Part shown: positions 1 through 64,000 of the stretch, piece by piece
Position numbering within the stretch: position 1 is the stretch's first letter
Layout of the letters: every line of letters starts with the position of its first letter
Source of the DNA: an uncultured Psychroserpens sp.
Lineage (GTDB): Bacteria > Bacteroidota > Bacteroidia > Flavobacteriales > Flavobacteriaceae
DNA: 64,000 bases
Assembly (NCBI GenBank): GCA_947488655.1
Contig: CANKZZ010000003.1
Coordinates: 496,001-560,000, forward strand
Direction of reading: 5' to 3'
Notes under the pieces: generated by a model
What the model saw: only the letters and a program-made list of their open reading frames with translations
What the model was told of the DNA's origin: nothing
Database searches by the model: none
Translations under genes and position numbers: made by a program

Positions 1-32
1 CTCAATCGTATTGGTTGAGCGATTTAATATGC

Positions 33-67
33 AAAAAGAAAGTCCACTCAAACGAATTTGAATGGAC
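33..67 (-). terminator. Rho-independent terminator after the 98-838 gene
   Basis: Read on the minus strand, an 11-base-pair stem (42-52 with 57-67, one wobble or mismatch) closes a TTCG tetraloop and is followed by TTTCTTTTT. It lies 31 bases past the stop codon of the minus-strand gene at 98-838. This is the classic intrinsic-terminator layout. Confidence 0.8.
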
Positions 68-97
68 ATTGCTTTGATACTATTTTGTTTCAATGTT

Positions 98-838
98 TTA
101 GTTATTTGTACTTAGGTTTTTAGGCCAGTTACCTTTGGTGTCTGCTTCTTCCATAGAACCTACTTGTAATTTAGGACCTCTAACACCATCAACAGACATT
201 ACTTCTTTTTCTTTAGCCACTAAGTTTTTTTCTTGATCAAACAAGATTACTTCTTTATCAACAGATGCAGCAAACACAGGAATATTAGTTTCAGCTAAAA
301 CGCCAGCATCTAATTGTATTTTTGATCCTGCAGGACCAATTCCTTCAGGAAGATTCATCATTGTTTTATAACGTGTATCTGCTCCAAATAAAGAATCTTT
401 TACAGAGACATACCCTAAAGTATCAACTAATATTAAAGATTTGGTCATTGTTACACCTCCAAAACGTTTAGTTAATTCTTCATCTACAACAGTAGTATCT
501 CTACGTTGCGTAATTGTAAATTGTCCGTTCTCAATAAAACTAACAAGTTTGTCATAATCATTAGTAAACTGTCCTTTCACAGTTTTATGTGCTAACTCTG
601 CATCTCTAATATCTTTTAATTTTACGATAACCTTTTTATAGCGCTCGTCTTTAAGTTTATTAAATTTAATTTCGCCATATACTGACATTACAGTGATATA
701 ACCTAAAAAGATGATTAAAGCCCAAAGTACTAGATTTAATACTGGTTTAAGTTTTTTAGGTACAAATTTATCGATTACCCATACGATACCAATTGTAAGT
801 GCGATAAGACCAACAACTACAAGAATTACTTTTAACAT
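98..838 (-). CDS. Conserved two-TM membrane protein, function unknown
   Basis: I do not recognise a named family. The 246-residue product has two hydrophobic segments near residues 2-24 and 31-53, then a long soluble part that begins with a charged helix. A stretch around residues 75-105 (IRDAELAHKTVKGQF) resembles the helix of pilin-like or sensor proteins, but no prepilin cleavage site is visible. The N-in, two-helix anchor implies that the soluble part is on one face of the inner membrane. The start is ATG, and the gene ends 31 bases before a strong terminator, so it is probably the last gene of its transcript. It is likely a flavobacterial core protein; this is inference from its look, not from a match. 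Confidence 0.75.
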   Translation of the reverse strand: MLKVILVVVGLIALTIGIVWVIDKFVPKKLKPVLNLVLWALIIFLGYITVMSVYGEIKFNKLKDERYKKVIVKLKDIRDAELAHKTVKGQFTNDYDKLVSFIENGQFTITQRRDTTVVDEELTKRFGGVTMTKSLILVDTLGYVSVKDSLFGADTRYKTMMNLPEGIGPAGSKIQLDAGVLAETNIPVFAASVDKEVILFDQEKNLVAKEKEVMSVDGVRGPKLQVGSMEEADTKGNWPKNLSTNN

Positions 839-1056
839 AGTTAGTGTTTTTTTATTTTTATTAAGGAGTTACACAAATCTACAATTTTTTTTTATTCGTT
901 TAAAGATTGTAGATATAAAATCAATCAAAGGGGAAAGATATAAAATAACTTTCATATTCTATAACAAAATTTGTCTAGAAAGTGATTAAAACGTTTCGGC
1001 ATTAAACCTTATCTTGCATTTTAATTTACATTTTAATTTGTTTATCAAATCATTAG

Positions 1057-2484
1057 ATGACTGCATCAGATTTTTACAAACTACTCATAAAAAAGTTTCC
1101 ATTTAAACCTACTTTAAAGCAAACCATTGCTTTAGAGCAATTGTCTAATTTTGTTTTTGACGATTCTCCTAACGTATTATACCTTTTAAAAGGGTTTGCA
1201 GGAACAGGTAAAACGAGTATTACAGGTACTATTGTTGCCAATTTGTGGCATACAAAAAAAAGTGCAATTTTATTGGCACCAACAGGTCGGGCAGCAAAAG
1301 TTATATCTAATTATTCAAAAAAAGAGGCTTTCACGATTCATAAAAAGATTTATTTTCCGAAGAAAGATAGAGGAGGAGGTGTGAAATTTGTTTTACAGCC
1401 CAATAAACATCGCAACACTATATTTATAGTAGATGAGGCATCGATGATTCCAGATGTACCATCAGACTCTAAAGATATTGAAAGTAGCTCTTTACTAGAT
1501 GATTTAATTCGTTACGTATATTCTGGTCATAAATGTAAATTATTACTTATAGGTGATAAAGCGCAATTACCACCTGTAAAATCTGATCTTTCTCCTGCTT
1601 TAGATAAAAGACTTCTTGAGTTAAATTATGATAAGCATGTAACTAGCATTGAATTAGATGAAGTGGTAAGACAAAGTCATGACTCTGGTATTTTAAGCAA
1701 TGCAACTAGAATTAGAGAAGTTATTGAAGAAGATTTTTATGAATCATTTACATTTAATCTCAATGGGTTTGATGACATAGTAAGACTTATAGATGGTCAT
1801 GAAGTTATGGATGCCATTAATGACTCTTATAGTGCAAATGGTCACGAAGACACTGCAATAATTGTTAGAAGTAACAAGCGAGCCAATTTGTATAATCAAC
1901 AAATACGAAATCGTATCTTATTTAATGAGAATGAACTTACTGTTGGCGATTTTTTGATGGTGGTTAAAAATAATTATTTCTGGATTAAGCCAACAACCGA
2001 AGCTGGTTTTATTGCCAATGGAGATATTATTCAGGTTTTAGAAATATTTTCAATTACTACGCTTTATGATTTTCGCTTTGCGGAAGTTAAAGTCCAAATG
2101 GTAGATTACCCAAACATGAAACCGTTTGAAACTGTATTACTCTTAAATACTATTGAAGCAGAAACTCCTTCACTTACCTACGAAGATAGTAATAGGTTAT
2201 ATCAAGAAGTTCAAAAAGATTATGAAGACGAAACGTCTAACTATAAAAAGTTTTTGAAAATTAAGGGAAACAAACATTTTAATGCCTTGCAAGTTAAATT
2301 CTCTTACGCTATAACTTGTCATAAATCACAAGGTGGACAATGGAATACCATATTTGTAGAACAACCTTATTTACCTAATGGTATAGATAAAGATTATATG
2401 AGATGGTTATATACAGCAGCTACAAGAGCCAAAGATAAATTGTATCTTATTGGCTTTAAAGATGAATTTTTTGAGGACCAATAA
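1057..2484 (+). CDS. RecD-like superfamily 1B DNA helicase (AAA family ATPase)
   Basis: This is probably a DNA-dependent ATPase/helicase acting in DNA repair or recombination. Walker A is GFAGTGKT at residues 46-53, Walker B is VDEAS near 125-129, and motif III is GDKAQLPPV at 166-174. The C-terminal UvrD_C_2-type region carries CHKSQGGQW near residue 425 and an AATRAK motif near the end. At 475 residues it is shorter than RecD2 (about 700-800) and lacks the long N-terminal helical region, matching the short RecD-like ATPases annotated in Bacteroidota. Start is ATG. The gene has its own upstream gap of about 220 bases. The helicase family is firm, but the in vivo role is not known. Confidence 0.85.
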   Translation: MTASDFYKLLIKKFPFKPTLKQTIALEQLSNFVFDDSPNVLYLLKGFAGTGKTSITGTIVANLWHTKKSAILLAPTGRAAKVISNYSKKEAFTIHKKIYFPKKDRGGGVKFVLQPNKHRNTIFIVDEASMIPDVPSDSKDIESSSLLDDLIRYVYSGHKCKLLLIGDKAQLPPVKSDLSPALDKRLLELNYDKHVTSIELDEVVRQSHDSGILSNATRIREVIEEDFYESFTFNLNGFDDIVRLIDGHEVMDAINDSYSANGHEDTAIIVRSNKRANLYNQQIRNRILFNENELTVGDFLMVVKNNYFWIKPTTEAGFIANGDIIQVLEIFSITTLYDFRFAEVKVQMVDYPNMKPFETVLLLNTIEAETPSLTYEDSNRLYQEVQKDYEDETSNYKKFLKIKGNKHFNALQVKFSYAITCHKSQGGQWNTIFVEQPYLPNGIDKDYMRWLYTAATRAKDKLYLIGFKDEFFEDQ

Positions 2485-2494
2485 TTTATCCTTC

Positions 2495-3010
2495 ATGAAA
2501 TGTACAATGATCTTATTTTTAATGTTTACAGCTTTTAGCTATGCTCAAAGAGACCGTGTGCCTATAGATAGCATTCATAATAAACGACTATGTACAGTTT
2601 ATCCTGGCATGACCAAGTTTCAAACTATACAAGAATCTTTTGATGAGTCTAAGCTTGTCTTTACAGGTAAAGTTATTGAAGTAATTAGGACAGAAACAGT
2701 AGAGTCTAGCGATTTCGGTTTTGATGAAAACGGAAAAGAGATAGCTCTACATATAGAACCTATATATAACTATTGGTATATTTTTGAAGTGAAGAGGTGG
2801 TTTAAGGGAGATGCTAAAACCAAAAGAGTTAAAATTTATTCAAGAATTTATAGTAATGTCTCTCCATTACTATTGCTTAACAAAAATTACTTAATTTTTG
2901 CTGTAGAAGGAGAGTTGCAAGAATCACCATATATTTATTGTAACGGAAACTCAACTATTTTAGAGTATGCCTCTCAATATATTAAGGAGTTAGAATTAAT
3001 ACATAAATAA
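2495..3010 (+). CDS. Secreted protein with weak NTR/TIMP-like pattern
   Basis: A longer frame starts at 2450 inside the helicase gene, but ATG 2495 begins a good signal peptide (hydrophobic core ILFLMFTAFS followed by YAQ), so I take 2495 (171 residues). The mature part has a C-x-VYPG motif, a VFTGKVIEV strand, a tyrosine-rich YWYIFEVKRWFKGD segment and a late CNGNS. This order recalls the OB-fold NTR/TIMP-like domain found in secreted proteins, with possible cysteine pairing. It starts 10 bases after the helicase stop and its own stop overlaps the next start by one base (TAATG). Exported location is well supported; function is unknown. Confidence 0.7.
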   Translation: MKCTMILFLMFTAFSYAQRDRVPIDSIHNKRLCTVYPGMTKFQTIQESFDESKLVFTGKVIEVIRTETVESSDFGFDENGKEIALHIEPIYNYWYIFEVKRWFKGDAKTKRVKIYSRIYSNVSPLLLLNKNYLIFAVEGELQESPYIYCNGNSTILEYASQYIKELELIHK

Positions 3011-3576
3011 TGACTACAGACACTATTATAAGTATATTTTTAGGTATTGGGTTGTCTGCATCTGTTGGCTTTAGAGTTTTTGTGCCTTTATTTGCGTTAA
3101 GTCTTGCTGCCCATTTTAATCTTTGGGAGCTCAATGATTCTTGGCAATGGATTGGGAGTTTAACAGCAGTAATTACATTAGGAGTTGCTACTGTAGTTGA
3201 AATTTTTGGATATTATATACCTTATATAGACAACTTATTAGATTCTATTGCTATACCATTAGCAACTATTGCAGGAACAGCAGTTATGGTATCTACAGTG
3301 GCAGATTTAAGTCCTGCAATTACTTGGGCTTTAGCAATTATTGCAGGAGGAGGAACAGCTGCAGCAGTTGCAGGAAGTTCGGGTGTCACGCGATTAGCAT
3401 CTACAACGACCACTGGCGGATTTGGCAATCCTATCGTATCTACTCTAGAAACAGGAAGCTCCATAATTATGTCAATAGTGTCATTATTTATCCCTGTATT
3501 AGCATTTATTTTTGTTCTAGTAATATTCTATTTTGTTTTCAAAATCTTTAAAAAGTTTAAGCGAAGTAAGACTTAA
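3010..3576 (+). CDS. DUF4126 family membrane protein
   Basis: The 188-residue product is almost wholly hydrophobic with about five membrane segments. It shows the DUF4126 hallmarks: an early GLSASVGFRVFVPLF segment, a central EIFGYYIPYIDNLLD segment, and a Gly/Ala-rich AGGGTAAAVAGSSG loop. A lysine-rich tail ends the protein. Function of the family is not established; the small-residue-rich helices suggest an inner-membrane channel or carrier. It is translationally coupled to the preceding secreted protein by a TAATG overlap. Confidence 0.85.
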   Translation: MTTDTIISIFLGIGLSASVGFRVFVPLFALSLAAHFNLWELNDSWQWIGSLTAVITLGVATVVEIFGYYIPYIDNLLDSIAIPLATIAGTAVMVSTVADLSPAITWALAIIAGGGTAAAVAGSSGVTRLASTTTTGGFGNPIVSTLETGSSIIMSIVSLFIPVLAFIFVLVIFYFVFKIFKKFKRSKT

Positions 3577-3591
3577 ATGGTATTAAATATC

Positions 3592-3599
3592 TATTTTTG
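3592..3599 (+). promoter_or_regulatory. Candidate -7 box upstream of kdsB
   Basis: TATTTTTG fits the Bacteroidota -7 consensus TAnnTTTG and lies 22 bases before the kdsB ATG. No clear -33 TTG is found at a spacing of 17-21, so the call is tentative. Confidence 0.35.
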
Positions 3600-3621
3600 A
3601 TACACCATTAATGTTGTTTAC

Positions 3622-4350
3622 ATGAAGATAATTTCAATGATTCCCGCACGATATAGTGCCTCTCGTTTTCCAGCTAAACTTATGCAAGATCTAGAAGGTA
3701 AAACTGTTATTTTGAGAACCTATGAAGCAACTGTTGCTACGCAACTATTTGATGATGTTTATGTAGTAACAGATAGTAAAATCATTTTTGATGAAATTAC
3801 ATCAAATGGTGGTAAAGCTATTATGAGTATAAAAGAACATCAATCTGGTAGCGACCGCATTGCAGAAGCTGTAGAAGATTTAGATGTAGATATTGTAGTT
3901 AATGTTCAAGGTGACGAGCCATTTACAGAACGAGAGAGTTTAGAAAAAGTTTTGAAAGCATTTAAAGATGATGATAATAAAGAAATAGATCTAGCATCTC
4001 TAATGGTAGAAATTCATGATTGGGATGAAATAAATAATCCTAATACCGTAAAAGTTATTGTAGACCAAAACAACTTTGCATTATATTTTTCTCGCAGCCC
4101 AATACCATTTCCAAGAGATAGAGAAGCTGGAGCCAGATATTTTAAACATAAAGGGATATATGCTTTTAGAAAAGAAGCTCTATTAGACTTTTACAAACTA
4201 CCAATGCGATTTATAGAGGCTACCGAAAAAATTGAGTGTATTAGATATTTAGAATATGGTAAACGAATTAAAATGGTAGAAACTACTATTGAAGGTGTAG
4301 AAATTGACACTCCCGAAGATTTAGAACGAGCAAAAAAACTTTGGAAATAA
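3622..4350 (+). CDS. kdsB: 3-deoxy-manno-octulosonate cytidylyltransferase (CMP-Kdo synthetase)
   Basis: Activates Kdo (or an amino derivative) with CTP to CMP-Kdo in the cytoplasm, supplying the inner core sugar of lipopolysaccharide. The N-terminal nucleotide-binding motif [14 protein letters not shown] covers residues 7-20. NVQGDEPF near residue 93, RSPIPFPRD near 154 and a C-terminal [10 protein letters not shown] complete the family pattern. Length (242) is typical. It heads a tight cluster: the next gene begins directly after its stop. A kdnB-like gene lies about 1.4 kb downstream, so the true substrate might be 8-amino-Kdo, as shown for the Shewanella kdn cluster; that substrate is an inference here. 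Confidence 0.95.
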
Positions 4351-5058
4351 TTGAGTAAAGAATATCAACATATAAAAGTCATTGGTTTTGATGCAGATGA
4401 CACATTATGGGTTAATGAAACCTATTTTAGAGAAGCAGAGTTGGAGTTTGCCAAATTAATGGCACCTTATGAAACTGCCAATAAAATAGATCAAGAATTA
4501 TTTAAAAAAGAAATTGAAAACCTCCCATTATACGGTTATGGTATTAAAGGCTTTGTACTTTCAATGGTAGAAATGGCAATTGAAATTTCTAATAACCAAG
4601 TCTCAAACAACACTATTAATAAAATATTAGACATTGGTAAATACATGCTGGACGCACCTGTTGAGTTATTAGATGGTATTGAAGATGTTTTACAAACCTT
4701 ATCAAAAAATTACAAGTTAATTGTATTAACAAAAGGCGATTTACTAGACCAAGAGCGTAAACTAGAAAAATCTAATTTAAGCTCATATTTTCATCATATA
4801 GAAGTGATGAGCGATAAGCAAGAGATTAATTATTCTAAAGTTTTAGATCATTTAGATATTAAACCATCTGAGTTTTTGATGATAGGTAACTCATTAAAGT
4901 CTGATATTTTGCCATTAGTTAATATAGGAGCAAAGGCAATTCATATACCATTTCACACCACATGGTTACATGAGCAAGTAAATGAAAACGAGACTGTTAA
5001 TAAAGACTATAAAACGATTACACGTTTATTAGAATTAATAATGTTAATAAAGAAATGA
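4351..5058 (+). CDS. HAD superfamily hydrolase (phosphatase)
   Basis: A haloacid-dehalogenase-type phosphatase with motif I DADDT at residues 14-18 (nucleophile and acid/base aspartates), motif II in VLTKGD near 125, and motif IV GNSLKSD near 178. A helical cap sits between motifs I and II (C1 type). The start is a TTG directly abutting the kdsB stop (TAATTG); no ATG exists near the N terminus, and motif I follows within 14 residues. Although beside kdsB, it lacks the short uncapped form of the Kdo-8-phosphate phosphatase KdsC, so I do not assign that. Substrate unknown. It is coupled to the next gene by an ATGA overlap. Confidence 0.85.
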   Translation: MSKEYQHIKVIGFDADDTLWVNETYFREAELEFAKLMAPYETANKIDQELFKKEIENLPLYGYGIKGFVLSMVEMAIEISNNQVSNNTINKILDIGKYMLDAPVELLDGIEDVLQTLSKNYKLIVLTKGDLLDQERKLEKSNLSSYFHHIEVMSDKQEINYSKVLDHLDIKPSEFLMIGNSLKSDILPLVNIGAKAIHIPFHTTWLHEQVNENETVNKDYKTITRLLELIMLIKK

Positions 5059-5675
5059 CCATTATAGATATTAATACTTGGGAGCGCAAGCAGCATTTTA
5101 ATCATTTTAAATCATTAAAAGACCCTTATTTTGCTGTAACATTTCCTGTAGATGTCACTAATGCTTATCATGTTGCGAAATCTAGTAATGTTTCTTTCTT
5201 CGGAAAATATCTGCACGATTGCATGAAAGCTATAAATGAAGTAGATGAATTAAAACTTAGAATAGAAGGAGATAGGGTCGTTAAATATGATATTATAAAT
5301 GCATCAGCCACATTAATGAGATCTAATAACACATTTGGATTTTCTTATATAGAATTTGATAATGATATAGACCAATTTTTGAGTCATCTCATTTCAGAAA
5401 AAAATAGAATAGAAGCTACCGGAGAATTATTTCCGTTGCGTAACGATTTGCAATGCATTCATTGCTCTGCAATGCCTTGGGTTAATTTTTCGGGACATAA
5501 AGAGCCCGTTTCTGGTGCGATAGACTCTATTCCAAAATTAGCATTTAGTAAGGTTGTTACACAAACTGATGGAAAAATGATGATGAATGTATCCATAAAT
5601 ATAAACCATGCTTTAGTTGATGGTTATCATGTTGGATTATTTACCGAAAAATTCCAACATTATTTAAATAATTAA
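5055..5675 (+). CDS. Chloramphenicol acetyltransferase-fold acyltransferase
   Basis: The 206-residue protein has the CAT-family layout and the catalytic HxxxDG motif HALVDG at residues 185-190. An early TFPVDVT strand and an AMPWVNFSG segment also fit. Classical CAT enzymes are about 215 residues and acetylate chloramphenicol, but chromosomal CAT-like proteins in Bacteroidota usually have unknown substrates. Position inside a Kdo/lipid cluster suggests an acyl transfer to an envelope molecule rather than drug resistance; this is inference. The start ATG overlaps the HAD stop by four bases (ATGA), so the two are translated together. Confidence 0.8.
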   Translation: MTIIDINTWERKQHFNHFKSLKDPYFAVTFPVDVTNAYHVAKSSNVSFFGKYLHDCMKAINEVDELKLRIEGDRVVKYDIINASATLMRSNNTFGFSYIEFDNDIDQFLSHLISEKNRIEATGELFPLRNDLQCIHCSAMPWVNFSGHKEPVSGAIDSIPKLAFSKVVTQTDGKMMMNVSININHALVDGYHVGLFTEKFQHYLNN

Positions 5676-5696
5676 AGATAAATCCAACTATGTTTT

Positions 5697-5704
5697 TATT
5701 TTTG
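5697..5704 (+). promoter_or_regulatory. Candidate -7 box upstream of the kdnB-like gene
   Basis: TATTTTTG matches TAnnTTTG and lies 17 bases before the ATG at 5722. A -33 TTG at the right distance is not seen. It may give the oxidase its own promoter within the cluster. Confidence 0.35.
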
Positions 5705-5721
5705 TTACAGAAGACAAATAG

Positions 5722-6804
5722 ATGAGTTATAAAAATTATCCAATGGTGTCCAGAGTTGTATTTGGGCGAGGCAGTTTTAATCAATTAGGAGATATAATCG
5801 CTCCTAAACGATTAAATGTAAAAGCTCCATTTATATTTTTGGTTGATGATGTTTTTAAAGGTAATCCTTTAATAACTTCAAGACTATCATTAGCTTACGA
5901 AGATCAACTACTATTTATATCTGCAAAAGAAGAACCAAAAACATCTCAAGTTGATGAATTGGTAGAGCAAATTATATTAAACCATAAAGACAGACCTTCT
6001 GGCATTATTGGTATTGGAGGAGGTACAGTAATGGACCTTGCAAAAGCTGTAGCAATAATGCTTACTAATGAAGGAGATGCAAAAGATTATCAAGGTTGGG
6101 ATTTAGTTAAAAATCCTGCTATTTATCACGTTGGTGTACCAACAATATCTGGTACAGGATCTGAAGTGTCTAGAACAACAATTTTAACAGGACCAGAAAG
6201 AAAACTTGGTATAAATAGTGATTTTACGCCATTTGATCAAGTTATTTTAGATCCAGAATTAACAAACGACGTTCCAAAAGACCAGTGGTTTTATACTGGT
6301 ATGGACTGTTTTGTACATTGCATAGAATCCTTAAATGGTACATATTTAAATGCTTTTAGCCAAAGTTACGGTGAAAAAGCACTTGCTCTTTGTAAAGAAA
6401 TTTTCTTAGAAGATAGTCTTACAACTCAAGATTCTCAAGATAAATTAATGATGGCATCTTGGCATGGAGGTATGAGTATTGCGTATTCTCAAGTTGGTGT
6501 TGCTCATGCTATGAGTTATGGTTTGGGTTATTTACTCGGAGTTAAACATGGTATTGGTAATTGCATTGTTTTTGAGCATTTAGAAGAATACTATCCAGAG
6601 GGAGTAGCAATGTATAAAGCCATGAGAAAAAAGCATAATATCTCGATACCACAAGGCATTTGTGCACATTTGGGAGACGATGAATTTAATACAATGATAG
6701 ATGTAGCATTGAGCCTAGAACCTTTATGGGAAAATGCTATTGGTAAAAACTGGAAACAAGTAATTACAAGAGACAAATTAAGGGATTTATACCAAAAAAT
6801 GTAA
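5722..6804 (+). CDS. kdnB: Iron-containing alcohol dehydrogenase, probable Kdo 8-oxidase
   Basis: A group III metal-dependent alcohol dehydrogenase of 360 residues. The NAD-binding glycine motif GIGGGTVMD is at 97-105, SGTGSEVSR lies near 142-150, and conserved metal-ligand motifs follow: DCFVHCIES, GVAHAMSYGLG and KHGIGNC. The N-terminal VVFGRGSFNQL and the neighbourhood (kdsB two genes upstream) match KdnB, which oxidises the C8 hydroxyl of Kdo so that the transaminase KdnA can make 8-amino-Kdo. No KdnA-type (DegT family) gene lies in this window. The dehydrogenase family is certain; the Kdo substrate rests on recalled similarity and context. The next gene follows after one base. Confidence 0.75.
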   Translation: MSYKNYPMVSRVVFGRGSFNQLGDIIAPKRLNVKAPFIFLVDDVFKGNPLITSRLSLAYEDQLLFISAKEEPKTSQVDELVEQIILNHKDRPSGIIGIGGGTVMDLAKAVAIMLTNEGDAKDYQGWDLVKNPAIYHVGVPTISGTGSEVSRTTILTGPERKLGINSDFTPFDQVILDPELTNDVPKDQWFYTGMDCFVHCIESLNGTYLNAFSQSYGEKALALCKEIFLEDSLTTQDSQDKLMMASWHGGMSIAYSQVGVAHAMSYGLGYLLGVKHGIGNCIVFEHLEEYYPEGVAMYKAMRKKHNISIPQGICAHLGDDEFNTMIDVALSLEPLWENAIGKNWKQVITRDKLRDLYQKM

Positions 6805-6805
6805 T

Positions 6806-7354
6806 ATGAAATGGCTAGCTCAAATTATCTATTTCAAAATATTAGGTTGGAAAGTTACAGGTAACAAAAATTTCTCTCAAGATACCGTTAAAAAAGCGGT
6901 AATTATTGCAGTGCCACACACGAGCTGGCATGATTTCTTTATAGGACTTTATCTTCGGAAAATTACAGGTGTTAGAACCAATTTTGTTGGCAAAAAAGAA
7001 TTGTTTACTTGGCCTTTTGGATATTATTTTAGAGCTGTAGGAGGCGCACCTCTAGACAGAACTTCTGGTCAAAATAAAGTAGAAGCAATTGCAAAGTTAT
7101 TTGAAAATAAAGAAGAGTTTAGATTAACATTGGCTCCAGAAGGTACACGCAAAAAAGTAGAGCAGTGGAGAACAGGGTTTTATTATATTGCTAAAGCTGC
7201 AAAAGTGCCTATAATCATGTTTACATTAGATTTTAAAAATAAGCAAAACCATATTTCTGAGCCATTTTATCCAACAAATGATGTAGATGCAGATTTTGCT
7301 GTAATGAAAGCTTTTTTTAAAGATGTTGTTGGTAAAAAGCCAGATTACTCTTAA
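6806..7354 (+). CDS. PlsC-like 1-acylglycerol-3-phosphate acyltransferase family protein
   Basis: A 182-residue membrane-associated acyltransferase. The catalytic HX4D motif is HTSWHD (residues 38-43) and the phosphate-binding motif is APEGTR near 113-118. A hydrophobic N terminus probably docks the enzyme on the inner membrane. It is shorter than housekeeping PlsC (about 240), matching the small acyltransferases common in Bacteroidota, which may act on phospholipid, ornithine lipid or other acceptors. The ATG is two bases after the oxidase stop, so the two genes form one transcript, ending at a hairpin at 7370. Confidence 0.85.
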   Translation: MKWLAQIIYFKILGWKVTGNKNFSQDTVKKAVIIAVPHTSWHDFFIGLYLRKITGVRTNFVGKKELFTWPFGYYFRAVGGAPLDRTSGQNKVEAIAKLFENKEEFRLTLAPEGTRKKVEQWRTGFYYIAKAAKVPIIMFTLDFKNKQNHISEPFYPTNDVDADFAVMKAFFKDVVGKKPDYS

Positions 7355-7369
7355 TCTAAAATAAAAGTG

Positions 7370-7395
7370 AAACAACCATTATAAGTGTTGTTTTT
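7370..7395 (+). terminator. Weak intrinsic terminator after the PlsC-like gene
   Basis: AAACAAC at 7370-7376 pairs with GTTGTTT at 7387-7393, giving a seven-base-pair AT-rich stem with a ten-base loop and a run of five T. It lies 16 bases after the stop codon. The stem is modest. Confidence 0.45.
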
Positions 7396-7647
7396 ATAAG
7401 ATGCTATCAAAATATAGACGAACCAAAACTTATTAATTACTCAACGTTTGAATGTGCAAATTTTTACTTTGGAAATAGGCATAACGTGCAAAACCGAATT
7501 ATAAATTACATCCAAACAGATTCCTCTCAAAATTTGAGCTATACGTAGACACAAATTGTAGACGTACTTAAGGCGATAAAATTTCCGAAGAGATTAAAAA
7601 ACGCAATATTTCTACCACAATTTCAATAAAAATTATGTTAGAGAAGC

Positions 7648-7812
7648 TTAGGGACTGTGATAGCAAAGAAGTTTTTTGATGATGATTATAATTGTAAATT
7701 TTATGATTAAATTCTCAATTAATTTTATTTATAATTCTAACTTTGGCATACATTTTGAATTAATTTAAAATGTAATTAATACTGAAACATAAAGTAAACT
7801 CATAGTCCCTAA
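7648..7812. repeat. Inverted-repeat-bounded element, possibly a small non-autonomous mobile remnant
   Basis: TTAGGGACTGTGA (7648-7660) and TCATAGTCCCTAA (7800-7812) are inverted copies differing at one position. They bound a 165-base block that has no coding potential. A miniature transposon-like element is one explanation. I see no convincing target duplication beside the ends, so chance pairing or a regulatory structure remains possible. Confidence 0.35.
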
Positions 7813-7835
7813 AAAGAAACAGAATTAATTATTAC

Positions 7836-7866
7836 AAAAGCTACTTAATTAATTTAGGTAGCTTTT
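7836..7866 (-). terminator. Hairpin terminator overlapping the SnoaL-like gene end
   Basis: AAAAGCTAC at 7836-7844 pairs with GTAGCTTTT at 7858-7866. On the minus strand the hairpin starts within the last codons of the gene ending at 7854 and is followed by TTTT. T-runs on both sides would allow it to act in either direction. Confidence 0.65.
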
Positions 7867-8336
7867 TTGTTTATTAATTTCTGCTCATATTTTGTTAAAA
7901 GCATATTGGTTTGTTGGTTTAGTTTTTTCTTAAAGTAAGAGGTGTTACCTAATAACCAACCTTTAAAACCAAATGCCTGTTTAGACCATGCATGCAAATC
8001 AAAACTATCTGTATGTTTAATAATCTTTCCATCTTTAAATTCAAATTTTGCAATAATCTCATTATGCACAGGTCTACCAGTTTTACTAAAAGTATAAAAA
8101 GCTTCCCAGTTAGCATTGCCTATGGTGTTTGTTAAATGTATGTTTGAGTAGTTAATCGTAAAATCTTTATCCTTTTGAGAGTCAATTAACATTCTCCACA
8201 TATTTTTTGCTCGATCACCTTTTAAAATACCAAATGCTGGATCTTCAAAAACGATATCTTTATGATAACATGCTACCATAGTATTGGCATCTTGATTTTT
8301 AAAAGCATTATAAAAGGTATGTAATAGTTCAATCAT
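7854..8336 (-). CDS. SnoaL-like / NTF2-fold family protein
   Basis: A 160-residue protein with the cone-shaped NTF2/SnoaL signature: an N-terminal helix IELLHTFYNAFKNQD, then CYHKDIVFEDPAFG, a central FYTFSKTGRPVHN strand and IIKHTDSFDLHAW. Such proteins are ketosteroid-isomerase-like, and many have unknown ligands. A TTG at 8351 could extend it by five residues, but ATG 8336 directly precedes the first family helix and is preferred. It stands alone between a terminator and a divergent lipoprotein gene. The fold is likely; the function is open. Confidence 0.8.
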   Translation of the reverse strand: MIELLHTFYNAFKNQDANTMVACYHKDIVFEDPAFGILKGDRAKNMWRMLIDSQKDKDFTINYSNIHLTNTIGNANWEAFYTFSKTGRPVHNEIIAKFEFKDGKIIKHTDSFDLHAWSKQAFGFKGWLLGNTSYFKKKLNQQTNMLLTKYEQKLINKKAT

Positions 8337-8489
8337 AAGTAAATATAACAAAAACTGGATATTTTGTACGCTGTTAATTAACAGGATAATACAATTTAGT
8401 AATTGTTAAGATTTTGCTAAAGTGATAAATCTCGTGAACTATGATTAGAGTTTGCTCGTAAATAAACTACAATAATAAACTCAAATTTT

Positions 8490-9530
8490 ATGAAACGATT
8501 AAATGTAATTAAAGTATTATCAATTGTTATAGCAACTTCATTAAGTACTTACTCTTGTAGTAATGATGATGATAACAATGATGGTGGACAACAAGCTGAG
8601 GCAAGCGTAAAATTGTATGCATCAAATAACTCAAACGGTAACATTACAGTTTACGATGTTACTGATCAATCTAGTATAACAACAAAAACGTTATTAACAG
8701 CTTCTACAGCTGCAGATGGTATTTACTATAGTAGTAACTCAGATGCGGTGATTCAAGCTTCTAGATCTGGTTTAGCTTTAGAGGGATTCACAAATGTATC
8801 AGATATTTTAACAGGAGAAACATTAACAGCAGATCTAACTGGAACTTCAGATATGACGAGCCCACGTGAGGTAGCTGTAAATGGTAATTTTTATGTAGTA
8901 GCAGATAATGCAGATGTTGACGGTGACGATACGACTCCAGACGGTAGATTATTTGTTTACTCTAGAGATAATGGTACTTTTACTTTAAGAAATACTATTA
9001 CTACAGATTTTAAACTCTGGGGAATAACTTTTGATGGTAACGATTTATATGCTGTTGTAGACGCAACAAATGAATTAGCTGTATATTCTAACTTCTTATC
9101 TAATACTGCCGATGCTACAGTTTCTGCATCAAAAAGAATCGTAGTTGAAGGTATTGTAAGAACTCATGGATTAACTTATGACGCTTCTACAGACACAATG
9201 ATTTTAACAGATATTGGAGAAGCATCAAATGGTCAAGATGATGGTGGATTTCATATAATTGAATCTTTCTCAACAAAATTTAATAATACAGCAAACGGAG
9301 AAACGTTAAGCGTTACACAACAAACTAGAGTATCTGGAGCTTCAACGCTTTTAGGTAACCCAGTAGATGTTGCTTATGATGCTGAGTCACAAACAGTATT
9401 TATTGCAGAAGCTGGAAATGGTGGAGGAAGAATTTTAGCTTTCAACAACATTGGTTCAGGTGGAGATGTTGCTCCAGTGGTAAATAACAGTTTAGCGTCT
9501 GCTTCGTCTGTATATTTATCTAAAGAATAA
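8490..9530 (+). CDS. Lipoprotein, probable beta-propeller-like surface or periplasmic protein
   Basis: A lipobox STYSC puts the lipidated cysteine at residue 23. It is followed by an Asp/Asn-rich SNDDDNND tether typical of Bacteroidota outer-membrane lipoproteins. The 320-residue body contains repeated strands of the type LYASNNSNGNITVYD, WGITFDGNDLYAVVD and VDVAYDAESQTVFIAEAG, which read like blades of a beta-propeller (NHL or YncE-like). No catalytic motif is visible. It is a single-gene unit with its own strong terminator at 9551. Localisation is well supported; the ligand is unknown. Confidence 0.8.
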   Translation: MKRLNVIKVLSIVIATSLSTYSCSNDDDNNDGGQQAEASVKLYASNNSNGNITVYDVTDQSSITTKTLLTASTAADGIYYSSNSDAVIQASRSGLALEGFTNVSDILTGETLTADLTGTSDMTSPREVAVNGNFYVVADNADVDGDDTTPDGRLFVYSRDNGTFTLRNTITTDFKLWGITFDGNDLYAVVDATNELAVYSNFLSNTADATVSASKRIVVEGIVRTHGLTYDASTDTMILTDIGEASNGQDDGGFHIIESFSTKFNNTANGETLSVTQQTRVSGASTLLGNPVDVAYDAESQTVFIAEAGNGGGRILAFNNIGSGGDVAPVVNNSLASASSVYLSKE

Positions 9531-9550
9531 TTAGTTTTTAATATCATATA

Positions 9551-9579
9551 AAAAAGCACCTCTTTGAGGTGCTTTTTTT
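9551..9579 (+). terminator. Strong rho-independent terminator after the lipoprotein gene
   Basis: A perfect 12-base-pair stem (9551-9562 with 9566-9577) with a TTT loop is followed by a T-run through 9579. It lies 20 bases past the stop codon. Confidence 0.92.
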
Positions 9580-9658
9580 ATTTTAAAACCTTAGATAGTT
9601 ATTTTACGTAAATAATCATATAGTAATAAACCGCTTTAAATATTGCTATGAAAAAGAG

Positions 9659-9687
9659 AAAAGACCATCAGAAATGATGGTCTTTTT
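9659..9687. terminator. Second intrinsic-terminator-like hairpin between convergent genes
   Basis: AAAAGACCATCA (9659-9670) pairs perfectly with TGATGGTCTTTT (9675-9686) around a GAAA tetraloop, with A- and T-runs outside. It may serve the convergent minus-strand DUF349 gene, or end a short RNA from the 80 bases after the first terminator. Confidence 0.7.
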
Positions 9688-9835
9688 ATAGTATTAATAC
9701 GTTCTATATAGATTAAGTTAGATAGCTTATTATCTCACCTCTATATCGGTTAGACATATTTTACCAGTATAAATTTATTCGTTTACTATCTTATCATTAG
9801 TGTTTAGAGGTCTAAACATCAAGGGTAGAGATAAA

Positions 9836-11905
9836 CTAGTACATACTCTTAATCTTCCTTAATTTATCTTCCCAAATAGATAAATTCTTTTTATGGTTAT
9901 TAACGTTTTTAATTACATCTTTTACTAATGGGTTGTTCTCATCTACATTAGAGAAAAACTGCATATTGTTCTCTAATTGATTGATTTCTCCTTTAATCTC
10001 ACCAATTTTCTTTCTAATAAAATTTTGTTCGTTATCTAACAATCTCGTATCACCAGGTTGAGCAAGATTTTCGATTTTGTTTTCAAACTTTATCATTTCT
10101 AATTTAGCTCTATCCATATCTAGTTTGCCAAACAAACCATCTAAAGCCTTATTAAATTTACCGTCAATGTAGCGTTTGTTTGAAGGGACATGTCCTATGG
10201 CTTTCCAAGCTGCTATTTTTTCTTTTATAGTAACAATATCTTTTTTAGAATCGCCAGACAATTCTAAATCATTAACTTCTTTAAGCAAAATGTTTTTTTG
10301 CTCATAAGCAGCCATTAACTCTTTGTTGGCCTCGTCGCGTTCTGTATTTAATCTATCAAAATAAGCATTACAAGCGCTTTTAAACTGTTTCCAAATTTTG
10401 TCGCTATCTTTTCTAGGGACATGACCAATTTTTTTCCAATCTCCTTGTATTTTCTTCATCAAAGGAGTAGTTGCTGCTAAATCTTCATTATCCTTATTGT
10501 CTAAGGCAATTTGAATTAGAGCTTTCTTTTTCTCTAAATTATCATATTGATCCTTTTTAAGATTTTTATAGAACGCGTTTTTTTGACGATTAAAAGTTCT
10601 TACAGCATCTTTAAATTTTGCCCAAGTAGCTTCATTTGCTTTTTGTGGTACTTTGCCAGCTTTAAAAAATTCTTCTCTTAATGTTTCTACAGTTTTAATT
10701 TTCTTTTGCCAAGAACTGTGTGCATTAGTAGTATCATTAGAGATCGCAGTAATTCTAGAAATAATTTCCTCTTTTACTTCTAAATTTTTCTCACGAGCTT
10801 TATCTAAATTAGCGTAATACCCTTGACGCTTATCATGTATAGTCTTTGTTGCATTACTAAAACGTTCCCAAACTTCATCTCTATGCTCTCTAGAAACAGG
10901 ACCTAATTCCTCTTTCCACATTTTATGTAAAACCTGTAATTCTCTAAATGAACGATTGATATTATCATCTGCAGCTAATTCTTCTGCACGTTCTATAATT
11001 TTTGTTTTTTGTTCTAAATTATGTTTAAAATCTAAATCTCTAAGATCTCTATTTAAGTGCAATACATCATAAAAGACTTCTACATTATGATGGTAAGAGT
11101 TCCATGCATTGTTGTAACGATCTCTTGGTATTGGTCCAGCATTACGCCATTGTTCTTGTAAATCTTTAAAGGTCTTGTAAGTTGTATTAATGTTTTCTTC
11201 ATCATTAACTAAACCTTTTATTTTCTCTATAATTTGTAATCTATTGTCTAGATTTTCTTTTAAATTATTTTCACGTTGCTTGTAATAAGCTCCTAAACTA
11301 TTTCTATAAGACTTAAAAAGGTTATTAAATTGTTTTTTAATAGGAGACGTGTAGTAAAAGTCTATCTCATTGCCACCTTCGCTCAAAAACTCTTCCTTTT
11401 TTTCGTCTAATAAAGCATCAAATTTTGCATTAAATTCAGTTTTAATGTCTTCAACCTGAGACTTAATGTTTTGTACTTTATGATTTTCTATAAGTTGCTC
11501 AAACTCCTTAGTCAATTCTTCCATTGACATAGAGTGGTACTCTTTAGATTCTAAAGTGTGGCGCTCTTCATTTTCTTCATCTTCGGCATCCTCAGCATTA
11601 GACTCATCAATTTCCTCAACGTGTGCATCTGTTTTATTTTCAATAGTTTTAGATGCGTCATTGTCATGATTATTTTCTGGCGTTTCGCTAAGAGCCTTCT
11701 CATCTTCTTCTACCACGGTATTAGTAACTTCGCTAGTAGTTTCTACAGGTTCCTTAGCAACGTCAACAACTTCAACTGTAGTTGTATTGTTTTCTTCGGA
11801 AATTTGCTCACTCGCAATTTCAGATTTCTCTGTAGTTTGAAGCGTTTCGTTAGATTTTAATTCTTTGTTTCCATCTGCATCTTGCAGGTTATCATTCTCA
11901 GACAT
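9836..11905 (-). CDS. DUF349 repeat protein
   Basis: A 689-residue soluble protein. The first about 120 residues are acidic and Glu/Thr-rich (low complexity). The remainder is helical with about five DUF349 repeats, each showing a W-x(5)-G-x-VP/IPR/K pattern followed by W..F (for example WRNAGPIPRD, WKKIGHVPRK and WKAIGHVPSN). Repeats of this type occur in proteins annotated as chromosome-segregation-like coiled coils, but no mechanism is established. The charged, helical composition fits a cytoplasmic scaffold. A TTG-N19-TATCTTAG promoter lies about 27 bases upstream of the ATG. Confidence 0.88.
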   Translation of the reverse strand: MSENDNLQDADGNKELKSNETLQTTEKSEIASEQISEENNTTTVEVVDVAKEPVETTSEVTNTVVEEDEKALSETPENNHDNDASKTIENKTDAHVEEIDESNAEDAEDEENEERHTLESKEYHSMSMEELTKEFEQLIENHKVQNIKSQVEDIKTEFNAKFDALLDEKKEEFLSEGGNEIDFYYTSPIKKQFNNLFKSYRNSLGAYYKQRENNLKENLDNRLQIIEKIKGLVNDEENINTTYKTFKDLQEQWRNAGPIPRDRYNNAWNSYHHNVEVFYDVLHLNRDLRDLDFKHNLEQKTKIIERAEELAADDNINRSFRELQVLHKMWKEELGPVSREHRDEVWERFSNATKTIHDKRQGYYANLDKAREKNLEVKEEIISRITAISNDTTNAHSSWQKKIKTVETLREEFFKAGKVPQKANEATWAKFKDAVRTFNRQKNAFYKNLKKDQYDNLEKKKALIQIALDNKDNEDLAATTPLMKKIQGDWKKIGHVPRKDSDKIWKQFKSACNAYFDRLNTERDEANKELMAAYEQKNILLKEVNDLELSGDSKKDIVTIKEKIAAWKAIGHVPSNKRYIDGKFNKALDGLFGKLDMDRAKLEMIKFENKIENLAQPGDTRLLDNEQNFIRKKIGEIKGEINQLENNMQFFSNVDENNPLVKDVIKNVNNHKKNLSIWEDKLRKIKSMY

Positions 11906-11931
11906 TTTTCAATGTTTTATATGTTAGAAGG

Positions 11932-11961
11932 CTAAGATACTAACAAGAGGCTGATTTACAA
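11932..11961 (-). promoter_or_regulatory. Promoter of the DUF349 gene
   Basis: On the minus strand TTG (complement of 11959-11961) is followed after 19 bases by TATCTTAG (complement of 11932-11939), one mismatch from the Bacteroidota -7 consensus TAnnTTTG. It lies just upstream of the ATG at 11905. Confidence 0.5.
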
Positions 11962-11985
11962 AAAAGAAGTCGTTGTTTAGACTTG

Positions 11986-12726
11986 TTAAAAGGTTGTATT
12001 CCAAATTTTCCAAGCTTTTTCGGCTTGAAACTCTAGCATTTTTAAACCATTACAAATATCTGCACCATTAGATTTGCCTAGTTTTAAAAATTTTGTTTCA
12101 TCAGGATTATAAACCAAATCAAATAAAAAATGCTTTTTGGTAATCCCATCGTAAGGTATGTTTGGGCACTCTTCAATATTTGGATATGTACCAACTGGTG
12201 TGCTATTTATAATAAAGGTGTAATCATTTAAAATTTCCGAAGTTAATGTCTCATAGGTGAATTTTACTCCTTTTCTCTTGGCTCTAGAGACGTATTCAAA
12301 TTTGATATTTAATTTTTTAAGCGTGTAGGCAATAGCTTTAGAAGCGCCACCTGTACCTAAAATTAAAGCTTTTTTATGATGTGGTTTTAAAAAGGGTTGA
12401 ATAGACTTTTTAAACCCGTAGCAATCTGTATTATACCCTTTGAGTTTTCCATTTTTATCTATAGTAATAGTATTTACAGCACCTATTTTCTTTGCTTTTT
12501 TATTAAGACTATCTAAATAAGGAATAATGTCTTCTTTGTATGGTATGGTAACATTAAAGCCAACAATTTTGTTGTTTTGGGTGATGAGTTGTTTAAATTC
12601 TGAAATGTGCTGCAAATCAAAATTCTCGTAAGTAAAAGGAAGATTTTGCGCTTCAAACTTAGTTTTAAAATATCCTCTAGAGAACGAGTATGATATATCT
12701 TTACCTATTAATCCTAATCTATTCAT
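11986..12726 (-). CDS. aroE: Shikimate dehydrogenase
   Basis: Reduces 3-dehydroshikimate to shikimate with NADPH in aromatic amino acid synthesis. The substrate-binding serines are in ISYSFSRGYF (residues 11-20), the catalytic lysine is in NVTIPYK near residue 64, and GAVNTI, GYNTDCYGF and the nucleotide loop LGTGGASKA follow. Length (246) is on the short side but typical of the Bacteroidota form. The start ATG overlaps the end of the upstream DUF368 gene by eight bases, so aroE is co-transcribed with the DUF368 pair. Confidence 0.93.
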   Translation of the reverse strand: MNRLGLIGKDISYSFSRGYFKTKFEAQNLPFTYENFDLQHISEFKQLITQNNKIVGFNVTIPYKEDIIPYLDSLNKKAKKIGAVNTITIDKNGKLKGYNTDCYGFKKSIQPFLKPHHKKALILGTGGASKAIAYTLKKLNIKFEYVSRAKRKGVKFTYETLTSEILNDYTFIINSTPVGTYPNIEECPNIPYDGITKKHFLFDLVYNPDETKFLKLGKSNGADICNGLKMLEFQAEKAWKIWNTTF

Positions 12727-13738
12727 GTGCTTTTTGTGTGTGTTGACCGTAACGTTCTAAAGCGAGTACAACGATTACACCTAAAACGATATAACCAATT
12801 GCAATGTAAGTTTGAGTTTCTAACTGTGGTAAAAAACGTTCGTAATTTGTAATTATTTTTTCACCTCTAGCATCTAATATAAACTCGCCATTATTTTCTA
12901 ACTTAAAAATAGTTTTTTTCCAAGGCCATACCACACCAAGTGATCCAATAATAAAACCAATAATTGATGCAGTGGTAATACTTTTATAATGTTTTAAAAC
13001 GTAGCTTAATACATGCGAGAATGAGACTAAGCCTACTACAGAGCCTAAAGTAAACATAGCTAAAACTTTTAATAGTCTAATTCTAATCTCATTTTGAATA
13101 AAACTAAAATCTCCTAATATAATTTCTGAAAACGTATCATACAAAGCATTTACAGAGTCTACCAATAATAGTATATAATTGCCTAAAAGTATGAGAATGA
13201 ACGAACCTGAAAATCCAGGTAATGTCATACCCGAAACACTTATTATTCCGCAGAAAAAAACAAAAAACAAATTATCATTTTCTTTAGCTGGATCTAAAAA
13301 GCTTATGGCTATACCTAAACTTATACCAATTATTAGTGAGAGTATACTTTTAAAAGTCCAATCTTTAAAATCCTTATTTATGTAATAAATAGAGCCAATA
13401 ATCATCCCAAAAAATAGGCTCCATACATAGAGTTCATAGTTTTTGAGTAAATAATCTAATATTTTTGAAACACTAAAGTAGCTTACAATCATACCAAAAA
13501 ACAACAGACTTAAGAACTTGCCATTTATATAAATGTAAAAACTTTTAAATCTACCACGAAGCAGTAATTTAAATGCAGTTTTATTAACGCGTTGAAGAGA
13601 AAATATAAACTCTTCATAAAAACCTGCTACAAATGCTACAACTCCTCCAGATACACCAGGAACTTTATTAGCAGCTCCCATTGCTAACCCTTTAATAACA
13701 AGAAATATGCGGTCTATGAGGGTTCTAGTGCTTTGCAT
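12719..13738 (-). CDS. DUF368 membrane protein (PopT-type polyprenyl-phosphate translocase family), copy 2
   Basis: A 339-residue inner-membrane protein with about eight to ten hydrophobic segments. The two DUF368 signature loops are MGAANKVPGVSGGV at residues 20-33 and TLPGFSGSF in the second half, an internal duplication pattern. DUF368 proteins (PopT) have been described as recycling undecaprenyl phosphate across the membrane. It is the downstream member of a tandem pair (the two frames are separated by one base) and diverges from its partner in the C-terminal region. Transport activity of this copy is an inference. Confidence 0.85.
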   Translation of the reverse strand: MQSTRTLIDRIFLVIKGLAMGAANKVPGVSGGVVAFVAGFYEEFIFSLQRVNKTAFKLLLRGRFKSFYIYINGKFLSLLFFGMIVSYFSVSKILDYLLKNYELYVWSLFFGMIIGSIYYINKDFKDWTFKSILSLIIGISLGIAISFLDPAKENDNLFFVFFCGIISVSGMTLPGFSGSFILILLGNYILLLVDSVNALYDTFSEIILGDFSFIQNEIRIRLLKVLAMFTLGSVVGLVSFSHVLSYVLKHYKSITTASIIGFIIGSLGVVWPWKKTIFKLENNGEFILDARGEKIITNYERFLPQLETQTYIAIGYIVLGVIVVLALERYGQHTQKAHE

Positions 13739-13739
13739 T

Positions 13740-14735
13740 TTATATTTTTTTTGAGCCTACTTTCTCAAGAACAAAAATGGTTAAAAATCCAAAAATCATC
13801 AATGTAATTGCTGGCCATAATTGTGCATCTCCAGAGTATGAACCTGGCAGAATACTTTCTTCTATAACAGTTTTATAGGTTTCAAAATCATTAGTTTGTT
13901 GTTGATAAATAGAAAGCGTACCAACGTCTGATATTTTAATAAATTCCTCGATAGCACCTGTTCTGTCGTCTAATACAGAGATGGTTTTTTTCCAAGGCCA
14001 AACTTTATTAAGTGAACCAATTATAAAACCGGTTAATAACGTTAGTGTCGTGTTATGATAGTTCTTAAATAGCCATTTTAAAACACGACTAAAACTAAGT
14101 AAACCTATAACTGCTCCAGCCATAAAAATTAAAATTTTCTTTATGTCAAAATCATGAAGAGCATCACTTAAGGTTTTATAGGCACCAAGTATCACTAGAA
14201 TAAATGATCCAGAAATACCAGGAAGTATCATTGCGCAAATAGCAATAGCTCCAGCTAAAAATAAAAAATACGGATTATCATTTGCTGCTAACGATGGTAG
14301 TGTAGAAATATAGTACGCAATGATGGCACCAATTATGAGTGTGATAATGTTGGCGATATTCCAGTTTTTAACTTGTTTTCCAACAAACCAAATACTGGCT
14401 ATTATTAATCCAAAGAAAAATGACCAAATTAAGATTGGATGTTGTTCTAATAAATATTTTGCAATACGCATAAAGACTATAAAACTAACACCAATACCTG
14501 CTAATAATGCAAGTAAAAAATTACCATTAAGTTGTGTCCAGAATGCTTTAAAACCTTCTTTTCTAAACGTTGTTATTAAAGATAAATTTACACCAGCGAT
14601 TGTAGATATTAATTCTTCGTATATACCAGATATAAGCGCTATTGTTCCACCAGAAACACCAGGAACTGCATCTGCTGCTCCCATAGCAATGCCTTTAAGT
14701 GTTATAAAAAAGTAGTCTTTAAATTGTCTTTGCAT
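13740..14735 (-). CDS. DUF368 membrane protein (PopT-type polyprenyl-phosphate translocase family), copy 1
   Basis: A 331-residue polytopic membrane protein with DUF368 motifs MGAADAVPGVSGGT (residues 18-31) and ILPGISGSF near 170, plus the shared NKVWPWKKT segment also present in its neighbour. The family has been linked to undecaprenyl-phosphate return flipping, needed for peptidoglycan and surface polysaccharide synthesis. Being first of two tandem paralogues coupled to aroE, it probably arose by local duplication. Start ATG. Confidence 0.87.
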   Translation of the reverse strand: MQRQFKDYFFITLKGIAMGAADAVPGVSGGTIALISGIYEELISTIAGVNLSLITTFRKEGFKAFWTQLNGNFLLALLAGIGVSFIVFMRIAKYLLEQHPILIWSFFFGLIIASIWFVGKQVKNWNIANIITLIIGAIIAYYISTLPSLAANDNPYFLFLAGAIAICAMILPGISGSFILVILGAYKTLSDALHDFDIKKILIFMAGAVIGLLSFSRVLKWLFKNYHNTTLTLLTGFIIGSLNKVWPWKKTISVLDDRTGAIEEFIKISDVGTLSIYQQQTNDFETYKTVIEESILPGSYSGDAQLWPAITLMIFGFLTIFVLEKVGSKKI

Positions 14736-14822
14736 AATAATATTAAGATAATAGGAGTAAAGGTATGAAATACCAAGCGTTTTTAATACTTAGAAAATAA
14801 AAGAAAAAGGGAGTTAATTAGA

Positions 14823-16229
14823 CTATTTTTTTGCCTCTAAAAGAATTTGTCTGACCGTTGGTTTTTGCAATACTTTAGGGAATAATTCCTCAATTATGTA
14901 TTCAAATTCGTGGTTCAATAATACAGCATTTTTTAAGTGATAATGACCTTTATTATGCTCATTGAGAGTAAAGTTTAAACCTGCCAAACGAAACTCTATT
15001 TCTGCAGTTTCTGGATGAAACTCAGACGCTTGAATTAAATTAAGAATTGATGCTTCATATTCTCCTAAAGTAATCAATATATCAGATCTAGATAACCAGG
15101 TTTGCAGTTCGTAATTTCCTAGTTCTAAGGCTTTCTTAAAGCCTCTTTCTGCCTCTTCAAGAAAGTTTAGGCGTTGGTTTATTTGCGCATAAAGTTTCCA
15201 ATAAACAACGTTTTCACTATCTATATTAATAGCCTTATTAATGTAAAATAGAGCTTTTTGATAGTTTTTTTGTTTGTTGTAAAACTTAGTGATAGCAATC
15301 CAACCTTTATCTAATAAGGGGTCTTCATGTACAGTTTTATAATAATACTGTACTGCCAAATCATATTGCTTTAGCTTATCATAGCAGTAACCAATTCTAA
15401 GTAACGCAAATGATGTAGGTTCTTCTAAAGCGAGCGTTATTTTGTAGTTTTCTATAGCTTCGGTAAATTGCTTTTTCTTTTCTAGAACCTTACCTTTTTC
15501 TAAATAGGCTCCTACAAAACTATCGTCAGATATTATTGCAAATTCAAAAGCAGAGAGCGCTTTATCATTTTCATTAATTGTAACATATTGTCTGCCTAGT
15601 TGATGCCAAGCAACTTCACAATATGGGTTTTGATCTAAGTAGGCATTTAAAAATGTAATGGCCTCATCGTTTTCTTCTAAAAAGTCATAGCAGTAAATCA
15701 CATTATATAAAGCCGAATAATCTTCTAAATCTATATCTAAGCACTTTTTAAAATAAATTTTAGCATTTTCAAATTGATCTAAAAACAAATATTCCATACC
15801 AATTAAAGCATATAAATCTCCAATACCTTCATCATCATCTTTAGAGAGGTCCAGTGCAATTAATAGTGTATTAACAGCTTTTTCGTGCTCATCTTGTTTA
15901 GAGAGTACATTTGCTTTTTGTATATAAATTTCTTCGTTATTTGGTTCTAAAAGGTGAAGTGCTTCTAACGTTTTATTTGCATCATCAAATTTATTTTCTA
16001 AAACGTAAATTTCGGTTAGAAACAATTTTAAATTAATTGATGAAGGGTGTTGGTCAAGACCTAATTTAATAGCTTTTTTTGCCAACGCTATTTTACCAGT
16101 TTCTAAATAATGGTGTATAATGTTTTCAAATTCATTAGAGTCAAAAAACAAAACATTATTTGTTTTGAGCATTGATTCAAACTTTTTAAGCGAAATATTA
16201 TTGTTGTCTTCGGGTAGACCAAACTCCAT
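14823..16229 (-). CDS. Tetratricopeptide repeat protein
   Basis: A 468-residue cytoplasmic protein built almost wholly of TPR helices, about ten to eleven repeats (recurring A-x-x-x-Y/F and L-x-x-x-P spacing, for example YYYKTVHEDPLLDKGWIAIT). No signal peptide or membrane segment is seen. A TTG at 16235 would add two residues; ATG 16229 is preferred. It lies 87 bases upstream of the DUF368 pair on the same strand. TPR proteins serve as protein-binding scaffolds; the partner is unknown. Confidence 0.85.
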   Translation of the reverse strand: MEFGLPEDNNNISLKKFESMLKTNNVLFFDSNEFENIIHHYLETGKIALAKKAIKLGLDQHPSSINLKLFLTEIYVLENKFDDANKTLEALHLLEPNNEEIYIQKANVLSKQDEHEKAVNTLLIALDLSKDDDEGIGDLYALIGMEYLFLDQFENAKIYFKKCLDIDLEDYSALYNVIYCYDFLEENDEAITFLNAYLDQNPYCEVAWHQLGRQYVTINENDKALSAFEFAIISDDSFVGAYLEKGKVLEKKKQFTEAIENYKITLALEEPTSFALLRIGYCYDKLKQYDLAVQYYYKTVHEDPLLDKGWIAITKFYNKQKNYQKALFYINKAINIDSENVVYWKLYAQINQRLNFLEEAERGFKKALELGNYELQTWLSRSDILITLGEYEASILNLIQASEFHPETAEIEFRLAGLNFTLNEHNKGHYHLKNAVLLNHEFEYIIEELFPKVLQKPTVRQILLEAKK

Positions 16230-16399
16230 AAGCAAGTAGCATTGTTCGTTTAAATAAATGTACAGTTATCACGGTTTGTTTTTGTTTCATTTGGTTTAAT
16301 GTTTTTAACAAAATAGTTAACACTTGTACTCTAGGTTTAATTAACTATAGTTAATTATTTAAAAATGAAGTAGTTAATTGGTGTTTTTTAAGGGTGAAT

Positions 16400-17581
16400 T
16401 TAAGCTTGAATTGAATCTAAAACACGAGTTATTATCATACAACCTTCTATAATTTCGTCGTTTGAAATTGTTAATGGAGGCGTAATCCTAATTGCTTTGG
16501 GTTCAAAAAGGAGCCAAAATAGAATTAGTTGTTTGTCTTGGCATCTTAAAATGACTTCATTTGTAATCTCTGCCGAAGTTGTAATTGCAGCCAACATTAA
16601 TCCTCTACCGCGAATTTCAGAAATTAAAGGATGCTTTAAATGTTTTCGTATTAATTGCTCTTTTTCCAGAGTTTTGGCCATTAAATTACTTTGGGTAATT
16701 TCTTTAAGCGTTGCCAATGCTGCAGCTGCTATTACGGGATGACCACCAAAGGTTGTAATATGACCCAGTTTAGGATTATCTTGAAGTAAATCCATGTATT
16801 TTGAAGAGGATGTAAAAGCACCAATTGGCATACCACCTCCAAGACCTTTTCCTGTAACCACAATATCTGGCACGCAGTTGTAGTGCTCAAATCCAAATAA
16901 TTTACCAGTACGTCCAATACCAGGTTGAATTTCATCCAATATTAATAGCGCTCCAACTGCATCACATTGTTGTCTAACTTTTTCTAAATAATTATCTTTA
17001 GGTTCTATAAAACCAGCTCCACCTTGTATAGTTTCTAAAATTACTGCAGCAGTTTTAGTAGTAATTTTTGATAAATCATTTTCTTGATTAAACGTTATAA
17101 ATTTTACATCTGGAATTAAAGGTCTAAATGCTTGTTTACGCTCTTCAAATCCCATAACACTTAATGCTCCCATTGTATTACCATGATAAGCGTTATGCGC
17201 CGAAATAATTTCACTGCGTCCTGTTACACGACGTGCCAATTTTAATGCACCATCTATAGCCTCTGTGCCAGAGTTTGTTAAATACGTTTTCTCTAATGTT
17301 TTAGGTAGGTGAGAAGCTAGTAACTTTGTTAATTCAACCGCTTGTTCTTGAATGTATTCTCCATAAACCATGACGTGTAAGTACTTATCTAATTGATTTT
17401 TTATAGCTTCAACCACCTTTGGGTGTCTGTGTCCTAAACTACAGGCAGAAACTCCTGCTACAAAATCTAAATAGGCTGTTTGATTAGTGTCATAAATATA
17501 TGATCCATTAGCATGAGATATTTTCATCGCTAATGGGTGAGGAGTTGTTTGAGCCTGATATTTAAAGAAATCTGAAGTCAC
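16400..17581 (-). CDS. Class III pyridoxal-phosphate aminotransferase (acetylornithine/ornithine type)
   Basis: A fold-type I PLP enzyme of 393 residues. The Schiff-base lysine is K245 in VVTGKGLGGGMP, the ring-nitrogen aspartate is D216 in LILDEIQPGIGRTG, and NSGTEAID near 103-110 and HNAYHGNT near 129-136 bind the cofactor phosphate and ring. The subgroup resembles acetylornithine and related omega-aminotransferases, but no arginine-biosynthesis genes are nearby, so the substrate is open. It starts with GTG overlapping the OstA-like stop (TAGTG), a sign of translational coupling. Confidence 0.87.
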   Translation of the reverse strand: MTSDFFKYQAQTTPHPLAMKISHANGSYIYDTNQTAYLDFVAGVSACSLGHRHPKVVEAIKNQLDKYLHVMVYGEYIQEQAVELTKLLASHLPKTLEKTYLTNSGTEAIDGALKLARRVTGRSEIISAHNAYHGNTMGALSVMGFEERKQAFRPLIPDVKFITFNQENDLSKITTKTAAVILETIQGGAGFIEPKDNYLEKVRQQCDAVGALLILDEIQPGIGRTGKLFGFEHYNCVPDIVVTGKGLGGGMPIGAFTSSSKYMDLLQDNPKLGHITTFGGHPVIAAAALATLKEITQSNLMAKTLEKEQLIRKHLKHPLISEIRGRGLMLAAITTSAEITNEVILRCQDKQLILFWLLFEPKAIRITPPLTISNDEIIEGCMIITRVLDSIQA

Positions 17582-19392
17582 TAATTCCCTTCTTTTATTA
17601 AAGGTTTTATACTTTTAGTTGTTAAGCTTTTATTTGGTCTAGCTGTTGTAGTAGTTGGTTTTGGCAATTGTCTACCTGCTTTATTAACTTCGTCTTTATC
17701 TCGTTTACCAGCTTTTTCAATACGATTTAAGAGTGCTTCATCAATAAATTCTTCATCTTCAACATAGGGATCTAATCCTTTTATTACTGGTAATTCTAAA
17801 GGTGGATCTTCGCTAAATAAATCTTCAACGCTTAAAGGTTGTTCTTCTCCTCGCCAATCAAATCCTCTAAATTTTCTTGCATTCTTCGGAAATAGGCTTT
17901 CGGGATAAATCTCGCCATCTACTTGATTTAATAGTGTAATAACTTTATATGGTCCATCAAATTGAAGATTAATACTACCCGATTTTGATTTATTTATACC
18001 AACTAATGTATCGTTATCATCTCTACTGTAGAAAATAATTTCGGCATTTTTAATAATATCGACATTATAAAGTTCATTATTTTCAAATAAGCCAATTAAC
18101 CTTTGTCCTTTTATTTGATTAAATCCATCACCTAAGGTGTCTTTACTTATTAAAAAGGCGTTATTAAAAACTTTTAGAGAGTCTAGCTCTTCCTTTTCAA
18201 CATTAGAAATTAAGTGTATAGAATCTCCTGTCATTTGATTGCCCAAATTCCATATAACCGGTTTTCTCTTTATAGAAAATGCGTCTCCGGTATTAAAACG
18301 TTTTAGATTTATAAGTTGAGTAAGCCCTGTTTTATGATCAGCATGAATAGAATCTGCCTTACCGCTCATATCACTTTTATACATTTTAGCGTTATAATAT
18401 GCTCTCGTGATGCGATGCTCAGGCTTACCTGTAACCATTAATGTATCTGCATGAATATATAGCGAATCTTGTTCTTGAACAGTTATTGCTAATGCTCGTT
18501 TGGTTATAAAAACCGAATCTTTAGCTCTAAATACTTCGGCATAATGACCTTTTATAATGCTTTTATTAATAGTATCAGTTACCACAATATTATTAGTGGC
18601 AGATGCAAAACTTTTATTTCTATCAAAATAGAGACTATCTCCTTCAACAATACGATTATCGTAATTAATTCTTGAATTTTTAATAAAATACCCAATATCA
18701 TTATTGGTATCATAAAAACCACGCTCAGAATAAACTTTACTAGTTTCTCCTGTAATTGTAGATGGACCATACATGTATGCATGGCCAGTTTCAGAATAAA
18801 AATCAAGCTGATTAGTTTCTAGTGTATATTGAGGATTCACTAATATTACATCTTTAAGAAAACGATATTTGCTATCATTCATATAATATCTACCAATCTG
18901 GCTTGTAATTGTACCAGATGAATCTCTTACCACTTTACCTGTAGTATTATAATAAGCCTGTTGCTTGGTACGATCAAAGTAAAGTGTATCTGTAGTAAGC
19001 GTAGATTGAGGCTCAGTTAAAACAACATCACCAGCAGCAAATGCCAGTTGTGTAATACCACTATACTCGACATAATTAGAGGTCATATTTATAGTATCGC
19101 CTTGTTTAACTCTAACGTTACTGTAGGCTTCTATAAAATCTTCGTTCTGATAATATAAGGCCTTATCGCACCACATATCTACACCTTCGTGTACAATATG
19201 TATTTGACTTTGATCACTGCGTACAAACGTGGTTATATTTTCTCCTTTTAACGAATCTTTTACGGTAAAGCCAGAATATTCTATATAGATTTTCTTTGGT
19301 TGTTGTGAATAGGAGAGTGCTGCTGTAAAACAGCAAAGTAAAATGAGTATATATCTAGATGTTATATTCAAGTCAAAATTATTTTGATTCAA
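17581..19392 (-). CDS. Large OstA/LptA-like periplasmic protein
   Basis: A 603-residue exported protein: signal peptide in residues 1-29 (IL-rich core, SYSQ cleavage region), then repeated OstA-type beta strands (VRVKQGDTINMTSNYVEYSG, LTTDTLYFDRTKQ, ITGETSKVYSERGFYD). The repeats resemble the beta-jellyroll slices of LptA/LptD-N that carry lipopolysaccharide across the periplasm. It is far longer than E. coli LptA (185), as is usual for Bacteroidota OstA-like proteins. A basic, Pro-rich tail ends it. The frame opens after a TAG only three codons upstream and no ATG precedes the signal peptide, so TTG 19392 is taken as start. Confidence 0.82.
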   Translation of the reverse strand: MNQNNFDLNITSRYILILLCCFTAALSYSQQPKKIYIEYSGFTVKDSLKGENITTFVRSDQSQIHIVHEGVDMWCDKALYYQNEDFIEAYSNVRVKQGDTINMTSNYVEYSGITQLAFAAGDVVLTEPQSTLTTDTLYFDRTKQQAYYNTTGKVVRDSSGTITSQIGRYYMNDSKYRFLKDVILVNPQYTLETNQLDFYSETGHAYMYGPSTITGETSKVYSERGFYDTNNDIGYFIKNSRINYDNRIVEGDSLYFDRNKSFASATNNIVVTDTINKSIIKGHYAEVFRAKDSVFITKRALAITVQEQDSLYIHADTLMVTGKPEHRITRAYYNAKMYKSDMSGKADSIHADHKTGLTQLINLKRFNTGDAFSIKRKPVIWNLGNQMTGDSIHLISNVEKEELDSLKVFNNAFLISKDTLGDGFNQIKGQRLIGLFENNELYNVDIIKNAEIIFYSRDDNDTLVGINKSKSGSINLQFDGPYKVITLLNQVDGEIYPESLFPKNARKFRGFDWRGEEQPLSVEDLFSEDPPLELPVIKGLDPYVEDEEFIDEALLNRIEKAGKRDKDEVNKAGRQLPKPTTTTARPNKSLTTKSIKPLIKEGN

Positions 19393-19511
19393 AAATAACT
19401 ATTATCTCTTCGGAAATATCTGCCTTAACAGATTTTTAGTAGATTTTTTTAAGACCTAGCGATTATAATCTGAGAAGTATGATGTTTTTTAAGAGATTTA
19501 CTGAGTGTATT

Positions 19512-19544
19512 AAAAAAAAAGGTATCCAATGATGAATACCTTTT
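19512..19544 (-). terminator. Rho-independent terminator after purA
   Basis: On the minus strand AAAAGGTAT pairs with ATACCTTTT and is followed by nine T. It lies about 20 bases past the purA stop and separates purA from the ostA-like unit. Confidence 0.85.
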
Positions 19545-19564
19545 AATTATTATATGATAAATTT

Positions 19565-20836
19565 CTATCTATTGATTGTTTGTGTACGATCTGGTCCTAC
19601 AGAAACTATTGTAATAGGAATTTCTAATTCTTTTTCTAAAAAGGCGATATATTCGTTTAATTCTGATGGAAACTCAGATACGTTTCTCATTTTAGTTAAA
19701 TCATCCTTCCAACCTTTAAAATCTGTATAAATAGGAGTGACGTTTTCTTCTTCTATATTAAACGGTAAATGTGTAATTGTTTCACCTTGATACTTATATG
19801 CTGTACAAACTTTTAAAGTTTTAAAACCTGAAAGTACATCTCCTTTCATCATACTTAATTGCGTTACACCATTAACTTGGCATGCATATTTAAGTGCCAC
19901 GAGATCTAACCATCCACATCGTCTAGGACGACCTGTTACTGCTCCAAACTCATGACCAATACGTGCCATATCTGCTCCGACCTCATCAAATAATTCGGTA
20001 GGGAATGGTCCAGAACCTACACGAGTTGTGTATGCTTTAAAAATCCCGAAGACTTCTCCAATTTTATTTGGTGCAACCCCTAAACCTGTACATGCTCCAG
20101 AAGCAGTCGTGTTTGATGACGTTACAAAAGGATAAGTACCAAAGTCAATATCTAAAAGAGATCCTTGAGCACCTTCTGCCAAAATAGGCTTATCTGCTTT
20201 TAAAGCTTGGTTTAAATATTCTTCGCTATCAATGAATTGTAATTCTTTTAATCGCTCTACAGCAGCAAAGAATTCCTCTTCCATTTCTTTTAAATCATAC
20301 TGAATATCTACGTTGTAAAATCCAATCATTGCTTCATGCTTATTAGCTAAAGCTCTATATTTTTCTTTCCAGTTGTCTTGTTCTAAATCACCTATTCTAA
20401 TACCGTTACGACCAGTTTTATCCATGTATGTTGGACCAATACCTTTTAACGTAGAGCCAATTTTAGCTTTACCTTTTGCAGTTTCTGATGCTGCATCTAG
20501 TAAACGATGGGTTGGCAAAATTACATGAGCTTTTCTAGAAATAATTAAGTTTGATTTGTAATCTAATTTAAATTGATCTAGACCATCTAATTCCTGCACA
20601 AAAACAACAGGATCTATTACGACTCCATTACCAATAACATTCATAGATTCTTTATGAAAAATCCCAGATGGTATGGTTCTTAAAACATGTTTTATACCGT
20701 CAAATTCTAAAGTATGACCTGCATTTGGTCCACCTTGAAAACGAGCAATAATATTGTAGTTGGAGGTGAGTACATCAACAATTTTACCTTTGCCTTCGTC
20801 GCCCCATTGTAATCCTAGTAGTAAATCTACTGCCAT
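19565..20836 (-). CDS. purA: Adenylosuccinate synthetase
   Basis: Joins IMP and aspartate using GTP, the first committed step to AMP. The N-terminal P-loop LLLGLQWGDEGKGKIVDVL carries the catalytic Asp and the GTP-binding glycines. NAGHT, GIGPTYMDKTGRNGIR, SSNTTASGACTGLG and a late TRVGSGPFPTEL complete the conserved set. Length 423 matches the family. Nine bases downstream of the Fur-family gene on the same strand, so the two are probably co-transcribed, and a good terminator follows. Confidence 0.97.
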   Translation of the reverse strand: MAVDLLLGLQWGDEGKGKIVDVLTSNYNIIARFQGGPNAGHTLEFDGIKHVLRTIPSGIFHKESMNVIGNGVVIDPVVFVQELDGLDQFKLDYKSNLIISRKAHVILPTHRLLDAASETAKGKAKIGSTLKGIGPTYMDKTGRNGIRIGDLEQDNWKEKYRALANKHEAMIGFYNVDIQYDLKEMEEEFFAAVERLKELQFIDSEEYLNQALKADKPILAEGAQGSLLDIDFGTYPFVTSSNTTASGACTGLGVAPNKIGEVFGIFKAYTTRVGSGPFPTELFDEVGADMARIGHEFGAVTGRPRRCGWLDLVALKYACQVNGVTQLSMMKGDVLSGFKTLKVCTAYKYQGETITHLPFNIEEENVTPIYTDFKGWKDDLTKMRNVSEFPSELNEYIAFLEKELEIPITIVSVGPDRTQTINR

Positions 20837-20845
20837 TGTGTGTTG

Positions 20846-21301
20846 TTAATTAGTTGGTTTATTTTTTGTTCCGTAGAAATAGAGAGAGTGGTTAGAGATA
20901 GATATATCAAAAACCTCTTCTATAGTTTTTTTTATTGATTGTATACGAGGATCACAAAACTCTATGACTTCACCAGTATCTGTCATTATAACATGGTCAT
21001 GCTGTTTGTCAAAATATGATTTCTCGTAATGCGCTTGGTTTTGACCAAATTGGTGCTTTCTAACTAATGCGCACTCCATTAAAATTTCTATAGTATTGTA
21101 TAGCGTAGCTCGACTAACACGATAGTTTTTGTTTTTCATTTTGATATATAAAGATTCTATATCAAAGTGCTCTTCACTATCATAAATTTCTTGGAGTATT
21201 GCGTAACGCTCTGGTGTTTTTCTATGGCCTTTATCTTCTAAAAACTTTGTAAAAACGTTTTTTACAATCTCTTGGTTAGTTTGTTCTGTTTTTTCACTCA
21301 T
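20846..21301 (-). CDS. Fur-family transcriptional regulator
   Basis: A 151-residue winged-helix metalloregulator. The recognition helix region is [21 protein letters not shown], followed by the dimerisation part with [27 protein letters not shown]. The structural CxxC zinc pairs of classical Fur/PerR are absent (TDTG replaces the first), though the HxH regulatory-site residues and the late HSLYFYG remain. A TTG at 21340 would extend the frame by 13 residues; ATG 21301 is preferred and leaves a 107-base leader. The target could be iron or peroxide genes; nothing nearby decides it. Confidence 0.87.
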
Positions 21302-21408
21302 TTTTAACTCGTGTGGAGTTTTCAATTCATCAAGCTTCAAATTTACACATTTTTAAACCAAATAAATTATAAAATTTAGCTAAAAATTAGGCTTAACTAT
21401 TTTTACTA

Positions 21409-23613
21409 TTAAACTCTGGTTACCTTATCAATTCCGTTAATTTTTTTAAGATTATCTATAAGCTTTTTAAGCATAGTTATATTTGGTACTACTACATTTA
21501 TTTTTCCTGTAAATATGCCATCATCTGACTCAAAGCTAATACTTTTCATGTTTACATGCATATTTGATGAAATAACTTGTGTAATATTATTTACCAAACC
21601 TAAATTATCTATACCAGATAATTTTATTTGTGTGGCAAAGACTTGTTGAGAAGAGTCTATCCATTTGGCTGTCATAACACGATATGCATAGTTTGATTGC
21701 ATACTTAATGCGTTTGGACAATTTTTTTTATGAACCTTAATACCATCATTTATGGTTAAAAATCCAAATACAGGATCTCCGGGTATTGGGTTACAACATG
21801 TAGATAATTTGTAGTCTAATTTTTCTTCTTCTTTACCAAAAACAAGTTGGTCGTATTTTGATGTAATTTCATCTTTATCAATATCTGGAGCAACGGTAGG
21901 TTTACGAATTTTATTCTTTATATAACTCATAAACATATTGCTACGTGATGAGGCATAATCCTTAAGCATTGCATTATCAATTGTACCAATGCCAACTCTA
22001 TAAAATAAATCTAAACTGGTTTTTAGTTTAAAATGAGTAACCATTTCATTAACCGATTTCTCATCTAAAGCAATTTTAAGTTGTTTAAGTTTACGTCTTA
22101 AAATTTCTTTTCCATCCTCTGCAATATCTTTTTTGTCTGCCTTTAATGCAGATTTTATTTTACTTAATGCTCTAGCGGTTGTTGCATAGTCTAGCCAGTT
22201 GCGGTTTGGTTTTATCGTTTCCGAAGTTAAAATCTCAACATGATCACCACTATTTAGTTCGTGACTAAGAGGTACGAGTCGTCCATTTACTTTTGCTCCT
22301 CTCGTTTTCATACCAACCTCTGTATGCACGCTAAACGCAAAGTCTAAAGGTGTAGCTCCTTTTGGTAATGATTTTAAATCGCCTTTTGGAGAGAATACAA
22401 ATATTTCTTTAGAGTAGAGATTAAGTTTAAATTGTTCTACAAAATCTACAGCATTAGTTTCGTTACTTTCTAACGCTTCTTGTAATTTCCCAATCCAAGT
22501 ATCTAAAGCATCTTCTGCTTGACCTTCTTTATATTTATAATGTGCTGCATAGCCTTTTTCGGCTATTTCGTTCATTCTTTCACTACGAACTTGGACTTCT
22601 ACCCATCTGTTTTTTGGACCCATAACTGTAATATGAAGTGCTTCATATCCTGTAGATTTAGGAGAAGAAATCCAGTCTCTTAGACGAGTTGGGTTTGGTG
22701 TAAAATGATCTGTAACGATAGAATATATTTTCCAAGCAAGAAATTTCTCATTTTTAAAATCTGATTTATAAATAATTCTAACCGCAAACTTATCATAGAC
22801 TTCATCAAAATCTACACCTTGTTTTAAAATCTTTTTTCTAATTGAAAAAATAGATTTTGGTCTTCCTTTAATTTCATAGTTTAAACCTTCTTTATCTAAG
22901 GAGTCTACTATAACTTTAGAGAATGATTTTATATATTCATCTTGCTCTTGTTTACTTTCTTGCATCCTTTCTAAGATGTCATTGTAAACTTCTGGCTCTG
23001 TATATTTCATACCCAGATCTTCGAGCTCGGTTTTGATATTATATAAGCCAATTCTATGTGCTAGAGGCGCGTAAATGTATAATGTTTCTGAAGCAATTTT
23101 TTCTTGCTTATCTGGTCGCATAGAGTCCATAGTTTGCATATTATGGAGACGGTCTGCAATTTTAATAATGATAACACGTACATCATCATTAAGTGTCAAT
23201 AACATTTTTCTAAAATTCTCAGCTTGAGTAGATACATCTGTCTCTTTACTTAGAGATGAGATTTTTGTTAAACCGTCAACAATACGAGCTACAGTGTCAC
23301 CAAAAAGACGAGCAATATCATCTTTTGTATAATCTGGACTATCCTCAACGACGTCATGGAGTAGAGCAGAGGCAATACTTGTGGCATCTAATCCTATCTC
23401 ACTGGCAACTATTCTAGCTACAGCAATTGGATGAAAAATATACGCTTCACCAGATTTACGACGCTGATTTTTATGAGCATCTAAAGCTACCTCAAATGCT
23501 TGGCGAATGAGAATTTTGTCTTCTTTAGTTAGCGTTTGATAACTTACTTTAAGCAGATTTTTGTAGGCTTTTGCTATCTCAGCATTTTCTTTTTCTATGG
23601 CTTCCTCTGTCAT
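21409..23613 (-). CDS. Bifunctional (p)ppGpp synthetase/hydrolase, RelA/SpoT family
   Basis: Controls the stringent-response alarmone. Domain order is complete in 734 residues: HD hydrolase (H61 in IFHPIAVAR, HD at 86-87 in LLHDVVEDS), synthetase (FAVRIIYKS near 275, SPKSTGYEALH near 318), TGS (FVFSPKGDLKSLPKGATPLDFAFS near 403), a helical and Cys-rich zinc-finger-like part (LSTCCNPIPGD), and a C-terminal ACT domain. Intact HD residues suggest a Rel-type enzyme with hydrolase activity. A 68-base gap separates it from the Fur-family start on the same strand. Confidence 0.95.
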   Translation of the reverse strand: MTEEAIEKENAEIAKAYKNLLKVSYQTLTKEDKILIRQAFEVALDAHKNQRRKSGEAYIFHPIAVARIVASEIGLDATSIASALLHDVVEDSPDYTKDDIARLFGDTVARIVDGLTKISSLSKETDVSTQAENFRKMLLTLNDDVRVIIIKIADRLHNMQTMDSMRPDKQEKIASETLYIYAPLAHRIGLYNIKTELEDLGMKYTEPEVYNDILERMQESKQEQDEYIKSFSKVIVDSLDKEGLNYEIKGRPKSIFSIRKKILKQGVDFDEVYDKFAVRIIYKSDFKNEKFLAWKIYSIVTDHFTPNPTRLRDWISSPKSTGYEALHITVMGPKNRWVEVQVRSERMNEIAEKGYAAHYKYKEGQAEDALDTWIGKLQEALESNETNAVDFVEQFKLNLYSKEIFVFSPKGDLKSLPKGATPLDFAFSVHTEVGMKTRGAKVNGRLVPLSHELNSGDHVEILTSETIKPNRNWLDYATTARALSKIKSALKADKKDIAEDGKEILRRKLKQLKIALDEKSVNEMVTHFKLKTSLDLFYRVGIGTIDNAMLKDYASSRSNMFMSYIKNKIRKPTVAPDIDKDEITSKYDQLVFGKEEEKLDYKLSTCCNPIPGDPVFGFLTINDGIKVHKKNCPNALSMQSNYAYRVMTAKWIDSSQQVFATQIKLSGIDNLGLVNNITQVISSNMHVNMKSISFESDDGIFTGKINVVVPNITMLKKLIDNLKKINGIDKVTRV

Positions 23614-23703
23614 AGAACTAAAGTAAGCATAAGTATTTTATTGTGCAATGAGTTTTTTTGCTTTTGTTTTATATATAATTTATAATATTTAAAATAAGTG
23701 ATT

Positions 23704-24414
23704 CTATTTTGCTAAAAAGGAGACGAGACCAATACAACTAACGAGTATTATTAATTGAATAATAAATATTGCTAGTGTAGAGAGGCCTAATAATAAATTC
23801 TCAATAGTACTGGTTGAGTTCTTGAAAATTTTTATAGTAAGCAACAGAATTATGAGATATACAAATGGATCAAATATTAAAGGCGCTCTTAATATTAAGT
23901 AGCTAATAATACCAAGTAAGGTTGCATGACCTATAATAAAAGAACTTATAGTAAGGTTTTCTAAAAAGTTAAATTTATTATATACTATTTTAAACGAAAT
24001 ACTTAAAGGCACTATAGTAAATATCCATACAAATTTTAAATGTGTTCTTAAAAATAATCCTAAATCATTGCCCAGTTGTTCTAGAGTTGACTTAGCTACT
24101 TCTGTAACTTGTGTAGGCACTTTTGGTGTTTTTAAAATTGTAATTACCAAAATGTATAAAGTTATGGATAGAATTAGATATGATATTGGATTAAATATTC
24201 CTTTTCTTTTACCTAAAATATAATCAACAGCTATCTTTTTAGGTCGTAGCGTTAAGGTTTTTAAATTGTATAGAAACCCTTTATCCATATCTGTTAAAGA
24301 TGAAAAGGTTTCTTCAGCAATAGAGGGTAAGGTTATTTTCTTTACACCATTTCTTTGTCCGCAATTAGGACAGTAATTTTCTTGATGATTGTTATAACAA
24401 TTAATACAACTCAT
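23704..24414 (-). CDS. DUF3667 membrane protein with N-terminal zinc ribbon
   Basis: Cysteines at 3, 6, 15 and 18 (CINC, CPNCGQ) form a short zinc ribbon. The DUF3667 core follows: SLTDMDKGFLYNLKTLTLRPK, then YILGKRKGIFNPISYL, and then four to five hydrophobic segments to residue 236. The family is widespread in Bacteroidota with no known function. It lies between relA/spoT and the M48 protease on the same strand, 16 bases past the protease stop, so it may be co-transcribed with it. Confidence 0.88.
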   Translation of the reverse strand: MSCINCYNNHQENYCPNCGQRNGVKKITLPSIAEETFSSLTDMDKGFLYNLKTLTLRPKKIAVDYILGKRKGIFNPISYLILSITLYILVITILKTPKVPTQVTEVAKSTLEQLGNDLGLFLRTHLKFVWIFTIVPLSISFKIVYNKFNFLENLTISSFIIGHATLLGIISYLILRAPLIFDPFVYLIILLLTIKIFKNSTSTIENLLLGLSTLAIFIIQLIILVSCIGLVSFLAK

Positions 24415-24430
24415 TTAGCGCGTAGTTAAA

Positions 24431-25669
24431 TTAAGACGTTTTTCTCAAATTCATAACCCGTTCCAATAATGTAGGATGCGAATAATGTGCCAATACATAT
24501 GCAGGATGAGGCGTCAAATTGCTTAAACTATTTTTAGATAGTTTTTTAAGTGACGATACTAAGGGTTCTGCTTTATAGGTGTTTTTTGCATAGTCATCTG
24601 CTTCATATTCAAATTTACGTGAGAGTTGATTCATTATTAAACTTGTAACTTCGGAAATTGGAGAATACAACAATCCAAAGGCTATTAAACCCACATGAAA
24701 GCTAGCAACATTAACACCAAGAGCATTAGATAACATCGGATTAGATATAAATATAGAAAGCACAAATAATGTTAAGCCTGTTAAGGCTATAGAGGCTGTT
24801 AAATTATAAATAATGTGTTTCTTTTTATAATGCCCAACTTCATGTGCTAAAACTGCAACAATTTCTTCCTCCTCCAAGTCTTTAACCAAAGTATCATAAA
24901 GTGTTACTCGCTTTTCATTTCCAAAACCAGAGAAATATGCATTAGCTTTTGTACTACGCTTAGAGCCATCAATAATAAAAATTTTATCAAGATTAAAACC
25001 TACTGACTTTGCATATGCCGAAATTTTATCACGCAAAGTCCCATCTTCTAGAGGTGTTTGTTTATTAAATAGAGGCACAATAAGTTTAGAGTAAAACATA
25101 TTCATAAATACTGTGAATAGCGTTACAATTCCCCAAGCATAAAGCCAGAACAACTCTTGTGTTTGCTGGTAAAACCAAATGATGAGTGCTAAAATTGCAC
25201 CACCAATTATTGCCATCATGAGCAAACCTTTTAGTTTGTCGAGTATAAATGTTTTCTTAGTAGTTTTATTAAAGCCAAAGCGCTCTTCAATCACAAAAGT
25301 TTTGTAATAGCTAAAAGGTGTAGAAATTAAATCACTTCCCAACATTATTATTCCGAAGAAAATTAAAGCCACCACAATAGAATTTTGGCTATACTGTCTT
25401 GCTATATTATCTACATATTCAAATCCATCAAAAAACAGAAAACTTAGAGTTAGTATAATAGAAAACATTGAACTCCATACTCCAAATTTATAATTGGTTT
25501 TTTTATAGGCTTGCGATTTTTTGTACTCATCTTTATCGTAAACATCTTGCAATTCACTAGGAATAGGATTGTCATAGTTTTTAGCATTAAGATAATCTAA
25601 CACCTTATCGATGATAAAATTAACTATGATTATAAAAATAATAATGTAAAATAGAGTAGTAGATGTCAT
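24431..25669 (-). CDS. M48 family zinc metalloprotease (Ste24/CAAX prenyl protease type)
   Basis: A 412-residue inner-membrane protease. The zinc motif LAHEVGHYKKKH lies near residue 275 and the third ligand in FEYEADDYA near 345. An N-terminal M48 peptidase domain with several membrane helices precedes it, including the typical PIPSELQDVYDKDEY segment. Ste24-like enzymes cleave membrane-associated or misfolded proteins. It starts only three bases past the SpoU gene's stop, so the pair is co-transcribed. The family and active site are clear; the bacterial substrates are not known. Confidence 0.93.
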   Translation of the reverse strand: MTSTTLFYIIIFIIIVNFIIDKVLDYLNAKNYDNPIPSELQDVYDKDEYKKSQAYKKTNYKFGVWSSMFSIILTLSFLFFDGFEYVDNIARQYSQNSIVVALIFFGIIMLGSDLISTPFSYYKTFVIEERFGFNKTTKKTFILDKLKGLLMMAIIGGAILALIIWFYQQTQELFWLYAWGIVTLFTVFMNMFYSKLIVPLFNKQTPLEDGTLRDKISAYAKSVGFNLDKIFIIDGSKRSTKANAYFSGFGNEKRVTLYDTLVKDLEEEEIVAVLAHEVGHYKKKHIIYNLTASIALTGLTLFVLSIFISNPMLSNALGVNVASFHVGLIAFGLLYSPISEVTSLIMNQLSRKFEYEADDYAKNTYKAEPLVSSLKKLSKNSLSNLTPHPAYVLAHYSHPTLLERVMNLRKTS

Positions 25670-25672
25670 ATG

Positions 25673-26473
25673 TTATTTAAAATTGCGTTGTCGTTTAACT
25701 TCAAAAATTAATATTCCTGCTGCGACAGAAACATTCATACTATCAATTTCGCCTTTCATAGGTATTTTAATATTTTGAGTCGAGGCTTGTCTCCATGCAT
25801 CACTCAATCCTGTAGCCTCTGTTCCCACAACAATTGCTGTAGCCTGTGTATAATCTTGCTCGTGATAATCCACCGCTTCCTGTAAAATAGCACTATAAAT
25901 AGAAATATTATTAGCCTTTAAAAATGCAATAATTTCATCTGTATTACCTATACCAATTTGGTTAGTAAACACGCAACCAACACTAGATCGCACTATATTG
26001 GGATTGTATAAGTCTCCTTTAGGGTTCGCAATTATAACAGCATCTACATTTGCAGCATCAGCAGTACGCAAAATGGCACCTATATTTCCAGGTTTTTCTG
26101 GTGCTTCTGCAACTAAAATTAAAGGGTTTTCCTTCGGAAATATTAAACCTTCCAATGTATGTTGTTTCATTTCTACAATAGCGAGTACACCTTCTGTAGA
26201 ACTGCGATGTGCCAGTTTTTCAAACACTTCACGAGAGATTTGAATGCGTTCAATTTCCGAAGAAATTAAAGTATTTAGAGTTTTAGATGAGATTAAATTT
26301 GCATAAAATAAAACGGTTTTAATTTTATAATTAGCCTTAGAGGCGAGCATAAGCTCACGCTGACCTTCTATAACAAAAAGACCTGTTTTTTTACGCTCAC
26401 GAGATTTGTCTTTTAAAACAAGTATCTGTTTAACAAGTTGGTTTTGTGTGCTCGTAATTTCTTTTTGATGCAT
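25673..26473 (-). CDS. TrmH/SpoU family RNA 2'-O-methyltransferase
   Basis: A SPOUT-fold methylase of 266 residues that uses S-adenosylmethionine to methylate a ribose in rRNA or tRNA. The three SpoU motifs are present: AEAPEKPGNIGAILRTADA, then IVVGTEATGLSDAW, and IPMKGEIDSMNVSVAAGIL, the last forming the knot. An N-terminal substrate-binding domain begins with QLVKQILVLKDKSRERKKTGLF. A TTG at 26488 would add five residues; ATG 26473 is preferred. Target nucleotide cannot be read from sequence. Confidence 0.92.
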   Translation of the reverse strand: MHQKEITSTQNQLVKQILVLKDKSRERKKTGLFVIEGQRELMLASKANYKIKTVLFYANLISSKTLNTLISSEIERIQISREVFEKLAHRSSTEGVLAIVEMKQHTLEGLIFPKENPLILVAEAPEKPGNIGAILRTADAANVDAVIIANPKGDLYNPNIVRSSVGCVFTNQIGIGNTDEIIAFLKANNISIYSAILQEAVDYHEQDYTQATAIVVGTEATGLSDAWRQASTQNIKIPMKGEIDSMNVSVAAGILIFEVKRQRNFK

Positions 26474-26620
26474 TATGGTAAATTTCAATGAATTTGAAAG
26501 TCTACAAAGTTACATTTTAAAGCGTTAATAGGAAGATTTTATAATACAGAAATTTATGAATTTGAAATTTAAGGGTAGGAATAATTATATGAAAGATGTT
26601 ATAGTATTGATATAAATCTT

Positions 26621-26650
26621 TTGTCTATATGATATTGATTTGTAACTTGT
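26621..26650 (+). promoter_or_regulatory. Promoter of the large secreted protein gene
   Basis: TTG at 26621-26623, a 19-base spacer, then TAACTTGT at 26643-26650, one mismatch from TAnnTTTG. It lies 24 bases before the ATG at 26674. Confidence 0.5.
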
Positions 26651-26673
26651 AACAACCAATCAAACTCTTATTT

Positions 26674-29600
26674 ATGAAATCAAAACTACTCGCTTCGCTC
26701 ATTGTTTTCTTATTTACTTACTTTTCTAACGCGCAAGATCTTACTATGCAAGATGGCTCTTGGACAGAATGTGATTTTATCCTTACAGACTCTGGAGGCG
26801 CAACTTCAAATTATGGTAATAACGAAGACCTAACCTTAACACTGTGTCCTCAAAATGACGGTGATTATGTAACCATAAATTTTTTAGATTTTTCTACTCA
26901 GTTTAATGAAGACTTTCTTGCTATATATGATGGTCCTACAGCAACTGGTAACAGTCCTTTAATTGGGTCGTTTTCTGGTACAGAATCTCCAGGTTTTATT
27001 GAGGCAAATAATGCATCGGGTTGTTTAACCTTAAGATTTATAAGTAACGGTACAGGTACAACAACTGGCTGGTCTGCAGAAGTTCAATGTAATACAGGTC
27101 CTTTTGTAATTAACCAGCCAAGTGATTTCTTAAATTGTGATGATAATGGTGATGGGTTTACTCAATTTAATTTATCATTTAAAGATCAAGAAATTTTAGG
27201 TGGTCTAAGTCCTAATAATTATAGTATTTTTTATTATGAAACCCAACAAGACGCAGATAATCAAACTAATCCACTGCCAAATGTATATACTAACATTACA
27301 AATCCGCAAATTATTTATGTCAATGTTATAGAACTCTCAACAGGTAATTTAGAGCAAACTACATTCAATCTTCTAGTGGATACAGCTCCACAGCCAAATT
27401 TGTTAGATATCTATGAGATTTGTGATGGCTCATCAATTTTAGTTGATTCTGGTTTAAATGATTCCAACTATCAATATGAATGGTATTTTGATGGGATTAT
27501 TTTACCAAATGAATTTGGCCCAACATTAGAAGTCACTCAAACAGGTTTCTATCAACTAGGCGTTTTTACAGCTAATGGTTGTAATTCATTTACAGGATTT
27601 GAGGTTATATTAAATGATTTTAGTTCTATTACTCAACCATCACCTTTAGTGGTTTGTGATGACGATGATGATGGTTTTGCAATATTTGATTTAGAAGATA
27701 AAATATCAGAAATCACAAATGGAATTGATAACCCGAGTTTAGTTGTGAGCTTCCATGAAACAGAAGCAGATGCTTTTAATAATGTAAACGCTTTAAGCTC
27801 ACCATATAACAACGTTACACAATCATTTCAAACCATTTATGTAAATGTATCCGATCAGTCTGGCAATTGCTCAACAGTAGTACCAATGGATTTAGTTGTA
27901 GATGTTAATTGCGTAACAGCATCATCAGTAAATTACAGTGTTTGTGGAGAAAGTCCTAATATTCCTGTAATTGTTGATTTGACATTGAATGAATTAGAAA
28001 TGGTTAATGATCAAAATACAGCAAACTTTACTTTTGAGTACTATTTAACTCAAGCAGATGCAGATGCTCAAACTAACCCTCTAACAAACCCTGAAATTTA
28101 TGAGGTAAGTGGTAACTCATCAACAATTTACGTAAGAGTTATAGAGAATTCTACTAGTAATTTTACCATTGTAAACATTTTTGTAAACTTTAATTTAAAT
28201 CCAGAAATTAGTTTTAATGATTTCTATGCAATCTGCTCAGGACAAGAAGTTGTATTAACACCTTTTGTTAATGGAGATTCTGGAGGAAATTTAACCTATT
28301 TGTGGAGTAATGGTCAAACCGATCCAGAGATTGTAGTTTTTGAAGGTGGAGATTATTCAGTTACGGTTACAGATACTATAACTGGCTGCTCAGGTTTTGC
28401 AGAGGTTTTTGTAGACGAAGGAGATACACCAGTAACCTTTCAGCCAGATAATATGATTTCATGTGTAGCAAATGGAGTTTTTGATTTAACATCTGTTTAT
28501 GCGCAACTGTTAGGTGGAGAAAATCCAACTAATTTCAATATCAGTTTTCATTTAAATACAAGTGATGCTTTTAACCAAACTAATGCTATTGCAAATCCAG
28601 AGCAATTTACAACTACAATAAGTCCATTAACAATATTTGTTACTGTACAAAATATTAGCAACTCTTGTATATCTATAGAATTATTTGATATTATTTCTGA
28701 GGATTGTCCAATAGAAGTAAATTGTGGAGAAGATGCAATTAACACAACCTATTGCTATGAACTTGACTCAGCAGATGAGTATACATATACAAGTACAAAT
28801 GGTGCTCCAATACAAGTAGTTTTTAACGCTGGTCAAGTAGAAGATACTTGGGATGAATTGACTGTAGTAGATAGCGACGGGACAGTTATATATTCTGGCT
28901 ACGGAAACAGTGGAGACCTTACAGGACTTACATTTTCGTCATCAGGAGATACACTTACTATCTTTGTAGATTCAGATGGAGTATTTGCTTGTGCTGATCA
29001 AAATTACATACCTATAGATTATGATGTAAGTTGTGTAGACTTAACTGCGTTACCTAATTGCACATCTCTATTAACAACACCTCAGGATGGCGATGTTGAT
29101 ATCAATGAAAATATAGATTTAACATGGACAGCTGCTTCAGGATTTGTTGGTGGTTATAAATTATCTGTTGGTATCACACCTAATGGTACAGAAGTTTTAA
29201 ACGCTCAAGACGTAGGTAATGTTTTAACTTATGATATAGGTACACTAGATTATGAAACAACATATTATGTAACAATTGTAGCTTATAATATTAATGGTGA
29301 TGCTACAGGTTGTACAGAGCAAAGTTTTACAACCAGAACAAATCCTAATCAAACTGTTGTTTGTGATGAAGGTGCCATAAATACTACTTATTGCTATGAT
29401 AATAATGATACTACATCATTTAGTTTTCAAAGTGAAAACGGTGACCCTTTAACCATATTCTTTAATGCTGGTAGTACAGAGGTTAATTTTGATACTATAA
29501 CAATTTTAGATTCTAATGGTAATGTTATGAATCCTAATTTGCCATATGGCAACAGTGGAGATTTTACAGGTTTATCATATACATCCTCAGGCGATACGAT

Positions 29601-31086
29601 TACGGTAGTTTTTGATAGCGATGGCTCAATTAGTTGTGCAGCTGGTAGTAATTGCTGTACAGAACAATTTGATTTTGATGTGTATTGTTCTACAGCAATA
29701 GGTATTATAGATGTTAGCGCATTTGTAGATGTAAATACAAACACAATTTTCGATGCGTCAGAGCCAAATTTCTCTAATGGTTATTTTACCTACGAAAAGA
29801 ATAACGACGGAAATGTTAATACTATTAATTCTTCAACTGGCTCATTTCAAATAGTGAGTACTGAGGAGACAGATGTTTATGAAATTACATTTAATTTATA
29901 TGAAGAATCTGAAGGTTGTTATGATATTACAACCAGTACATTTAATAATGTGAGTGTTTTAAATGGCGCTTCGGTAGCTCTAGATTTTGCAGTTGTAGAA
30001 GAGCAAAGTTGTGAAGATTTATCTGTATCTCTAATTAATTATTGGACACCACCAAGACCAGGTTTTAGTCACGATAATTATATAGTACTTGAAAATTTAG
30101 GATTTACTACTATAACATCTGGTACAGTTGAGTTTATTGCAGACCCACAATTAATTTTTAATAGTGTTACAGGTGTAAATTCTAATTATACGGTTAATAC
30201 CACAGCAACAGGATTTACGTTAGATTTTGTAAACCTCCAGCCAGGAGCTGTTGAATATATAGATATTTCGTTAACATGTCCTGCAACGGTAGCACTTGGA
30301 GACATTGTAACCAATACTGCTAATTATTTAACTAATAGTAACGATTTAGTTGCTAGTAATAATTACTCTACATTATCTGAGTTGGTTGTTGGTTCTTGGG
30401 ATCCAAATGATAAAAGAGAATCGCATGGTCCAAGAGTAGATTATCAAACATTCTCATCGTCTGATGAGTGGTTGTATTATACTATTCGTTTCCAAAATTT
30501 AGGAACTTTTGCAGCCGAATTTGTGAGAATTGAAGATGCCTTAAATAACCAATTAGATGCAACAACTTTTCAAATGTTGCGAGCAAGTCATGATTACGTT
30601 GTTACAAGAACAGATGCAGATCTAGAGTGGTTTTTTGAAGATATTAATTTACCAGCAGAGCAAGATGATGTAGATGGTAGTCAAGGTTTTGTTTACTTTA
30701 GAATTAAACCAAATCCTGGTTATGCAATAGGAGACATTATACCTAATACTGCATCTATATTTTTTGATTTTAATGCTCCTGTAATCACCAATAGATTTGA
30801 TACAGAGTTTGTAGAAGAAAACCTATCTGTTGATGCTCAAGATTTTGTGTCGTTTGATATGTTTCCAAATCCTGCAAATGATGTAATTACTATTCGATTA
30901 AATGAAAATCATTCAGGAAATATATACATTACCATTGTTGATCTTCAAGGCAAAAATATTATTGAAGCTCAAATTTCCGAAGAAAACATTATAGAATTAG
31001 ATATTAAAGATTTACAAAGCGGGTTATATTTTGTAAAGCTAAGTACAAGTAATAAAAACAGTGTGAAAAAACTAATTATAGAATAG
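26674..31086 (+). CDS. Large secreted multidomain protein with T9SS type A sorting domain
   Basis: A 1470-residue exported protein: signal peptide (about 1-20), CUB domain (about 22-137, with TLCPQNDGDYVTINF), and several repeats of a GDGFTQFNL/FYETQQDADNQTNPL type (about 145-680). Two CUB-like modules begin with AINTTYCY (near 690 and 905), flanking a fibronectin III-like domain (about 790-890). A conserved SWDPNDKR module (about 1245-1390) precedes the C-terminal sorting domain from FDMFPNPAND to the end. It is sent through the outer membrane by the type IX system and probably displayed on the surface. Adhesion is a reasonable guess. No catalytic motif is visible. Confidence 0.9.
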   Translation: MKSKLLASLIVFLFTYFSNAQDLTMQDGSWTECDFILTDSGGATSNYGNNEDLTLTLCPQNDGDYVTINFLDFSTQFNEDFLAIYDGPTATGNSPLIGSFSGTESPGFIEANNASGCLTLRFISNGTGTTTGWSAEVQCNTGPFVINQPSDFLNCDDNGDGFTQFNLSFKDQEILGGLSPNNYSIFYYETQQDADNQTNPLPNVYTNITNPQIIYVNVIELSTGNLEQTTFNLLVDTAPQPNLLDIYEICDGSSILVDSGLNDSNYQYEWYFDGIILPNEFGPTLEVTQTGFYQLGVFTANGCNSFTGFEVILNDFSSITQPSPLVVCDDDDDGFAIFDLEDKISEITNGIDNPSLVVSFHETEADAFNNVNALSSPYNNVTQSFQTIYVNVSDQSGNCSTVVPMDLVVDVNCVTASSVNYSVCGESPNIPVIVDLTLNELEMVNDQNTANFTFEYYLTQADADAQTNPLTNPEIYEVSGNSSTIYVRVIENSTSNFTIVNIFVNFNLNPEISFNDFYAICSGQEVVLTPFVNGDSGGNLTYLWSNGQTDPEIVVFEGGDYSVTVTDTITGCSGFAEVFVDEGDTPVTFQPDNMISCVANGVFDLTSVYAQLLGGENPTNFNISFHLNTSDAFNQTNAIANPEQFTTTISPLTIFVTVQNISNSCISIELFDIISEDCPIEVNCGEDAINTTYCYELDSADEYTYTSTNGAPIQVVFNAGQVEDTWDELTVVDSDGTVIYSGYGNSGDLTGLTFSSSGDTLTIFVDSDGVFACADQNYIPIDYDVSCVDLTALPNCTSLLTTPQDGDVDINENIDLTWTAASGFVGGYKLSVGITPNGTEVLNAQDVGNVLTYDIGTLDYETTYYVTIVAYNINGDATGCTEQSFTTRTNPNQTVVCDEGAINTTYCYDNNDTTSFSFQSENGDPLTIFFNAGSTEVNFDTITILDSNGNVMNPNLPYGNSGDFTGLSYTSSGDTITVVFDSDGSISCAAGSNCCTEQFDFDVYCSTAIGIIDVSAFVDVNTNTIFDASEPNFSNGYFTYEKNNDGNVNTINSSTGSFQIVSTEETDVYEITFNLYEESEGCYDITTSTFNNVSVLNGASVALDFAVVEEQSCEDLSVSLINYWTPPRPGFSHDNYIVLENLGFTTITSGTVEFIADPQLIFNSVTGVNSNYTVNTTATGFTLDFVNLQPGAVEYIDISLTCPATVALGDIVTNTANYLTNSNDLVASNNYSTLSELVVGSWDPNDKRESHGPRVDYQTFSSSDEWLYYTIRFQNLGTFAAEFVRIEDALNNQLDATTFQMLRASHDYVVTRTDADLEWFFEDINLPAEQDDVDGSQGFVYFRIKPNPGYAIGDIIPNTASIFFDFNAPVITNRFDTEFVEENLSVDAQDFVSFDMFPNPANDVITIRLNENHSGNIYITIVDLQGKNIIEAQISEENIIELDIKDLQSGLYFVKLSTSNKNSVKKLIIE

Positions 31087-31107
31087 TCTAAATTTTAATT
31101 AGTTGTT

Positions 31108-31137
31108 AAAACCTCAAGATTTTCTTGAGGTTTTTTT
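31108..31137 (+). terminator. Strong terminator after the large secreted protein gene
   Basis: A 12-base-pair stem (31108-31119 with 31123-31134), three-base loop and a T7 run, 22 bases past the stop codon. Confidence 0.92.
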
Positions 31138-31206
31138 GTAAGCAATTCTTAATATCTTCGTCAAAGTAAATTATTAAAATAATAATCATAACTAAACCAA
31201 AAATTA

Positions 31207-32010
31207 ATGAAATTAGCAAGTTTACTATTTAGTGTACTACTCGTTTTTACCTCGTGTAAAGATGCAAAAACTCCAGAAACGGTTAAATCTATTGATTACT
31301 CAAAAGAGACTCTAGATGTAACAACTAGTACATATCCTGAGAATATTACTAATATTTTTGATGCTCATGGAGGTGTAGATTCTTGGAGAAAAATGAAGAC
31401 CTTAAAATTTACAATGCCAAGTGATAAAGGAAACGAGATTACAACTACCGATTTACACAATAGAAATTCTATTATAGAAATGCAAAATCATACCATAGGT
31501 TATGATGGTGAAGTAGTTTGGTTACAAAATAAAGGCAAGACTGTTTACGATGGTAATCCCAAATTTTATTATAATTTAATGTTCTATTTCTATGCTATGC
31601 CCTTTGTTTTAGCAGATGATGGTATTATTTATGAAGATGTAGAGCCTCTTAGATTTGAAGGAAAAGTGTATCCAGGAATTAAAATTGCTTATGAGAGTGG
31701 AGTAGGAGAATCTCCAGAAGACGAGTATGTTTTATATTATGATCCAGCTACCAATGAGATGGCTTGGTTAAGTTATACCGTAACTTTTTTTAGTAAAGAA
31801 AAGAGCAAAAAATGGTCTTATATAAATTATAGCGATTGGCAAACAGTTAATGGTTTAAAACTGCCTAAGCGTCTAACGTGGTACAATGTTGAGAATAATC
31901 AACCTACTACTGTTAGAAATGATAAGAGTTTTACAAATGTTGTTCTAACAGAAGATTCTAAAGGCGCTGCATCGTTTGCAATGCCAGAAAATGCAGAAGC
32001 CATAAAATAA
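31207..32010 (+). CDS. DUF6503 family lipoprotein
   Basis: The lipobox FTSC places the lipidated Cys at residue 17. The rest resembles the LolA/LppX-like half-barrel proteins now grouped as DUF6503: FDAHGGVDSWRKMKTLKFTM, a YDGEVVWLQNKG strand, an aromatic FYYNLMFYFYAMPFVLADDG segment, and VNGLKLPKRLTWYN near the end. These are thought to bind hydrophobic ligands in the periplasm; no direct evidence exists for this protein. Single-gene unit with a strong terminator. Confidence 0.82.
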   Translation: MKLASLLFSVLLVFTSCKDAKTPETVKSIDYSKETLDVTTSTYPENITNIFDAHGGVDSWRKMKTLKFTMPSDKGNEITTTDLHNRNSIIEMQNHTIGYDGEVVWLQNKGKTVYDGNPKFYYNLMFYFYAMPFVLADDGIIYEDVEPLRFEGKVYPGIKIAYESGVGESPEDEYVLYYDPATNEMAWLSYTVTFFSKEKSKKWSYINYSDWQTVNGLKLPKRLTWYNVENNQPTTVRNDKSFTNVVLTEDSKGAASFAMPENAEAIK

Positions 32011-32021
32011 TATTTTAACAA

Positions 32022-32060
32022 AAAAAAAAGCCTGATAATAATTTTATCAGGCTTTTTTTT
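32022..32060. terminator. Bidirectional rho-independent terminator
   Basis: GCCTGATAA (32030-32038) pairs with TTATCAGGC (32044-32052), flanked by eight or more A on the left and T on the right. It ends the plus-strand lipoprotein gene and can also end the minus-strand amidohydrolase gene stopping at 32074. Confidence 0.93.
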
Positions 32061-32073
32061 ATGAATTATTTTG

Positions 32074-33384
32074 TTAATTCTGTGCTTCGTATTTTTTTGA
32101 GTATCGTTGCCAAAGTTCGGTTTGATGTGTTTCTAAGCTCAATAATCTACCATCTATAAATGCATGAGTTAATAGATTTGTTCTCATATCTAATGCATCA
32201 CCTTCGCTTATAAATAAGGTAGCACTTTTTCCAACTTCTAGAGTGCCATACATATTATCAATGCCTAAAATTTTAGCAGTGTTTTGAGTAATTAATTGTA
32301 AAGCCTGTTCTTTTGTTAAGCCATAAGCAACAGTTGTACCAGCATAAAATGGCAGGTTACGAGAATTCATACGTTCCATTTGGCCACTTGTTTCTAATGC
32401 AACTGTAATACCTTTATCTGTTAACAATTTTGCAAGTTTAAATGGCATATCATAATCATCATCTGTTTGGCTAGGTCTTGTGTGTACACGTTGTAAAAGA
32501 ACTGCTATATTATTATTTTTTAGCAAATCTGTTACTTTGTGAGCTTCGTATCCACCAACAATAACTGTTTTAGAAACGTTATTTGATTTAACAAAATTAA
32601 CTGCATCTGTAATTCCTTTTTCATCATCTACATGTATATATAAGGTTTTAGCTCCAGTAAATAAACCATTAGTTGCCTCATAAGGTAGATGTGTAGAAGC
32701 TTTGTCACCAGCTATATAGGTTTTTGTAGCATTAAAATAATCTGTAATTTCTGTTACTTGCTTATCATAGTTTTTATTAACCTTCATGCCAGGATCTTCT
32801 CCTAACCACCAGCGACCTCTAGAAAAACTACTTGGCCAATTTAAGTGAATTCCGTCATCTTCTTTTATAGCAGCGTCTTCCCAATTCCAGGCATCAAATT
32901 GTACGATCGAAGATGTTCCAGAGATACGACCACCACGTGGTGTAATTTGTCCTAATAAAACTCCGTTAGGTCTCATAGATTCAACAATTTTAGACTCCGC
33001 ATTATAAGCTATTAAGCTTCTAATGTGTGGGTTCCATGAGCCTAATTCTGCACCATCATCTGTTGCTCTAACCGAGCTAATTTCAACTAATCCTAACGTA
33101 GAATTTGGTACTATAAAACCAGGATATACGTGTTTACCGTTGGCATTTATAACGTCCATATCTGTCATATCAACTTTTGTAGTTGTCATATCTGCAACGG
33201 TTATAAGTTTACCATCCTTAAATACGATAATACTAGAATCTATGACATCACCATTACCTAAATGAGCAGTAGCTCCAGTAATAGCAATTGTGTTACCTTG
33301 CTTGGGAGCAGGAGTCTGTTGTGCAATACTTATAGAAAAACAAAGCACTGCAATTAATAATAATTTTATATTAAGTGTTTTCAT
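32074..33384 (-). CDS. Secreted amidohydrolase-family protein lacking the HxH metal motif
   Basis: Signal peptide in the first 21 residues (KLLLIAVLCFSISIAQ). The chain has the composite beta domain and amidohydrolase barrel (IVFKDGKLITVAD; KHVYPGFIVPN; C-terminal LTKEQALQLITQNTAKILGI and GTLEVGKSATLFI). At the strand-1 site where active enzymes have GFIDxHxH, this protein reads GFIVPNSTLGL, so the metal pair is missing. It may be a non-catalytic or altered partner of the upstream gene. ATG 33408 overlaps the upstream stop by 14 bases, but ATG 33384 gives the better signal peptide (436 residues). Confidence 0.82.
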   Translation of the reverse strand: MKTLNIKLLLIAVLCFSISIAQQTPAPKQGNTIAITGATAHLGNGDVIDSSIIVFKDGKLITVADMTTTKVDMTDMDVINANGKHVYPGFIVPNSTLGLVEISSVRATDDGAELGSWNPHIRSLIAYNAESKIVESMRPNGVLLGQITPRGGRISGTSSIVQFDAWNWEDAAIKEDDGIHLNWPSSFSRGRWWLGEDPGMKVNKNYDKQVTEITDYFNATKTYIAGDKASTHLPYEATNGLFTGAKTLYIHVDDEKGITDAVNFVKSNNVSKTVIVGGYEAHKVTDLLKNNNIAVLLQRVHTRPSQTDDDYDMPFKLAKLLTDKGITVALETSGQMERMNSRNLPFYAGTTVAYGLTKEQALQLITQNTAKILGIDNMYGTLEVGKSATLFISEGDALDMRTNLLTHAFIDGRLLSLETHQTELWQRYSKKYEAQN

Positions 33385-33394
33385 TTTGGTTGTT

Positions 33395-36391
33395 TTAGTG
33401 TTGTACATGATCTAAGTAATCACAATGCATTTGATCTTTCTCTTTTTTCTTAATAGGTTGTGTTTTTAAACCTTTGTTTTTAGCAATCATCATTTGGTTA
33501 ATGAGTTCGCTTTTCTCTTTCTTTAATTGAGCACGCATGATTTCATCACGTTTTAAATCGAAGTAAGTAACTCCTTCTATAATTGTTTTTTCCGCTTTAG
33601 CATAAATAGACATTGGGTGGTCTGACCAAAGTACAACATCTGCGTCTTTACCAACTTTAATACTACCAACACGTTTATCAATATGTAATAATTTAGCAGG
33701 ATTAAGAGTTACAAATTTCCAAGCATCTTCTTCGCTAATGCCACCATATTTAACAGATTTTGCAGCTTCTTGGTTTAAACGTCTAGACATTTCTCCATCA
33801 TCACTATTTATTGCAACTACAACGCCTGCATTATGCATTATTGCAGCATTATAAGGAATTGCATCATTAACTTCGTATTTGTATGCCCACCAATCACTAA
33901 AAGTTGAACCACCAACACCATGCTCAGCCATTTTATCTGCAACTTTATAGCCTTCTAAGATGTGTGTAAAAGTATTTATATTGAAATCAAATTTCTCGGC
34001 AACCTTCATCAACATATTAATTTCGCTTTGTACATACGAGTGGCAAGAGATAAAACGTTCTTTGTTTAAAATTTCGGCAATTACCTCCATTTCTATATCC
34101 TTTCTATATGGTTTTCCACTTTTTTTCAAATCGTCATAAGCCTTTGCTCTTGTAAAATAATCTATATACAATTGCTCAACACCCATTCTTGTTTGCGGAA
34201 ATCTATTGCGTGCATTATCTCCCCAATTTGATTGTTTTACATTTTCGCCTAAAGCAAATTTTATAAATTTAGGACTATCATCATAAATTAAATTTGCTGC
34301 AGATTCTCCCCATTTTAATTTAATAATTGCAGAGCGACCTCCAATTGGATTGGCAGATCCGTGTAATATTTGAATAGATGTAACACCACCTGCAAGATTT
34401 CTATAAATATCAATATCTTCGTCGTCAATAACATCTTCTATAGATACTTCTGCAGAGGAGTTATGACCGCCTTCATTAATAGAAGCTGCAGCTATATGTG
34501 AGTGTTCATCAATAATACCAGATGTTAAGTGTTTACCAGTTGCGTCGATAACTGTTGCGCTACCATCTGATAAATCCTTACCAATTTTAGTAATCTTTCC
34601 GTTTTTTATAAGTACATCTGTATTCTCTAAAATCCCATCTTTTTCATTAGTCCAAACTGTAGCGTTTTTAAAAAGTAATGTTTCTTGTTTTGGAAGTTCT
34701 GCAAACCCATAAGCCATATTTGGATAGGTGATTGGCATGATTTCTTTAACCGAATCTTTTGCTTTCTCTTTTTTATTTTTTTCTTTTTCTTCGGAAACTG
34801 ACTCCTTTGCATCTGTTTTCTTTGCAAAAAACGTCATTTCATTACCGTTAGGAAAAATTGCTGTTCCGTTTAAAGTCTTACCGTTAGTTACGTAAGCGCT
34901 TAATCTAATAAATTGTTGCTCGGTACTATCTTTTGTAGTCATTGCAATATTTACCCAATCATCAGCAAAAGAAATTTTAGAACCTCTAGTTTTACCATCG
35001 CTTGTAATTTCAGATTTTAATTTACTTGGCATTCCTTTTAAGCTCATTTTATAAGATTCTCCAGCAAGAGTAAATTCATAATCTCCTGTGATATCCTGAG
35101 TATTCATATCTTCAAGAACAGTTTTTTGTCCTTGTACCCAGTTTTCATAAAGTTTAGTTTTCTTTTCAAAAATATCACCAGATGTAATTAAGAAATTTGC
35201 ATAAGACCCTTTTTGGAGTGAGCCAATCTGAGAAGATTTACCTAATAATTGAGCAGGTATAGTTGTTAATGCTTGTAATGCTTTTTCTTTTGAAAGTCCA
35301 TATTCTATAGCCTTAATAAGATTAGGCATAAATGTTTTAGGAGACTTTAAATCATGAGTAGTAAATGCGAATTTAATACCATTGTCTGCAAGAATCTTAG
35401 CGTTTGCAGGTTCTTGGTTCCAGGCTTTCATATCGCTCAACGCAAGAGATCTACTTAAAAATGCATTTTCTACATCATATGCATTTTGGAAATTTACAGG
35501 TATAATGTATGAGGCATTAGTAGCTTTAACATCATCAACACGTTCATATTCATCACCACCTCCAAGAATCACATACTGTATTCCAAATGCATCACCAACT
35601 TTGTCAGCTCTCATACCATTCATTCTGCTTCCTGCAGCAAAGATTTGTACTAAGTTTTTATTGCTGTTTAAAGCTTCTAAAGATAAATCTTTGGTGTCGC
35701 TGTTTCCATTTGCATACCAAGACGCATCATTATACATTTGGCGCAATAAAGCCATACTACCCATAATAGATCCAGGATAAGATTGTCTAGACGCAGCACT
35801 TTTACTAAATGAAAAATATTGACCAGAGTTTGGTGCTAAAATGCGAGCTTCATTACCTTCATTTGTATTAAGTGCAACTAAAGTACCTGTGCCTCTAACA
35901 ATACCATCTTCTATATGTGTATTCACGACACCAAAACCGGCTTTCATTAATTCTGAAGCGGTTTTAGAATCAAAGCTAAATTTGTCTAGAGCCTTATTCT
36001 CTGGCATTACATGGTCACTCCAATAATAGCCAGTTCTACTTGGTCCATATTGCGGACTCCTACCACCTCCAGAAGAGCGTTTTGGTTTTTCTACGCCAAA
36101 AGTTGAGTACATATCTATAAAAGAAGGATAAATACTCTTACCTTTTAAATCTACAACAGTTGTGTTTTTAGGTATACTAACTTGATTACCAGATGCTACA
36201 ACTTTACCATCCTTAATTAAAAGTGTTCCATTCTCTACAATTTGAGTTGGTGTCACATAAATTTTGGCATTTGTAAACGCTTGATAACTTGTGTTTTTGG
36301 TTTTTACACCATCGTTTTTGGGGAAGTAGTCTTGTGCAAATAATGCAAAACTGCAAAAGCATAGCGCAATTGCAAACTTGATTTTATTCAT
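33395..36391 (-). CDS. Secreted tandem amidohydrolase-family protein
   Basis: A 998-residue exported protein (signal peptide about 1-19) with two amidohydrolase modules. The N-terminal module (about 35-430) has IYPSFIDMYSTF where an HxH should be, so its metal site is lost. After a beta-sandwich-like linker with a Lys/Glu-rich stretch near 540 comes a second module (about 570-990) with an intact-looking site: IIDEHSHIA, SCHSYVQSE, FTHILEGY and INSDDG. The second half resembles imidazolonepropionase/dipeptidase-type hydrolases and is likely the active part. Its stop lies 10 bases before the preferred start of the next amidohydrolase gene. Confidence 0.87.
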   Translation of the reverse strand: MNKIKFAIALCFCSFALFAQDYFPKNDGVKTKNTSYQAFTNAKIYVTPTQIVENGTLLIKDGKVVASGNQVSIPKNTTVVDLKGKSIYPSFIDMYSTFGVEKPKRSSGGGRSPQYGPSRTGYYWSDHVMPENKALDKFSFDSKTASELMKAGFGVVNTHIEDGIVRGTGTLVALNTNEGNEARILAPNSGQYFSFSKSAASRQSYPGSIMGSMALLRQMYNDASWYANGNSDTKDLSLEALNSNKNLVQIFAAGSRMNGMRADKVGDAFGIQYVILGGGDEYERVDDVKATNASYIIPVNFQNAYDVENAFLSRSLALSDMKAWNQEPANAKILADNGIKFAFTTHDLKSPKTFMPNLIKAIEYGLSKEKALQALTTIPAQLLGKSSQIGSLQKGSYANFLITSGDIFEKKTKLYENWVQGQKTVLEDMNTQDITGDYEFTLAGESYKMSLKGMPSKLKSEITSDGKTRGSKISFADDWVNIAMTTKDSTEQQFIRLSAYVTNGKTLNGTAIFPNGNEMTFFAKKTDAKESVSEEKEKNKKEKAKDSVKEIMPITYPNMAYGFAELPKQETLLFKNATVWTNEKDGILENTDVLIKNGKITKIGKDLSDGSATVIDATGKHLTSGIIDEHSHIAAASINEGGHNSSAEVSIEDVIDDEDIDIYRNLAGGVTSIQILHGSANPIGGRSAIIKLKWGESAANLIYDDSPKFIKFALGENVKQSNWGDNARNRFPQTRMGVEQLYIDYFTRAKAYDDLKKSGKPYRKDIEMEVIAEILNKERFISCHSYVQSEINMLMKVAEKFDFNINTFTHILEGYKVADKMAEHGVGGSTFSDWWAYKYEVNDAIPYNAAIMHNAGVVVAINSDDGEMSRRLNQEAAKSVKYGGISEEDAWKFVTLNPAKLLHIDKRVGSIKVGKDADVVLWSDHPMSIYAKAEKTIIEGVTYFDLKRDEIMRAQLKKEKSELINQMMIAKNKGLKTQPIKKKEKDQMHCDYLDHVQH

Positions 36392-36480
36392 ATAAAATTG
36401 GTTGATTAATTATTCATCCTAAAGATAAAAATTAACCACATATCAATGTACAAAATCTAAAGTTTTAACGTTTTAGTCTA

Positions 36481-37551
36481 TTAATTTATAGGGTGATTTT
36501 TATGGTAGTTTACCAAAAGTGCAACTACATAACTATAACTTTCCATACCACCAGATTGATTATTGGTTTTTAAAAAACCATCATATGTACTTTTAAAAAT
36601 TGGTTCGAGTGGGTTTTGGTAAGCATCCCAAAAATCTCTAACTTCTTGATAGTTTTTTAAGACACCTTTATTAAGTTGAGCTAAATTTTGCTCATAGAGT
36701 GTGATATCTCTTTTATATAACTCTCCCAGGCAATGACGTAGAGCAAAAGCATGACCCGAATAATTAAAATAAACATCTGGATGATGCATTGCTGCCATAC
36801 TACCTATAAAATTAGCTTCGTTTTCGGCAGCATAACCCAATTGGTGAGCAACCTCATGACTTCCTGTAGTAGGAAATTTATAAGAAGGAATTAATCCATC
36901 TACTTGCGCTTCATTAGTAAAAGGATTTAAATATCCAGAAAAACCCATATAAGTTAATGGTATACTATATAAAGAGGGTTTAATACTTCTTGGCTGGTAT
37001 TTTAAATAAGGAAACACTTTAGATAAATTATCATAACCATCTGGTATCATTTTTAAAATCTCAGATTTTGAGTAAGGCACAACAACTTTACTAGTATCAA
37101 CCTTAGCAAGTAACAATTGTAAAGTATTAGTCTTATTTATGAGTTGCTGCGTTAAGTTAACCAGTTCTGTAGTAGTATAATCATGCTCTATATTTAAAGA
37201 TTTGTGTAGCGGTAACCTATAATAATTAAATGCCCAAAGTATATGAAACGCAAAATAACCAACCGAAACCGCAGTCATTATATCCAAAACCCAATGCTTT
37301 GTGTCTTTGTAGATTCGTTTTCTATTAAGATAAAACCACCTCAAAATATAAATAACCAAAAGTGTATATAATATATCGCCAACTGAAAATGGTAACCAGC
37401 CAAACGCATAGCGCATCGTTTTAGAAATCCAAATATAAACACCATGACTATAAACAGACTCTACAAAAGTAGGGTAGTGCGCTAAGATTTTCAGTAGAAT
37501 AATCTGAGGTATTATAGATAGAGCAAGAATTAATTTTTTGTATTTGAGCAT
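36481..37551 (-). CDS. DUF3810 membrane protein with zinc-protease-like motif
   Basis: A 356-residue protein with three N-terminal membrane segments (about 8-28, 45-70, 88-110), followed by a soluble domain. It carries SHEVAHQLGYAAENEANF near residue 235, an HExxH plus downstream glutamate pattern typical of gluzincin metallopeptidases. The family (DUF3810) is common in Bacteroidota. Peptidase activity is plausible from the motif but has not been shown, to my knowledge. It stands alone on the minus strand, 89 bases from the amidohydrolase start. Confidence 0.85.
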   Translation of the reverse strand: MLKYKKLILALSIIPQIILLKILAHYPTFVESVYSHGVYIWISKTMRYAFGWLPFSVGDILYTLLVIYILRWFYLNRKRIYKDTKHWVLDIMTAVSVGYFAFHILWAFNYYRLPLHKSLNIEHDYTTTELVNLTQQLINKTNTLQLLLAKVDTSKVVVPYSKSEILKMIPDGYDNLSKVFPYLKYQPRSIKPSLYSIPLTYMGFSGYLNPFTNEAQVDGLIPSYKFPTTGSHEVAHQLGYAAENEANFIGSMAAMHHPDVYFNYSGHAFALRHCLGELYKRDITLYEQNLAQLNKGVLKNYQEVRDFWDAYQNPLEPIFKSTYDGFLKTNNQSGGMESYSYVVALLVNYHKNHPIN

Positions 37552-37887
37552 GCTTCAAAAATAAGTATTTTTTAGACCTAAAGTAAACAGTATTTAGTGA
37601 AGTTGGTATCCTGCTTTTCGTTTTAGCTTTTGTGCCAAAAGGCTACCACTACAATCAGGAGTAGCGAGAGAGATGGCTTTGTTTAGCTAAATCTTCGAAT
37701 CATGAGATTCATTCATGACATAACACTTATGAAAATTAAATATTATAGATATCTCTTAGCTTTAAAAACCTTCAAAGATATTTAAGCTAGTTGAACTACA
37801 ATTTGTAACTTCGCAAAAGAAATAAACAGTTGATGTTTCCGAAGAAAGAGAAAGGAAAATCAGTTTGATTTTAAAACAATATTAAAT
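37552..37887. other. Intergenic region with a G+C-richer block, small hairpins and one TTTCCGAAG copy
   Basis: Divergent spacer between DUF3810 and pepD. From about 37605 to 37690 the DNA is richer in G and C than its surroundings, and two overlapping short frames are open, without starts. TAGCTTTTG (37624-37632) can pair with CAAAAGGCTA (37636-37645) with one bulge. TTTCCGAAG lies at 37836-37844, 44 bases before the pepD start. TAACTTCG near 37806 could be a weak -7 box for pepD. No tRNA or known RNA was recognised. Confidence 0.4.
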
Positions 37888-39351
37888 ATGAGTGCAGAAA
37901 TAAGACAGCTAGAACCAAAAGCCCTTTGGAATAAATTTGCAGACCTAAACGCAGTACCAAGACCTTCTAAAAAAGAAGAACGTGTCATTAAATTTATGAA
38001 AGATTTTGGCGCGAGCTTAGGTTTAGAAACCATAGAAGATGAAGTGGGTAATGTAATTATTAAAAAACCTGCAACTTCTGGTATGGAAGATCGTAAACCA
38101 ATTGTAATGCAATCGCATTTAGATATGGTGCATCAAAAAAATAATGATACTGTTTTTGATTTTGATAATCAAGGTATTGAGATGCATGTTGTTGGAGATT
38201 GGGTAAAAGCAAAAGGCACAACTTTAGGTGCAGATAACGGTCTAGGTGTTGCAACTATCATGGCAATTTTAGAAAGTAAAGACATAGCGCATCCAGCACT
38301 TGAAGCCTTGTTTACCATTGATGAAGAAACAGGAATGACAGGAGCAATGGGATTAAAAGGAGGTTTGCTTAAAGGTAAAATTCTTTTAAACTTAGATACC
38401 GAAGAAGATGACGAAATTGGCGTAGGATGTGCAGGAGGTGTAGACGTTACTGCAACAAGAACTTATGAGCAGGAGGAAACACCTGAGTTTAAAATAGGAT
38501 TTAAAGTTACTGTAAAAGGATTACGAGGAGGACATAGTGGTATGCAAATTCACGAAGGTTTGGGTAATGCCAATAAAATCATGAACAGAGTTTTGTTTGA
38601 TGGGTTTGAAAATTATGGTTTACGTATTGCAGAAATTGATGGCGGAAGTTTAAGAAACGCAATCCCAAGAGAAAGTAATGCTTTTGTGGCTATAGACTCT
38701 ATTCACGAAGAAGCATTTCTATCTGATATGGAAGCGATTGCTCAAGAAATAAAAAAAGAATATAAAACCATGGAGCCAGATATGGTTATTGAGGTATCTA
38801 AAATTGAGACACCTTCGCATATTATGGATTTGGGAGTGCAAGAAGGTTTAACAAGAGCAATTTATGCAGCATTAAACGGTGTACATCGTATGAGTGCTGA
38901 TATTAAAGATTTGGTAGAAACCTCTAATAATGTAGCTCGTGTAATTGTAAAAGATGGAGCAATTAAAATAGGATGCTTAACGAGAAGCTCTGTAGAAAGT
39001 TCTAAATGGGATTTGGCAAATATGCTACGTGCTACTTTTGAGCTTACTGGTTGCGAAGTTGAATTTTCGGGAGATTATCCTGGTTGGACACCAAATATGG
39101 ATAGCGACATACTTAAAGTAATGGTGCCTCTTTATAAAGAACTAAATGGTGGAGAAGAACCTCACGTTGCTGCTTGTCATGCAGGATTAGAATGTGGTAT
39201 TTTAGGAACTAATTATCCTGAAATGGATATGATTAGTTTTGGACCTAATATTAAAGGTGCACATTCACCAGATGAACGTGCTCAAATTTCATCTGCACAG
39301 AAATACTGGAAATTTGTATTGGAGATTTTAAAAAATATTCCGAAGAAATAA
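37888..39351 (+). CDS. pepD: Aminoacyl-histidine dipeptidase (M20C family)
   Basis: A cytoplasmic dizinc peptidase of 487 residues that cleaves Xaa-His dipeptides such as carnosine. Visible metal-site motifs: QSHLDMVHQK near 72-81 (His, Asp), GADNGLGVA near 113-121 (bridging Asp), IDEETGMTGAMG near 145 (catalytic Glu and ligand Glu), and a late CHAGLECG with FGPNIKGAHSPDE (His ligand). The lid/dimerisation domain GLRGGHSGMQIHEG interrupts the catalytic domain, as in the family. ATG start; a strong terminator follows, so it is a monocistronic gene. Confidence 0.95.
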   Translation: MSAEIRQLEPKALWNKFADLNAVPRPSKKEERVIKFMKDFGASLGLETIEDEVGNVIIKKPATSGMEDRKPIVMQSHLDMVHQKNNDTVFDFDNQGIEMHVVGDWVKAKGTTLGADNGLGVATIMAILESKDIAHPALEALFTIDEETGMTGAMGLKGGLLKGKILLNLDTEEDDEIGVGCAGGVDVTATRTYEQEETPEFKIGFKVTVKGLRGGHSGMQIHEGLGNANKIMNRVLFDGFENYGLRIAEIDGGSLRNAIPRESNAFVAIDSIHEEAFLSDMEAIAQEIKKEYKTMEPDMVIEVSKIETPSHIMDLGVQEGLTRAIYAALNGVHRMSADIKDLVETSNNVARVIVKDGAIKIGCLTRSSVESSKWDLANMLRATFELTGCEVEFSGDYPGWTPNMDSDILKVMVPLYKELNGGEEPHVAACHAGLECGILGTNYPEMDMISFGPNIKGAHSPDERAQISSAQKYWKFVLEILKNIPKK

Positions 39352-39366
39352 GTAACTATAACGCAT

Positions 39367-39399
39367 AAAAAAAGCCTTTCATAATGAAAGGCTTTTTTT
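39367..39399. terminator. Bidirectional terminator between pepD and the immunophilin gene
   Basis: GCCTTTCA (39374-39381) pairs with TGAAAGGC (39385-39392), extended by A7 and T7 tracts. It lies 15 bases past the pepD stop and 20 bases past the end of the convergent minus-strand gene. Confidence 0.93.
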
Positions 39400-39419
39400 A
39401 TTTTTCTTGGGATGAAAAA

Positions 39420-40652
39420 TTACTTCTTTTCAACAATATCGACTAGTTCGACGATAAATGTTAAGTCTGTATTTGGTGGTATCCCTCTGTTACCACGCTC
39501 TCCATATGCTAAATGAGATGGTAAGTAAAAGAATGCTTTCTCACCAACCTTTAAAGTTGATAAAGCTTCTCTAAATCCTGGAATCATAGCAGCATTCGGA
39601 CTTACCAACATTTTTGTTGGACCATAAGCATTAGCATCTGCACGTCTTTGATTAAACATGCCATATTTTTCGGCAATTTCTACACGATCGCTATCAAATA
39701 AACGACCATCTGTGAAATAACCTTCATAATATACTTTTACCGAGTCTCCAGCTCTTGGCTTAGCGCTTGTGCCTTCTTTTAAAACTAATTTTTTAAGACC
39801 AGAAGCTAAAGCAGTTGTCTTGGTTGTATAGTCTTCGATTATTGGCTTTGTCTCTGCAGATGCAGTTGCAATCTTCTCTTCACGTTCTTTTCTTTCTTGC
39901 TCTATTTTAGCTTTCTTATCTTCTTGAATTTGTGCTATTTCTGCTTCGACATTTGGCAATTCTGTCTCAAATACTTTTGGAGCATTAAATGATTTTGCAC
40001 CAGATCCTTTTCTAATAATATTTACTTTTAAAATATATACAGGCTCAACTGGCTTATTAGAGCCAGGAGTAACTTGTACATTAGAAATAGCATCTTGTAC
40101 TTCGATACCTTTTACTAATTCTCCAAAAACAGAGTGACAACTAACTCTTGGTTGATCGCATGGTTTTAACTCACCATTATCATCATACGCGTTTAGGGTT
40201 GGGTAAGGCACTTCGGTAACAAAAAACTGGCTACCATTAGTATTAAATCCTCCACCATTTGCCATAGATAATAATCCACCTCTATCATGTTTTAAAGACG
40301 GGTCAAAATCTGCTGTAAATCTATAACCTGGATTTCCCGTTCCAGTACCTGTATGATCACCACCTTGTATCATAAACTTATCCATAACGCGATGAAAGGT
40401 TAAACTATCATAATAAGGTTTTCCTTTAAATTCATCTCCCATCATTGGGTGATTACCTTCGGCTAATGCCACAAAATTTGCAACGGTAACTGGTACTTTT
40501 TCGTAAAAAAGTTTAGCTATCATTGTATCTTTGCTTGTTACAATTTCAGCGTAAAGTCCATCTTCTAAATCAGGATATTCTTCCTTACAAGAGACCATTG
40601 TTATTACTAAACATAGCATTAAAAGCTGTAGTGTTTTACTCATTAATTTCAT
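39420..40652 (-). CDS. Lipoprotein dual prolyl isomerase: cyclophilin fused to FKBP
   Basis: Lipobox VSC puts the lipid Cys at residue 22. Residues about 30-215 form a cyclophilin domain ([47 protein letters not shown]). A charged helical linker (about 230-285) joins it to a C-terminal FKBP domain (about 290-410; [47 protein letters not shown]). Both isomerase families in one chain match the dual-family immunophilins described from flavobacteria. It acts in the periplasm, probably on secreted or gliding proteins. The start lies two bases beyond the gldI stop. Confidence 0.93.
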
Positions 40653-40653
40653 T

Positions 40654-41196
40654 CTAATTATTGATTTTTGGTGTTATATTATTTACGGTTACTTTTACTA
40701 TTAACGGTATATTTGTTCCTATTTTATTTTTGTCTCCATAGTAGCCATAAGCTTTTTGTGACGGAAATAAAAAGGTGACAACTTCGGTTGGTTTCATTAA
40801 TTTTAAACCTTCTCGCAAGCCAGTGAAAATCTCTTGTTGATCCATAACATAGGTTTGATTACCAAGTTCATTTTCAGAATAAATGGTATTACCATTAAGA
40901 TCTCTTACATCGTATTTAAAACTAACGGTATCTCCAAAACCAGGAGTTAAAGTGTCTTTTGCAACTTTTGTGTGGTATCTATACCAAAAACCACTGTTAG
41001 AAGCGACATAATCATACTCAGGATTTTGAGCCATTAATGTTTCAATTTTAGTACGTTCTCTAGCGTTTAACTTTTTATTACGCTCTGCAGATTCTTTATA
41101 GAATGAGCCAGATTGAACAGACTCTGGTTTGCGAGCCTCTGGTGTTTTACAACTAGATAAGGTTATAATACAAATTAGAAGAATTATATATTTCAT
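40654..41196 (-). CDS. gldI: Gliding-associated FKBP-type prolyl isomerase lipoprotein
   Basis: A 180-residue lipoprotein (Cys 16 in LSSC) with one FKBP domain: [51 protein letters not shown]. The N-terminal linker [21 protein letters not shown] is characteristic of GldI, which is required for gliding motility in Flavobacterium. It works in the periplasm, probably folding gliding or type IX secretion components. The start ATG overlaps the nrnA stop by one base, and a second isomerase follows directly. Confidence 0.92.
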
Positions 41197-42212
41197 TAGG
41201 CTTTGAGGTCTTTTTTATATTGAGGCAAGATACTAATAAATTTATCAATGGTATCGTTCATGCTTAAATCACTTTTACCGCCTGCAGCGTTGGTGTGTCC
41301 TCCTCCTTGAAAATGAGTTCTAGACAACTCATTAACTGAGAAATCACCTTTACTTCGTAGTGATATTTTGATAATTTGGTCTTGCTGACTTTCTATAAAA
41401 ATGGCAGCAAAAATAATACCTTTAAGGGATAACCCATAATTTACAAAACCTTCGGTATCACCTTTTTTAAAATTAAAAGTATTAAGCTCTTCTTGTGTAA
41501 GAGTAATGTATGCGGTTCTATACTCTGGTATAATTTTTAAATTGCTTAGTGCTCTACCTAAAAGCTGGGTGCGTTCATAACTATTTGTGTCCATAATATT
41601 ATTATGAATTTGTGAGTTATTTGCGCCTTTTTCAATTAGATTACCAATAATTTTATGCGTTGCACTTGTTGTTGACGGAAATCTAAATGACCCAGTATCT
41701 GTCATTATTCCAGTATACAGACATGTTGCAATAGCTTCATCAATTTTATCTGTGTCATCTAGCATGTCTATAAAATTGTAAACCATTTCACAGGTAGAAG
41801 ACATAAACACATCAGAGTACATAAACTTAGCATAGGTTTCTGGTTGTTGATGATGGTCTATCATAATTTTTATAGCCTCCGTTTTGGCTACGACACTTTC
41901 CATTTCGCCAATTCTCCCTAATGAATTAAAATCTAATGTAAATATGATTTCTGCGGAAACGAGCCATTTATCACACACATCTTTTTGTTGATCATACTTT
42001 AAAACAGTAGATTCTCCAGGCATCCATTTTAAAAAATCGGGATAATCATTTGGTGCAATAATAACCGCATCGTGCTTGTATTTATTTAAGTAATGTAAAA
42101 GCCCAAGAGTTGATCCTATGGCATCTCCATCTGGATTTTTATGCGGAATTAAAACTATCTTCTTTGGAGAACTTAAAAGTTCTTTTATACTTTTTATATC
42201 TTCTTTAATCAT
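41196..42212 (-). CDS. nrnA: DHH-family phosphoesterase, NrnA-like oligoribonuclease/pAp phosphatase
   Basis: A cytoplasmic Mn-dependent phosphoesterase of 338 residues. Motifs in order: PHKNPDGDAIGST (residues about 23-35), FTLDFNS near 93, the DHH triad MIDHHQQPE near 117, GIMTDTGSFRF near 168, and the DHHA1 substrate motif GGGHTNAAGG near 308. Such enzymes degrade nanoRNA and 3'-phosphoadenosine 5'-phosphate. It heads the nrnA-gldI-immunophilin unit. TATCTTCG, a -7-like box, ends about 11 bases upstream of the ATG, without a clear -33. Confidence 0.88.
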   Translation of the reverse strand: MIKEDIKSIKELLSSPKKIVLIPHKNPDGDAIGSTLGLLHYLNKYKHDAVIIAPNDYPDFLKWMPGESTVLKYDQQKDVCDKWLVSAEIIFTLDFNSLGRIGEMESVVAKTEAIKIMIDHHQQPETYAKFMYSDVFMSSTCEMVYNFIDMLDDTDKIDEAIATCLYTGIMTDTGSFRFPSTTSATHKIIGNLIEKGANNSQIHNNIMDTNSYERTQLLGRALSNLKIIPEYRTAYITLTQEELNTFNFKKGDTEGFVNYGLSLKGIIFAAIFIESQQDQIIKISLRSKGDFSVNELSRTHFQGGGHTNAAGGKSDLSMNDTIDKFISILPQYKKDLKA

Positions 42213-42403
42213 AGGTAGCGAAGATACAATTTTTTGAATTTTACCTGCTATAATAGCTTTAGGTTTTGCATTAATTTATGAGAATTTATAGTTGTTTAAA
42301 CATACTACTTTATAGAATTCGTTTTAGTCTCAAGATGATTTTAATATAATAAAATCGTAAAAACAACTATTAAATCTTGTGTAAAATTGTATTTTAAAAA
42401 ATA

Positions 42404-42433
42404 TTGTATTTCTTGATAAATACATTACTTTTG
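42404..42433 (+). promoter_or_regulatory. Bacteroidota-type promoter of ndk
   Basis: TTG at 42404-42406, a 19-base spacer and TACTTTTG at 42426-42433 match TTG-N19-TAnnTTTG exactly. The ATG follows 22 bases later after an A-rich leader without a Shine-Dalgarno motif. This is the clearest promoter in the window. Confidence 0.8.
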
Positions 42434-42455
42434 CAGCTCAAAATAAAACAAAAAA

Positions 42456-42875
42456 ATGGCAACAAATAGAACATTTACAATGCTTAAACCAGATTCTGTT
42501 GAAAAAGGGAATATTGGTGCAATTTTAGAAAAAATTACTGCTTCTGGTTTTAGAATCGTAGCAATGAAATTAACACAATTGACAACTCGTGATGCTCAGG
42601 CTTTTTATGAAGTACATAGCGAAAGACCTTTTTACGGTGAATTAGTTGAATATATGACAAGAGGTCCAGTTGTAGCAGCTATCTTAGAAAAAGAAAATGC
42701 TGTAGAAGATTTTAGAACTCTTATTGGTGCTACTAATCCTGCTGATGCAGCAGAAGGTACTATTAGAAAATTATATGCAGCTTCTATGGGAGAAAATGCA
42801 GTTCATGGTAGTGATAGTGATGAAAATGCAGCTATTGAAAGTGCTTTTCATTTCTCTGCTAGAGAGATGTTTTAA
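42456..42875 (+). CDS. ndk: Nucleoside diphosphate kinase
   Basis: Transfers the terminal phosphate from NTPs to NDPs through a phosphohistidine. The 139-residue chain begins with the typical [16 protein letters not shown] and has the [11 protein letters not shown] segment. The active-site His is in [11 protein letters not shown] near residue 117. The Kpn-loop and C terminus are normal. Codon use is conventional and it has its own promoter and terminator, consistent with strong constitutive expression. Confidence 0.97.
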
Positions 42876-42898
42876 TTAAAACATTATACATTATAACT

Positions 42899-42930
42899 AA
42901 AAAGCGTAACCATTGGTTGCGCTTTTTTTT
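42899..42930 (+). terminator. Strong terminator after ndk
   Basis: A 13-base-pair stem with one wobble pair (42899-42911 with 42915-42927), ATT loop and T8 run. It also lies just past the end of the convergent minus-strand gene at 42936. Confidence 0.92.
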
Positions 42931-42935
42931 ATACA

Positions 42936-43304
42936 TTATTTTACAGTTCTTAAAATCTTTTCCATTTTACGTCCTCTCGCCAATTCATCAATAAGCTTAT
43001 CTAAATATCTACATCTTTTAGTAACTTCATTTTCTATATCTTCTATACGATAGCCACATATTACGCCTTTTATTAAATGTGCGTTAGGGTGTAATGTGCA
43101 GTCATCAAAAAAGGTTTTATAAGTGACTTCTTTTTTAATTAAATCCTCCAGAGTGTTTTGGTCATAACCTGTTAACCATTCAATTACTTGATGTAACTCA
43201 TCTATTGTTCTACCTTTTTTCTCAACTTTTGTTACATAATGTGGATATACAGATGAAAATTTCATGTTTGCAACGCGCTCATCGTGGTGACTAGTAGTAC
43301 TCAT
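42936..43304 (-). CDS. DUF2200 family protein
   Basis: A 122-residue soluble protein matching DUF2200: ANMKFSSVYPHYVTKVEKKGRT, then VIEWLTGYD, then FFDDCTLHPNAHLIKGVICGYRIEDIE and a basic C-terminal helix with RGRKMEKIL. The family is YdhG/HTH-like in size and common in bacteria, with no known function. A TTG at 43340 could add 12 residues, but ATG 43304 lies right before the conserved part and is preferred. Confidence 0.87.
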   Translation of the reverse strand: MSTTSHHDERVANMKFSSVYPHYVTKVEKKGRTIDELHQVIEWLTGYDQNTLEDLIKKEVTYKTFFDDCTLHPNAHLIKGVICGYRIEDIENEVTKRCRYLDKLIDELARGRKMEKILRTVK

Positions 43305-43370
43305 AATAATTAATTTATTTTGAAATATTTTGTTAATCAAATTACATATTTAATATAAATAATGGCTTAG

Positions 43371-44039
43371 TTAAATTTGGTTTATATAAGCGACTATTTT
43401 AGAACTTGGTTCATAAAATACATATAGATAGCCATGACCAAAAGAGAGGTAAGGATCAATACTTTCTTTATCTAAAATCTCTTGACCAAATTTAGTTTTA
43501 CAATCGTCAATATCTCCAAGCTGAAATAAAAATTCCATTTTATTCCCAGTTATTGGGCACAGAGGCCAAGCATCATTTTGTATCCAATTTGGTTGGCCAG
43601 TATGACCAATCTCTCCAGACACAACTTCTAATTCGTGAACTCCAATTTTAATCTTGGTTGGTTTAGGGTTATCGAAATAAAAGTTTAACTTTTTATATTC
43701 TATATAAGCATTGGCAGGAATATCATCAAAAAGTATATTGAAATTAGAATCTATATTTTCTCTAATTAACTTAGGACTTAAGGCATTGGTATAATCAAAA
43801 AATACGGGTTGTTGCAAGTCTATAAATATTGGGCATACCAAATGAAAATTAAAATCAATTAGTTTTAAAGCAGATTCATGTTTTGATATCATACCCAAAT
43901 AAACTATTGGACTTGTTTCTAATTTAGGAATTATTAATTCTGCTGGAGCCTTTCCTCCAATAGAATTTTTACCTTTTGGATTAAGTATTAAATAGGTCTT
44001 GTTAGATTTTTTTTTAAAAATTTTAGTAAGAAAGCTCAT
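43371..44039 (-). CDS. DUF1963-like (YwqG-type) protein
   Basis: A 222-residue soluble protein. The second half carries GHTGQPNWIQNDAWPLCPITGNKMEFLFQLGDID and a terminal GYLYVFYEPSSKIVAYI, the order seen in DUF1963/YwqG proteins (a G-x-P-x-W-x-Q motif, a CP-x-x-G-x-x-M-x-F-L-x-Q-L motif and a final barrel strand). The cysteine pair is incomplete here (CPIT). Its function is unknown. It begins with a basic helix TKIFKKKSNK, not a signal peptide. It follows a small membrane-protein gene on the same strand. Confidence 0.6.
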   Translation of the reverse strand: MSFLTKIFKKKSNKTYLILNPKGKNSIGGKAPAELIIPKLETSPIVYLGMISKHESALKLIDFNFHLVCPIFIDLQQPVFFDYTNALSPKLIRENIDSNFNILFDDIPANAYIEYKKLNFYFDNPKPTKIKIGVHELEVVSGEIGHTGQPNWIQNDAWPLCPITGNKMEFLFQLGDIDDCKTKFGQEILDKESIDPYLSFGHGYLYVFYEPSSKIVAYINQI

Positions 44040-44097
44040 TTGATATAAATTATATGTCTTTAATGATAAACCATTACAAGATAATAAGTGGTTAAGC

Positions 44098-44454
44098 TCA
44101 TCTTTTAACTAAACCACTTAATTGCTTACCAAAAAGAGCAGAAACTCCTGCTGCCAAACCACCAATTATTCCTGTAACCAAAATCAATACATAAGGATTT
44201 CCGCCAAGCGTAAAGAGGGTGGATATCTTTTTAGACAAAGTAAAATCGTTACCGTTACTTATAATAAATGCGTATATGGACCAAAAGCAAAAAATTGCAA
44301 AAAACGGAATAAAAAATACAGCAGCCTTTTTCAGACTAAAAAAAAGTGCAGACACAAATCCAGCAACCATTACAGACCACCAAGGTAAAAATTGAGATAA
44401 GATTAAGGCAATTATAATAGTTACGACGAAATTAATTATATTTTTTTTAATCAT
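44098..44454 (-). CDS. Small membrane protein, unknown function
   Basis: A 118-residue protein with four hydrophobic segments (about 5-22, 28-42, 46-68, 88-110) and a basic C terminus. No family was recognised. Its ATG overlaps the stop of the penicillin-acylase gene by one base (TAATG), so it is translated from the same message and may assist or depend on it; this is inference from position only. Confidence 0.7.
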   Translation of the reverse strand: MIKKNIINFVVTIIIALILSQFLPWWSVMVAGFVSALFFSLKKAAVFFIPFFAIFCFWSIYAFIISNGNDFTLSKKISTLFTLGGNPYVLILVTGIIGGLAAGVSALFGKQLSGLVKR

Positions 44455-46868
44455 TATTTACTAGGGTTTAAAGTTTGTGTAGCTATAATTTTATCTGTCG
44501 CAGTGGTACTTTGCATAAAATTTAATTCGTGATATTTTCCAATTGCCCAATCATCTACAAAATTATCATAGTAGACACTACCAGGATTTCCAGATTGTCC
44601 GCCAGGATAAATCCCTAATGCTTTTGGTGGCGAACTCATTTCTACAATCATTCTCCAAGAAGGACCATGAGTTTCAGACGTTGCATTTACAATACTTGCG
44701 TCTCCACCTATAGGTAAATTATATCTAGAAAAAGCAGGTATACCTTGTAATAAATGATCAACTCGAGTGCTTTTATAGGCTTGCCAATTATAGTCGCCAT
44801 TTTTAGATTTCCAGTCTAAAAGTTCTTTGGCTGCTTCAATAAATGAGAGTAAAAACAAATCGTGAGCGTCTTCTTTTTTGGATGTAGCAATGATATCCAT
44901 AAAAGGATCGTTAGGTTTATTTGTCATCAAATAAATCGACTGATACGTGTAAGGAGAGGTCAACGCTTCTTCATCACTTTCAAACTCATCCCAAAGCATT
45001 GGATATAATTTAGACCACCATACTCTCCATATACTTGGACCTAATTTTTCAATATCATTATTAAAATCCCAAGACTTTATTTGATTGTAAATCTTTTTTT
45101 CTTCGGAAGTTAAATCACTCACATCCATAGTCTCAAACATATAAGGTAATAACTCAGCAGCTTTTAAATTGTAGTTATTATTATGAAGGTTTTTAAAATC
45201 TTCAACAGAAAATTTATCCTTAGAATTAAAAAAGTCATTAATCACTCGATTTCTATACGTTTCATATCCGTCATTAAACACATAAAAAGGATAACTTTCA
45301 TCAACAGGATGCTGATTTGCAGAACTTACAAAACCACGTTCAGGATTTTTTGTGTGAGCATTAAATGCTTGCGGAATGTAACTTTGCCAATCATGATCTG
45401 GATTAGAACCATCCAATAAAAATTTACCTTGACCTTTCCATTTATTAGGAAATAATCCTTGAATCCATATGGCAATATCACCTTGAGTAGAAGCGAATAC
45501 AAAATTTTGAGCAGGAGCAGTGTAATGTTTAATTGCATCAACGTAGTCGTCGTAACTTTTAGCTTTATTTAAATCTAAAAAAGGTCTTTGATTATTTCCT
45601 CCAGCGTGTCCTATCCATTTCATTGCATAACCAGCTTTCTCATTATCACTCATAAAATTATGATCGTAAGTAACAGGACCATGATGTGTATAAATTACAG
45701 AGTCTAATACGGTTGCAGCACCTTTTATTTTAATTTCTTCAACACGAACAGTTGTATTTTTCCAACCTCCATCATATTTGTATTGTGTTCTCGTTTCGTC
45801 TTTAAATTCAATTTTATACCAATCTAACACATCACGAGTCGCATTAGTTTCTCCCCAAGAAATATGCGTATTAAATCCTGAAATCACACCTAAAGCTCCT
45901 GGTAAAGTTGCTCCCATTGCATTATGCTCTGGTGTACTTAATTGCATAACAAACCAAATAGAAGGTAGTTTTAATCCTAAGTGTGGGTCGTTGGCAAGTA
46001 TTGGGTTTCCGGTTGTAGATTTAGCTCCAGATACAGCCCAATTGTTACTGCCATTGTCTGGATGTGGTTTTACTATAGTTTTTGTAATCGTGTCTTGTGG
46101 TAATTCGCCTTGAGGCGTTTTAGTCATGTCAACGTCAATATAACTCCAATCTGTTTCCTTCGGAATTATTGGATCATTAACATCAAAAAAGTCAGGAAAA
46201 AGGAGATCAAAACGCTCTTTTCCAAATTTGCGTAGCATATTAGTGTATTCTAAATCATCGTCTCCTCCAGCCAACATTTTTGTCATATACATAAGCAAAA
46301 GCGCTGTTTTTTTTGTGGTCCAAGGTTCTGGCTTATAGTCCAATAATTTGTATTCTACTGGTAAGTTTTTAAGATCTAACGATGCGATGTAATCGTTAAC
46401 ACCATCACGATAGGCTTCCAAAAAAGTAACTGTTTCAGGGTCTTCTTGCATCTTTATTAATGACTGGTCTGCACCAAATCCCATACCTCGTCTACGAGCA
46501 GTTTGATCATAAGTTAGTCCGTCGCTTCCTATAATTTCAGATATACGTCCTGCAGCAGCATGTGTTTGAAATTCCATTTGCCACAAACGATGTTTTGCTG
46601 TTATATAACCCTGTGCTTTGTATAAATCTATATCATTTTGAGCAAAAATATGTGGAATTAATTGTGCATCATAATGAATGGTTACTGGAGCAGACAACCC
46701 TTTGATATTCACATTTCCGTCGATAATTTCATTAGTTTCATTTTGCCACACACCACCTGCAGGATTTAAAAATTTACCTATTGGAGGCACAGCACCTAGT
46801 TTAGTATTGAGTGCATAGAACACAACAATTGTGAGCACAAAAGTTATGAGTAGTTTAATGTATTTCAT
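44454..46868 (-). CDS. Penicillin acylase (Ntn hydrolase) family protein
   Basis: An exported or membrane-anchored 804-residue precursor. An N-terminal hydrophobic segment (about 4-24) is followed by an alpha-subunit region (IPHIFAQNDIDLYKAQGY; RLWQMEFQTHAAAGRISEI). Cleavage would expose the N-terminal nucleophile serine in GSNNWAVSG near residue 275, after which beta-subunit motifs occur (NDPHLGLKLPSIWF; GVISGFNTHISWGETN). The family cleaves amides such as beta-lactam side chains and acyl-homoserine lactones, so quorum-signal degradation is possible. Substrate cannot be decided from sequence. Confidence 0.93.
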   Translation of the reverse strand: MKYIKLLITFVLTIVVFYALNTKLGAVPPIGKFLNPAGGVWQNETNEIIDGNVNIKGLSAPVTIHYDAQLIPHIFAQNDIDLYKAQGYITAKHRLWQMEFQTHAAAGRISEIIGSDGLTYDQTARRRGMGFGADQSLIKMQEDPETVTFLEAYRDGVNDYIASLDLKNLPVEYKLLDYKPEPWTTKKTALLLMYMTKMLAGGDDDLEYTNMLRKFGKERFDLLFPDFFDVNDPIIPKETDWSYIDVDMTKTPQGELPQDTITKTIVKPHPDNGSNNWAVSGAKSTTGNPILANDPHLGLKLPSIWFVMQLSTPEHNAMGATLPGALGVISGFNTHISWGETNATRDVLDWYKIEFKDETRTQYKYDGGWKNTTVRVEEIKIKGAATVLDSVIYTHHGPVTYDHNFMSDNEKAGYAMKWIGHAGGNNQRPFLDLNKAKSYDDYVDAIKHYTAPAQNFVFASTQGDIAIWIQGLFPNKWKGQGKFLLDGSNPDHDWQSYIPQAFNAHTKNPERGFVSSANQHPVDESYPFYVFNDGYETYRNRVINDFFNSKDKFSVEDFKNLHNNNYNLKAAELLPYMFETMDVSDLTSEEKKIYNQIKSWDFNNDIEKLGPSIWRVWWSKLYPMLWDEFESDEEALTSPYTYQSIYLMTNKPNDPFMDIIATSKKEDAHDLFLLSFIEAAKELLDWKSKNGDYNWQAYKSTRVDHLLQGIPAFSRYNLPIGGDASIVNATSETHGPSWRMIVEMSSPPKALGIYPGGQSGNPGSVYYDNFVDDWAIGKYHELNFMQSTTATDKIIATQTLNPSK

Positions 46869-46928
46869 GAGAATGGAATATTATTGGGAAGTAATTTACT
46901 TAAATAAAATGGGAAATAAAATGTAAAA

Positions 46929-47321
46929 CTAAATGTCTTTATAAAGGACTTCTTCAATAATCCAAAAACCTATTCTTGAAGATTGTTTTAGTGTACGATT
47001 AGTTTGTTGAAGTTCTAGTTTATTATGCATGTTATTTGCACTTGTATTGATGCTATATGTAATAGTGACTTCATCTGTACCATCACATTTTTTAACCATA
47101 AAAGTAGATTCATTAATTCGTTTCCACTCTATATTGGTTGTTGTTACAGGATTGTCACCATGTACCCAATTTGAAATTTCATAATACCCTTTTCCATGAG
47201 ATTGAAAACATAACAGATGGTGAATATCTCTTTTGAAGTGTTGATAACCACTAGAAGTCCATGAACCTAAAAGTTCATCAATAGGAGGTTTTTCTTTAAA
47301 AAAACTTTTGAGCCATTTCAT
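46929..47321 (-). CDS. Hypothetical protein, possible lipocalin-like small barrel
   Basis: A 130-residue soluble protein not recognised as a named family. After a basic N terminus (MKWLKSFFKEK), the text LLGSWTSSGYQHF opens a series of alternating strands (GKGYYEISNWVHGD, TTNIEWKRINESTFMVK, EVTITYSI), which resembles small lipocalin-like or META-type barrels beginning with a GxW motif. It lacks a signal peptide. It begins 12 bases after the stop of the DUF721 gene on the same strand. Confidence 0.6.
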   Translation of the reverse strand: MKWLKSFFKEKPPIDELLGSWTSSGYQHFKRDIHHLLCFQSHGKGYYEISNWVHGDNPVTTTNIEWKRINESTFMVKKCDGTDEVTITYSINTSANNMHNKLELQQTNRTLKQSSRIGFWIIEEVLYKDI

Positions 47322-47333
47322 ATAAAAGATAGC

Positions 47334-47630
47334 CTATCGTAATACCAATTTGCTCACTACCTTTTTACCTATAGACTCATTTAGCATATCTACAATTTTC
47401 TGTTTACCGTAACTTAGTTCTTCTCGTAAAACACTAGAGCTTAAGGCTACATATAATACATCTCTATCTAACGAAACGTCTGTAGTATAGTTGTTTACGC
47501 CATTTCCCATCATTTTTGCCCAAGCCTCTCTAACATCTACTTTGTCTAAACCAGACTGTAGTTTATTAGCCTCTACAAACTCTTTGAGAATATCACTAAT
47601 TGGTAAATTATCATTATGTCGCTTTGCCAT
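47334..47630 (-). CDS. DUF721/DciA-like protein
   Basis: A 98-residue protein of the DUF721 family: KRHNDNLPISDILKEF, then REAWAKMMG near 44-52, then LYVALSSSVLREELSYGKQKIVDMLNE. In other bacteria this family (DciA) interacts with the replicative helicase DnaB and supports its loading. Its location close to recF agrees with a replication role. Cytoplasmic, single domain, start ATG. Confidence 0.85.
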   Translation of the reverse strand: MAKRHNDNLPISDILKEFVEANKLQSGLDKVDVREAWAKMMGNGVNNYTTDVSLDRDVLYVALSSSVLREELSYGKQKIVDMLNESIGKKVVSKLVLR

Positions 47631-47694
47631 ATTTGTTTCCTAAAAAAATCAAATGAGAATTTTAATTACGTACTTAAAATTACAAAAAAATGCT

Positions 47695-48126
47695 TTATTT
47701 AGATTCTAAGTTTAAATCTAAAGGTTCGTAACGTTTATAAATATACACATCTTTATTGGTATTATTGACAATTACCAATTGAGTTTCGTTAGCATCTAAA
47801 ATAGTCTCTTTCCACTCAGCATAAGGTGTTTTATAATAGATGTTTAAACTATCATTTTCAATTTTAATATTAAAAAGTTCTTTATCTTTAGATGTTTCAA
47901 AAGTACCCATCAAATTTGGTTTTAATTTACTTCGGAAACCAGACAAGCTATCAGTTACTTCAATATAATCAATAGTGTCATTAAAATTATAGTCTAATTT
48001 ATTACCATTACCTTGAATAACTTCGTCAATCTCCCAATAACCATCTAGATGAGAAACAAAGGTTTCAGGGTTTGAAGAACAACTAAAAACCGATATAAGG
48101 AATACTATAAATACATGTTTTTTCAT
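47695..48126 (-). CDS. Small lipocalin-like lipoprotein
   Basis: Signal peptide ending in a lipobox (VFSC, Cys at 16). The 127-residue mature part has a [13 protein letters not shown] opening and paired beta strands ([38 protein letters not shown]), typical of small lipocalin-like lipoproteins in Bacteroidota. The ATG overlaps the recF stop by four bases (ATGA), an odd coupling of an exported lipoprotein to a DNA repair gene. Function unknown. Confidence 0.78.
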
Positions 48127-49202
48127 AATTTAAATATTTTATAAGATTGATGTATTTGTTTAACCACATTTTCGGTACGCTCAGCATGTGTATCACTTAT
48201 AAATAATTGACCAAAATCATCATTATCTACTAGGCTAATTATTTGAGCTACACGATTCTCATCTAATTTGTCAAAAATATCATCTAACAATAGGAGTGGA
48301 GTTACACCACTCTGTTGTTTAATAAAATCAAATTGAGCGAGTTTTAAAGCTATTAAAAAAGATTTTTGCTGACCTTGACTACCAAACTTTTTAATAGGAT
48401 ATGTTTCTATCTCAAAATTTAAATCGTCTTTATGAATACCCACACTTGTATACTGTATAGCTTTATCCTTATTAACATTTTTTGCGAGTAAAGTTTTTAA
48501 ATCGTCTGTAAATAAATCACTCTTATAGTTAAGGTTTACTTCTTCATTATTATTACTTATAGCTTTATATCTTGACTTAAAAATAGGGATGAAGGTTTGT
48601 AAAAATTCATCTCTAGTTTTAAAAATATCTGTACCATAGGTGTTTAACTGCTCATTGTAAACTTCTAATGTTTGCGCATTAAATGTATTATTTAATGCAA
48701 AATATTTTAACAAAGCGTTACGTTGCGATAGCACCTTATTGTAATTAATTAAATTATTGAGGTATGTTTTATTGCTTTGTGAAATTACACTGTCAATAAA
48801 TTTACGCCTAGTATCACTTCCTTCTATTATTAAGTCACGATCTGCAGGAGAAATAATTACTAATGGTATGAATCCAATATGGTCACTAAATTTATCATAG
48901 GCTTTCCCGTTACGTTTAATGACCTTTTTTTGACCACGTTTTAAAGAAATAACTACTTTTTCAGTTTTGTCGTTTTTATCAAAAATACCATCTACAACAA
49001 AAAAGTCTTCATTATGTTTAATGTTTTGGGACGCAATAGGGTTAAAGTAACTTTTTCCGAAGGATAAATGATAGATTGCATCCAATGCGTTTGTTTTACC
49101 AACACCATTAGAACCGACAAAACAGTTAATTTTAGTATCAAAATCGAAATTTTGCTGTTCAAAATTTTTATAATTAACTAAGCTTAACGTGTTTAATATC
49201 AT
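48123..49202 (-). CDS. recF: DNA replication and repair protein RecF
   Basis: A 359-residue SMC-like ATPase that with RecO and RecR loads RecA at single-stranded gaps. Walker A is [13 protein letters not shown] (residues about 30-42), the signature motif is [19 protein letters not shown] near 272, and Walker B is [13 protein letters not shown] near 303. The N-terminal [11 protein letters not shown] and length are as in the family. Divergent from the TPR-protein gene. A lipoprotein gene overlaps its end, and dnaA/dnaN are not nearby. Confidence 0.95.
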
Positions 49203-49296
49203 AAAAGTAAAGGGGAATATTGGTGTTTGGTCGTCATTATTATAAGCGGAAGTAAAAATAACAAATAATTTACCTTTTAAATCCCAATAAAAATTT

Positions 49297-49304
49297 TATT
49301 TTTG
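49297..49304 (+). promoter_or_regulatory. -7 box of the TPR membrane protein / ribH unit
   Basis: TATTTTTG matches TAnnTTTG. TTT at 49275-49277 stands at the -33 position with a 19-base spacer (one mismatch to TTG). The box ends 18 bases before ATG 49323, and this is one reason to reject the in-frame TTG at 49302 as a start. Confidence 0.6.
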
Positions 49305-49322
49305 CGCCACAAATATACAACC

Positions 49323-50096
49323 ATGGCAACATATAAGAAAAGAGGATATAAACCAAAGCCTATTAAGGAAAAAGGTGAAACTATAGAAGTTTCTGAACAG
49401 GATTCTACAACAGCTGAAGTATTTAATACATTAGACGAAGGTGCTAATAAAGCTGAAGATTTTGTTGCTAGAAATCAAAAAGGAATTTTTATTATCATTG
49501 GTGTAGCTGCATTAATTATGCTTGGTTACTTAGGTTATAATAAGTTTATTGCAGAGCCTAAGGCTGAAGAGGCAATGAATGAAATGTACTCTGCTCAAAA
49601 ATCTTTTAATGAAGCTCTAGTAGCTACTAACAAAGACTCTTTATTTACACTAGCGCTTAATGGAGTTGGTGGTAAATTAGGTCTTACAGATATTGTTGAT
49701 CAATACGGTTCTACACCAGCAGGAAATTTAGCTAACTACTATGCAGGTATGGCGTATTTAAACCTTAAAGATTACACGAATGCGGTAAAGTATTTAGGTG
49801 ATTTTAACTCAGATAATGCAGTACTTGGTCCAATAGCTAAAGGAGGTATGGGAGATGCATTTGTTCAATTAGAACAATTGCCAGAAGCTTTAGAATACTA
49901 CGAAAAAGCAATTGATGCTTCTACCAATGATTATACAACACCTATGTATCTTTTAAAAGCTGCAAATGTTGCTCAATCATTAGGACAAAGCGATAAAGCT
50001 TTACAATATTATACAAGAATTAAATCTGAGTTTGAAACTTCAGACCAAGCAAAAAACATTGATACCTTTATAGGTAGAGCAGAAGCTAGTAAATAA
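49323..50096 (+). CDS. Single-TM tetratricopeptide protein (YfgM-like)
   Basis: A 257-residue protein: basic and acidic cytoplasmic N terminus, one membrane helix near 54-73 (GIFIIIGVAALIMLGYLGY), then about three TPR units (NLANYYAGMAYLNLKDYTNA; GMGDAFVQLEQLPEALEYYEKAI; KAANVAQSLGQSDKALQYY). This layout resembles YfgM, a SecYEG-associated periplasmic chaperone partner. An in-frame TTG at 49302 overlaps the promoter -7 box, so ATG 49323 is the start. ribH begins one base after its stop, giving co-transcription. Confidence 0.82.
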   Translation: MATYKKRGYKPKPIKEKGETIEVSEQDSTTAEVFNTLDEGANKAEDFVARNQKGIFIIIGVAALIMLGYLGYNKFIAEPKAEEAMNEMYSAQKSFNEALVATNKDSLFTLALNGVGGKLGLTDIVDQYGSTPAGNLANYYAGMAYLNLKDYTNAVKYLGDFNSDNAVLGPIAKGGMGDAFVQLEQLPEALEYYEKAIDASTNDYTTPMYLLKAANVAQSLGQSDKALQYYTRIKSEFETSDQAKNIDTFIGRAEASK

Positions 50097-50097
50097 T

Positions 50098-50580
50098 ATG
50101 GCAACCGCAAATCATAATTTATCAAATTACGATAAAAACACAATCCCAAACGCGAAAGACTTTCGGTTTGGGATTGTTGTTTCAGAGTGGAATGACACTA
50201 TAACTAACGGTCTTTTAAGAGGTGCAATGGATGCTTTATTAGATTGTGGCGCTCAAGAAAAAAACATAATTAAATGGGACGTACCTGGAAGTTTTGAGCT
50301 CATTTATGGAAGCAAAAAAATGACAGAGCAATATGTTGATGTTGTTATCGCTATAGGATGTGTAATCCAAGGTGAAACAAAACATTTTGATTTTGTTTGT
50401 GAAGGCGTAACACATGGTATTAAAGAACTTAATCTAACATCAGGCACACCTGTTATATTTTGTGTATTAACAGATAATACGATGCAACAATCTATAGATA
50501 GGTCAGGAGGTAAGCATGGCAATAAAGGCGCAGAAGCTGCTATCGCTGCTATTAAGATGGCAGAGTTACGTAACAAATAA
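50098..50580 (+). CDS. ribH: 6,7-dimethyl-8-ribityllumazine synthase
   Basis: Condenses the ribityl-pyrimidine and butanone phosphate in riboflavin synthesis and forms icosahedral or pentameric shells. Motifs: FGIVVSEWND (residues about 24-33) with the aromatic-stacking Trp, WDVPGSFEL near 61-69, GCVIQGETKHFD near 86-97 and CEGVTHGI near 100-107 with the catalytic His. A Lys/Arg-type phosphate contact is in GNKGAEAA. No FMN riboswitch is seen upstream; regulation would come from the shared promoter at 49297. Confidence 0.96.
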   Translation: MATANHNLSNYDKNTIPNAKDFRFGIVVSEWNDTITNGLLRGAMDALLDCGAQEKNIIKWDVPGSFELIYGSKKMTEQYVDVVIAIGCVIQGETKHFDFVCEGVTHGIKELNLTSGTPVIFCVLTDNTMQQSIDRSGGKHGNKGAEAAIAAIKMAELRNK

Positions 50581-50894
50581 GATTTTATTATTTTTCTCAC
50601 CACTTTGTAGGTATTAGCTACGTACTTGTGACTATGTTTTTCCTCGGAATTTTTAAATCATTAAAGTTTAGGCTATTTTTTAATTATAGTCAAACACTGT
50701 ATTTGCTTGTGCTTTAAATAGCATTTAAATTTTGACATTTTCCGAAGAATAAAAAAAACAGTTTATTTTCTTAAGAGTTACTATATACCTTAATGTCATT
50801 ACTAGAGATATTTAATGTTAACATTTTTTAGCATTCAAAGTAGCGGTTTTCCTAGTAAATTCTGTACTTTTGATATCATAAGATATGTATATTA
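50581..50894. other. Intergenic region holding a promoter and one TTTCCGAAG copy
   Basis: No gene is supported; a T-rich frame of 48 codons (50574-50719) lacks any recognised content. TTTCCGAAG lies at 50739-50747 and a related TCCTCGGAA at 50641. A perfect -7 box lies at 50865. No riboswitch-like structure or terminator with a T-run was found after ribH. Confidence 0.45.
50865..50872 (+). promoter_or_regulatory. -7 box upstream of the small-protein/mutL unit
   Basis: TACTTTTG is identical to the ndk -7 box and lies 22 bases before the GTG start at 50895. No TTG at the expected -33 spacing, so strength is uncertain. Confidence 0.5.
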
Positions 50895-51116
50895 GTGAGT
50901 TTATTTAAGCAACATAAAAGTAGAGGTTTTAACTATATTTCGAGAAGTGAAAAATCATCTCTCAACCAAGACGATAAGCTTAAAACACAATGGCAATCTG
51001 TAAAACGACAAAGTAAACAAAGGGGTAGACGTATAATTTCATTACCTTTATTATTAATCTTTTTAGGTATGATAATTGCAATATGGTATATATTAACGCA
51101 ATATCAAACAACGTAG
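50895..51116 (+). CDS. Small single-TM protein upstream of mutL (1)
   Basis: A 73-residue protein with a GTG start: basic, Ser/Lys/Arg-rich cytoplasmic part (KQHKSRGFNYISRSE, WQSVKRQSKQRGRR) and one membrane helix near residues 48-67. No family was recognised. Three bases separate it from the next small gene, which has the same plan, so the two may act together. A promoter-like box lies 22 bases upstream. Confidence 0.65.
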   Translation: MSLFKQHKSRGFNYISRSEKSSLNQDDKLKTQWQSVKRQSKQRGRRIISLPLLLIFLGMIIAIWYILTQYQTT

Positions 51117-51119
51117 ATT

Positions 51120-51407
51120 ATGGGAATTTTAGGCAAAAGAAAAAACAAAAAATTTGATTATCAACCACGTTATTATAAAGGTGAAGGTAGTCCTTTTGAA
51201 TTAAAACATAAGTTTGACGATTACAGAGTTACGGTTGGAAACAACAACGGATTAAAGAACAAATTCGGTAATGCTATAAATGATTACAAATATAATGGTG
51301 ATAAAACAGGTGCAAATCGTCGTATTATTTACATTATTGCAGCTCTTATACTAGTCTTTTTATATATCATAGATTTTGATTTATCAATTTTCTCTCTTAA
51401 ACGCTAA
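51120..51407 (+). CDS. Small single-TM protein upstream of mutL (2)
   Basis: A 95-residue protein with a basic, aromatic N-terminal part (GKRKNKKFDYQPRYYKGEG), a central FELKHKFDDYRVTVG segment and one C-terminal membrane helix (about 73-90). Proteins like this beside ribH have sometimes carried the label riboflavin synthase subunit beta; nothing in the sequence supports an enzyme, so I leave it as unknown. Its stop overlaps the mutL ATG by one base (TAATG), coupling its translation to mutL. Confidence 0.75.
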   Translation: MGILGKRKNKKFDYQPRYYKGEGSPFELKHKFDDYRVTVGNNNGLKNKFGNAINDYKYNGDKTGANRRIIYIIAALILVFLYIIDFDLSIFSLKR

Positions 51408-53266
51408 TGGCAGACATTATTCAATTGTTACCAGATCATGTTGCTAATCAAATTGCAGCAGGTGAAGTTGTACAGCGACCAGCATCGGTTGTAAAAGAAT
51501 TATTAGAAAATTCTATTGATGCAGGCGCAAACTCTATAAAATTAATTATTAAAGATTCTGGTAAAACTCTTATCCAAGTCATAGATAATGGTAAAGGTAT
51601 GAGTGCTACAGATGCACGATTAAGTTTTGAGCGTCATGCGACGTCTAAAATACGATCTGCCGATGATTTATTCAGTCTTAATACTAAAGGCTTTCGAGGG
51701 GAAGCTTTAGCGAGTATAGCAGCCATTGCTCATGTAGAATTAAAAACAAAGCAGGAGCAGGACGAGCTTGGTACACTTATAGAGATAGAGGGAAGTACTA
51801 TAAAAAATCAAGAAGTTACCGTAACACCAACAGGCACATCATTATGTGTAAAACACCTGTTTTATAATATACCTGCCCGACGTAATTTTTTAAAATCAAA
51901 TAACGTAGAGCTTCGTCATATTGTAGACGAGTTTCATCGTGTGGCACTTGCGCATCCCGATATTGAATTTGTAATGTATCATAATGGTAGCGAGAGTTTT
52001 AATCTTCCAAAAAGTAATTACAGACAACGTGTGGTTAATATCTTCGGAAATAGAACTAACGAAAAACTGGTTCCTGTTGAAGAAGAAACTGAGGTGCTTA
52101 AAATATCAGGATTTGTAGGTAAGCCAGAATTTGCAAAGCGTACAAGAACAGAGCAATTTTTCTTTGTTAATAATAGATTTATCAAAAGTCCATATCTCAA
52201 TCATTCTATAAATTCGGCATTTGAAGGATTAATGAAAGATGGGAGTCATCCTAGTTATTTTTTAAATTTAACAGTAGATCCAAAAACGATTGATATAAAT
52301 ATTCATCCTACAAAAACCGAAATTAAATTTGATGATGAACACACACTGTATGCAATCTTACGCTCTGCAGTAAAACATAGCTTAGGCCAATTTAATATAG
52401 CACCAGTGCTAGACTTTGATAGAGATAGAAATTTAGATACGCCTTATGAGTTCGAAAATAAACGAGTTTCTACACCATCGGTAGAAGTAGATAAATCTTT
52501 TAATCCATTTCAAGAAGAAAAATCACCAAGTAGGTCTAATGGTTCATTTTCAAATTATAAAAAAGAGCCAGTAGCGCAATGGGAAAGTTTATATGTTGGT
52601 CTAGAGTCTAAAAGCACAAAAACCGAAACAGATTTTAGTGAAGTACGATTTGAAAGTGAGCCCGAAACAACATCATTATTTGATAATGATAAACAAGTAG
52701 AAACCTCACAAACTACCTACCAATTACATAATAAATATATTATAAGCACCATTAAATCTGGAATGATGATTCTAGATCAGCATAGAGCTCATCAAAGAGT
52801 TTTATATGAAGGTTTACTTAAACATTTAACGGTTAAAGAATCTGTTAGTCAGCAACTTTTGTTTCCTTTAAGTTTAGAGTTCACATCGTCAGAAATGGAA
52901 ATACTTCAAGGGTTAAAGGAAGATTTAGAACATACAGGTTTCATATTTTCGGTGTTTAAAGAAAATGTTATTGAAATTACAGGAGTGCCAATAAATGTTC
53001 CTGAGAGTGAAGTATCAATTATTTTAGAACAACTTATTAGCGATGTTGAGCAGGAAGTACCAGATAGTAATTTTAGTGCTACAGATTTGTTAGCAAAATC
53101 AATGTCTAAAAGTTTAGCAATAAAAACAGGACAAAATTTAACACGTTTTGAACAAGAACATTTGGTAAATAGTTTGTTTGCTTGTAAAGAACCAACCGTT
53201 TCTCCTACTAATAAAGTCACTTTCATAACCATGAGTGTTGATGACTTTGATAAAAAATTTATATAA
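51407..53266 (+). CDS. mutL: DNA mismatch repair protein MutL
   Basis: Coordinates mismatch repair after MutS recognition. The GHKL ATPase N-terminus is complete: LPDHVANQIAAGEVVQRPAS, ELLENSIDAGA (catalytic Glu, ATP Asn), DNGKGM, and TKGFRGEALASIA. A transducer domain and an acidic linker (about 345-440) lead to the C-terminal domain. The endonuclease motif DQHAx2Ex4E reads DQHRAHQRVLYE near residue 457, with Gln in place of the central Glu. Length 619 is typical. It is translated with the preceding small gene, and the rhomboid genes follow within four bases. Confidence 0.96.
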   Translation: MADIIQLLPDHVANQIAAGEVVQRPASVVKELLENSIDAGANSIKLIIKDSGKTLIQVIDNGKGMSATDARLSFERHATSKIRSADDLFSLNTKGFRGEALASIAAIAHVELKTKQEQDELGTLIEIEGSTIKNQEVTVTPTGTSLCVKHLFYNIPARRNFLKSNNVELRHIVDEFHRVALAHPDIEFVMYHNGSESFNLPKSNYRQRVVNIFGNRTNEKLVPVEEETEVLKISGFVGKPEFAKRTRTEQFFFVNNRFIKSPYLNHSINSAFEGLMKDGSHPSYFLNLTVDPKTIDINIHPTKTEIKFDDEHTLYAILRSAVKHSLGQFNIAPVLDFDRDRNLDTPYEFENKRVSTPSVEVDKSFNPFQEEKSPSRSNGSFSNYKKEPVAQWESLYVGLESKSTKTETDFSEVRFESEPETTSLFDNDKQVETSQTTYQLHNKYIISTIKSGMMILDQHRAHQRVLYEGLLKHLTVKESVSQQLLFPLSLEFTSSEMEILQGLKEDLEHTGFIFSVFKENVIEITGVPINVPESEVSIILEQLISDVEQEVPDSNFSATDLLAKSMSKSLAIKTGQNLTRFEQEHLVNSLFACKEPTVSPTNKVTFITMSVDDFDKKFI

Positions 53267-53269
53267 AAA

Positions 53270-54031
53270 ATGATGAGAGGCATAACAGATACAGTTAAAC
53301 ATTTACTAATTATAAATGTTATAATGTTTATAGGTACCGTCGCTATACAAGATGGTGCTTTGTTTGGCAAATGGTTTTCTTTGTTTTTTCCAGAGAATGA
53401 TTGGTTTCAACCTTGGCAAATATTTACTCACATGTTTATGCATGGAGGGATTACGCATATTTTATTTAATATGTTTGCGCTTTGGATGTTTGGTACAGCT
53501 GTAGAGACAGTGCTTGGTTCTAAGAAGTTTTTATTTCTTTACTTATCGGCAGGTTTAGGTGCAGTACTGTTTCAATTAGGCTATTACTATTATGATTTTT
53601 ATACTTTAATACAACCATTATTAGATGAAGGTTTTACGTCTACAGATATAATTTCGGCGATGAACACTTCTGGTTTAAACAAAGATGTCGTTAACCCTAT
53701 TATTGGTGCAGAAGGATTACAAAACCTTAATGACGTATTTTATACTAGAATGGTAGGAGCATCTGGTTGTATTATGGGAATTTTAGCAGCTTTTGGAATA
53801 ATGAATCCTGAAGCCAAATTAATGTTAATCTTTCTACCTATACCAATAAAAGCCAAGTACTTTATACCAGGAATTATTATACTTGATATAGTTTCTGCTA
53901 TTACTGGTCAATCGTTTTTTAGCCCAAGTAATACAGCTTTTATGGCACACGTTGGAGGTGCAATAGTTGGAGCATTAATTATGTGGTATTGGAAAAAAAC
54001 TCAGTTTAATAAAAATCGTTGGGATAGATGA
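53270..54031 (+). CDS. Rhomboid intramembrane serine protease (1)
   Basis: A 253-residue, six-helix membrane protease. The catalytic dyad is present: S165 in VGASGCIMG and H227 in MAHVGG. The first-helix HMFMHGGITHILFNMFALWMFG signature and the following long loop (about 108-158) are typical. Rhomboids cut single-pass membrane proteins within the bilayer. Its gene starts four bases after the mutL stop and overlaps the second rhomboid by four bases (ATGA), so all three are co-transcribed. Confidence 0.92.
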   Translation: MMRGITDTVKHLLIINVIMFIGTVAIQDGALFGKWFSLFFPENDWFQPWQIFTHMFMHGGITHILFNMFALWMFGTAVETVLGSKKFLFLYLSAGLGAVLFQLGYYYYDFYTLIQPLLDEGFTSTDIISAMNTSGLNKDVVNPIIGAEGLQNLNDVFYTRMVGASGCIMGILAAFGIMNPEAKLMLIFLPIPIKAKYFIPGIIILDIVSAITGQSFFSPSNTAFMAHVGGAIVGALIMWYWKKTQFNKNRWDR

Positions 54032-54903
54032 CCTCATTAAATCACGACATTCAAGACAAACTCAAAAACCTTAATGTGTTTGAAAAAATCATGGCTGTTA
54101 ATGTCTTGGTATTTTTCATAGGATGGTTAATACAAATTATACGTAAAATACCCAGATCGTATACGCTATCTTGGTTAGAATTACCAAAAGAATTTTTAGA
54201 TTTCGTTGTAAAACCTTGGTCTATTTTAACTTATGGTTTTACCCATTATGGCTTTTTCCATTTGTTATTTAATATGGTTGTTTTATATTTTGTATCTCGC
54301 AGTATGGTCAACTTGTTTCCATCTAGACAATCTCTAAATATTTATTTTTTAGGAATTTTAGCTGGAGGCTTATCATTTCTATTAGTTTATAATATAGTGC
54401 CAAGTTCTATTACCACAACTGTAGGGTCATTAGTAGGAGCATCGGCTGGTGTTAATGCCCTTTTAATTTTTTTATGTGCATATATGCCAAATAGAGAAAC
54501 TCGATTCTTTTCAATATCTATAAAGTTATGGCATATTGGTGCAGCTATTGTAATATTTGACGTTATTGGATTGTTTGGTGTTAATCAAGGAGGAAATGTG
54601 GCACATTTAGGAGGTAGCCTTATAGGTTATTTATACGCTACTCAGCTAATAAAAGGCAAAGATATTGGTACTGGTTTTAGCAAATTTGTTGACTATTTTT
54701 CTAATTTGTTTAAAAAGAAATCTCCGTTAAGAACCGTTCATAGAAATAAAAAACAAACTATGGCTGGTCATAATAAAGAAGAATTTAATGAGTTTAATAA
54801 TCAAAAAAAGATAGATCTCATTCTAGATAAAATTAGTAAGAGTGGTTACGAAAGTTTAACTAAAGAAGAAAAATCATTTTTATTTAAAGCAGGAAAGAAT
54901 TAG
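54028..54903 (+). CDS. Rhomboid intramembrane serine protease (2) with C-terminal extension
   Basis: A 291-residue membrane protein with the rhomboid pattern FTHYGFFHLLFNMVVLYFVS, catalytic S139 in VGASAGVNA (the canonical GxSG last Gly is Ala, followed by Gly) and H193 in NVAHLGGS. After the membrane part an about 70-residue soluble tail ends with SGYESLTKEEKSFLF, a short helical module seen at the end of flavobacterial rhomboids (DUF6576-like). It is a paralogue of the preceding gene with little sequence identity outside the motifs. It ends five bases before the next gene. Confidence 0.9.
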   Translation: MTSLNHDIQDKLKNLNVFEKIMAVNVLVFFIGWLIQIIRKIPRSYTLSWLELPKEFLDFVVKPWSILTYGFTHYGFFHLLFNMVVLYFVSRSMVNLFPSRQSLNIYFLGILAGGLSFLLVYNIVPSSITTTVGSLVGASAGVNALLIFLCAYMPNRETRFFSISIKLWHIGAAIVIFDVIGLFGVNQGGNVAHLGGSLIGYLYATQLIKGKDIGTGFSKFVDYFSNLFKKKSPLRTVHRNKKQTMAGHNKEEFNEFNNQKKIDLILDKISKSGYESLTKEEKSFLFKAGKN

Positions 54904-54908
54904 ACTAT

Positions 54909-55931
54909 ATGAAAAAGCTTAAGCTTTACGAAAAATTTATATTTATTATCAATTCGTTGATGGCTTTTGCATTATTCTTGTCTTATGTATTACCGTATAT
55001 TGAGCCTAAAAAATTTGCGGTTTTATCTGTTTTAAGTCTCGCTGTTCCGTTTCTCATAATCGTTAATATTTTATTTGTTATTTATTGGCTATTAAAAGTT
55101 AAAAAACAACTTTTAGTTTCTCTCGTGGTTTTAGCATTAGGCTATACTTATGTATTTTCATTATATAAATTAACATCTTCAAAAAATGTTGACGATAATG
55201 AAAATATATCTGTTATGAATTATAACGTGCGGTTATTTAATGTTTTTGACTGGATTGATGATCCTAATTTGAGAAAAAACATGTCTCAGTTTATTACAGA
55301 CAAAAATCCAGATATTCTATGCATGCAAGAATATAGACCAGACGACGAGATTAATTTTTCTGCATATCCTTATAAACATATAGAGTTGTCTGGTAAGAAG
55401 GTTAAAAATGGTCAGGCTATTTATGCAAAATTTCCAATTATTAATTCTGGTTCTATAGAATTTCCTAACACGTCTAACAATGCTATTTTTGCAGATATAG
55501 TAAAAGGAGTTGATACTATAAGAGTTTACAATTTACATTTAGAATCTTCACGCATAGATCCAAATGCCGAAGAATTTTCTAAAGAGAACTCACAAAACCT
55601 TTTCAAGCGAGTTAGTTCTACATTTAAAATGCAACAATCACAAACCGAACAATTTTTAGCCCACAAAAATAAATCACCATACAAAACAATCATCTCAGGC
55701 GACTTTAATAATACTGCATATTCTTATGTGTATAAAGAAATTAAAGGTGATATGAAAGATGCCTTTAAATATGCAGGAAATGGTTTTGGACGAACGTTTG
55801 ATTTTAAATTCTTTCCAGTACGTATAGACTTTGTATTAGTAGATGATGCGTTTGATATAAACGCTTTTAAAACATTTGATGTAAAATATAGTGATCACTA
55901 TCCTGTGATGGCTAAGGTGAAGCTTAAATAG
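54909..55931 (+). CDS. Membrane-anchored endonuclease/exonuclease/phosphatase (EEP) family protein
   Basis: A 340-residue protein. Three hydrophobic segments (about 10-30, 38-62, 69-88) anchor an EEP domain from residue 98: MNYNVRLFN, CMQEYRPDD (metal Glu), YNLHLES, SGDFNNTAYS (metal and catalytic residues) and a final YSDHYPVMAKV (catalytic His). EEP enzymes include nucleases and phospholipid or inositol phosphatases, so the substrate is open. The anchor suggests action at the membrane. Last gene of the mutL-rhomboid run. Confidence 0.9.
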   Translation: MKKLKLYEKFIFIINSLMAFALFLSYVLPYIEPKKFAVLSVLSLAVPFLIIVNILFVIYWLLKVKKQLLVSLVVLALGYTYVFSLYKLTSSKNVDDNENISVMNYNVRLFNVFDWIDDPNLRKNMSQFITDKNPDILCMQEYRPDDEINFSAYPYKHIELSGKKVKNGQAIYAKFPIINSGSIEFPNTSNNAIFADIVKGVDTIRVYNLHLESSRIDPNAEEFSKENSQNLFKRVSSTFKMQQSQTEQFLAHKNKSPYKTIISGDFNNTAYSYVYKEIKGDMKDAFKYAGNGFGRTFDFKFFPVRIDFVLVDDAFDINAFKTFDVKYSDHYPVMAKVKLK

Positions 55932-56091
55932 ATAGATATAAGGTTTTCAGCAATCAGTAGCTTATTCACAATTAGATTTTTTCTCAGAGTTGTAAAGTTG
56001 CAAAGCTTAATTAGATAGTATTAATTTTTCCTTCGGAAATATTAAAATTTAATAAAATGTGATTTAAAATTTTTATCAAATAACAATCACA

Positions 56092-56400
56092 TTACATCAA
56101 AATACAATCTACCCAATCTGCCAACATATGAATCAATAATCCTAAACCAACAATTCTGGTTTTTTTTATAATTGTCAAAATAACATAAACACCAATAGCA
56201 TAATAGGTGTGTAGCGGATGGAAATTTATACTACATCGCGTTGGGTCAAAAATAGGATTAGCTAGTAAGTGATCTAAATCGATAATTATTGCTGACAGCA
56301 TTATTATTGCAGCAATTTTCCAATTTTCTCTAAAGAATAGATAAGCCACCAAAATTGGGACTAAAAAATGAATTCCGTAATGAAGTATTGGTTGTAACAT
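56092..56400 (-). CDS. DUF6122 family membrane protein
   Basis: A 102-residue membrane protein with three to four short helices. Conserved polar residues occur in HYGIHFLVP, IIDLDHLLANPIFDPTRCSINFHPLHT and LIHMLADWVD. These His/Asp pairs recall membrane metal-dependent hydrolases (DUF457-like), but only a short core is present. Function unknown. Its ATG overlaps the stop of the wbqC-like gene by one base. Confidence 0.8.
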   Translation of the reverse strand: MLQPILHYGIHFLVPILVAYLFFRENWKIAAIIMLSAIIIDLDHLLANPIFDPTRCSINFHPLHTYYAIGVYVILTIIKKTRIVGLGLLIHMLADWVDCILM

Positions 56401-57020
56401 TACAGATTTAGGGTTTGAGATTTAAGATATAACTCTGTATTTGGGCCTTCATTAAATAACAAATCTAAAATGCTTAGATTATTTAAAAACCCATGTTTAT
56501 CGTCAAACACTTGAGCGTATGATGTGAAATGTTGTGTAATTTCTTTTCTACTATTTGCTAATGGTCTTGCATCTTGACTATTTTCTAGTTCTATTTCAAA
56601 AATAGATGTTGTAGAATACTCAATTGAAAGTTGCATACATTCAAATATAAGCTCTATACTTCTTAAGTTGAATGCCATAATGGTTTCAAATTCCGAAGTA
56701 AATAAAGGCATTAAATCATCAATGTAAAATTCATAAAATGGTGATGTGCGATAAGCAGATTCTAAAGATTTTAAGTGTTGGGTTTGCCAGTTTTCAGAAT
56801 TAAAAATCTTTACATCTTTGTAGAGTTGTCTGTTTTTTTGGGAATAAATTACAGGTACATTTAAGTCTAATCTTCCATTAGCTCCATAGATAGATGTACG
56901 GTTTCTATAAGTTTGTTTTTGATAGTTATCACAAACTTCAAATACAATATGATTTGCGTGTAACATAGCGACAAAATGCGCCACATTTGGAAAATATGTT
57001 GGATGAAGTACGCTATTCAC
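56400..57020 (-). CDS. WbqC family protein
   Basis: A 206-residue soluble protein with the WbqC-like plan: PTYFPNVAHFVAML near the start, then FEVCDNYQKQTYRNRTSIYGANGRLDLNVPV, then WQTQHLKSLESAYRTSPFYEFY. WbqC homologues occur in O-antigen and other polysaccharide loci, though no reaction is firmly established. Start GTG, as no ATG occurs upstream in frame before the conserved PTYFP. It is coupled to the DUF6122 gene and lies 24 bases past a small hypothetical gene. Confidence 0.85.
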   Translation of the reverse strand: MNSVLHPTYFPNVAHFVAMLHANHIVFEVCDNYQKQTYRNRTSIYGANGRLDLNVPVIYSQKNRQLYKDVKIFNSENWQTQHLKSLESAYRTSPFYEFYIDDLMPLFTSEFETIMAFNLRSIELIFECMQLSIEYSTTSIFEIELENSQDARPLANSRKEITQHFTSYAQVFDDKHGFLNNLSILDLLFNEGPNTELYLKSQTLNL

Positions 57021-57044
57021 TTTTAAATATTTTGCATTATAGCG

Positions 57045-57323
57045 TTAGTTATCCTGATTTACTTTTTCGTTGTTTTTATTATATTTTTTATGCGTAACAT
57101 TTTTACTTTCTAAAATAGCATAAAATTTACGAGGTGATATTTTTAAGTCTTTGGTAATATCACTAACTTTTTTCTTTCCTTTTTTGTAGAGTTTTAAATT
57201 TTTAGAGACTTCTTTATTGAAATAATAATCTTTAAGTTTATCTAGAACTTCAGTTTCAGTAAGGTTAGAATCGCTTGCATAGCTTTCTAACACCGATTTG
57301 ACATTAGTTAAATTAGTTTTCAT
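57045..57323 (-). CDS. Small hypothetical basic protein
   Basis: A 92-residue, lysine-rich soluble protein. The middle reads KKVSDITKDLKISPRKFYAILESK, where the spacing resembles a helix-turn-helix (helix, turn at ISPR, recognition-like helix KFYAILESK). This could bind DNA or RNA, but no family is recognised. It is set apart from lepB by a 107-base gap upstream, where no clear promoter was found. Confidence 0.5.
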   Translation of the reverse strand: MKTNLTNVKSVLESYASDSNLTETEVLDKLKDYYFNKEVSKNLKLYKKGKKKVSDITKDLKISPRKFYAILESKNVTHKKYNKNNEKVNQDN

Positions 57324-57430
57324 ATTTATAATTATTAGAGAGATTTAGTGACATAATTGACACTTAGAAAAATTAGAAAATTTAATGATTGACAATCTTC
57401 TATTCAATTATAAATTTAAGAAAAATCTAA

Positions 57431-59005
57431 TTAAGCGTTTTTTCTTTTTCTCCAAGCATTAAATCCAAACCAAATACCTAATAATACCAAAAATGGTATT
57501 AAGTAGGATACAGGATTACCAGAGCCACCAACTGTAGTGAACCAACGTTCCCAACGTGGATTTTTAAGACCATCCCAACTCATCCAAATAAATACAGGCT
57601 TACCTACAACGTGATCAAACGGTACATAACCCCAAGCACGAGCATCAATAGAGTTGTTTCTATTGTCTCCCATCATCCAATAATAATCTTGTTTAAAAGT
57701 GTATGAGGTTGCAGGTTTGTCATTAATTATAATTTGGTTTCCTCTGGTTACAATACTGTTTCTTTCATATTCTCCAATAAGGCGTTTGTATAGAGGGAGT
57801 ACCTCCATAGTTAACTCTACGGTTTCACCTTTTTTAGGAATATAAATAGGCCCAAAATTATCATAATTCCAAGGGAATTGTGGAGCTCTCGGAAACAATT
57901 TACCATCGGTATTTTTTGGTGTAATTATACGTTCTACACTAGCAATGTTTGGATGATTTTTTGCTTTATTTGCTGCATCTTCTGTTGCATGAAAAACGAT
58001 AGAGTTGTTAGCAGATGGATAAACATCTGTAATATCATAGCGAGATTTTAGAGAATTAACTAATTGGTCTCCGCTATAGTTTCCTTTTAAACCTACTAAG
58101 TAAACAAATTGTAACTTTGCTCGGTCTGGTAATTCATTAAGCTTTCCGTTAATATATACATAACCATCTCTAACTTCTAAAGAGTCTCCAGGTACACCAA
58201 CACAACGTTTAACAAGATTTGTTTTTTTGTCAATAGGCTTATAATAATTACGATCTGGTGTAAATTTATTCATATCTACCAACGTATCTGCTGGTTGATT
58301 AAATACTACAATATCATTACGCTCAATATCCTCAAATCCAGGAATTCTCATGTATGGTAACTGTAATTTGTTTTTCCAAGACGTTTTACGAGCTTCAAAA
58401 TTATCGTCAAACAAATATGATTTTACATTTAATCCAGGAATTGTGTCATGAACCATAGGTGTTGCAACGGTTGTCATTGGAATTCTTGCACCATAATGAA
58501 ATTTGCTTACAAATAAGAAATCTCCCACTAATAATGATTTTTCTAATGAAGAACTTGGTATTGTAAAGGGTTGAATAAAATATGTATGCACTATAGTTGC
58601 TGCTACAATAGCAAATAAAACAGAGCTGGTCCAATCACCAGAGCTAGATTTTGGATTTATATCTCTGTCGTTAACATATGTAACATCTGTAGCATAATTG
58701 AGATAGTAATTATAAAAACCTAAGGTAGCTACTGCTAAAAAGGTATCTAGAAACTGGTTTTTACCAAAACTTCTTGCAGTTTCTACCCAAACAACAGGAA
58801 GCATAATTAAATTAACAATTGGTACGAAGAGTAGGATTGTCCACCACCAAGGACGATTAATTATTTTCATTAATACTACAGCGTTATAAACAGGAACAAA
58901 AGCTTCCCATGCTTGACGTCCTGCTTTAACGTAAAGTTTCCAAGTCCCAAGTCCGTGAATGATTTGGATGACTAGAATAAATATTAACCATTGTGTAATT
59001 GTCAT
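57431..59005 (-). CDS. lepB: Signal peptidase I with N-terminal membrane extension
   Basis: Removes signal peptides at the periplasmic face. Residues 1-105 form an extra membrane module with three helices (GLGTWKLYVKAGRQAWEAFVPVYNAVV) of the DUF5684 kind found in Bacteroidota LepB. The transmembrane anchor (about 127-146) leads to the catalytic Ser 153 in FTIPSSSLEKSLLVGD; the general-base Lys is in NLVKRCVGVPGDSLEV, and box E reads MGDNRNNSIDARAWGYVP. A large insertion (about 290-395) separates boxes D and E. A C-terminal helix ends the chain. At 524 residues it is much longer than E. coli LepB (324). Confidence 0.93.
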   Translation of the reverse strand: MTITQWLIFILVIQIIHGLGTWKLYVKAGRQAWEAFVPVYNAVVLMKIINRPWWWTILLFVPIVNLIMLPVVWVETARSFGKNQFLDTFLAVATLGFYNYYLNYATDVTYVNDRDINPKSSSGDWTSSVLFAIVAATIVHTYFIQPFTIPSSSLEKSLLVGDFLFVSKFHYGARIPMTTVATPMVHDTIPGLNVKSYLFDDNFEARKTSWKNKLQLPYMRIPGFEDIERNDIVVFNQPADTLVDMNKFTPDRNYYKPIDKKTNLVKRCVGVPGDSLEVRDGYVYINGKLNELPDRAKLQFVYLVGLKGNYSGDQLVNSLKSRYDITDVYPSANNSIVFHATEDAANKAKNHPNIASVERIITPKNTDGKLFPRAPQFPWNYDNFGPIYIPKKGETVELTMEVLPLYKRLIGEYERNSIVTRGNQIIINDKPATSYTFKQDYYWMMGDNRNNSIDARAWGYVPFDHVVGKPVFIWMSWDGLKNPRWERWFTTVGGSGNPVSYLIPFLVLLGIWFGFNAWRKRKNA

Positions 59006-59069
59006 GTCTCTTATTTAATTTCTTTAATGAGTTATAAAGTATTTGCTAATGTTACATTAAAATATAATA

Positions 59070-59771
59070 TTAACTAATATTTAATACATCTTTCATTGTA
59101 AATACGCCTGTTTTATCATGTACAAACTCTGCTGCTATGACAGCGCCTAAAGCAAAGCCTTCTCTACTATGAGCAGTATGTTTTATTTGGATACTATCTA
59201 CTTTAGACTCATAGTTTATATCATGAGTTCCTGGCACATTTTCTATACGCTTTGCTAAAATACCAATCTCATTTTGTTTTGGCGTATCTAAAGTCCATTT
59301 TTCATAATTAGTTTGGTCAATAATTTCATTTGCCAATGTAATTGCTGTTCCGCTTGGTGCATCTAATTTTTGTGTGTGGTGAATTTCTTCTACGGAAATT
59401 TTATATTGTGGAAGCTTAGCCATTAGTTTAGCTAAGGTTTTATTAAGTTCAAAAAATATATTAACACCTAAACTAAAATTAGAGGCATATAAAAATGTAC
59501 CTTCTTTAGCTTTACACAAAGATATAACCTTATCATAATCATCTAACCAACCTGTAGTACCAGATATAACTGGGACATTTGCTTCTAAACATTTAGAAAT
59601 ATTCGCAACTGCAGATGTAGGTAGACTAAAGTCTATGGCAACATCACAATTTTGAAGATCGAAAGTTTCCGAAGTACTTGAAACTTTTAGTGTAATTTCG
59701 TGGCCACGGTCTAGCGCAATGGTTTCTATTGCTTTTCCCATTTTTCCGTAGCCTAAAAGTGCAATTCGCAT
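59070..59771 (-). CDS. dapB: 4-hydroxy-tetrahydrodipicolinate reductase
   Basis: Reduces the dapA product with NAD(P)H in lysine and diaminopimelate synthesis, so it feeds peptidoglycan. The nucleotide motif GYGKMGKAI is at residues 7-15, VISGTTGW near 73-80, and the catalytic EEIHHTQKLDAPSGTA near 137-152. At 233 residues it is the short Bacteroidota form. It starts one base past the DUF5683 stop, within the parA-parB-DUF5683-dapB unit. Confidence 0.96.
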   Translation of the reverse strand: MRIALLGYGKMGKAIETIALDRGHEITLKVSSTSETFDLQNCDVAIDFSLPTSAVANISKCLEANVPVISGTTGWLDDYDKVISLCKAKEGTFLYASNFSLGVNIFFELNKTLAKLMAKLPQYKISVEEIHHTQKLDAPSGTAITLANEIIDQTNYEKWTLDTPKQNEIGILAKRIENVPGTHDINYESKVDSIQIKHTAHSREGFALGAVIAAEFVHDKTGVFTMKDVLNIS

Positions 59772-59772
59772 A

Positions 59773-60366
59773 TTAGAATTTAAAATTAAGTGTTACACCT
59801 AGATTGGTGTTATTTTCCATTTGGTCAAACTTAAAATGAGGTCTTAAAGATAAGTCTTCATCTACATTAAATTGAAGTAAATGAGCGTCAACGTTGGCAT
59901 CAACAATATTTAATGCGTACATACCTATTGCAATTAATAACGATAATTCTTTATTACGTCTTAATTGTTGCTGAGCTCTTATTAATCCATCGTCTGATAT
60001 ATTTTGAAACTGGTCATCATTAAAACCTGCCAAACGTCTTTTAAAAGCGTCTCTATATAAATCTAAATCTCTATCATTTTGTATGTAGAGATATACTGGG
60101 ATACCTATGGCTGCATATACTAAAGGGATTTTCCAATATTTTTTATTATAAGCTTGACCTAAACCAGGTAAAACAGCAGAGTAGAAGGCAGCCTTAGAAG
60201 GAGCCAATACATCTAGAGGAGCTCTTTGACTAGTTTGTACAGAGTCTTGAACCACCATTAATTCTGTATCTACATCACTTGTTTCTTTATTATCTTGAGC
60301 AAAAGTTATGCTACTTAAAAGGAGAAAGATAATACTACTATAGACTAATTTATTTAGCACTTTCAA
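59773..60366 (-). CDS. DUF5683 family exported protein
   Basis: A 197-residue protein with a signal-like N terminus (LVYSSIIFLLLSSITFAQ). The DUF5683 core is near residues 50-100 (LDVLAPSKAAFYSAVLPGLGQAYNKKYWKIPLVYAAIG) with a membrane-like helix, and NIVDANVDAHLLQFNVDEDLSLRPHF lies near the end. The latter resembles an outer-membrane or membrane-anchored protein, but no function is known. The frame starts at TTG 60366 (or GTG 60360), overlapping the parB end by 11-17 bases, since no ATG precedes the signal sequence. Confidence 0.85.
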   Translation of the reverse strand: MKVLNKLVYSSIIFLLLSSITFAQDNKETSDVDTELMVVQDSVQTSQRAPLDVLAPSKAAFYSAVLPGLGQAYNKKYWKIPLVYAAIGIPVYLYIQNDRDLDLYRDAFKRRLAGFNDDQFQNISDDGLIRAQQQLRRNKELSLLIAIGMYALNIVDANVDAHLLQFNVDEDLSLRPHFKFDQMENNTNLGVTLNFKF

Positions 60367-61249
60367 CTAGTTTTTTTATACGATTAAAATCTTCTTCAGA
60401 GTGAAATGGGATTGTAATTTGACCCTTTCCATTCTTAGACACCTTAACGCCAATTTTATGACCAAAGTATTCTGAAAATTCTTTTATGCCTTTTTTAACA
60501 AATTTAGGTAGTTCTTGAGATTCGGGTGTTTTTTTAGTCGAAGGATTATTGTAACTTTTTACTAAAGCTTCGGTAGCTCTAACAGATAATTTATCTGTTA
60601 TTATCTTTTCGTAGATGTCTAATTGATCATTTTGGTTTTCAATATTAATCATTGCACGACCATGACCCATTGAAATAAAACCATCACGCATTCCTGTTTG
60701 AATAATGGGATCTAATTTTAAAAGACGCAAATAATTTGCAATCGTAGATCGCTTTTTACCCACACGCTCGCTCATTTGCTCTTGGGTTAATGCGATTTCA
60801 TCAATTAAACGTTGATAGGAGAGTGCAATTTCTATAGGATCTAAGTCTTGACGTTGTATGTTTTCTACCAATGCCATTTCTAACGACTCTTGGTCATTAG
60901 CAATTCTTATATATGCAGGTATTGTAGATAAACCAATTAACTTAGATGCTCTAAAACGACGCTCACCAGAAACTAACTGAAATTTATTAAAATCTAATTT
61001 GCGTACTGTAATTGGTTGTATGACACCTAACTCTTTAATAGAAGATGCTAATTCTCGTAAGGTCTCTTCGTTAAAATTAGTTCTTGGCTGAAATGGGTTA
61101 ATTTCTATTGCATCCAAATCTAATTCTACAATGTTACCAATAATAGTATCAGCATTTTTATCTTGTGCAGATTGTATATCGTTAGAAGGGTCTTTCAACA
61201 ATGCCGATAACCCTCTACCAAGTGCTTGTTTTTTTGTTGCCTTCGCCAT
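60350..61249 (-). CDS. parB: Chromosome partition protein ParB
   Basis: Binds parS and spreads as a CTP-dependent clamp to segregate the origin. Domain order in 299 residues: a basic N-terminal ParA-interacting tail (KKQALGRGLSALLKD), the ParB/Srx CTPase domain with INPFQPR and SGERRFRASK (the arginine motif), then the HTH (ALTQEQMSERVGKKRSTIANYLRLLKL) and a C-terminal dimerisation helix. No parS consensus was seen in this window. Its ATG overlaps the parA stop by one base. Confidence 0.95.
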   Translation of the reverse strand: MAKATKKQALGRGLSALLKDPSNDIQSAQDKNADTIIGNIVELDLDAIEINPFQPRTNFNEETLRELASSIKELGVIQPITVRKLDFNKFQLVSGERRFRASKLIGLSTIPAYIRIANDQESLEMALVENIQRQDLDPIEIALSYQRLIDEIALTQEQMSERVGKKRSTIANYLRLLKLDPIIQTGMRDGFISMGHGRAMINIENQNDQLDIYEKIITDKLSVRATEALVKSYNNPSTKKTPESQELPKFVKKGIKEFSEYFGHKIGVKVSKNGKGQITIPFHSEEDFNRIKKLVESAK

Positions 61250-62013
61250 TATGCGTTTTTCTTTATTATTTCTTTTGCCAAACTTATATAATTGGTAGCG
61301 CCTTTACTGCTTACATCATATTTAATAATGCTTTCTCCATAACTTGGTGCTTCTCCCAATCTCACATTTCGTTGTATGATAGTATTAAAAACCATATCAC
61401 TAAAATGTTTTTGAACCTCTTCTACAACTTGATTTGATAGGCGTAAACGTTGATCAAACATTGTTAATAACATGCCTTCTATATCTAATTCTTTATTGTG
61501 AATCTTTTGAACACTTTTAACCGTGTTTAAAAGTTTACCTAAACCTTCTAAAGCAAAATACTCACATTGTATTGGGATAATAACAGAGTCTGCAGCTGTT
61601 AAGGCATTTAAGGTTAGTAATCCCAAAGAAGGAGCACAGTCAATTAAAATATAATCATAAGAAGATTTTAAATGAGAAATGGCTTTTTTAAGCATATATT
61701 CTCGCTCATCTTTATCTACAAGTTCTATTTCTATAGCAACAAGATCAATATGTGCTGGTATAATATCTACATTTGGAGAATTAGCAGCAATAATGCATTC
61801 TTCTGCAGTAGCTGTATGTTCTAGTAATTGGTAGGTCCCAACTTCAACCTGCTCTACGTCAATACCTAGACCAGATGTAGCATTAGCTTGAGGATCTGCA
61901 TCTATAAGAAGCACTTTTTTTTCTAGTACACCTAATGAAGCAGCTAAGTTAACTGAAGTTGTTGTTTTACCAACACCTCCTTTTTGATTGGCAATTGCAA
62001 TGATTTTACCCAT
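61249..62013 (-). CDS. parA: Chromosome partition ATPase ParA (Soj)
   Basis: A MinD/ParA ATPase of 254 residues that forms nucleoid-bound gradients moving ParB-parS complexes. Deviant Walker A KGGVGKTTTSVNLAASL (residues 10-26), switch I DADPQANATSGLG near 40-52 and Walker B-like YILIDCAPSLGLLTLNAL near 117-134. The short N terminus without an HTH shows a chromosomal-type ParA rather than a plasmid type Ia. It is first in the unit, preceded by about 95 bases before the broken gene. Confidence 0.96.
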   Translation of the reverse strand: MGKIIAIANQKGGVGKTTTSVNLAASLGVLEKKVLLIDADPQANATSGLGIDVEQVEVGTYQLLEHTATAEECIIAANSPNVDIIPAHIDLVAIEIELVDKDEREYMLKKAISHLKSSYDYILIDCAPSLGLLTLNALTAADSVIIPIQCEYFALEGLGKLLNTVKSVQKIHNKELDIEGMLLTMFDQRLRLSNQVVEEVQKHFSDMVFNTIIQRNVRLGEAPSYGESIIKYDVSSKGATNYISLAKEIIKKNA

Positions 62014-62648
62014 TAATTGATTTGGTTTTATTAATTGTAAAAATACAATTATTTGTGAGTTTTGGAAATTGAAGTTGTTAACAGTTAGTTAAGCCCTTGG
62101 CTTTTAATTTAAGCGTTATCTAGTGTCTTTTCTTTTAAGGGTTTAATTAATTTAACTAATTCAATTTCATGCATTTTAGCGACACAAACAATCTCATTTT
62201 CTCCTTTAGAATCTTCTATTACAAGTTTGTAAATAGTATCATCTACATAACCAACTGGATTTTTTGCAGAATTAATTATATCAAATGTTTTGGTTTTATG
62301 TTGATCTTTAAACCAACCATAGTTTGCTACATAAGTACACTGGTTATGAGAAATTACAATTTCTTACTTACCATATGTATTCAAAAACGAAACACATAAA
62401 AGGTAAAAACTTATTAACCCAAAAATAAAAATACTTACAAATAATTTGGCGTGTAATCTTTTTTCTGCGGAAATATAACATATCATGCTAATAACAGGCA
62501 GAGTAAATAGAATGAAGCTAAAAACAATCATTATAATTCTCGTAAAAATAGGAGAGGGTTCTATATAATGTGAATTTATTATCTATAAGCCTGCAATGAT
62601 TTATTTAAAAACCAACACAAAATTGCTGTTAATAATAAGAATACTCTT
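62014..62648. other. Stretch between parA and the barrel protein, mostly the broken gene
   Basis: Apart from the interrupted gene at 62109-62531, the 95 bases upstream of parA are AT-rich with no clear -33/-7 pair, and the 117 bases at 62532-62648 hold no frame of note and no T-tailed hairpin. Confidence 0.5.
62109..62531 (-). pseudogene. Membrane-protein gene interrupted by one in-frame stop
   Basis: On the minus strand ATG 62531 opens a frame with two hydrophobic helices (MIVFSFILFTLPVISMICYI and LFVSIFIFGLISFYLLCVSFL). It meets TAA at 62364-62366 after 55 codons and then runs on in the same frame for 84 codons to TAA at 62109-62111. The second part looks like ordinary protein: NQCTYVANYGWFKDQHK, AKNPVGYVDDTIYKLVIED, GENEIVCVAKMHEIEL. 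No frameshift is needed: one base change in the stop restores a 140-residue protein. Either a recent pseudogene, a sequencing error or, less likely, readthrough. Family not recognised. Confidence 0.7.
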
Positions 62649-63818
62649 TTAATTACTTAGGTTAAAAATATAAGATGCTTTTAGTGCTATTACACGAGTA
62701 TCTACCTCTAAGTCTAGAGAGTTGTTTACAAAAATAGAATATGTTTGTTGAGAATTTGGTTGATATAGTATGGCCAACTCAAAGGATTTATATAGTTGTA
62801 AACCAGCTTCAAAACCATAAGAAAAACTTGAATTTGACCCTGAACTATCTGAAAAAACAGACGCTCTATTTACCTTAAAATCATAATTAGTATAATTGTA
62901 TCCAAAGTTAATACGAGCAAAAGGATTTATGTTTTTATCATTTCTAAAATAATATGTAGGTGAAAAATTTAATATAAGTGAACTTCTACTAATATCATAA
63001 TATTCATTTTTAAAAGCTGGAGCAGTATTATAAGATAAAGAAATATCAAAATAAAGCTTACTATATAAATTTTTAAAATATGTTGGAGATGTATTTAAAC
63101 TTAAAAATATAATATATCCTTTATTATTACTTATTGATGGTTCCTGTTGTATACCAGTAATATTAGATTCATAATTATTAAATGTGATACCACCTCCAAA
63201 ATCTAATGTATAAAGTGATTTTAGCTCATTGTATTTTTGATCTCTTATTTGTTTTGTGGTTAATTCATAACCCTCAGAGTATGAAGCACAATTGTTGTAT
63301 TCATTAGTTAATTTAATAACTAGTGTTTTAGTAATATTTTGATTTTTTAATTGCGATCTCACGTTGATGCAATCTTCATAAATTACTGATAAAATACCTA
63401 AATTTCTTTTACTATTGCTTGTGTTATCAAAATTTTCGAGCTTAATAAGCTTTGAATTTTTAGAGAGATTTTGAATATAAAAATCTTTTGATTTTCGATC
63501 ACTGTAAAACGAGGTTTTACCATCAATTATTAAAATTAATGGCTGTATATAGCCATCTGCATATAACGTTTTATAAGTTAGATTGTCTGAATTGATTTTA
63601 AAAACTACATTTTCTAATTGGCTGAGATTAATGATACTATCGCTCTCTGCAAATTTAAAACTAAGTACGTTGTTGTGATCGCTTATTTCGTTAGAAAAGA
63701 ATCCTTCTTTAAATTCTCCATCGGTTAAAACCTCTCCAGGTATTGAATAGGTTTGTGAGAATAAGACATTAATATTTACTACTAATAAGAAGCCAAAAAC
63801 AAGGTAGTTTTTAATCAT
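62649..63818 (-). CDS. Outer-membrane beta-barrel protein
   Basis: A 389-residue exported protein. ATG 63818 gives a clean signal peptide (YLVFGFLLVVNINVLFSQ); the longer frame from 63890 would add a non-signal leader and is rejected. The N-terminal third is a soluble domain with GEVLTDGEFKEGFF at its start. From about residue 200 alternating aromatic strands follow (LYTLDFGGGITFNNYES, KLYFDISLSYNTAP, PFARINFGYNYTNY, SYGFEAGLQLYKSFELAILYQP), and the chain ends with an aromatic residue pattern (ALKASYIFNL) usual for barrels. Pore, receptor or enzyme role cannot be told. Confidence 0.8.
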   Translation of the reverse strand: MIKNYLVFGFLLVVNINVLFSQTYSIPGEVLTDGEFKEGFFSNEISDHNNVLSFKFAESDSIINLSQLENVVFKINSDNLTYKTLYADGYIQPLILIIDGKTSFYSDRKSKDFYIQNLSKNSKLIKLENFDNTSNSKRNLGILSVIYEDCINVRSQLKNQNITKTLVIKLTNEYNNCASYSEGYELTTKQIRDQKYNELKSLYTLDFGGGITFNNYESNITGIQQEPSISNNKGYIIFLSLNTSPTYFKNLYSKLYFDISLSYNTAPAFKNEYYDISRSSLILNFSPTYYFRNDKNINPFARINFGYNYTNYDFKVNRASVFSDSSGSNSSFSYGFEAGLQLYKSFELAILYQPNSQQTYSIFVNNSLDLEVDTRVIALKASYIFNLSN

Positions 63819-63952
63819 AGATTTGAGGTTTAAATATGTAAGATTGTTTAAAAAATAAAAATAGGGTAGCAATCTACTATTTAATATCAATTAAGTATTA
63901 ATAATTTAAATATTATTTAGAAGGAATCTTATGATTAGGAAATATTATGAAT

Positions 63953-64000
63953 TTAATCAAGCAAAATCTCTAAAATTTTAATCGCAGCATCACTAATTTT
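63953..64000 (-). CDS. Possible 3' end of a minus-strand gene running off the window
   Basis: From the right edge the minus strand reads KISDAAIKILEILLD then TAA at 63953-63955, in a frame open to the window end. The amphipathic helix looks like a protein C terminus, but 15 codons are too few for a firm call. The gap to the next gene downstream (ATG 63818) is about 130 bases. Confidence 0.35.
   Translation of the reverse strand, partial: KISDAAIKILEILLD

Follow-up and report, generated by a model that had tools for sequence, protein, structure and literature searches.

How does a 9 bp word, TTTCCGAAG, come to be present 21 times in a short piece of an uncultured Psychroserpens genome, and what might so many copies be for? 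In the window, that is the whole stretch of 64,000 nucleotides analyzed here, 10 exact copies lie on the forward and 11 on the reverse strand, and 16 of them fall into open reading frames (ORFs) of at least 100 aa while five lie between ORFs; these are the numbers and places given in a preliminary description of this DNA. Only in the number of imperfect copies does the count depart from it: 16 instead of five copies with a single mismatch were found, the five probably being those of NTTCCGAAG at 25350, 39337, 45101, 46158 and 56690. All copies and the variants of the tolerated type are compiled in the table.

Copies of the word and of its variants in the window
Feature	Position	Strand	Context
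TTTCCGAAG	1354..1362	+	coding, UvrD_C_2/AAA_30 helicase ORF (presumably RecD2/Pif1-like)
TTTCCGAAG	5198..5206	-	coding, CAT-family acetyltransferase ORF
TTTCCGAAG	6953..6961	-	coding, acyltransferase ORF
TTTCCGAAG	7582..7590	+	between ORFs
TTTCCGAAG	11794..11802	-	coding, DUF349 ORF
TTTCCGAAG	12234..12242	+	coding, Shikimate_dh_N ORF
TTTCCGAAG	17884..17892	-	coding, OstA-like ORF
TTTCCGAAG	19408..19416	-	between ORFs; directly upstream of OstA-like ORF
TTTCCGAAG	22218..22226	+	coding, RelA/SpoT ORF
TTTCCGAAG	24649..24657	-	coding, M48 peptidase ORF
TTTCCGAAG	26132..26140	-	coding, SpoU methylase ORF
TTTCCGAAG	26254..26262	+	coding, SpoU methylase ORF (its second copy)
TTTCCGAAG	30974..30982	+	coding, large ORF with Por_Secre_tail
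TTTCCGAAG	34789..34797	-	coding, amidohydrolase ORF
TTTCCGAAG	37836..37844	+	between ORFs
TTTCCGAAG	47930..47938	-	coding, 143-aa ORF without Pfam match
TTTCCGAAG	49054..49062	+	coding, RecF/RecN/SMC N-terminal-domain ORF
TTTCCGAAG	50739..50747	+	between ORFs
TTTCCGAAG	52042..52050	-	coding, MutL ORF
TTTCCGAAG	56031..56039	-	between ORFs
TTTCCGAAG	59666..59674	+	coding, DapB ORF
ATTCCGAAG variant, tolerated first letter	25350..25358	+	
ATTCCGAAG variant	39337..39345	+	
CTTCCGAAG variant	45101..45109	-	
ATTCCGAAG variant	46158..46166	-	
ATTCCGAAG variant	56690..56698	+	
TTTCCGTAG, tolerated-variant type	28899..28907	-	functional status less certain
TTTCCGCAG, tolerated-variant type	41951..41959	-	functional status less certain
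TTTCCGTAG, tolerated-variant type	59390..59398	-	functional status less certain
TTTCCGTAG, tolerated-variant type	59743..59751	+	functional status less certain
TTTCCGCAG, tolerated-variant type	62465..62473	-	functional status less certain

The number of copies was compared with several backgrounds. Dinucleotide shuffles of the window (n=100) contained 0.29 copies of TTTCCGAAG on average and three at most, and when one mismatch was allowed, 37 copies were counted against a mean of 11.7 in shuffles. Throughout the own genome the word is present 864 times (0.24 per kb), whereas the reversed word reaches 51 copies (25 and 26 on the two strands). On contig 1 the copies seemed to change strand along the first places listed; this was discarded as an artefact, the whole counts being 428 forward and 436 reverse. 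With the word and its most frequent variants masked during training, Markov models of order 2-5 predicted 0.06-0.31 copies in the window and 1.07-1.71 in 464 kb, where 110 were observed; unmasked models of order 6 predicted 95 of these 110, with a training set that includes the word itself. Synonymous-codon shuffling of the coding DNA yielded 0.33 copies in the window (n=300, largest 3) as compared to the 16 seen, and 2.05 in 464 kb (n=100, largest 6) as compared to 86. Base composition, codon use, peptide and Markov effects are thus ruled out as causes of the excess by the masked models and the synonymous shuffling, and neither of the outcomes that had been named beforehand as speaking against selection, near-Markov counts or an excess that is gone after codon modelling, occurred.

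Conservation of the copies in relatives points in the same direction. In congener G009, 20 of 24 aligned word sites are intact, and in five further chosen congeners 9/13, 14/22, 10/13, 9/22 and 4/14; control 8-mers are intact in 14, 15, 13, 13, 9 and 9% of cases in the six genomes, respectively. When the window sites were aligned at the RelA loci of 22 congeners, the share left intact was about that of the controls (6 of 36), and at seven named MutL loci it was 2 of 27. Conservation at orthologous places thus holds in nearer relatives and fades to control level in more distant congeners. Third-codon-position identity in four close relatives is 0.83-0.94 within word sites and 0.57-0.62 elsewhere, and all 56 non-coding word-site bases are identical in them, a number that derives from only seven site comparisons. 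Taken together with the synonymous shuffling, both identities agree with the earlier proposal that selection acts on a DNA word. That TTTCCGAAG is selected as DNA and not as a peptide or codon is well supported.

The borders of the selected element extend slightly beyond the nine letters. Column identity in the four nearest relatives is 0.89-0.99 in the word and 0.99 at an A three bases downstream, while the remaining columns average about 0.78 (0.62-0.89). The consensus is HTTCCGHAGnnA (H = A, C or T). An A-rich tail follows on one side only, the 3' side; it is found in the own genome and in G006 and is weaker in distant word-rich genera. No second AT-rich segment was found downstream, columns beyond +16 being near background in the own genome. 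Tolerated substitutions are confined mainly to a few positions, which fits protein contacts. Within coding DNA the copies occupy several frames in both orientations, frame 0 being rare in both, and show no polarity with respect to transcription (165 sense, 194 antisense). Intergenic DNA is mildly enriched, with 13.5% and 12.5% of copies on 7.6% and 8.2% of the length. A bias towards gene ends was looked for and was absent, and an even spacing of copies was not found; spacing is near random, with no strong clustering along the chromosome.

All 23 genomes of the genus, the own included, carry the word, and its copy number varies twelvefold among them (110-1347; 1134 in G009). For the family, a genome was called word-rich if it holds at least 40 copies of TTCCGAAGAAA and at least three times the reversed control, a threshold that was set after the counts were known; 28 of 249 sampled Flavobacteriaceae genomes pass it, and G023, G128, G197, G200 and G280 (at least 40 copies, ratios 2.4-2.8) are left out by it. 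The excess is common to 25 genera in the sample of 249 genomes. In word-poor relatives no clear 'dialect' of the word was detected in loci of 4-22 kb, a search of low power.

Judged by how the sequence behaves, the comparison with uptake sequences appears to be the best-supported account of function, and the word is probably a DNA uptake sequence, a candidate tag for DNA of the own kind in natural transformation. The cell would prefer DNA of its own kind during transformation by sequence-specific recognition of the word, and fragments that bear the word, being taken up and recombined preferentially, would spread and preserve copies genome-wide. Such copies would be expected in either orientation and, between near relatives, at matching positions.

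The likeliest of the alternatives, though unlikely in itself, is that an intracellular protein of the chromosome (a nucleoid protein, a repair protein or a domain organizer) binds the word and needs dense, unpolarized sites, each under selection. Site conservation in near relatives, the fixed A three bases downstream and the A-tract suit a DNA-binding protein, the lack of strong clustering along the chromosome agrees with it, and presence in all 23 genomes of the genus is compatible. However, it needs about 900 separately selected sites in genes of all kinds, and both the twelvefold copy variation (110 to 1347) within one genus and the 221 of 249 family genomes that lie below the excess threshold are odd for a housekeeping function.

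A Chi-like signal, which tames a nuclease of the RecBCD/AddAB type and thereby shields self DNA, would likewise be dense, genome-wide, short and lineage-specific. Chi is typically oriented with replication, whereas in the G006 sample no polarity was seen when it was split in two by GC skew (strand counts 64/66 and 60/66; the split was made by eye on the skew values of 21 stretches). Since polarity is absent, this explanation is weakened; furthermore the word is not G-rich and has a one-sided A-tract, and we consider a Chi-like role improbable to a high degree. The preliminary description had argued against a polar signal like Chi or KOPS from the window, and its argument holds in the 420 kb sampled from this complete congeneric genome.

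Still less probable is a methylation or defence mark, by which an enzyme recognizes the word and self DNA is spared. An asymmetric 9-mer with a contact-like pattern of tolerance would suit such an enzyme, but restriction targets are usually avoided and this word is multiplied, and restriction systems turn over fast whereas the excess is common to 25 genera. A by-product of RNA structure or coding, be it a terminator hairpin (CTTCGG tetraloop), a peptide motif or a codon preference, is scarcely credible: TTTC-TTCG-GAAA could form a short hairpin and the mild intergenic enrichment would suit it, but most copies are coding and lie in both orientations, the excess vanishes on synonymous shuffling, which refutes the codon and peptide versions, the partner positions +8 and +9 are unconserved while +10 is conserved, and there is no T-tract to pair with the A-tract, so that the hairpin or terminator was rejected on the conservation pattern and the coding share of the copies.

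If the word is an uptake sequence, its reader would be the uptake machinery. The earlier suggestion to look for com and pil genes was borne out in part: the own genome encodes ComEC, but shows no more than a weak match (E 6.5e-4) to the PilB/PilT ATPase family (PF00437). A strong PF00437 match is absent in 24 of the 28 word-rich genomes, the own included, which makes a type IV pilus an unlikely reader. Strong matches (E < 1e-60) occur in 4/28 word-rich and 45/221 other genomes and show no positive association with the word; a 25-bit match in G287, over the curated cut-off, was scored as not strong. A natural candidate is a pilus-free flavobacterial system as in Riemerella, in which DNA may pass a DUF5689/DUF5017 surface protein and an adjacent CarboxypepD_reg outer-membrane protein, by analogy a SusC/SusD-like pair, and then ComEC, DprA and RecA. 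In the own genome a DUF5689 protein adjoins a CarboxypepD_reg protein, and the DUF5017 match of the former is just below cut-off.

Whether any of these components follows the word was analyzed across the family. ComEC is present in 225/249 genomes (27/28 word-rich, 198/221 word-poor, P about 0.5) and DUF5689 in 228/249 (27/28 and 201/221, P about 0.5); both are near-universal, do not discriminate and were dismissed as determinants. DUF5689 is missing from one word-rich genome, G246 (68% complete); this genome does not occur among the listed ComEC and PF00437 matches either and was scored as a miss for both. In a tree of CarboxypepD_reg proteins, one clade holds 23 of the 28 word-rich sequences and 1 of the 27 word-poor ones, the 28 corresponding to the word-rich genomes with G003, G006 and G009 added and G005, G102 and G246 missing, and the 27 being picked from the listed DUF5689 matches and not at random. 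Protein type separated the groups perfectly with 11 word-rich sequences and had five exceptions once 17 more were added; as the determinant it is doubtful. Among the five outside the main clade is G009; it has 1134 word copies, and its protein pair shares only 58% and 30% identity with the G000 pair. A descent-corrected test on the MutL tree, which does not contain G009, G106 and G123, offered three independent pairs only and gave no significance. Hence the candidate receptor pair seems to follow the word only partly, and G009 contradicts it.

As far as we are aware, uptake sequences have been described in two families only, Neisseriaceae and Pasteurellaceae. Both import DNA via type IV pili, ComP being a minor pilin. 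Among the papers listed by full-text searches, which covered only the open papers of PubMed Central, none described such a word in Flavobacteriia or Bacteroidota. As a tentative and rather doubtful extension, Bacteroidota may possess an uptake sequence of their own, independent of those of Neisseria and Haemophilus and read by the flavobacterial outer-membrane pair instead of a type IV pilus, with a word kept across many genera and lost repeatedly in close relatives. If true, uptake sequences would have arisen independently a third time, in a different phylum and in genomes seemingly without a pilus motor, which would show that genome-wide self-tagging for DNA exchange evolves with different import machines. 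A word oligonucleotide would then offer a direct way to find the DNA receptor in the outer membrane of Flavobacteriaceae and a practical means of transforming marine flavobacteria. The patchy presence of the word, with 110-1347 copies in a single genus, would amount to a natural experiment in how such words spread and decay.

Compared with known systems, the word resembles Chi and KOPS as an over-represented short word and differs from them by having no orientation bias, neither one with replication as in Chi nor a strict polarity towards the terminus as in KOPS. With the DUS of Neisseriaceae (GCCGTCTGAA and dialects), which according to the available parts of the source is short, massively over-represented, varied across the family and associated with ComP (PMC3630211), it shares brevity and abundance. 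DUS has dialects, whereas here the identical word is found in genera far apart, and word-poor loci showed no clear dialect (at low power); Neisseria DUS is described in the accessible text as having no flanking AT-rich motif (PMC1626085), while the word has an A-rich tail. The USS of Pasteurellaceae (H. influenzae AAGTGCGGT) is closer in build, with a 9-bp core, an AT-rich motif directly 3', many copies and occurrence in related genera, as far as the same text describes it (PMC1626085). Its core is unrelated, however, and it has a second AT-rich segment and a reported gene-end bias, both absent here. The density of USS and DUS is about 1 per kb in that account (PMC1626085) against 0.24 per kb here. 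The pilus route of USS seems unavailable in the own genome, which has no strong PilB/PilT-type ATPase.

In Riemerella, natural transformation with a distinct machinery has been demonstrated, as the available sections report (PMC8459023). In R. columbina, transformation fell by half when its own DNA was added in equal amount, but not when the same amount came from R. anatipestifer or E. coli (PMC7965970, in part). Unlike in the word-rich genomes here, the accessible portion of that study identifies no uptake word; its k-mer listing holds A/T-rich words only, a weak test since for each length just the three words of highest raw count were given (PMC7965970). ComEC is common to the R. anatipestifer machinery and the own genome, where the DUF5017 match is below cut-off. 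The CarboxypepD_reg and DUF5689 pair has the domain plan of RA0C_RS04915/RS04920 as given in the sections available (PMC8459023), a likeness of domains and adjacency alone.

All 21 exact copies of the nine-letter word TTTCCGAAG in the window were recovered at the positions given in the preliminary description (10 on the plus and 11 on the minus strand), and 37 places matched with at most one mismatch. In 100 dinucleotide shuffles of the window a mean of 0.29 and a maximum of 3 copies were obtained. The over-representation extended to the whole genome (3.6 Mb, 20 contigs; the window is C3:496001-560000), in which 428 + 436 copies were counted as compared with 25 + 26 of the reversed word, which served as control. 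By its MutL locus the genome lies close to Psychroserpens within Flavobacteriaceae, with 87% MutL identity to an uncultured member of that genus.

Composition as an explanation was analyzed with Markov models of orders 2-5, in which TTTCCGAAG and its commonest variants were masked. These predicted 0.06-0.31 copies for the window, and 1.07-1.71 for a 464 kb sample of the genome (the window and 20 contig-1 stretches of 20 kb) that contains 110. Unmasked order-6 models predicted 95 of these 110 copies; they seem to explain the word because they were trained on the word itself. Codon effects were likewise insufficient, as 86 coding copies in the sample compared with 2.05 after synonymous-codon shuffling (maximum 6 in 100 shuffles). 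In G006, a complete congeneric genome of which 420 kb was sampled, 127 coding copies were found where the same shuffling left 4.43 (largest 14). The excess is real, as had been proposed. Three further words were in weaker excess in the 464 kb sample (window and L001-L020) under an order-4 model, namely TCTAATCCTG (16 vs 2.2 expected), TACAGAGCC (18 vs 2.8) and TCAAGGTAC (15 vs 2.3).

Alignment of 155 copies of the core TTCCGAAG from the sample revealed an A-rich tail, with 67, 72, 80 and 61% A in the four positions that directly follow the core and a less marked preference up to the ninth; no mirroring T-tract was found on the other side of the core in these copies. The same one-sided tail was present in 256 copies from G006 and, more weakly, in distant word-rich taxa, for which 35 loci yielded 127 copies (reversed core: 20). 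Single substitutions of TTTCCGAAG in clear excess in both own genome and G006 were the first letter to A or C, the fifth from C to T and the seventh from A to C or T. In the own genome the sixth letter G to C (19 vs 4.1) and the third letter T to G (8 vs 1.2) were also enriched. Letters 2, 4, 8 and 9 showed little or no excess of substitutions in either genome. The consensus of the site is HTTCCGHAGnnA.

To follow the word at orthologous places, the window was aligned to six chosen congeners, and its TTCCGAAG copies were compared with other 8-mers of the same G+C with a central CpG. Intact sites amounted to 20/24 in G009 (control 14%), 9/13 in G018 (15%), 14/22 in G016 (13%), 10/13 in G006 (13%), 9/22 in G005 (9%) and 4/14 in G003 (9%; binomial P 7e-14 to 0.03 across the six). 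In the four nearest relatives, identity was 0.89-0.99 across the nine letters of TTTCCGAAG and 0.99 at the A at +10, as compared with a mean of ~0.78 (range 0.62-0.89) in the other columns, among them +8 (0.81) and +9 (0.76). In these four, third codon positions were 0.83-0.94 identical within word sites and 0.57-0.62 elsewhere, and in seven comparisons of non-coding sites 56/56 bases were identical. At the RelA loci (5 kb) of 22 congeners 6/36 aligned sites were intact, approximately the control level, and at seven named MutL loci 2/27. Conservation at orthologous places, which had been put forward as a check, thus held for near relatives and faded with distance. Preservation of the word as DNA is therefore a feature of near, word-rich relatives and not of the genus as a whole.

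The earlier argument against a polar signal was borne out: the two orientations were nearly equal in both skew-defined halves of the G006 sample (64/66 and 60/66), as well as in own and G006 stretches sorted by GC skew. TAATCCTG showed no polarity in the G006 sample. Within genes, 165 copies were sense and 194 antisense (P 0.14), and 13.5 and 12.5% of copies were intergenic vs 7.6 and 8.2% of length. Spacing was not distinguishable from random, and a bias towards gene ends was absent.

The word is present in 23/23 genomes of the genus, own included, ranging from 110 copies in G020 (control 65) to 1347 in G006 (control 51). With a threshold of at least 40 copies of TTCCGAAGAAA and at least three times the reversed control, set after the counts were seen, 28/249 Flavobacteriaceae genomes from 25/235 genera were word-rich, e.g. 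the own genome with 526/3 and others with 390/17, 341/13, 331/13 and 315/10; the remainder were mostly near control level and some intermediate. One outsider passed (G477, 42/0) in a class survey of 295 genomes, 286 of them non-Flavobacteriaceae. On MutL trees word-rich genomes formed several groups with word-poor genera between them: the own genus, relatives of Christiangramia and Zunongwangia, a large group containing UBA3611, and others. In a 52-genome sample 3 to 4 changes of state were needed; on the simpler reading, the word would be old and lost many times. MutL loci of ~22 kb held 12 TTCCGAAG vs 3 reversed in Christiangramia portivictoriae (L074), 9 vs 1 in a Zunongwangia MAG (L082) and 12 vs 1 in UBA3611 (L096).

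Other repeated words were also observed. A second kind, ATCGATCGAT, occurred in six copies in each of MutL loci L083 and L086 (0.1 expected). ACTTGAAAC and AACCTGAAAC, in excess within 22 kb in Flavobacterium (L109, L110), may represent either a repeat or a further word at the level of a genus. The strong G+C-rich words CGCCAGGGCAGG and GAGCCACCGAG, together with TAGTCTTTAGTC, in the G006 sample (L021, L112-L131) are probably tandem repeats, and CATCTGGATC in G014 (L022-L025, L154; 14 copies in ~85 kb vs 0.2 expected) is probably a repeated coding motif.

One of the 21 G006 stretches, L129, was poor in the word, with 2 copies as against an expectation of ~12.7 (P 3e-4 before correction for the number of stretches). 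It encodes efflux proteins, a ParB-like protein, TauE and a rhodanese/metallo-beta-lactamase (10/13 ORFs scanned) and looks like accessory, acquired DNA. This single case is consistent with the word being a mark of resident DNA.

Type IV pili are the DNA uptake route of Neisseria and H. influenzae (PMC7965970). The suggestion to look for com and pil genes gave a divided answer: ComEC was widespread (225/249 family genomes; 27/28 word-rich), while a strong match to the PilB/PilT-type ATPase family PF00437 (E < 1e-60), found in 49/249 family genomes, was absent from 24/28 word-rich ones, including the own genome (best match E 6.5e-4). The naturally competent relative Riemerella anatipestifer is described as requiring ComEC, DprA, ComF and RecA, a DUF5689/DUF5017 protein with an adjacent CarboxypepD_reg outer-membrane protein, a helix-hairpin-helix protein and a DUF1343 protein (PMC8459023). 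In R. columbina, adding the same amount of own DNA cut transformation by half, an effect not seen with equal amounts of foreign DNA; the k-mers given, the top three per length by raw count, are all A/T-rich (PMC7965970). A pair like that of R. anatipestifer, matched by domain plan and adjacency, is encoded in the own genome; its CarboxypepD_reg protein had no barrel-domain match and is a putative barrel by analogy.

Coordinates of the candidate surface pairs and of the word-poor stretch
Feature	Location	Size	Remarks
DUF5689 protein, own genome	C1, locus L237	476 aa	DUF5017 match 26.3 bits, just below curated cut-off
CarboxypepD_reg protein, own genome	C1, locus L237	957 aa	adjoins DUF5689 protein
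CarboxypepD_reg barrel and DUF5689 protein, G009	G009:C11:13501-20500, locus L339		
Word-poor stretch L129, G006	G006:C1:3420001-3440000	20 kb	GC 0.377

Were this pair the reader, its type would be expected to vary with the presence of the word. In a first tree of full-length barrels (11 word-rich, 27 word-poor), 11/11 word-rich barrels fell into one clade, which also took in one word-poor long branch, and the own-genus barrel grouped with distant word-rich genera, whereas MutL sets the genus among word-poor ones. In an enlarged tree 23/28 word-rich barrels fell into that clade; G009, G212, G140, G123 and G161 did not. G009, the closest relative by RelA (98%), has 1134 word copies, and its barrel and DUF5689 protein share 58% and 30% identity with their own-genome counterparts. 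Because the closest relative carries an unlike pair, the surface pair seems to have been exchanged between lineages. Either the pair was recently swapped in G009, or a second barrel went unseen there, or the reader is another protein. A descent-corrected test on the tree without G009 (3 independent pairs) gave no support. Given this and the five exceptions, the pair is not claimed as the reader.

Taken together, the word is maintained as DNA, and with moderate confidence we regard a DNA uptake sequence as its most likely identity. The classical uptake systems of Neisseria and H. influenzae differ in possessing the pilus motor apparently missing here. The word is therefore placed as a putative variant that behaves like an uptake sequence, whose defining property would be preferential uptake, rather than as a proven member of that class.
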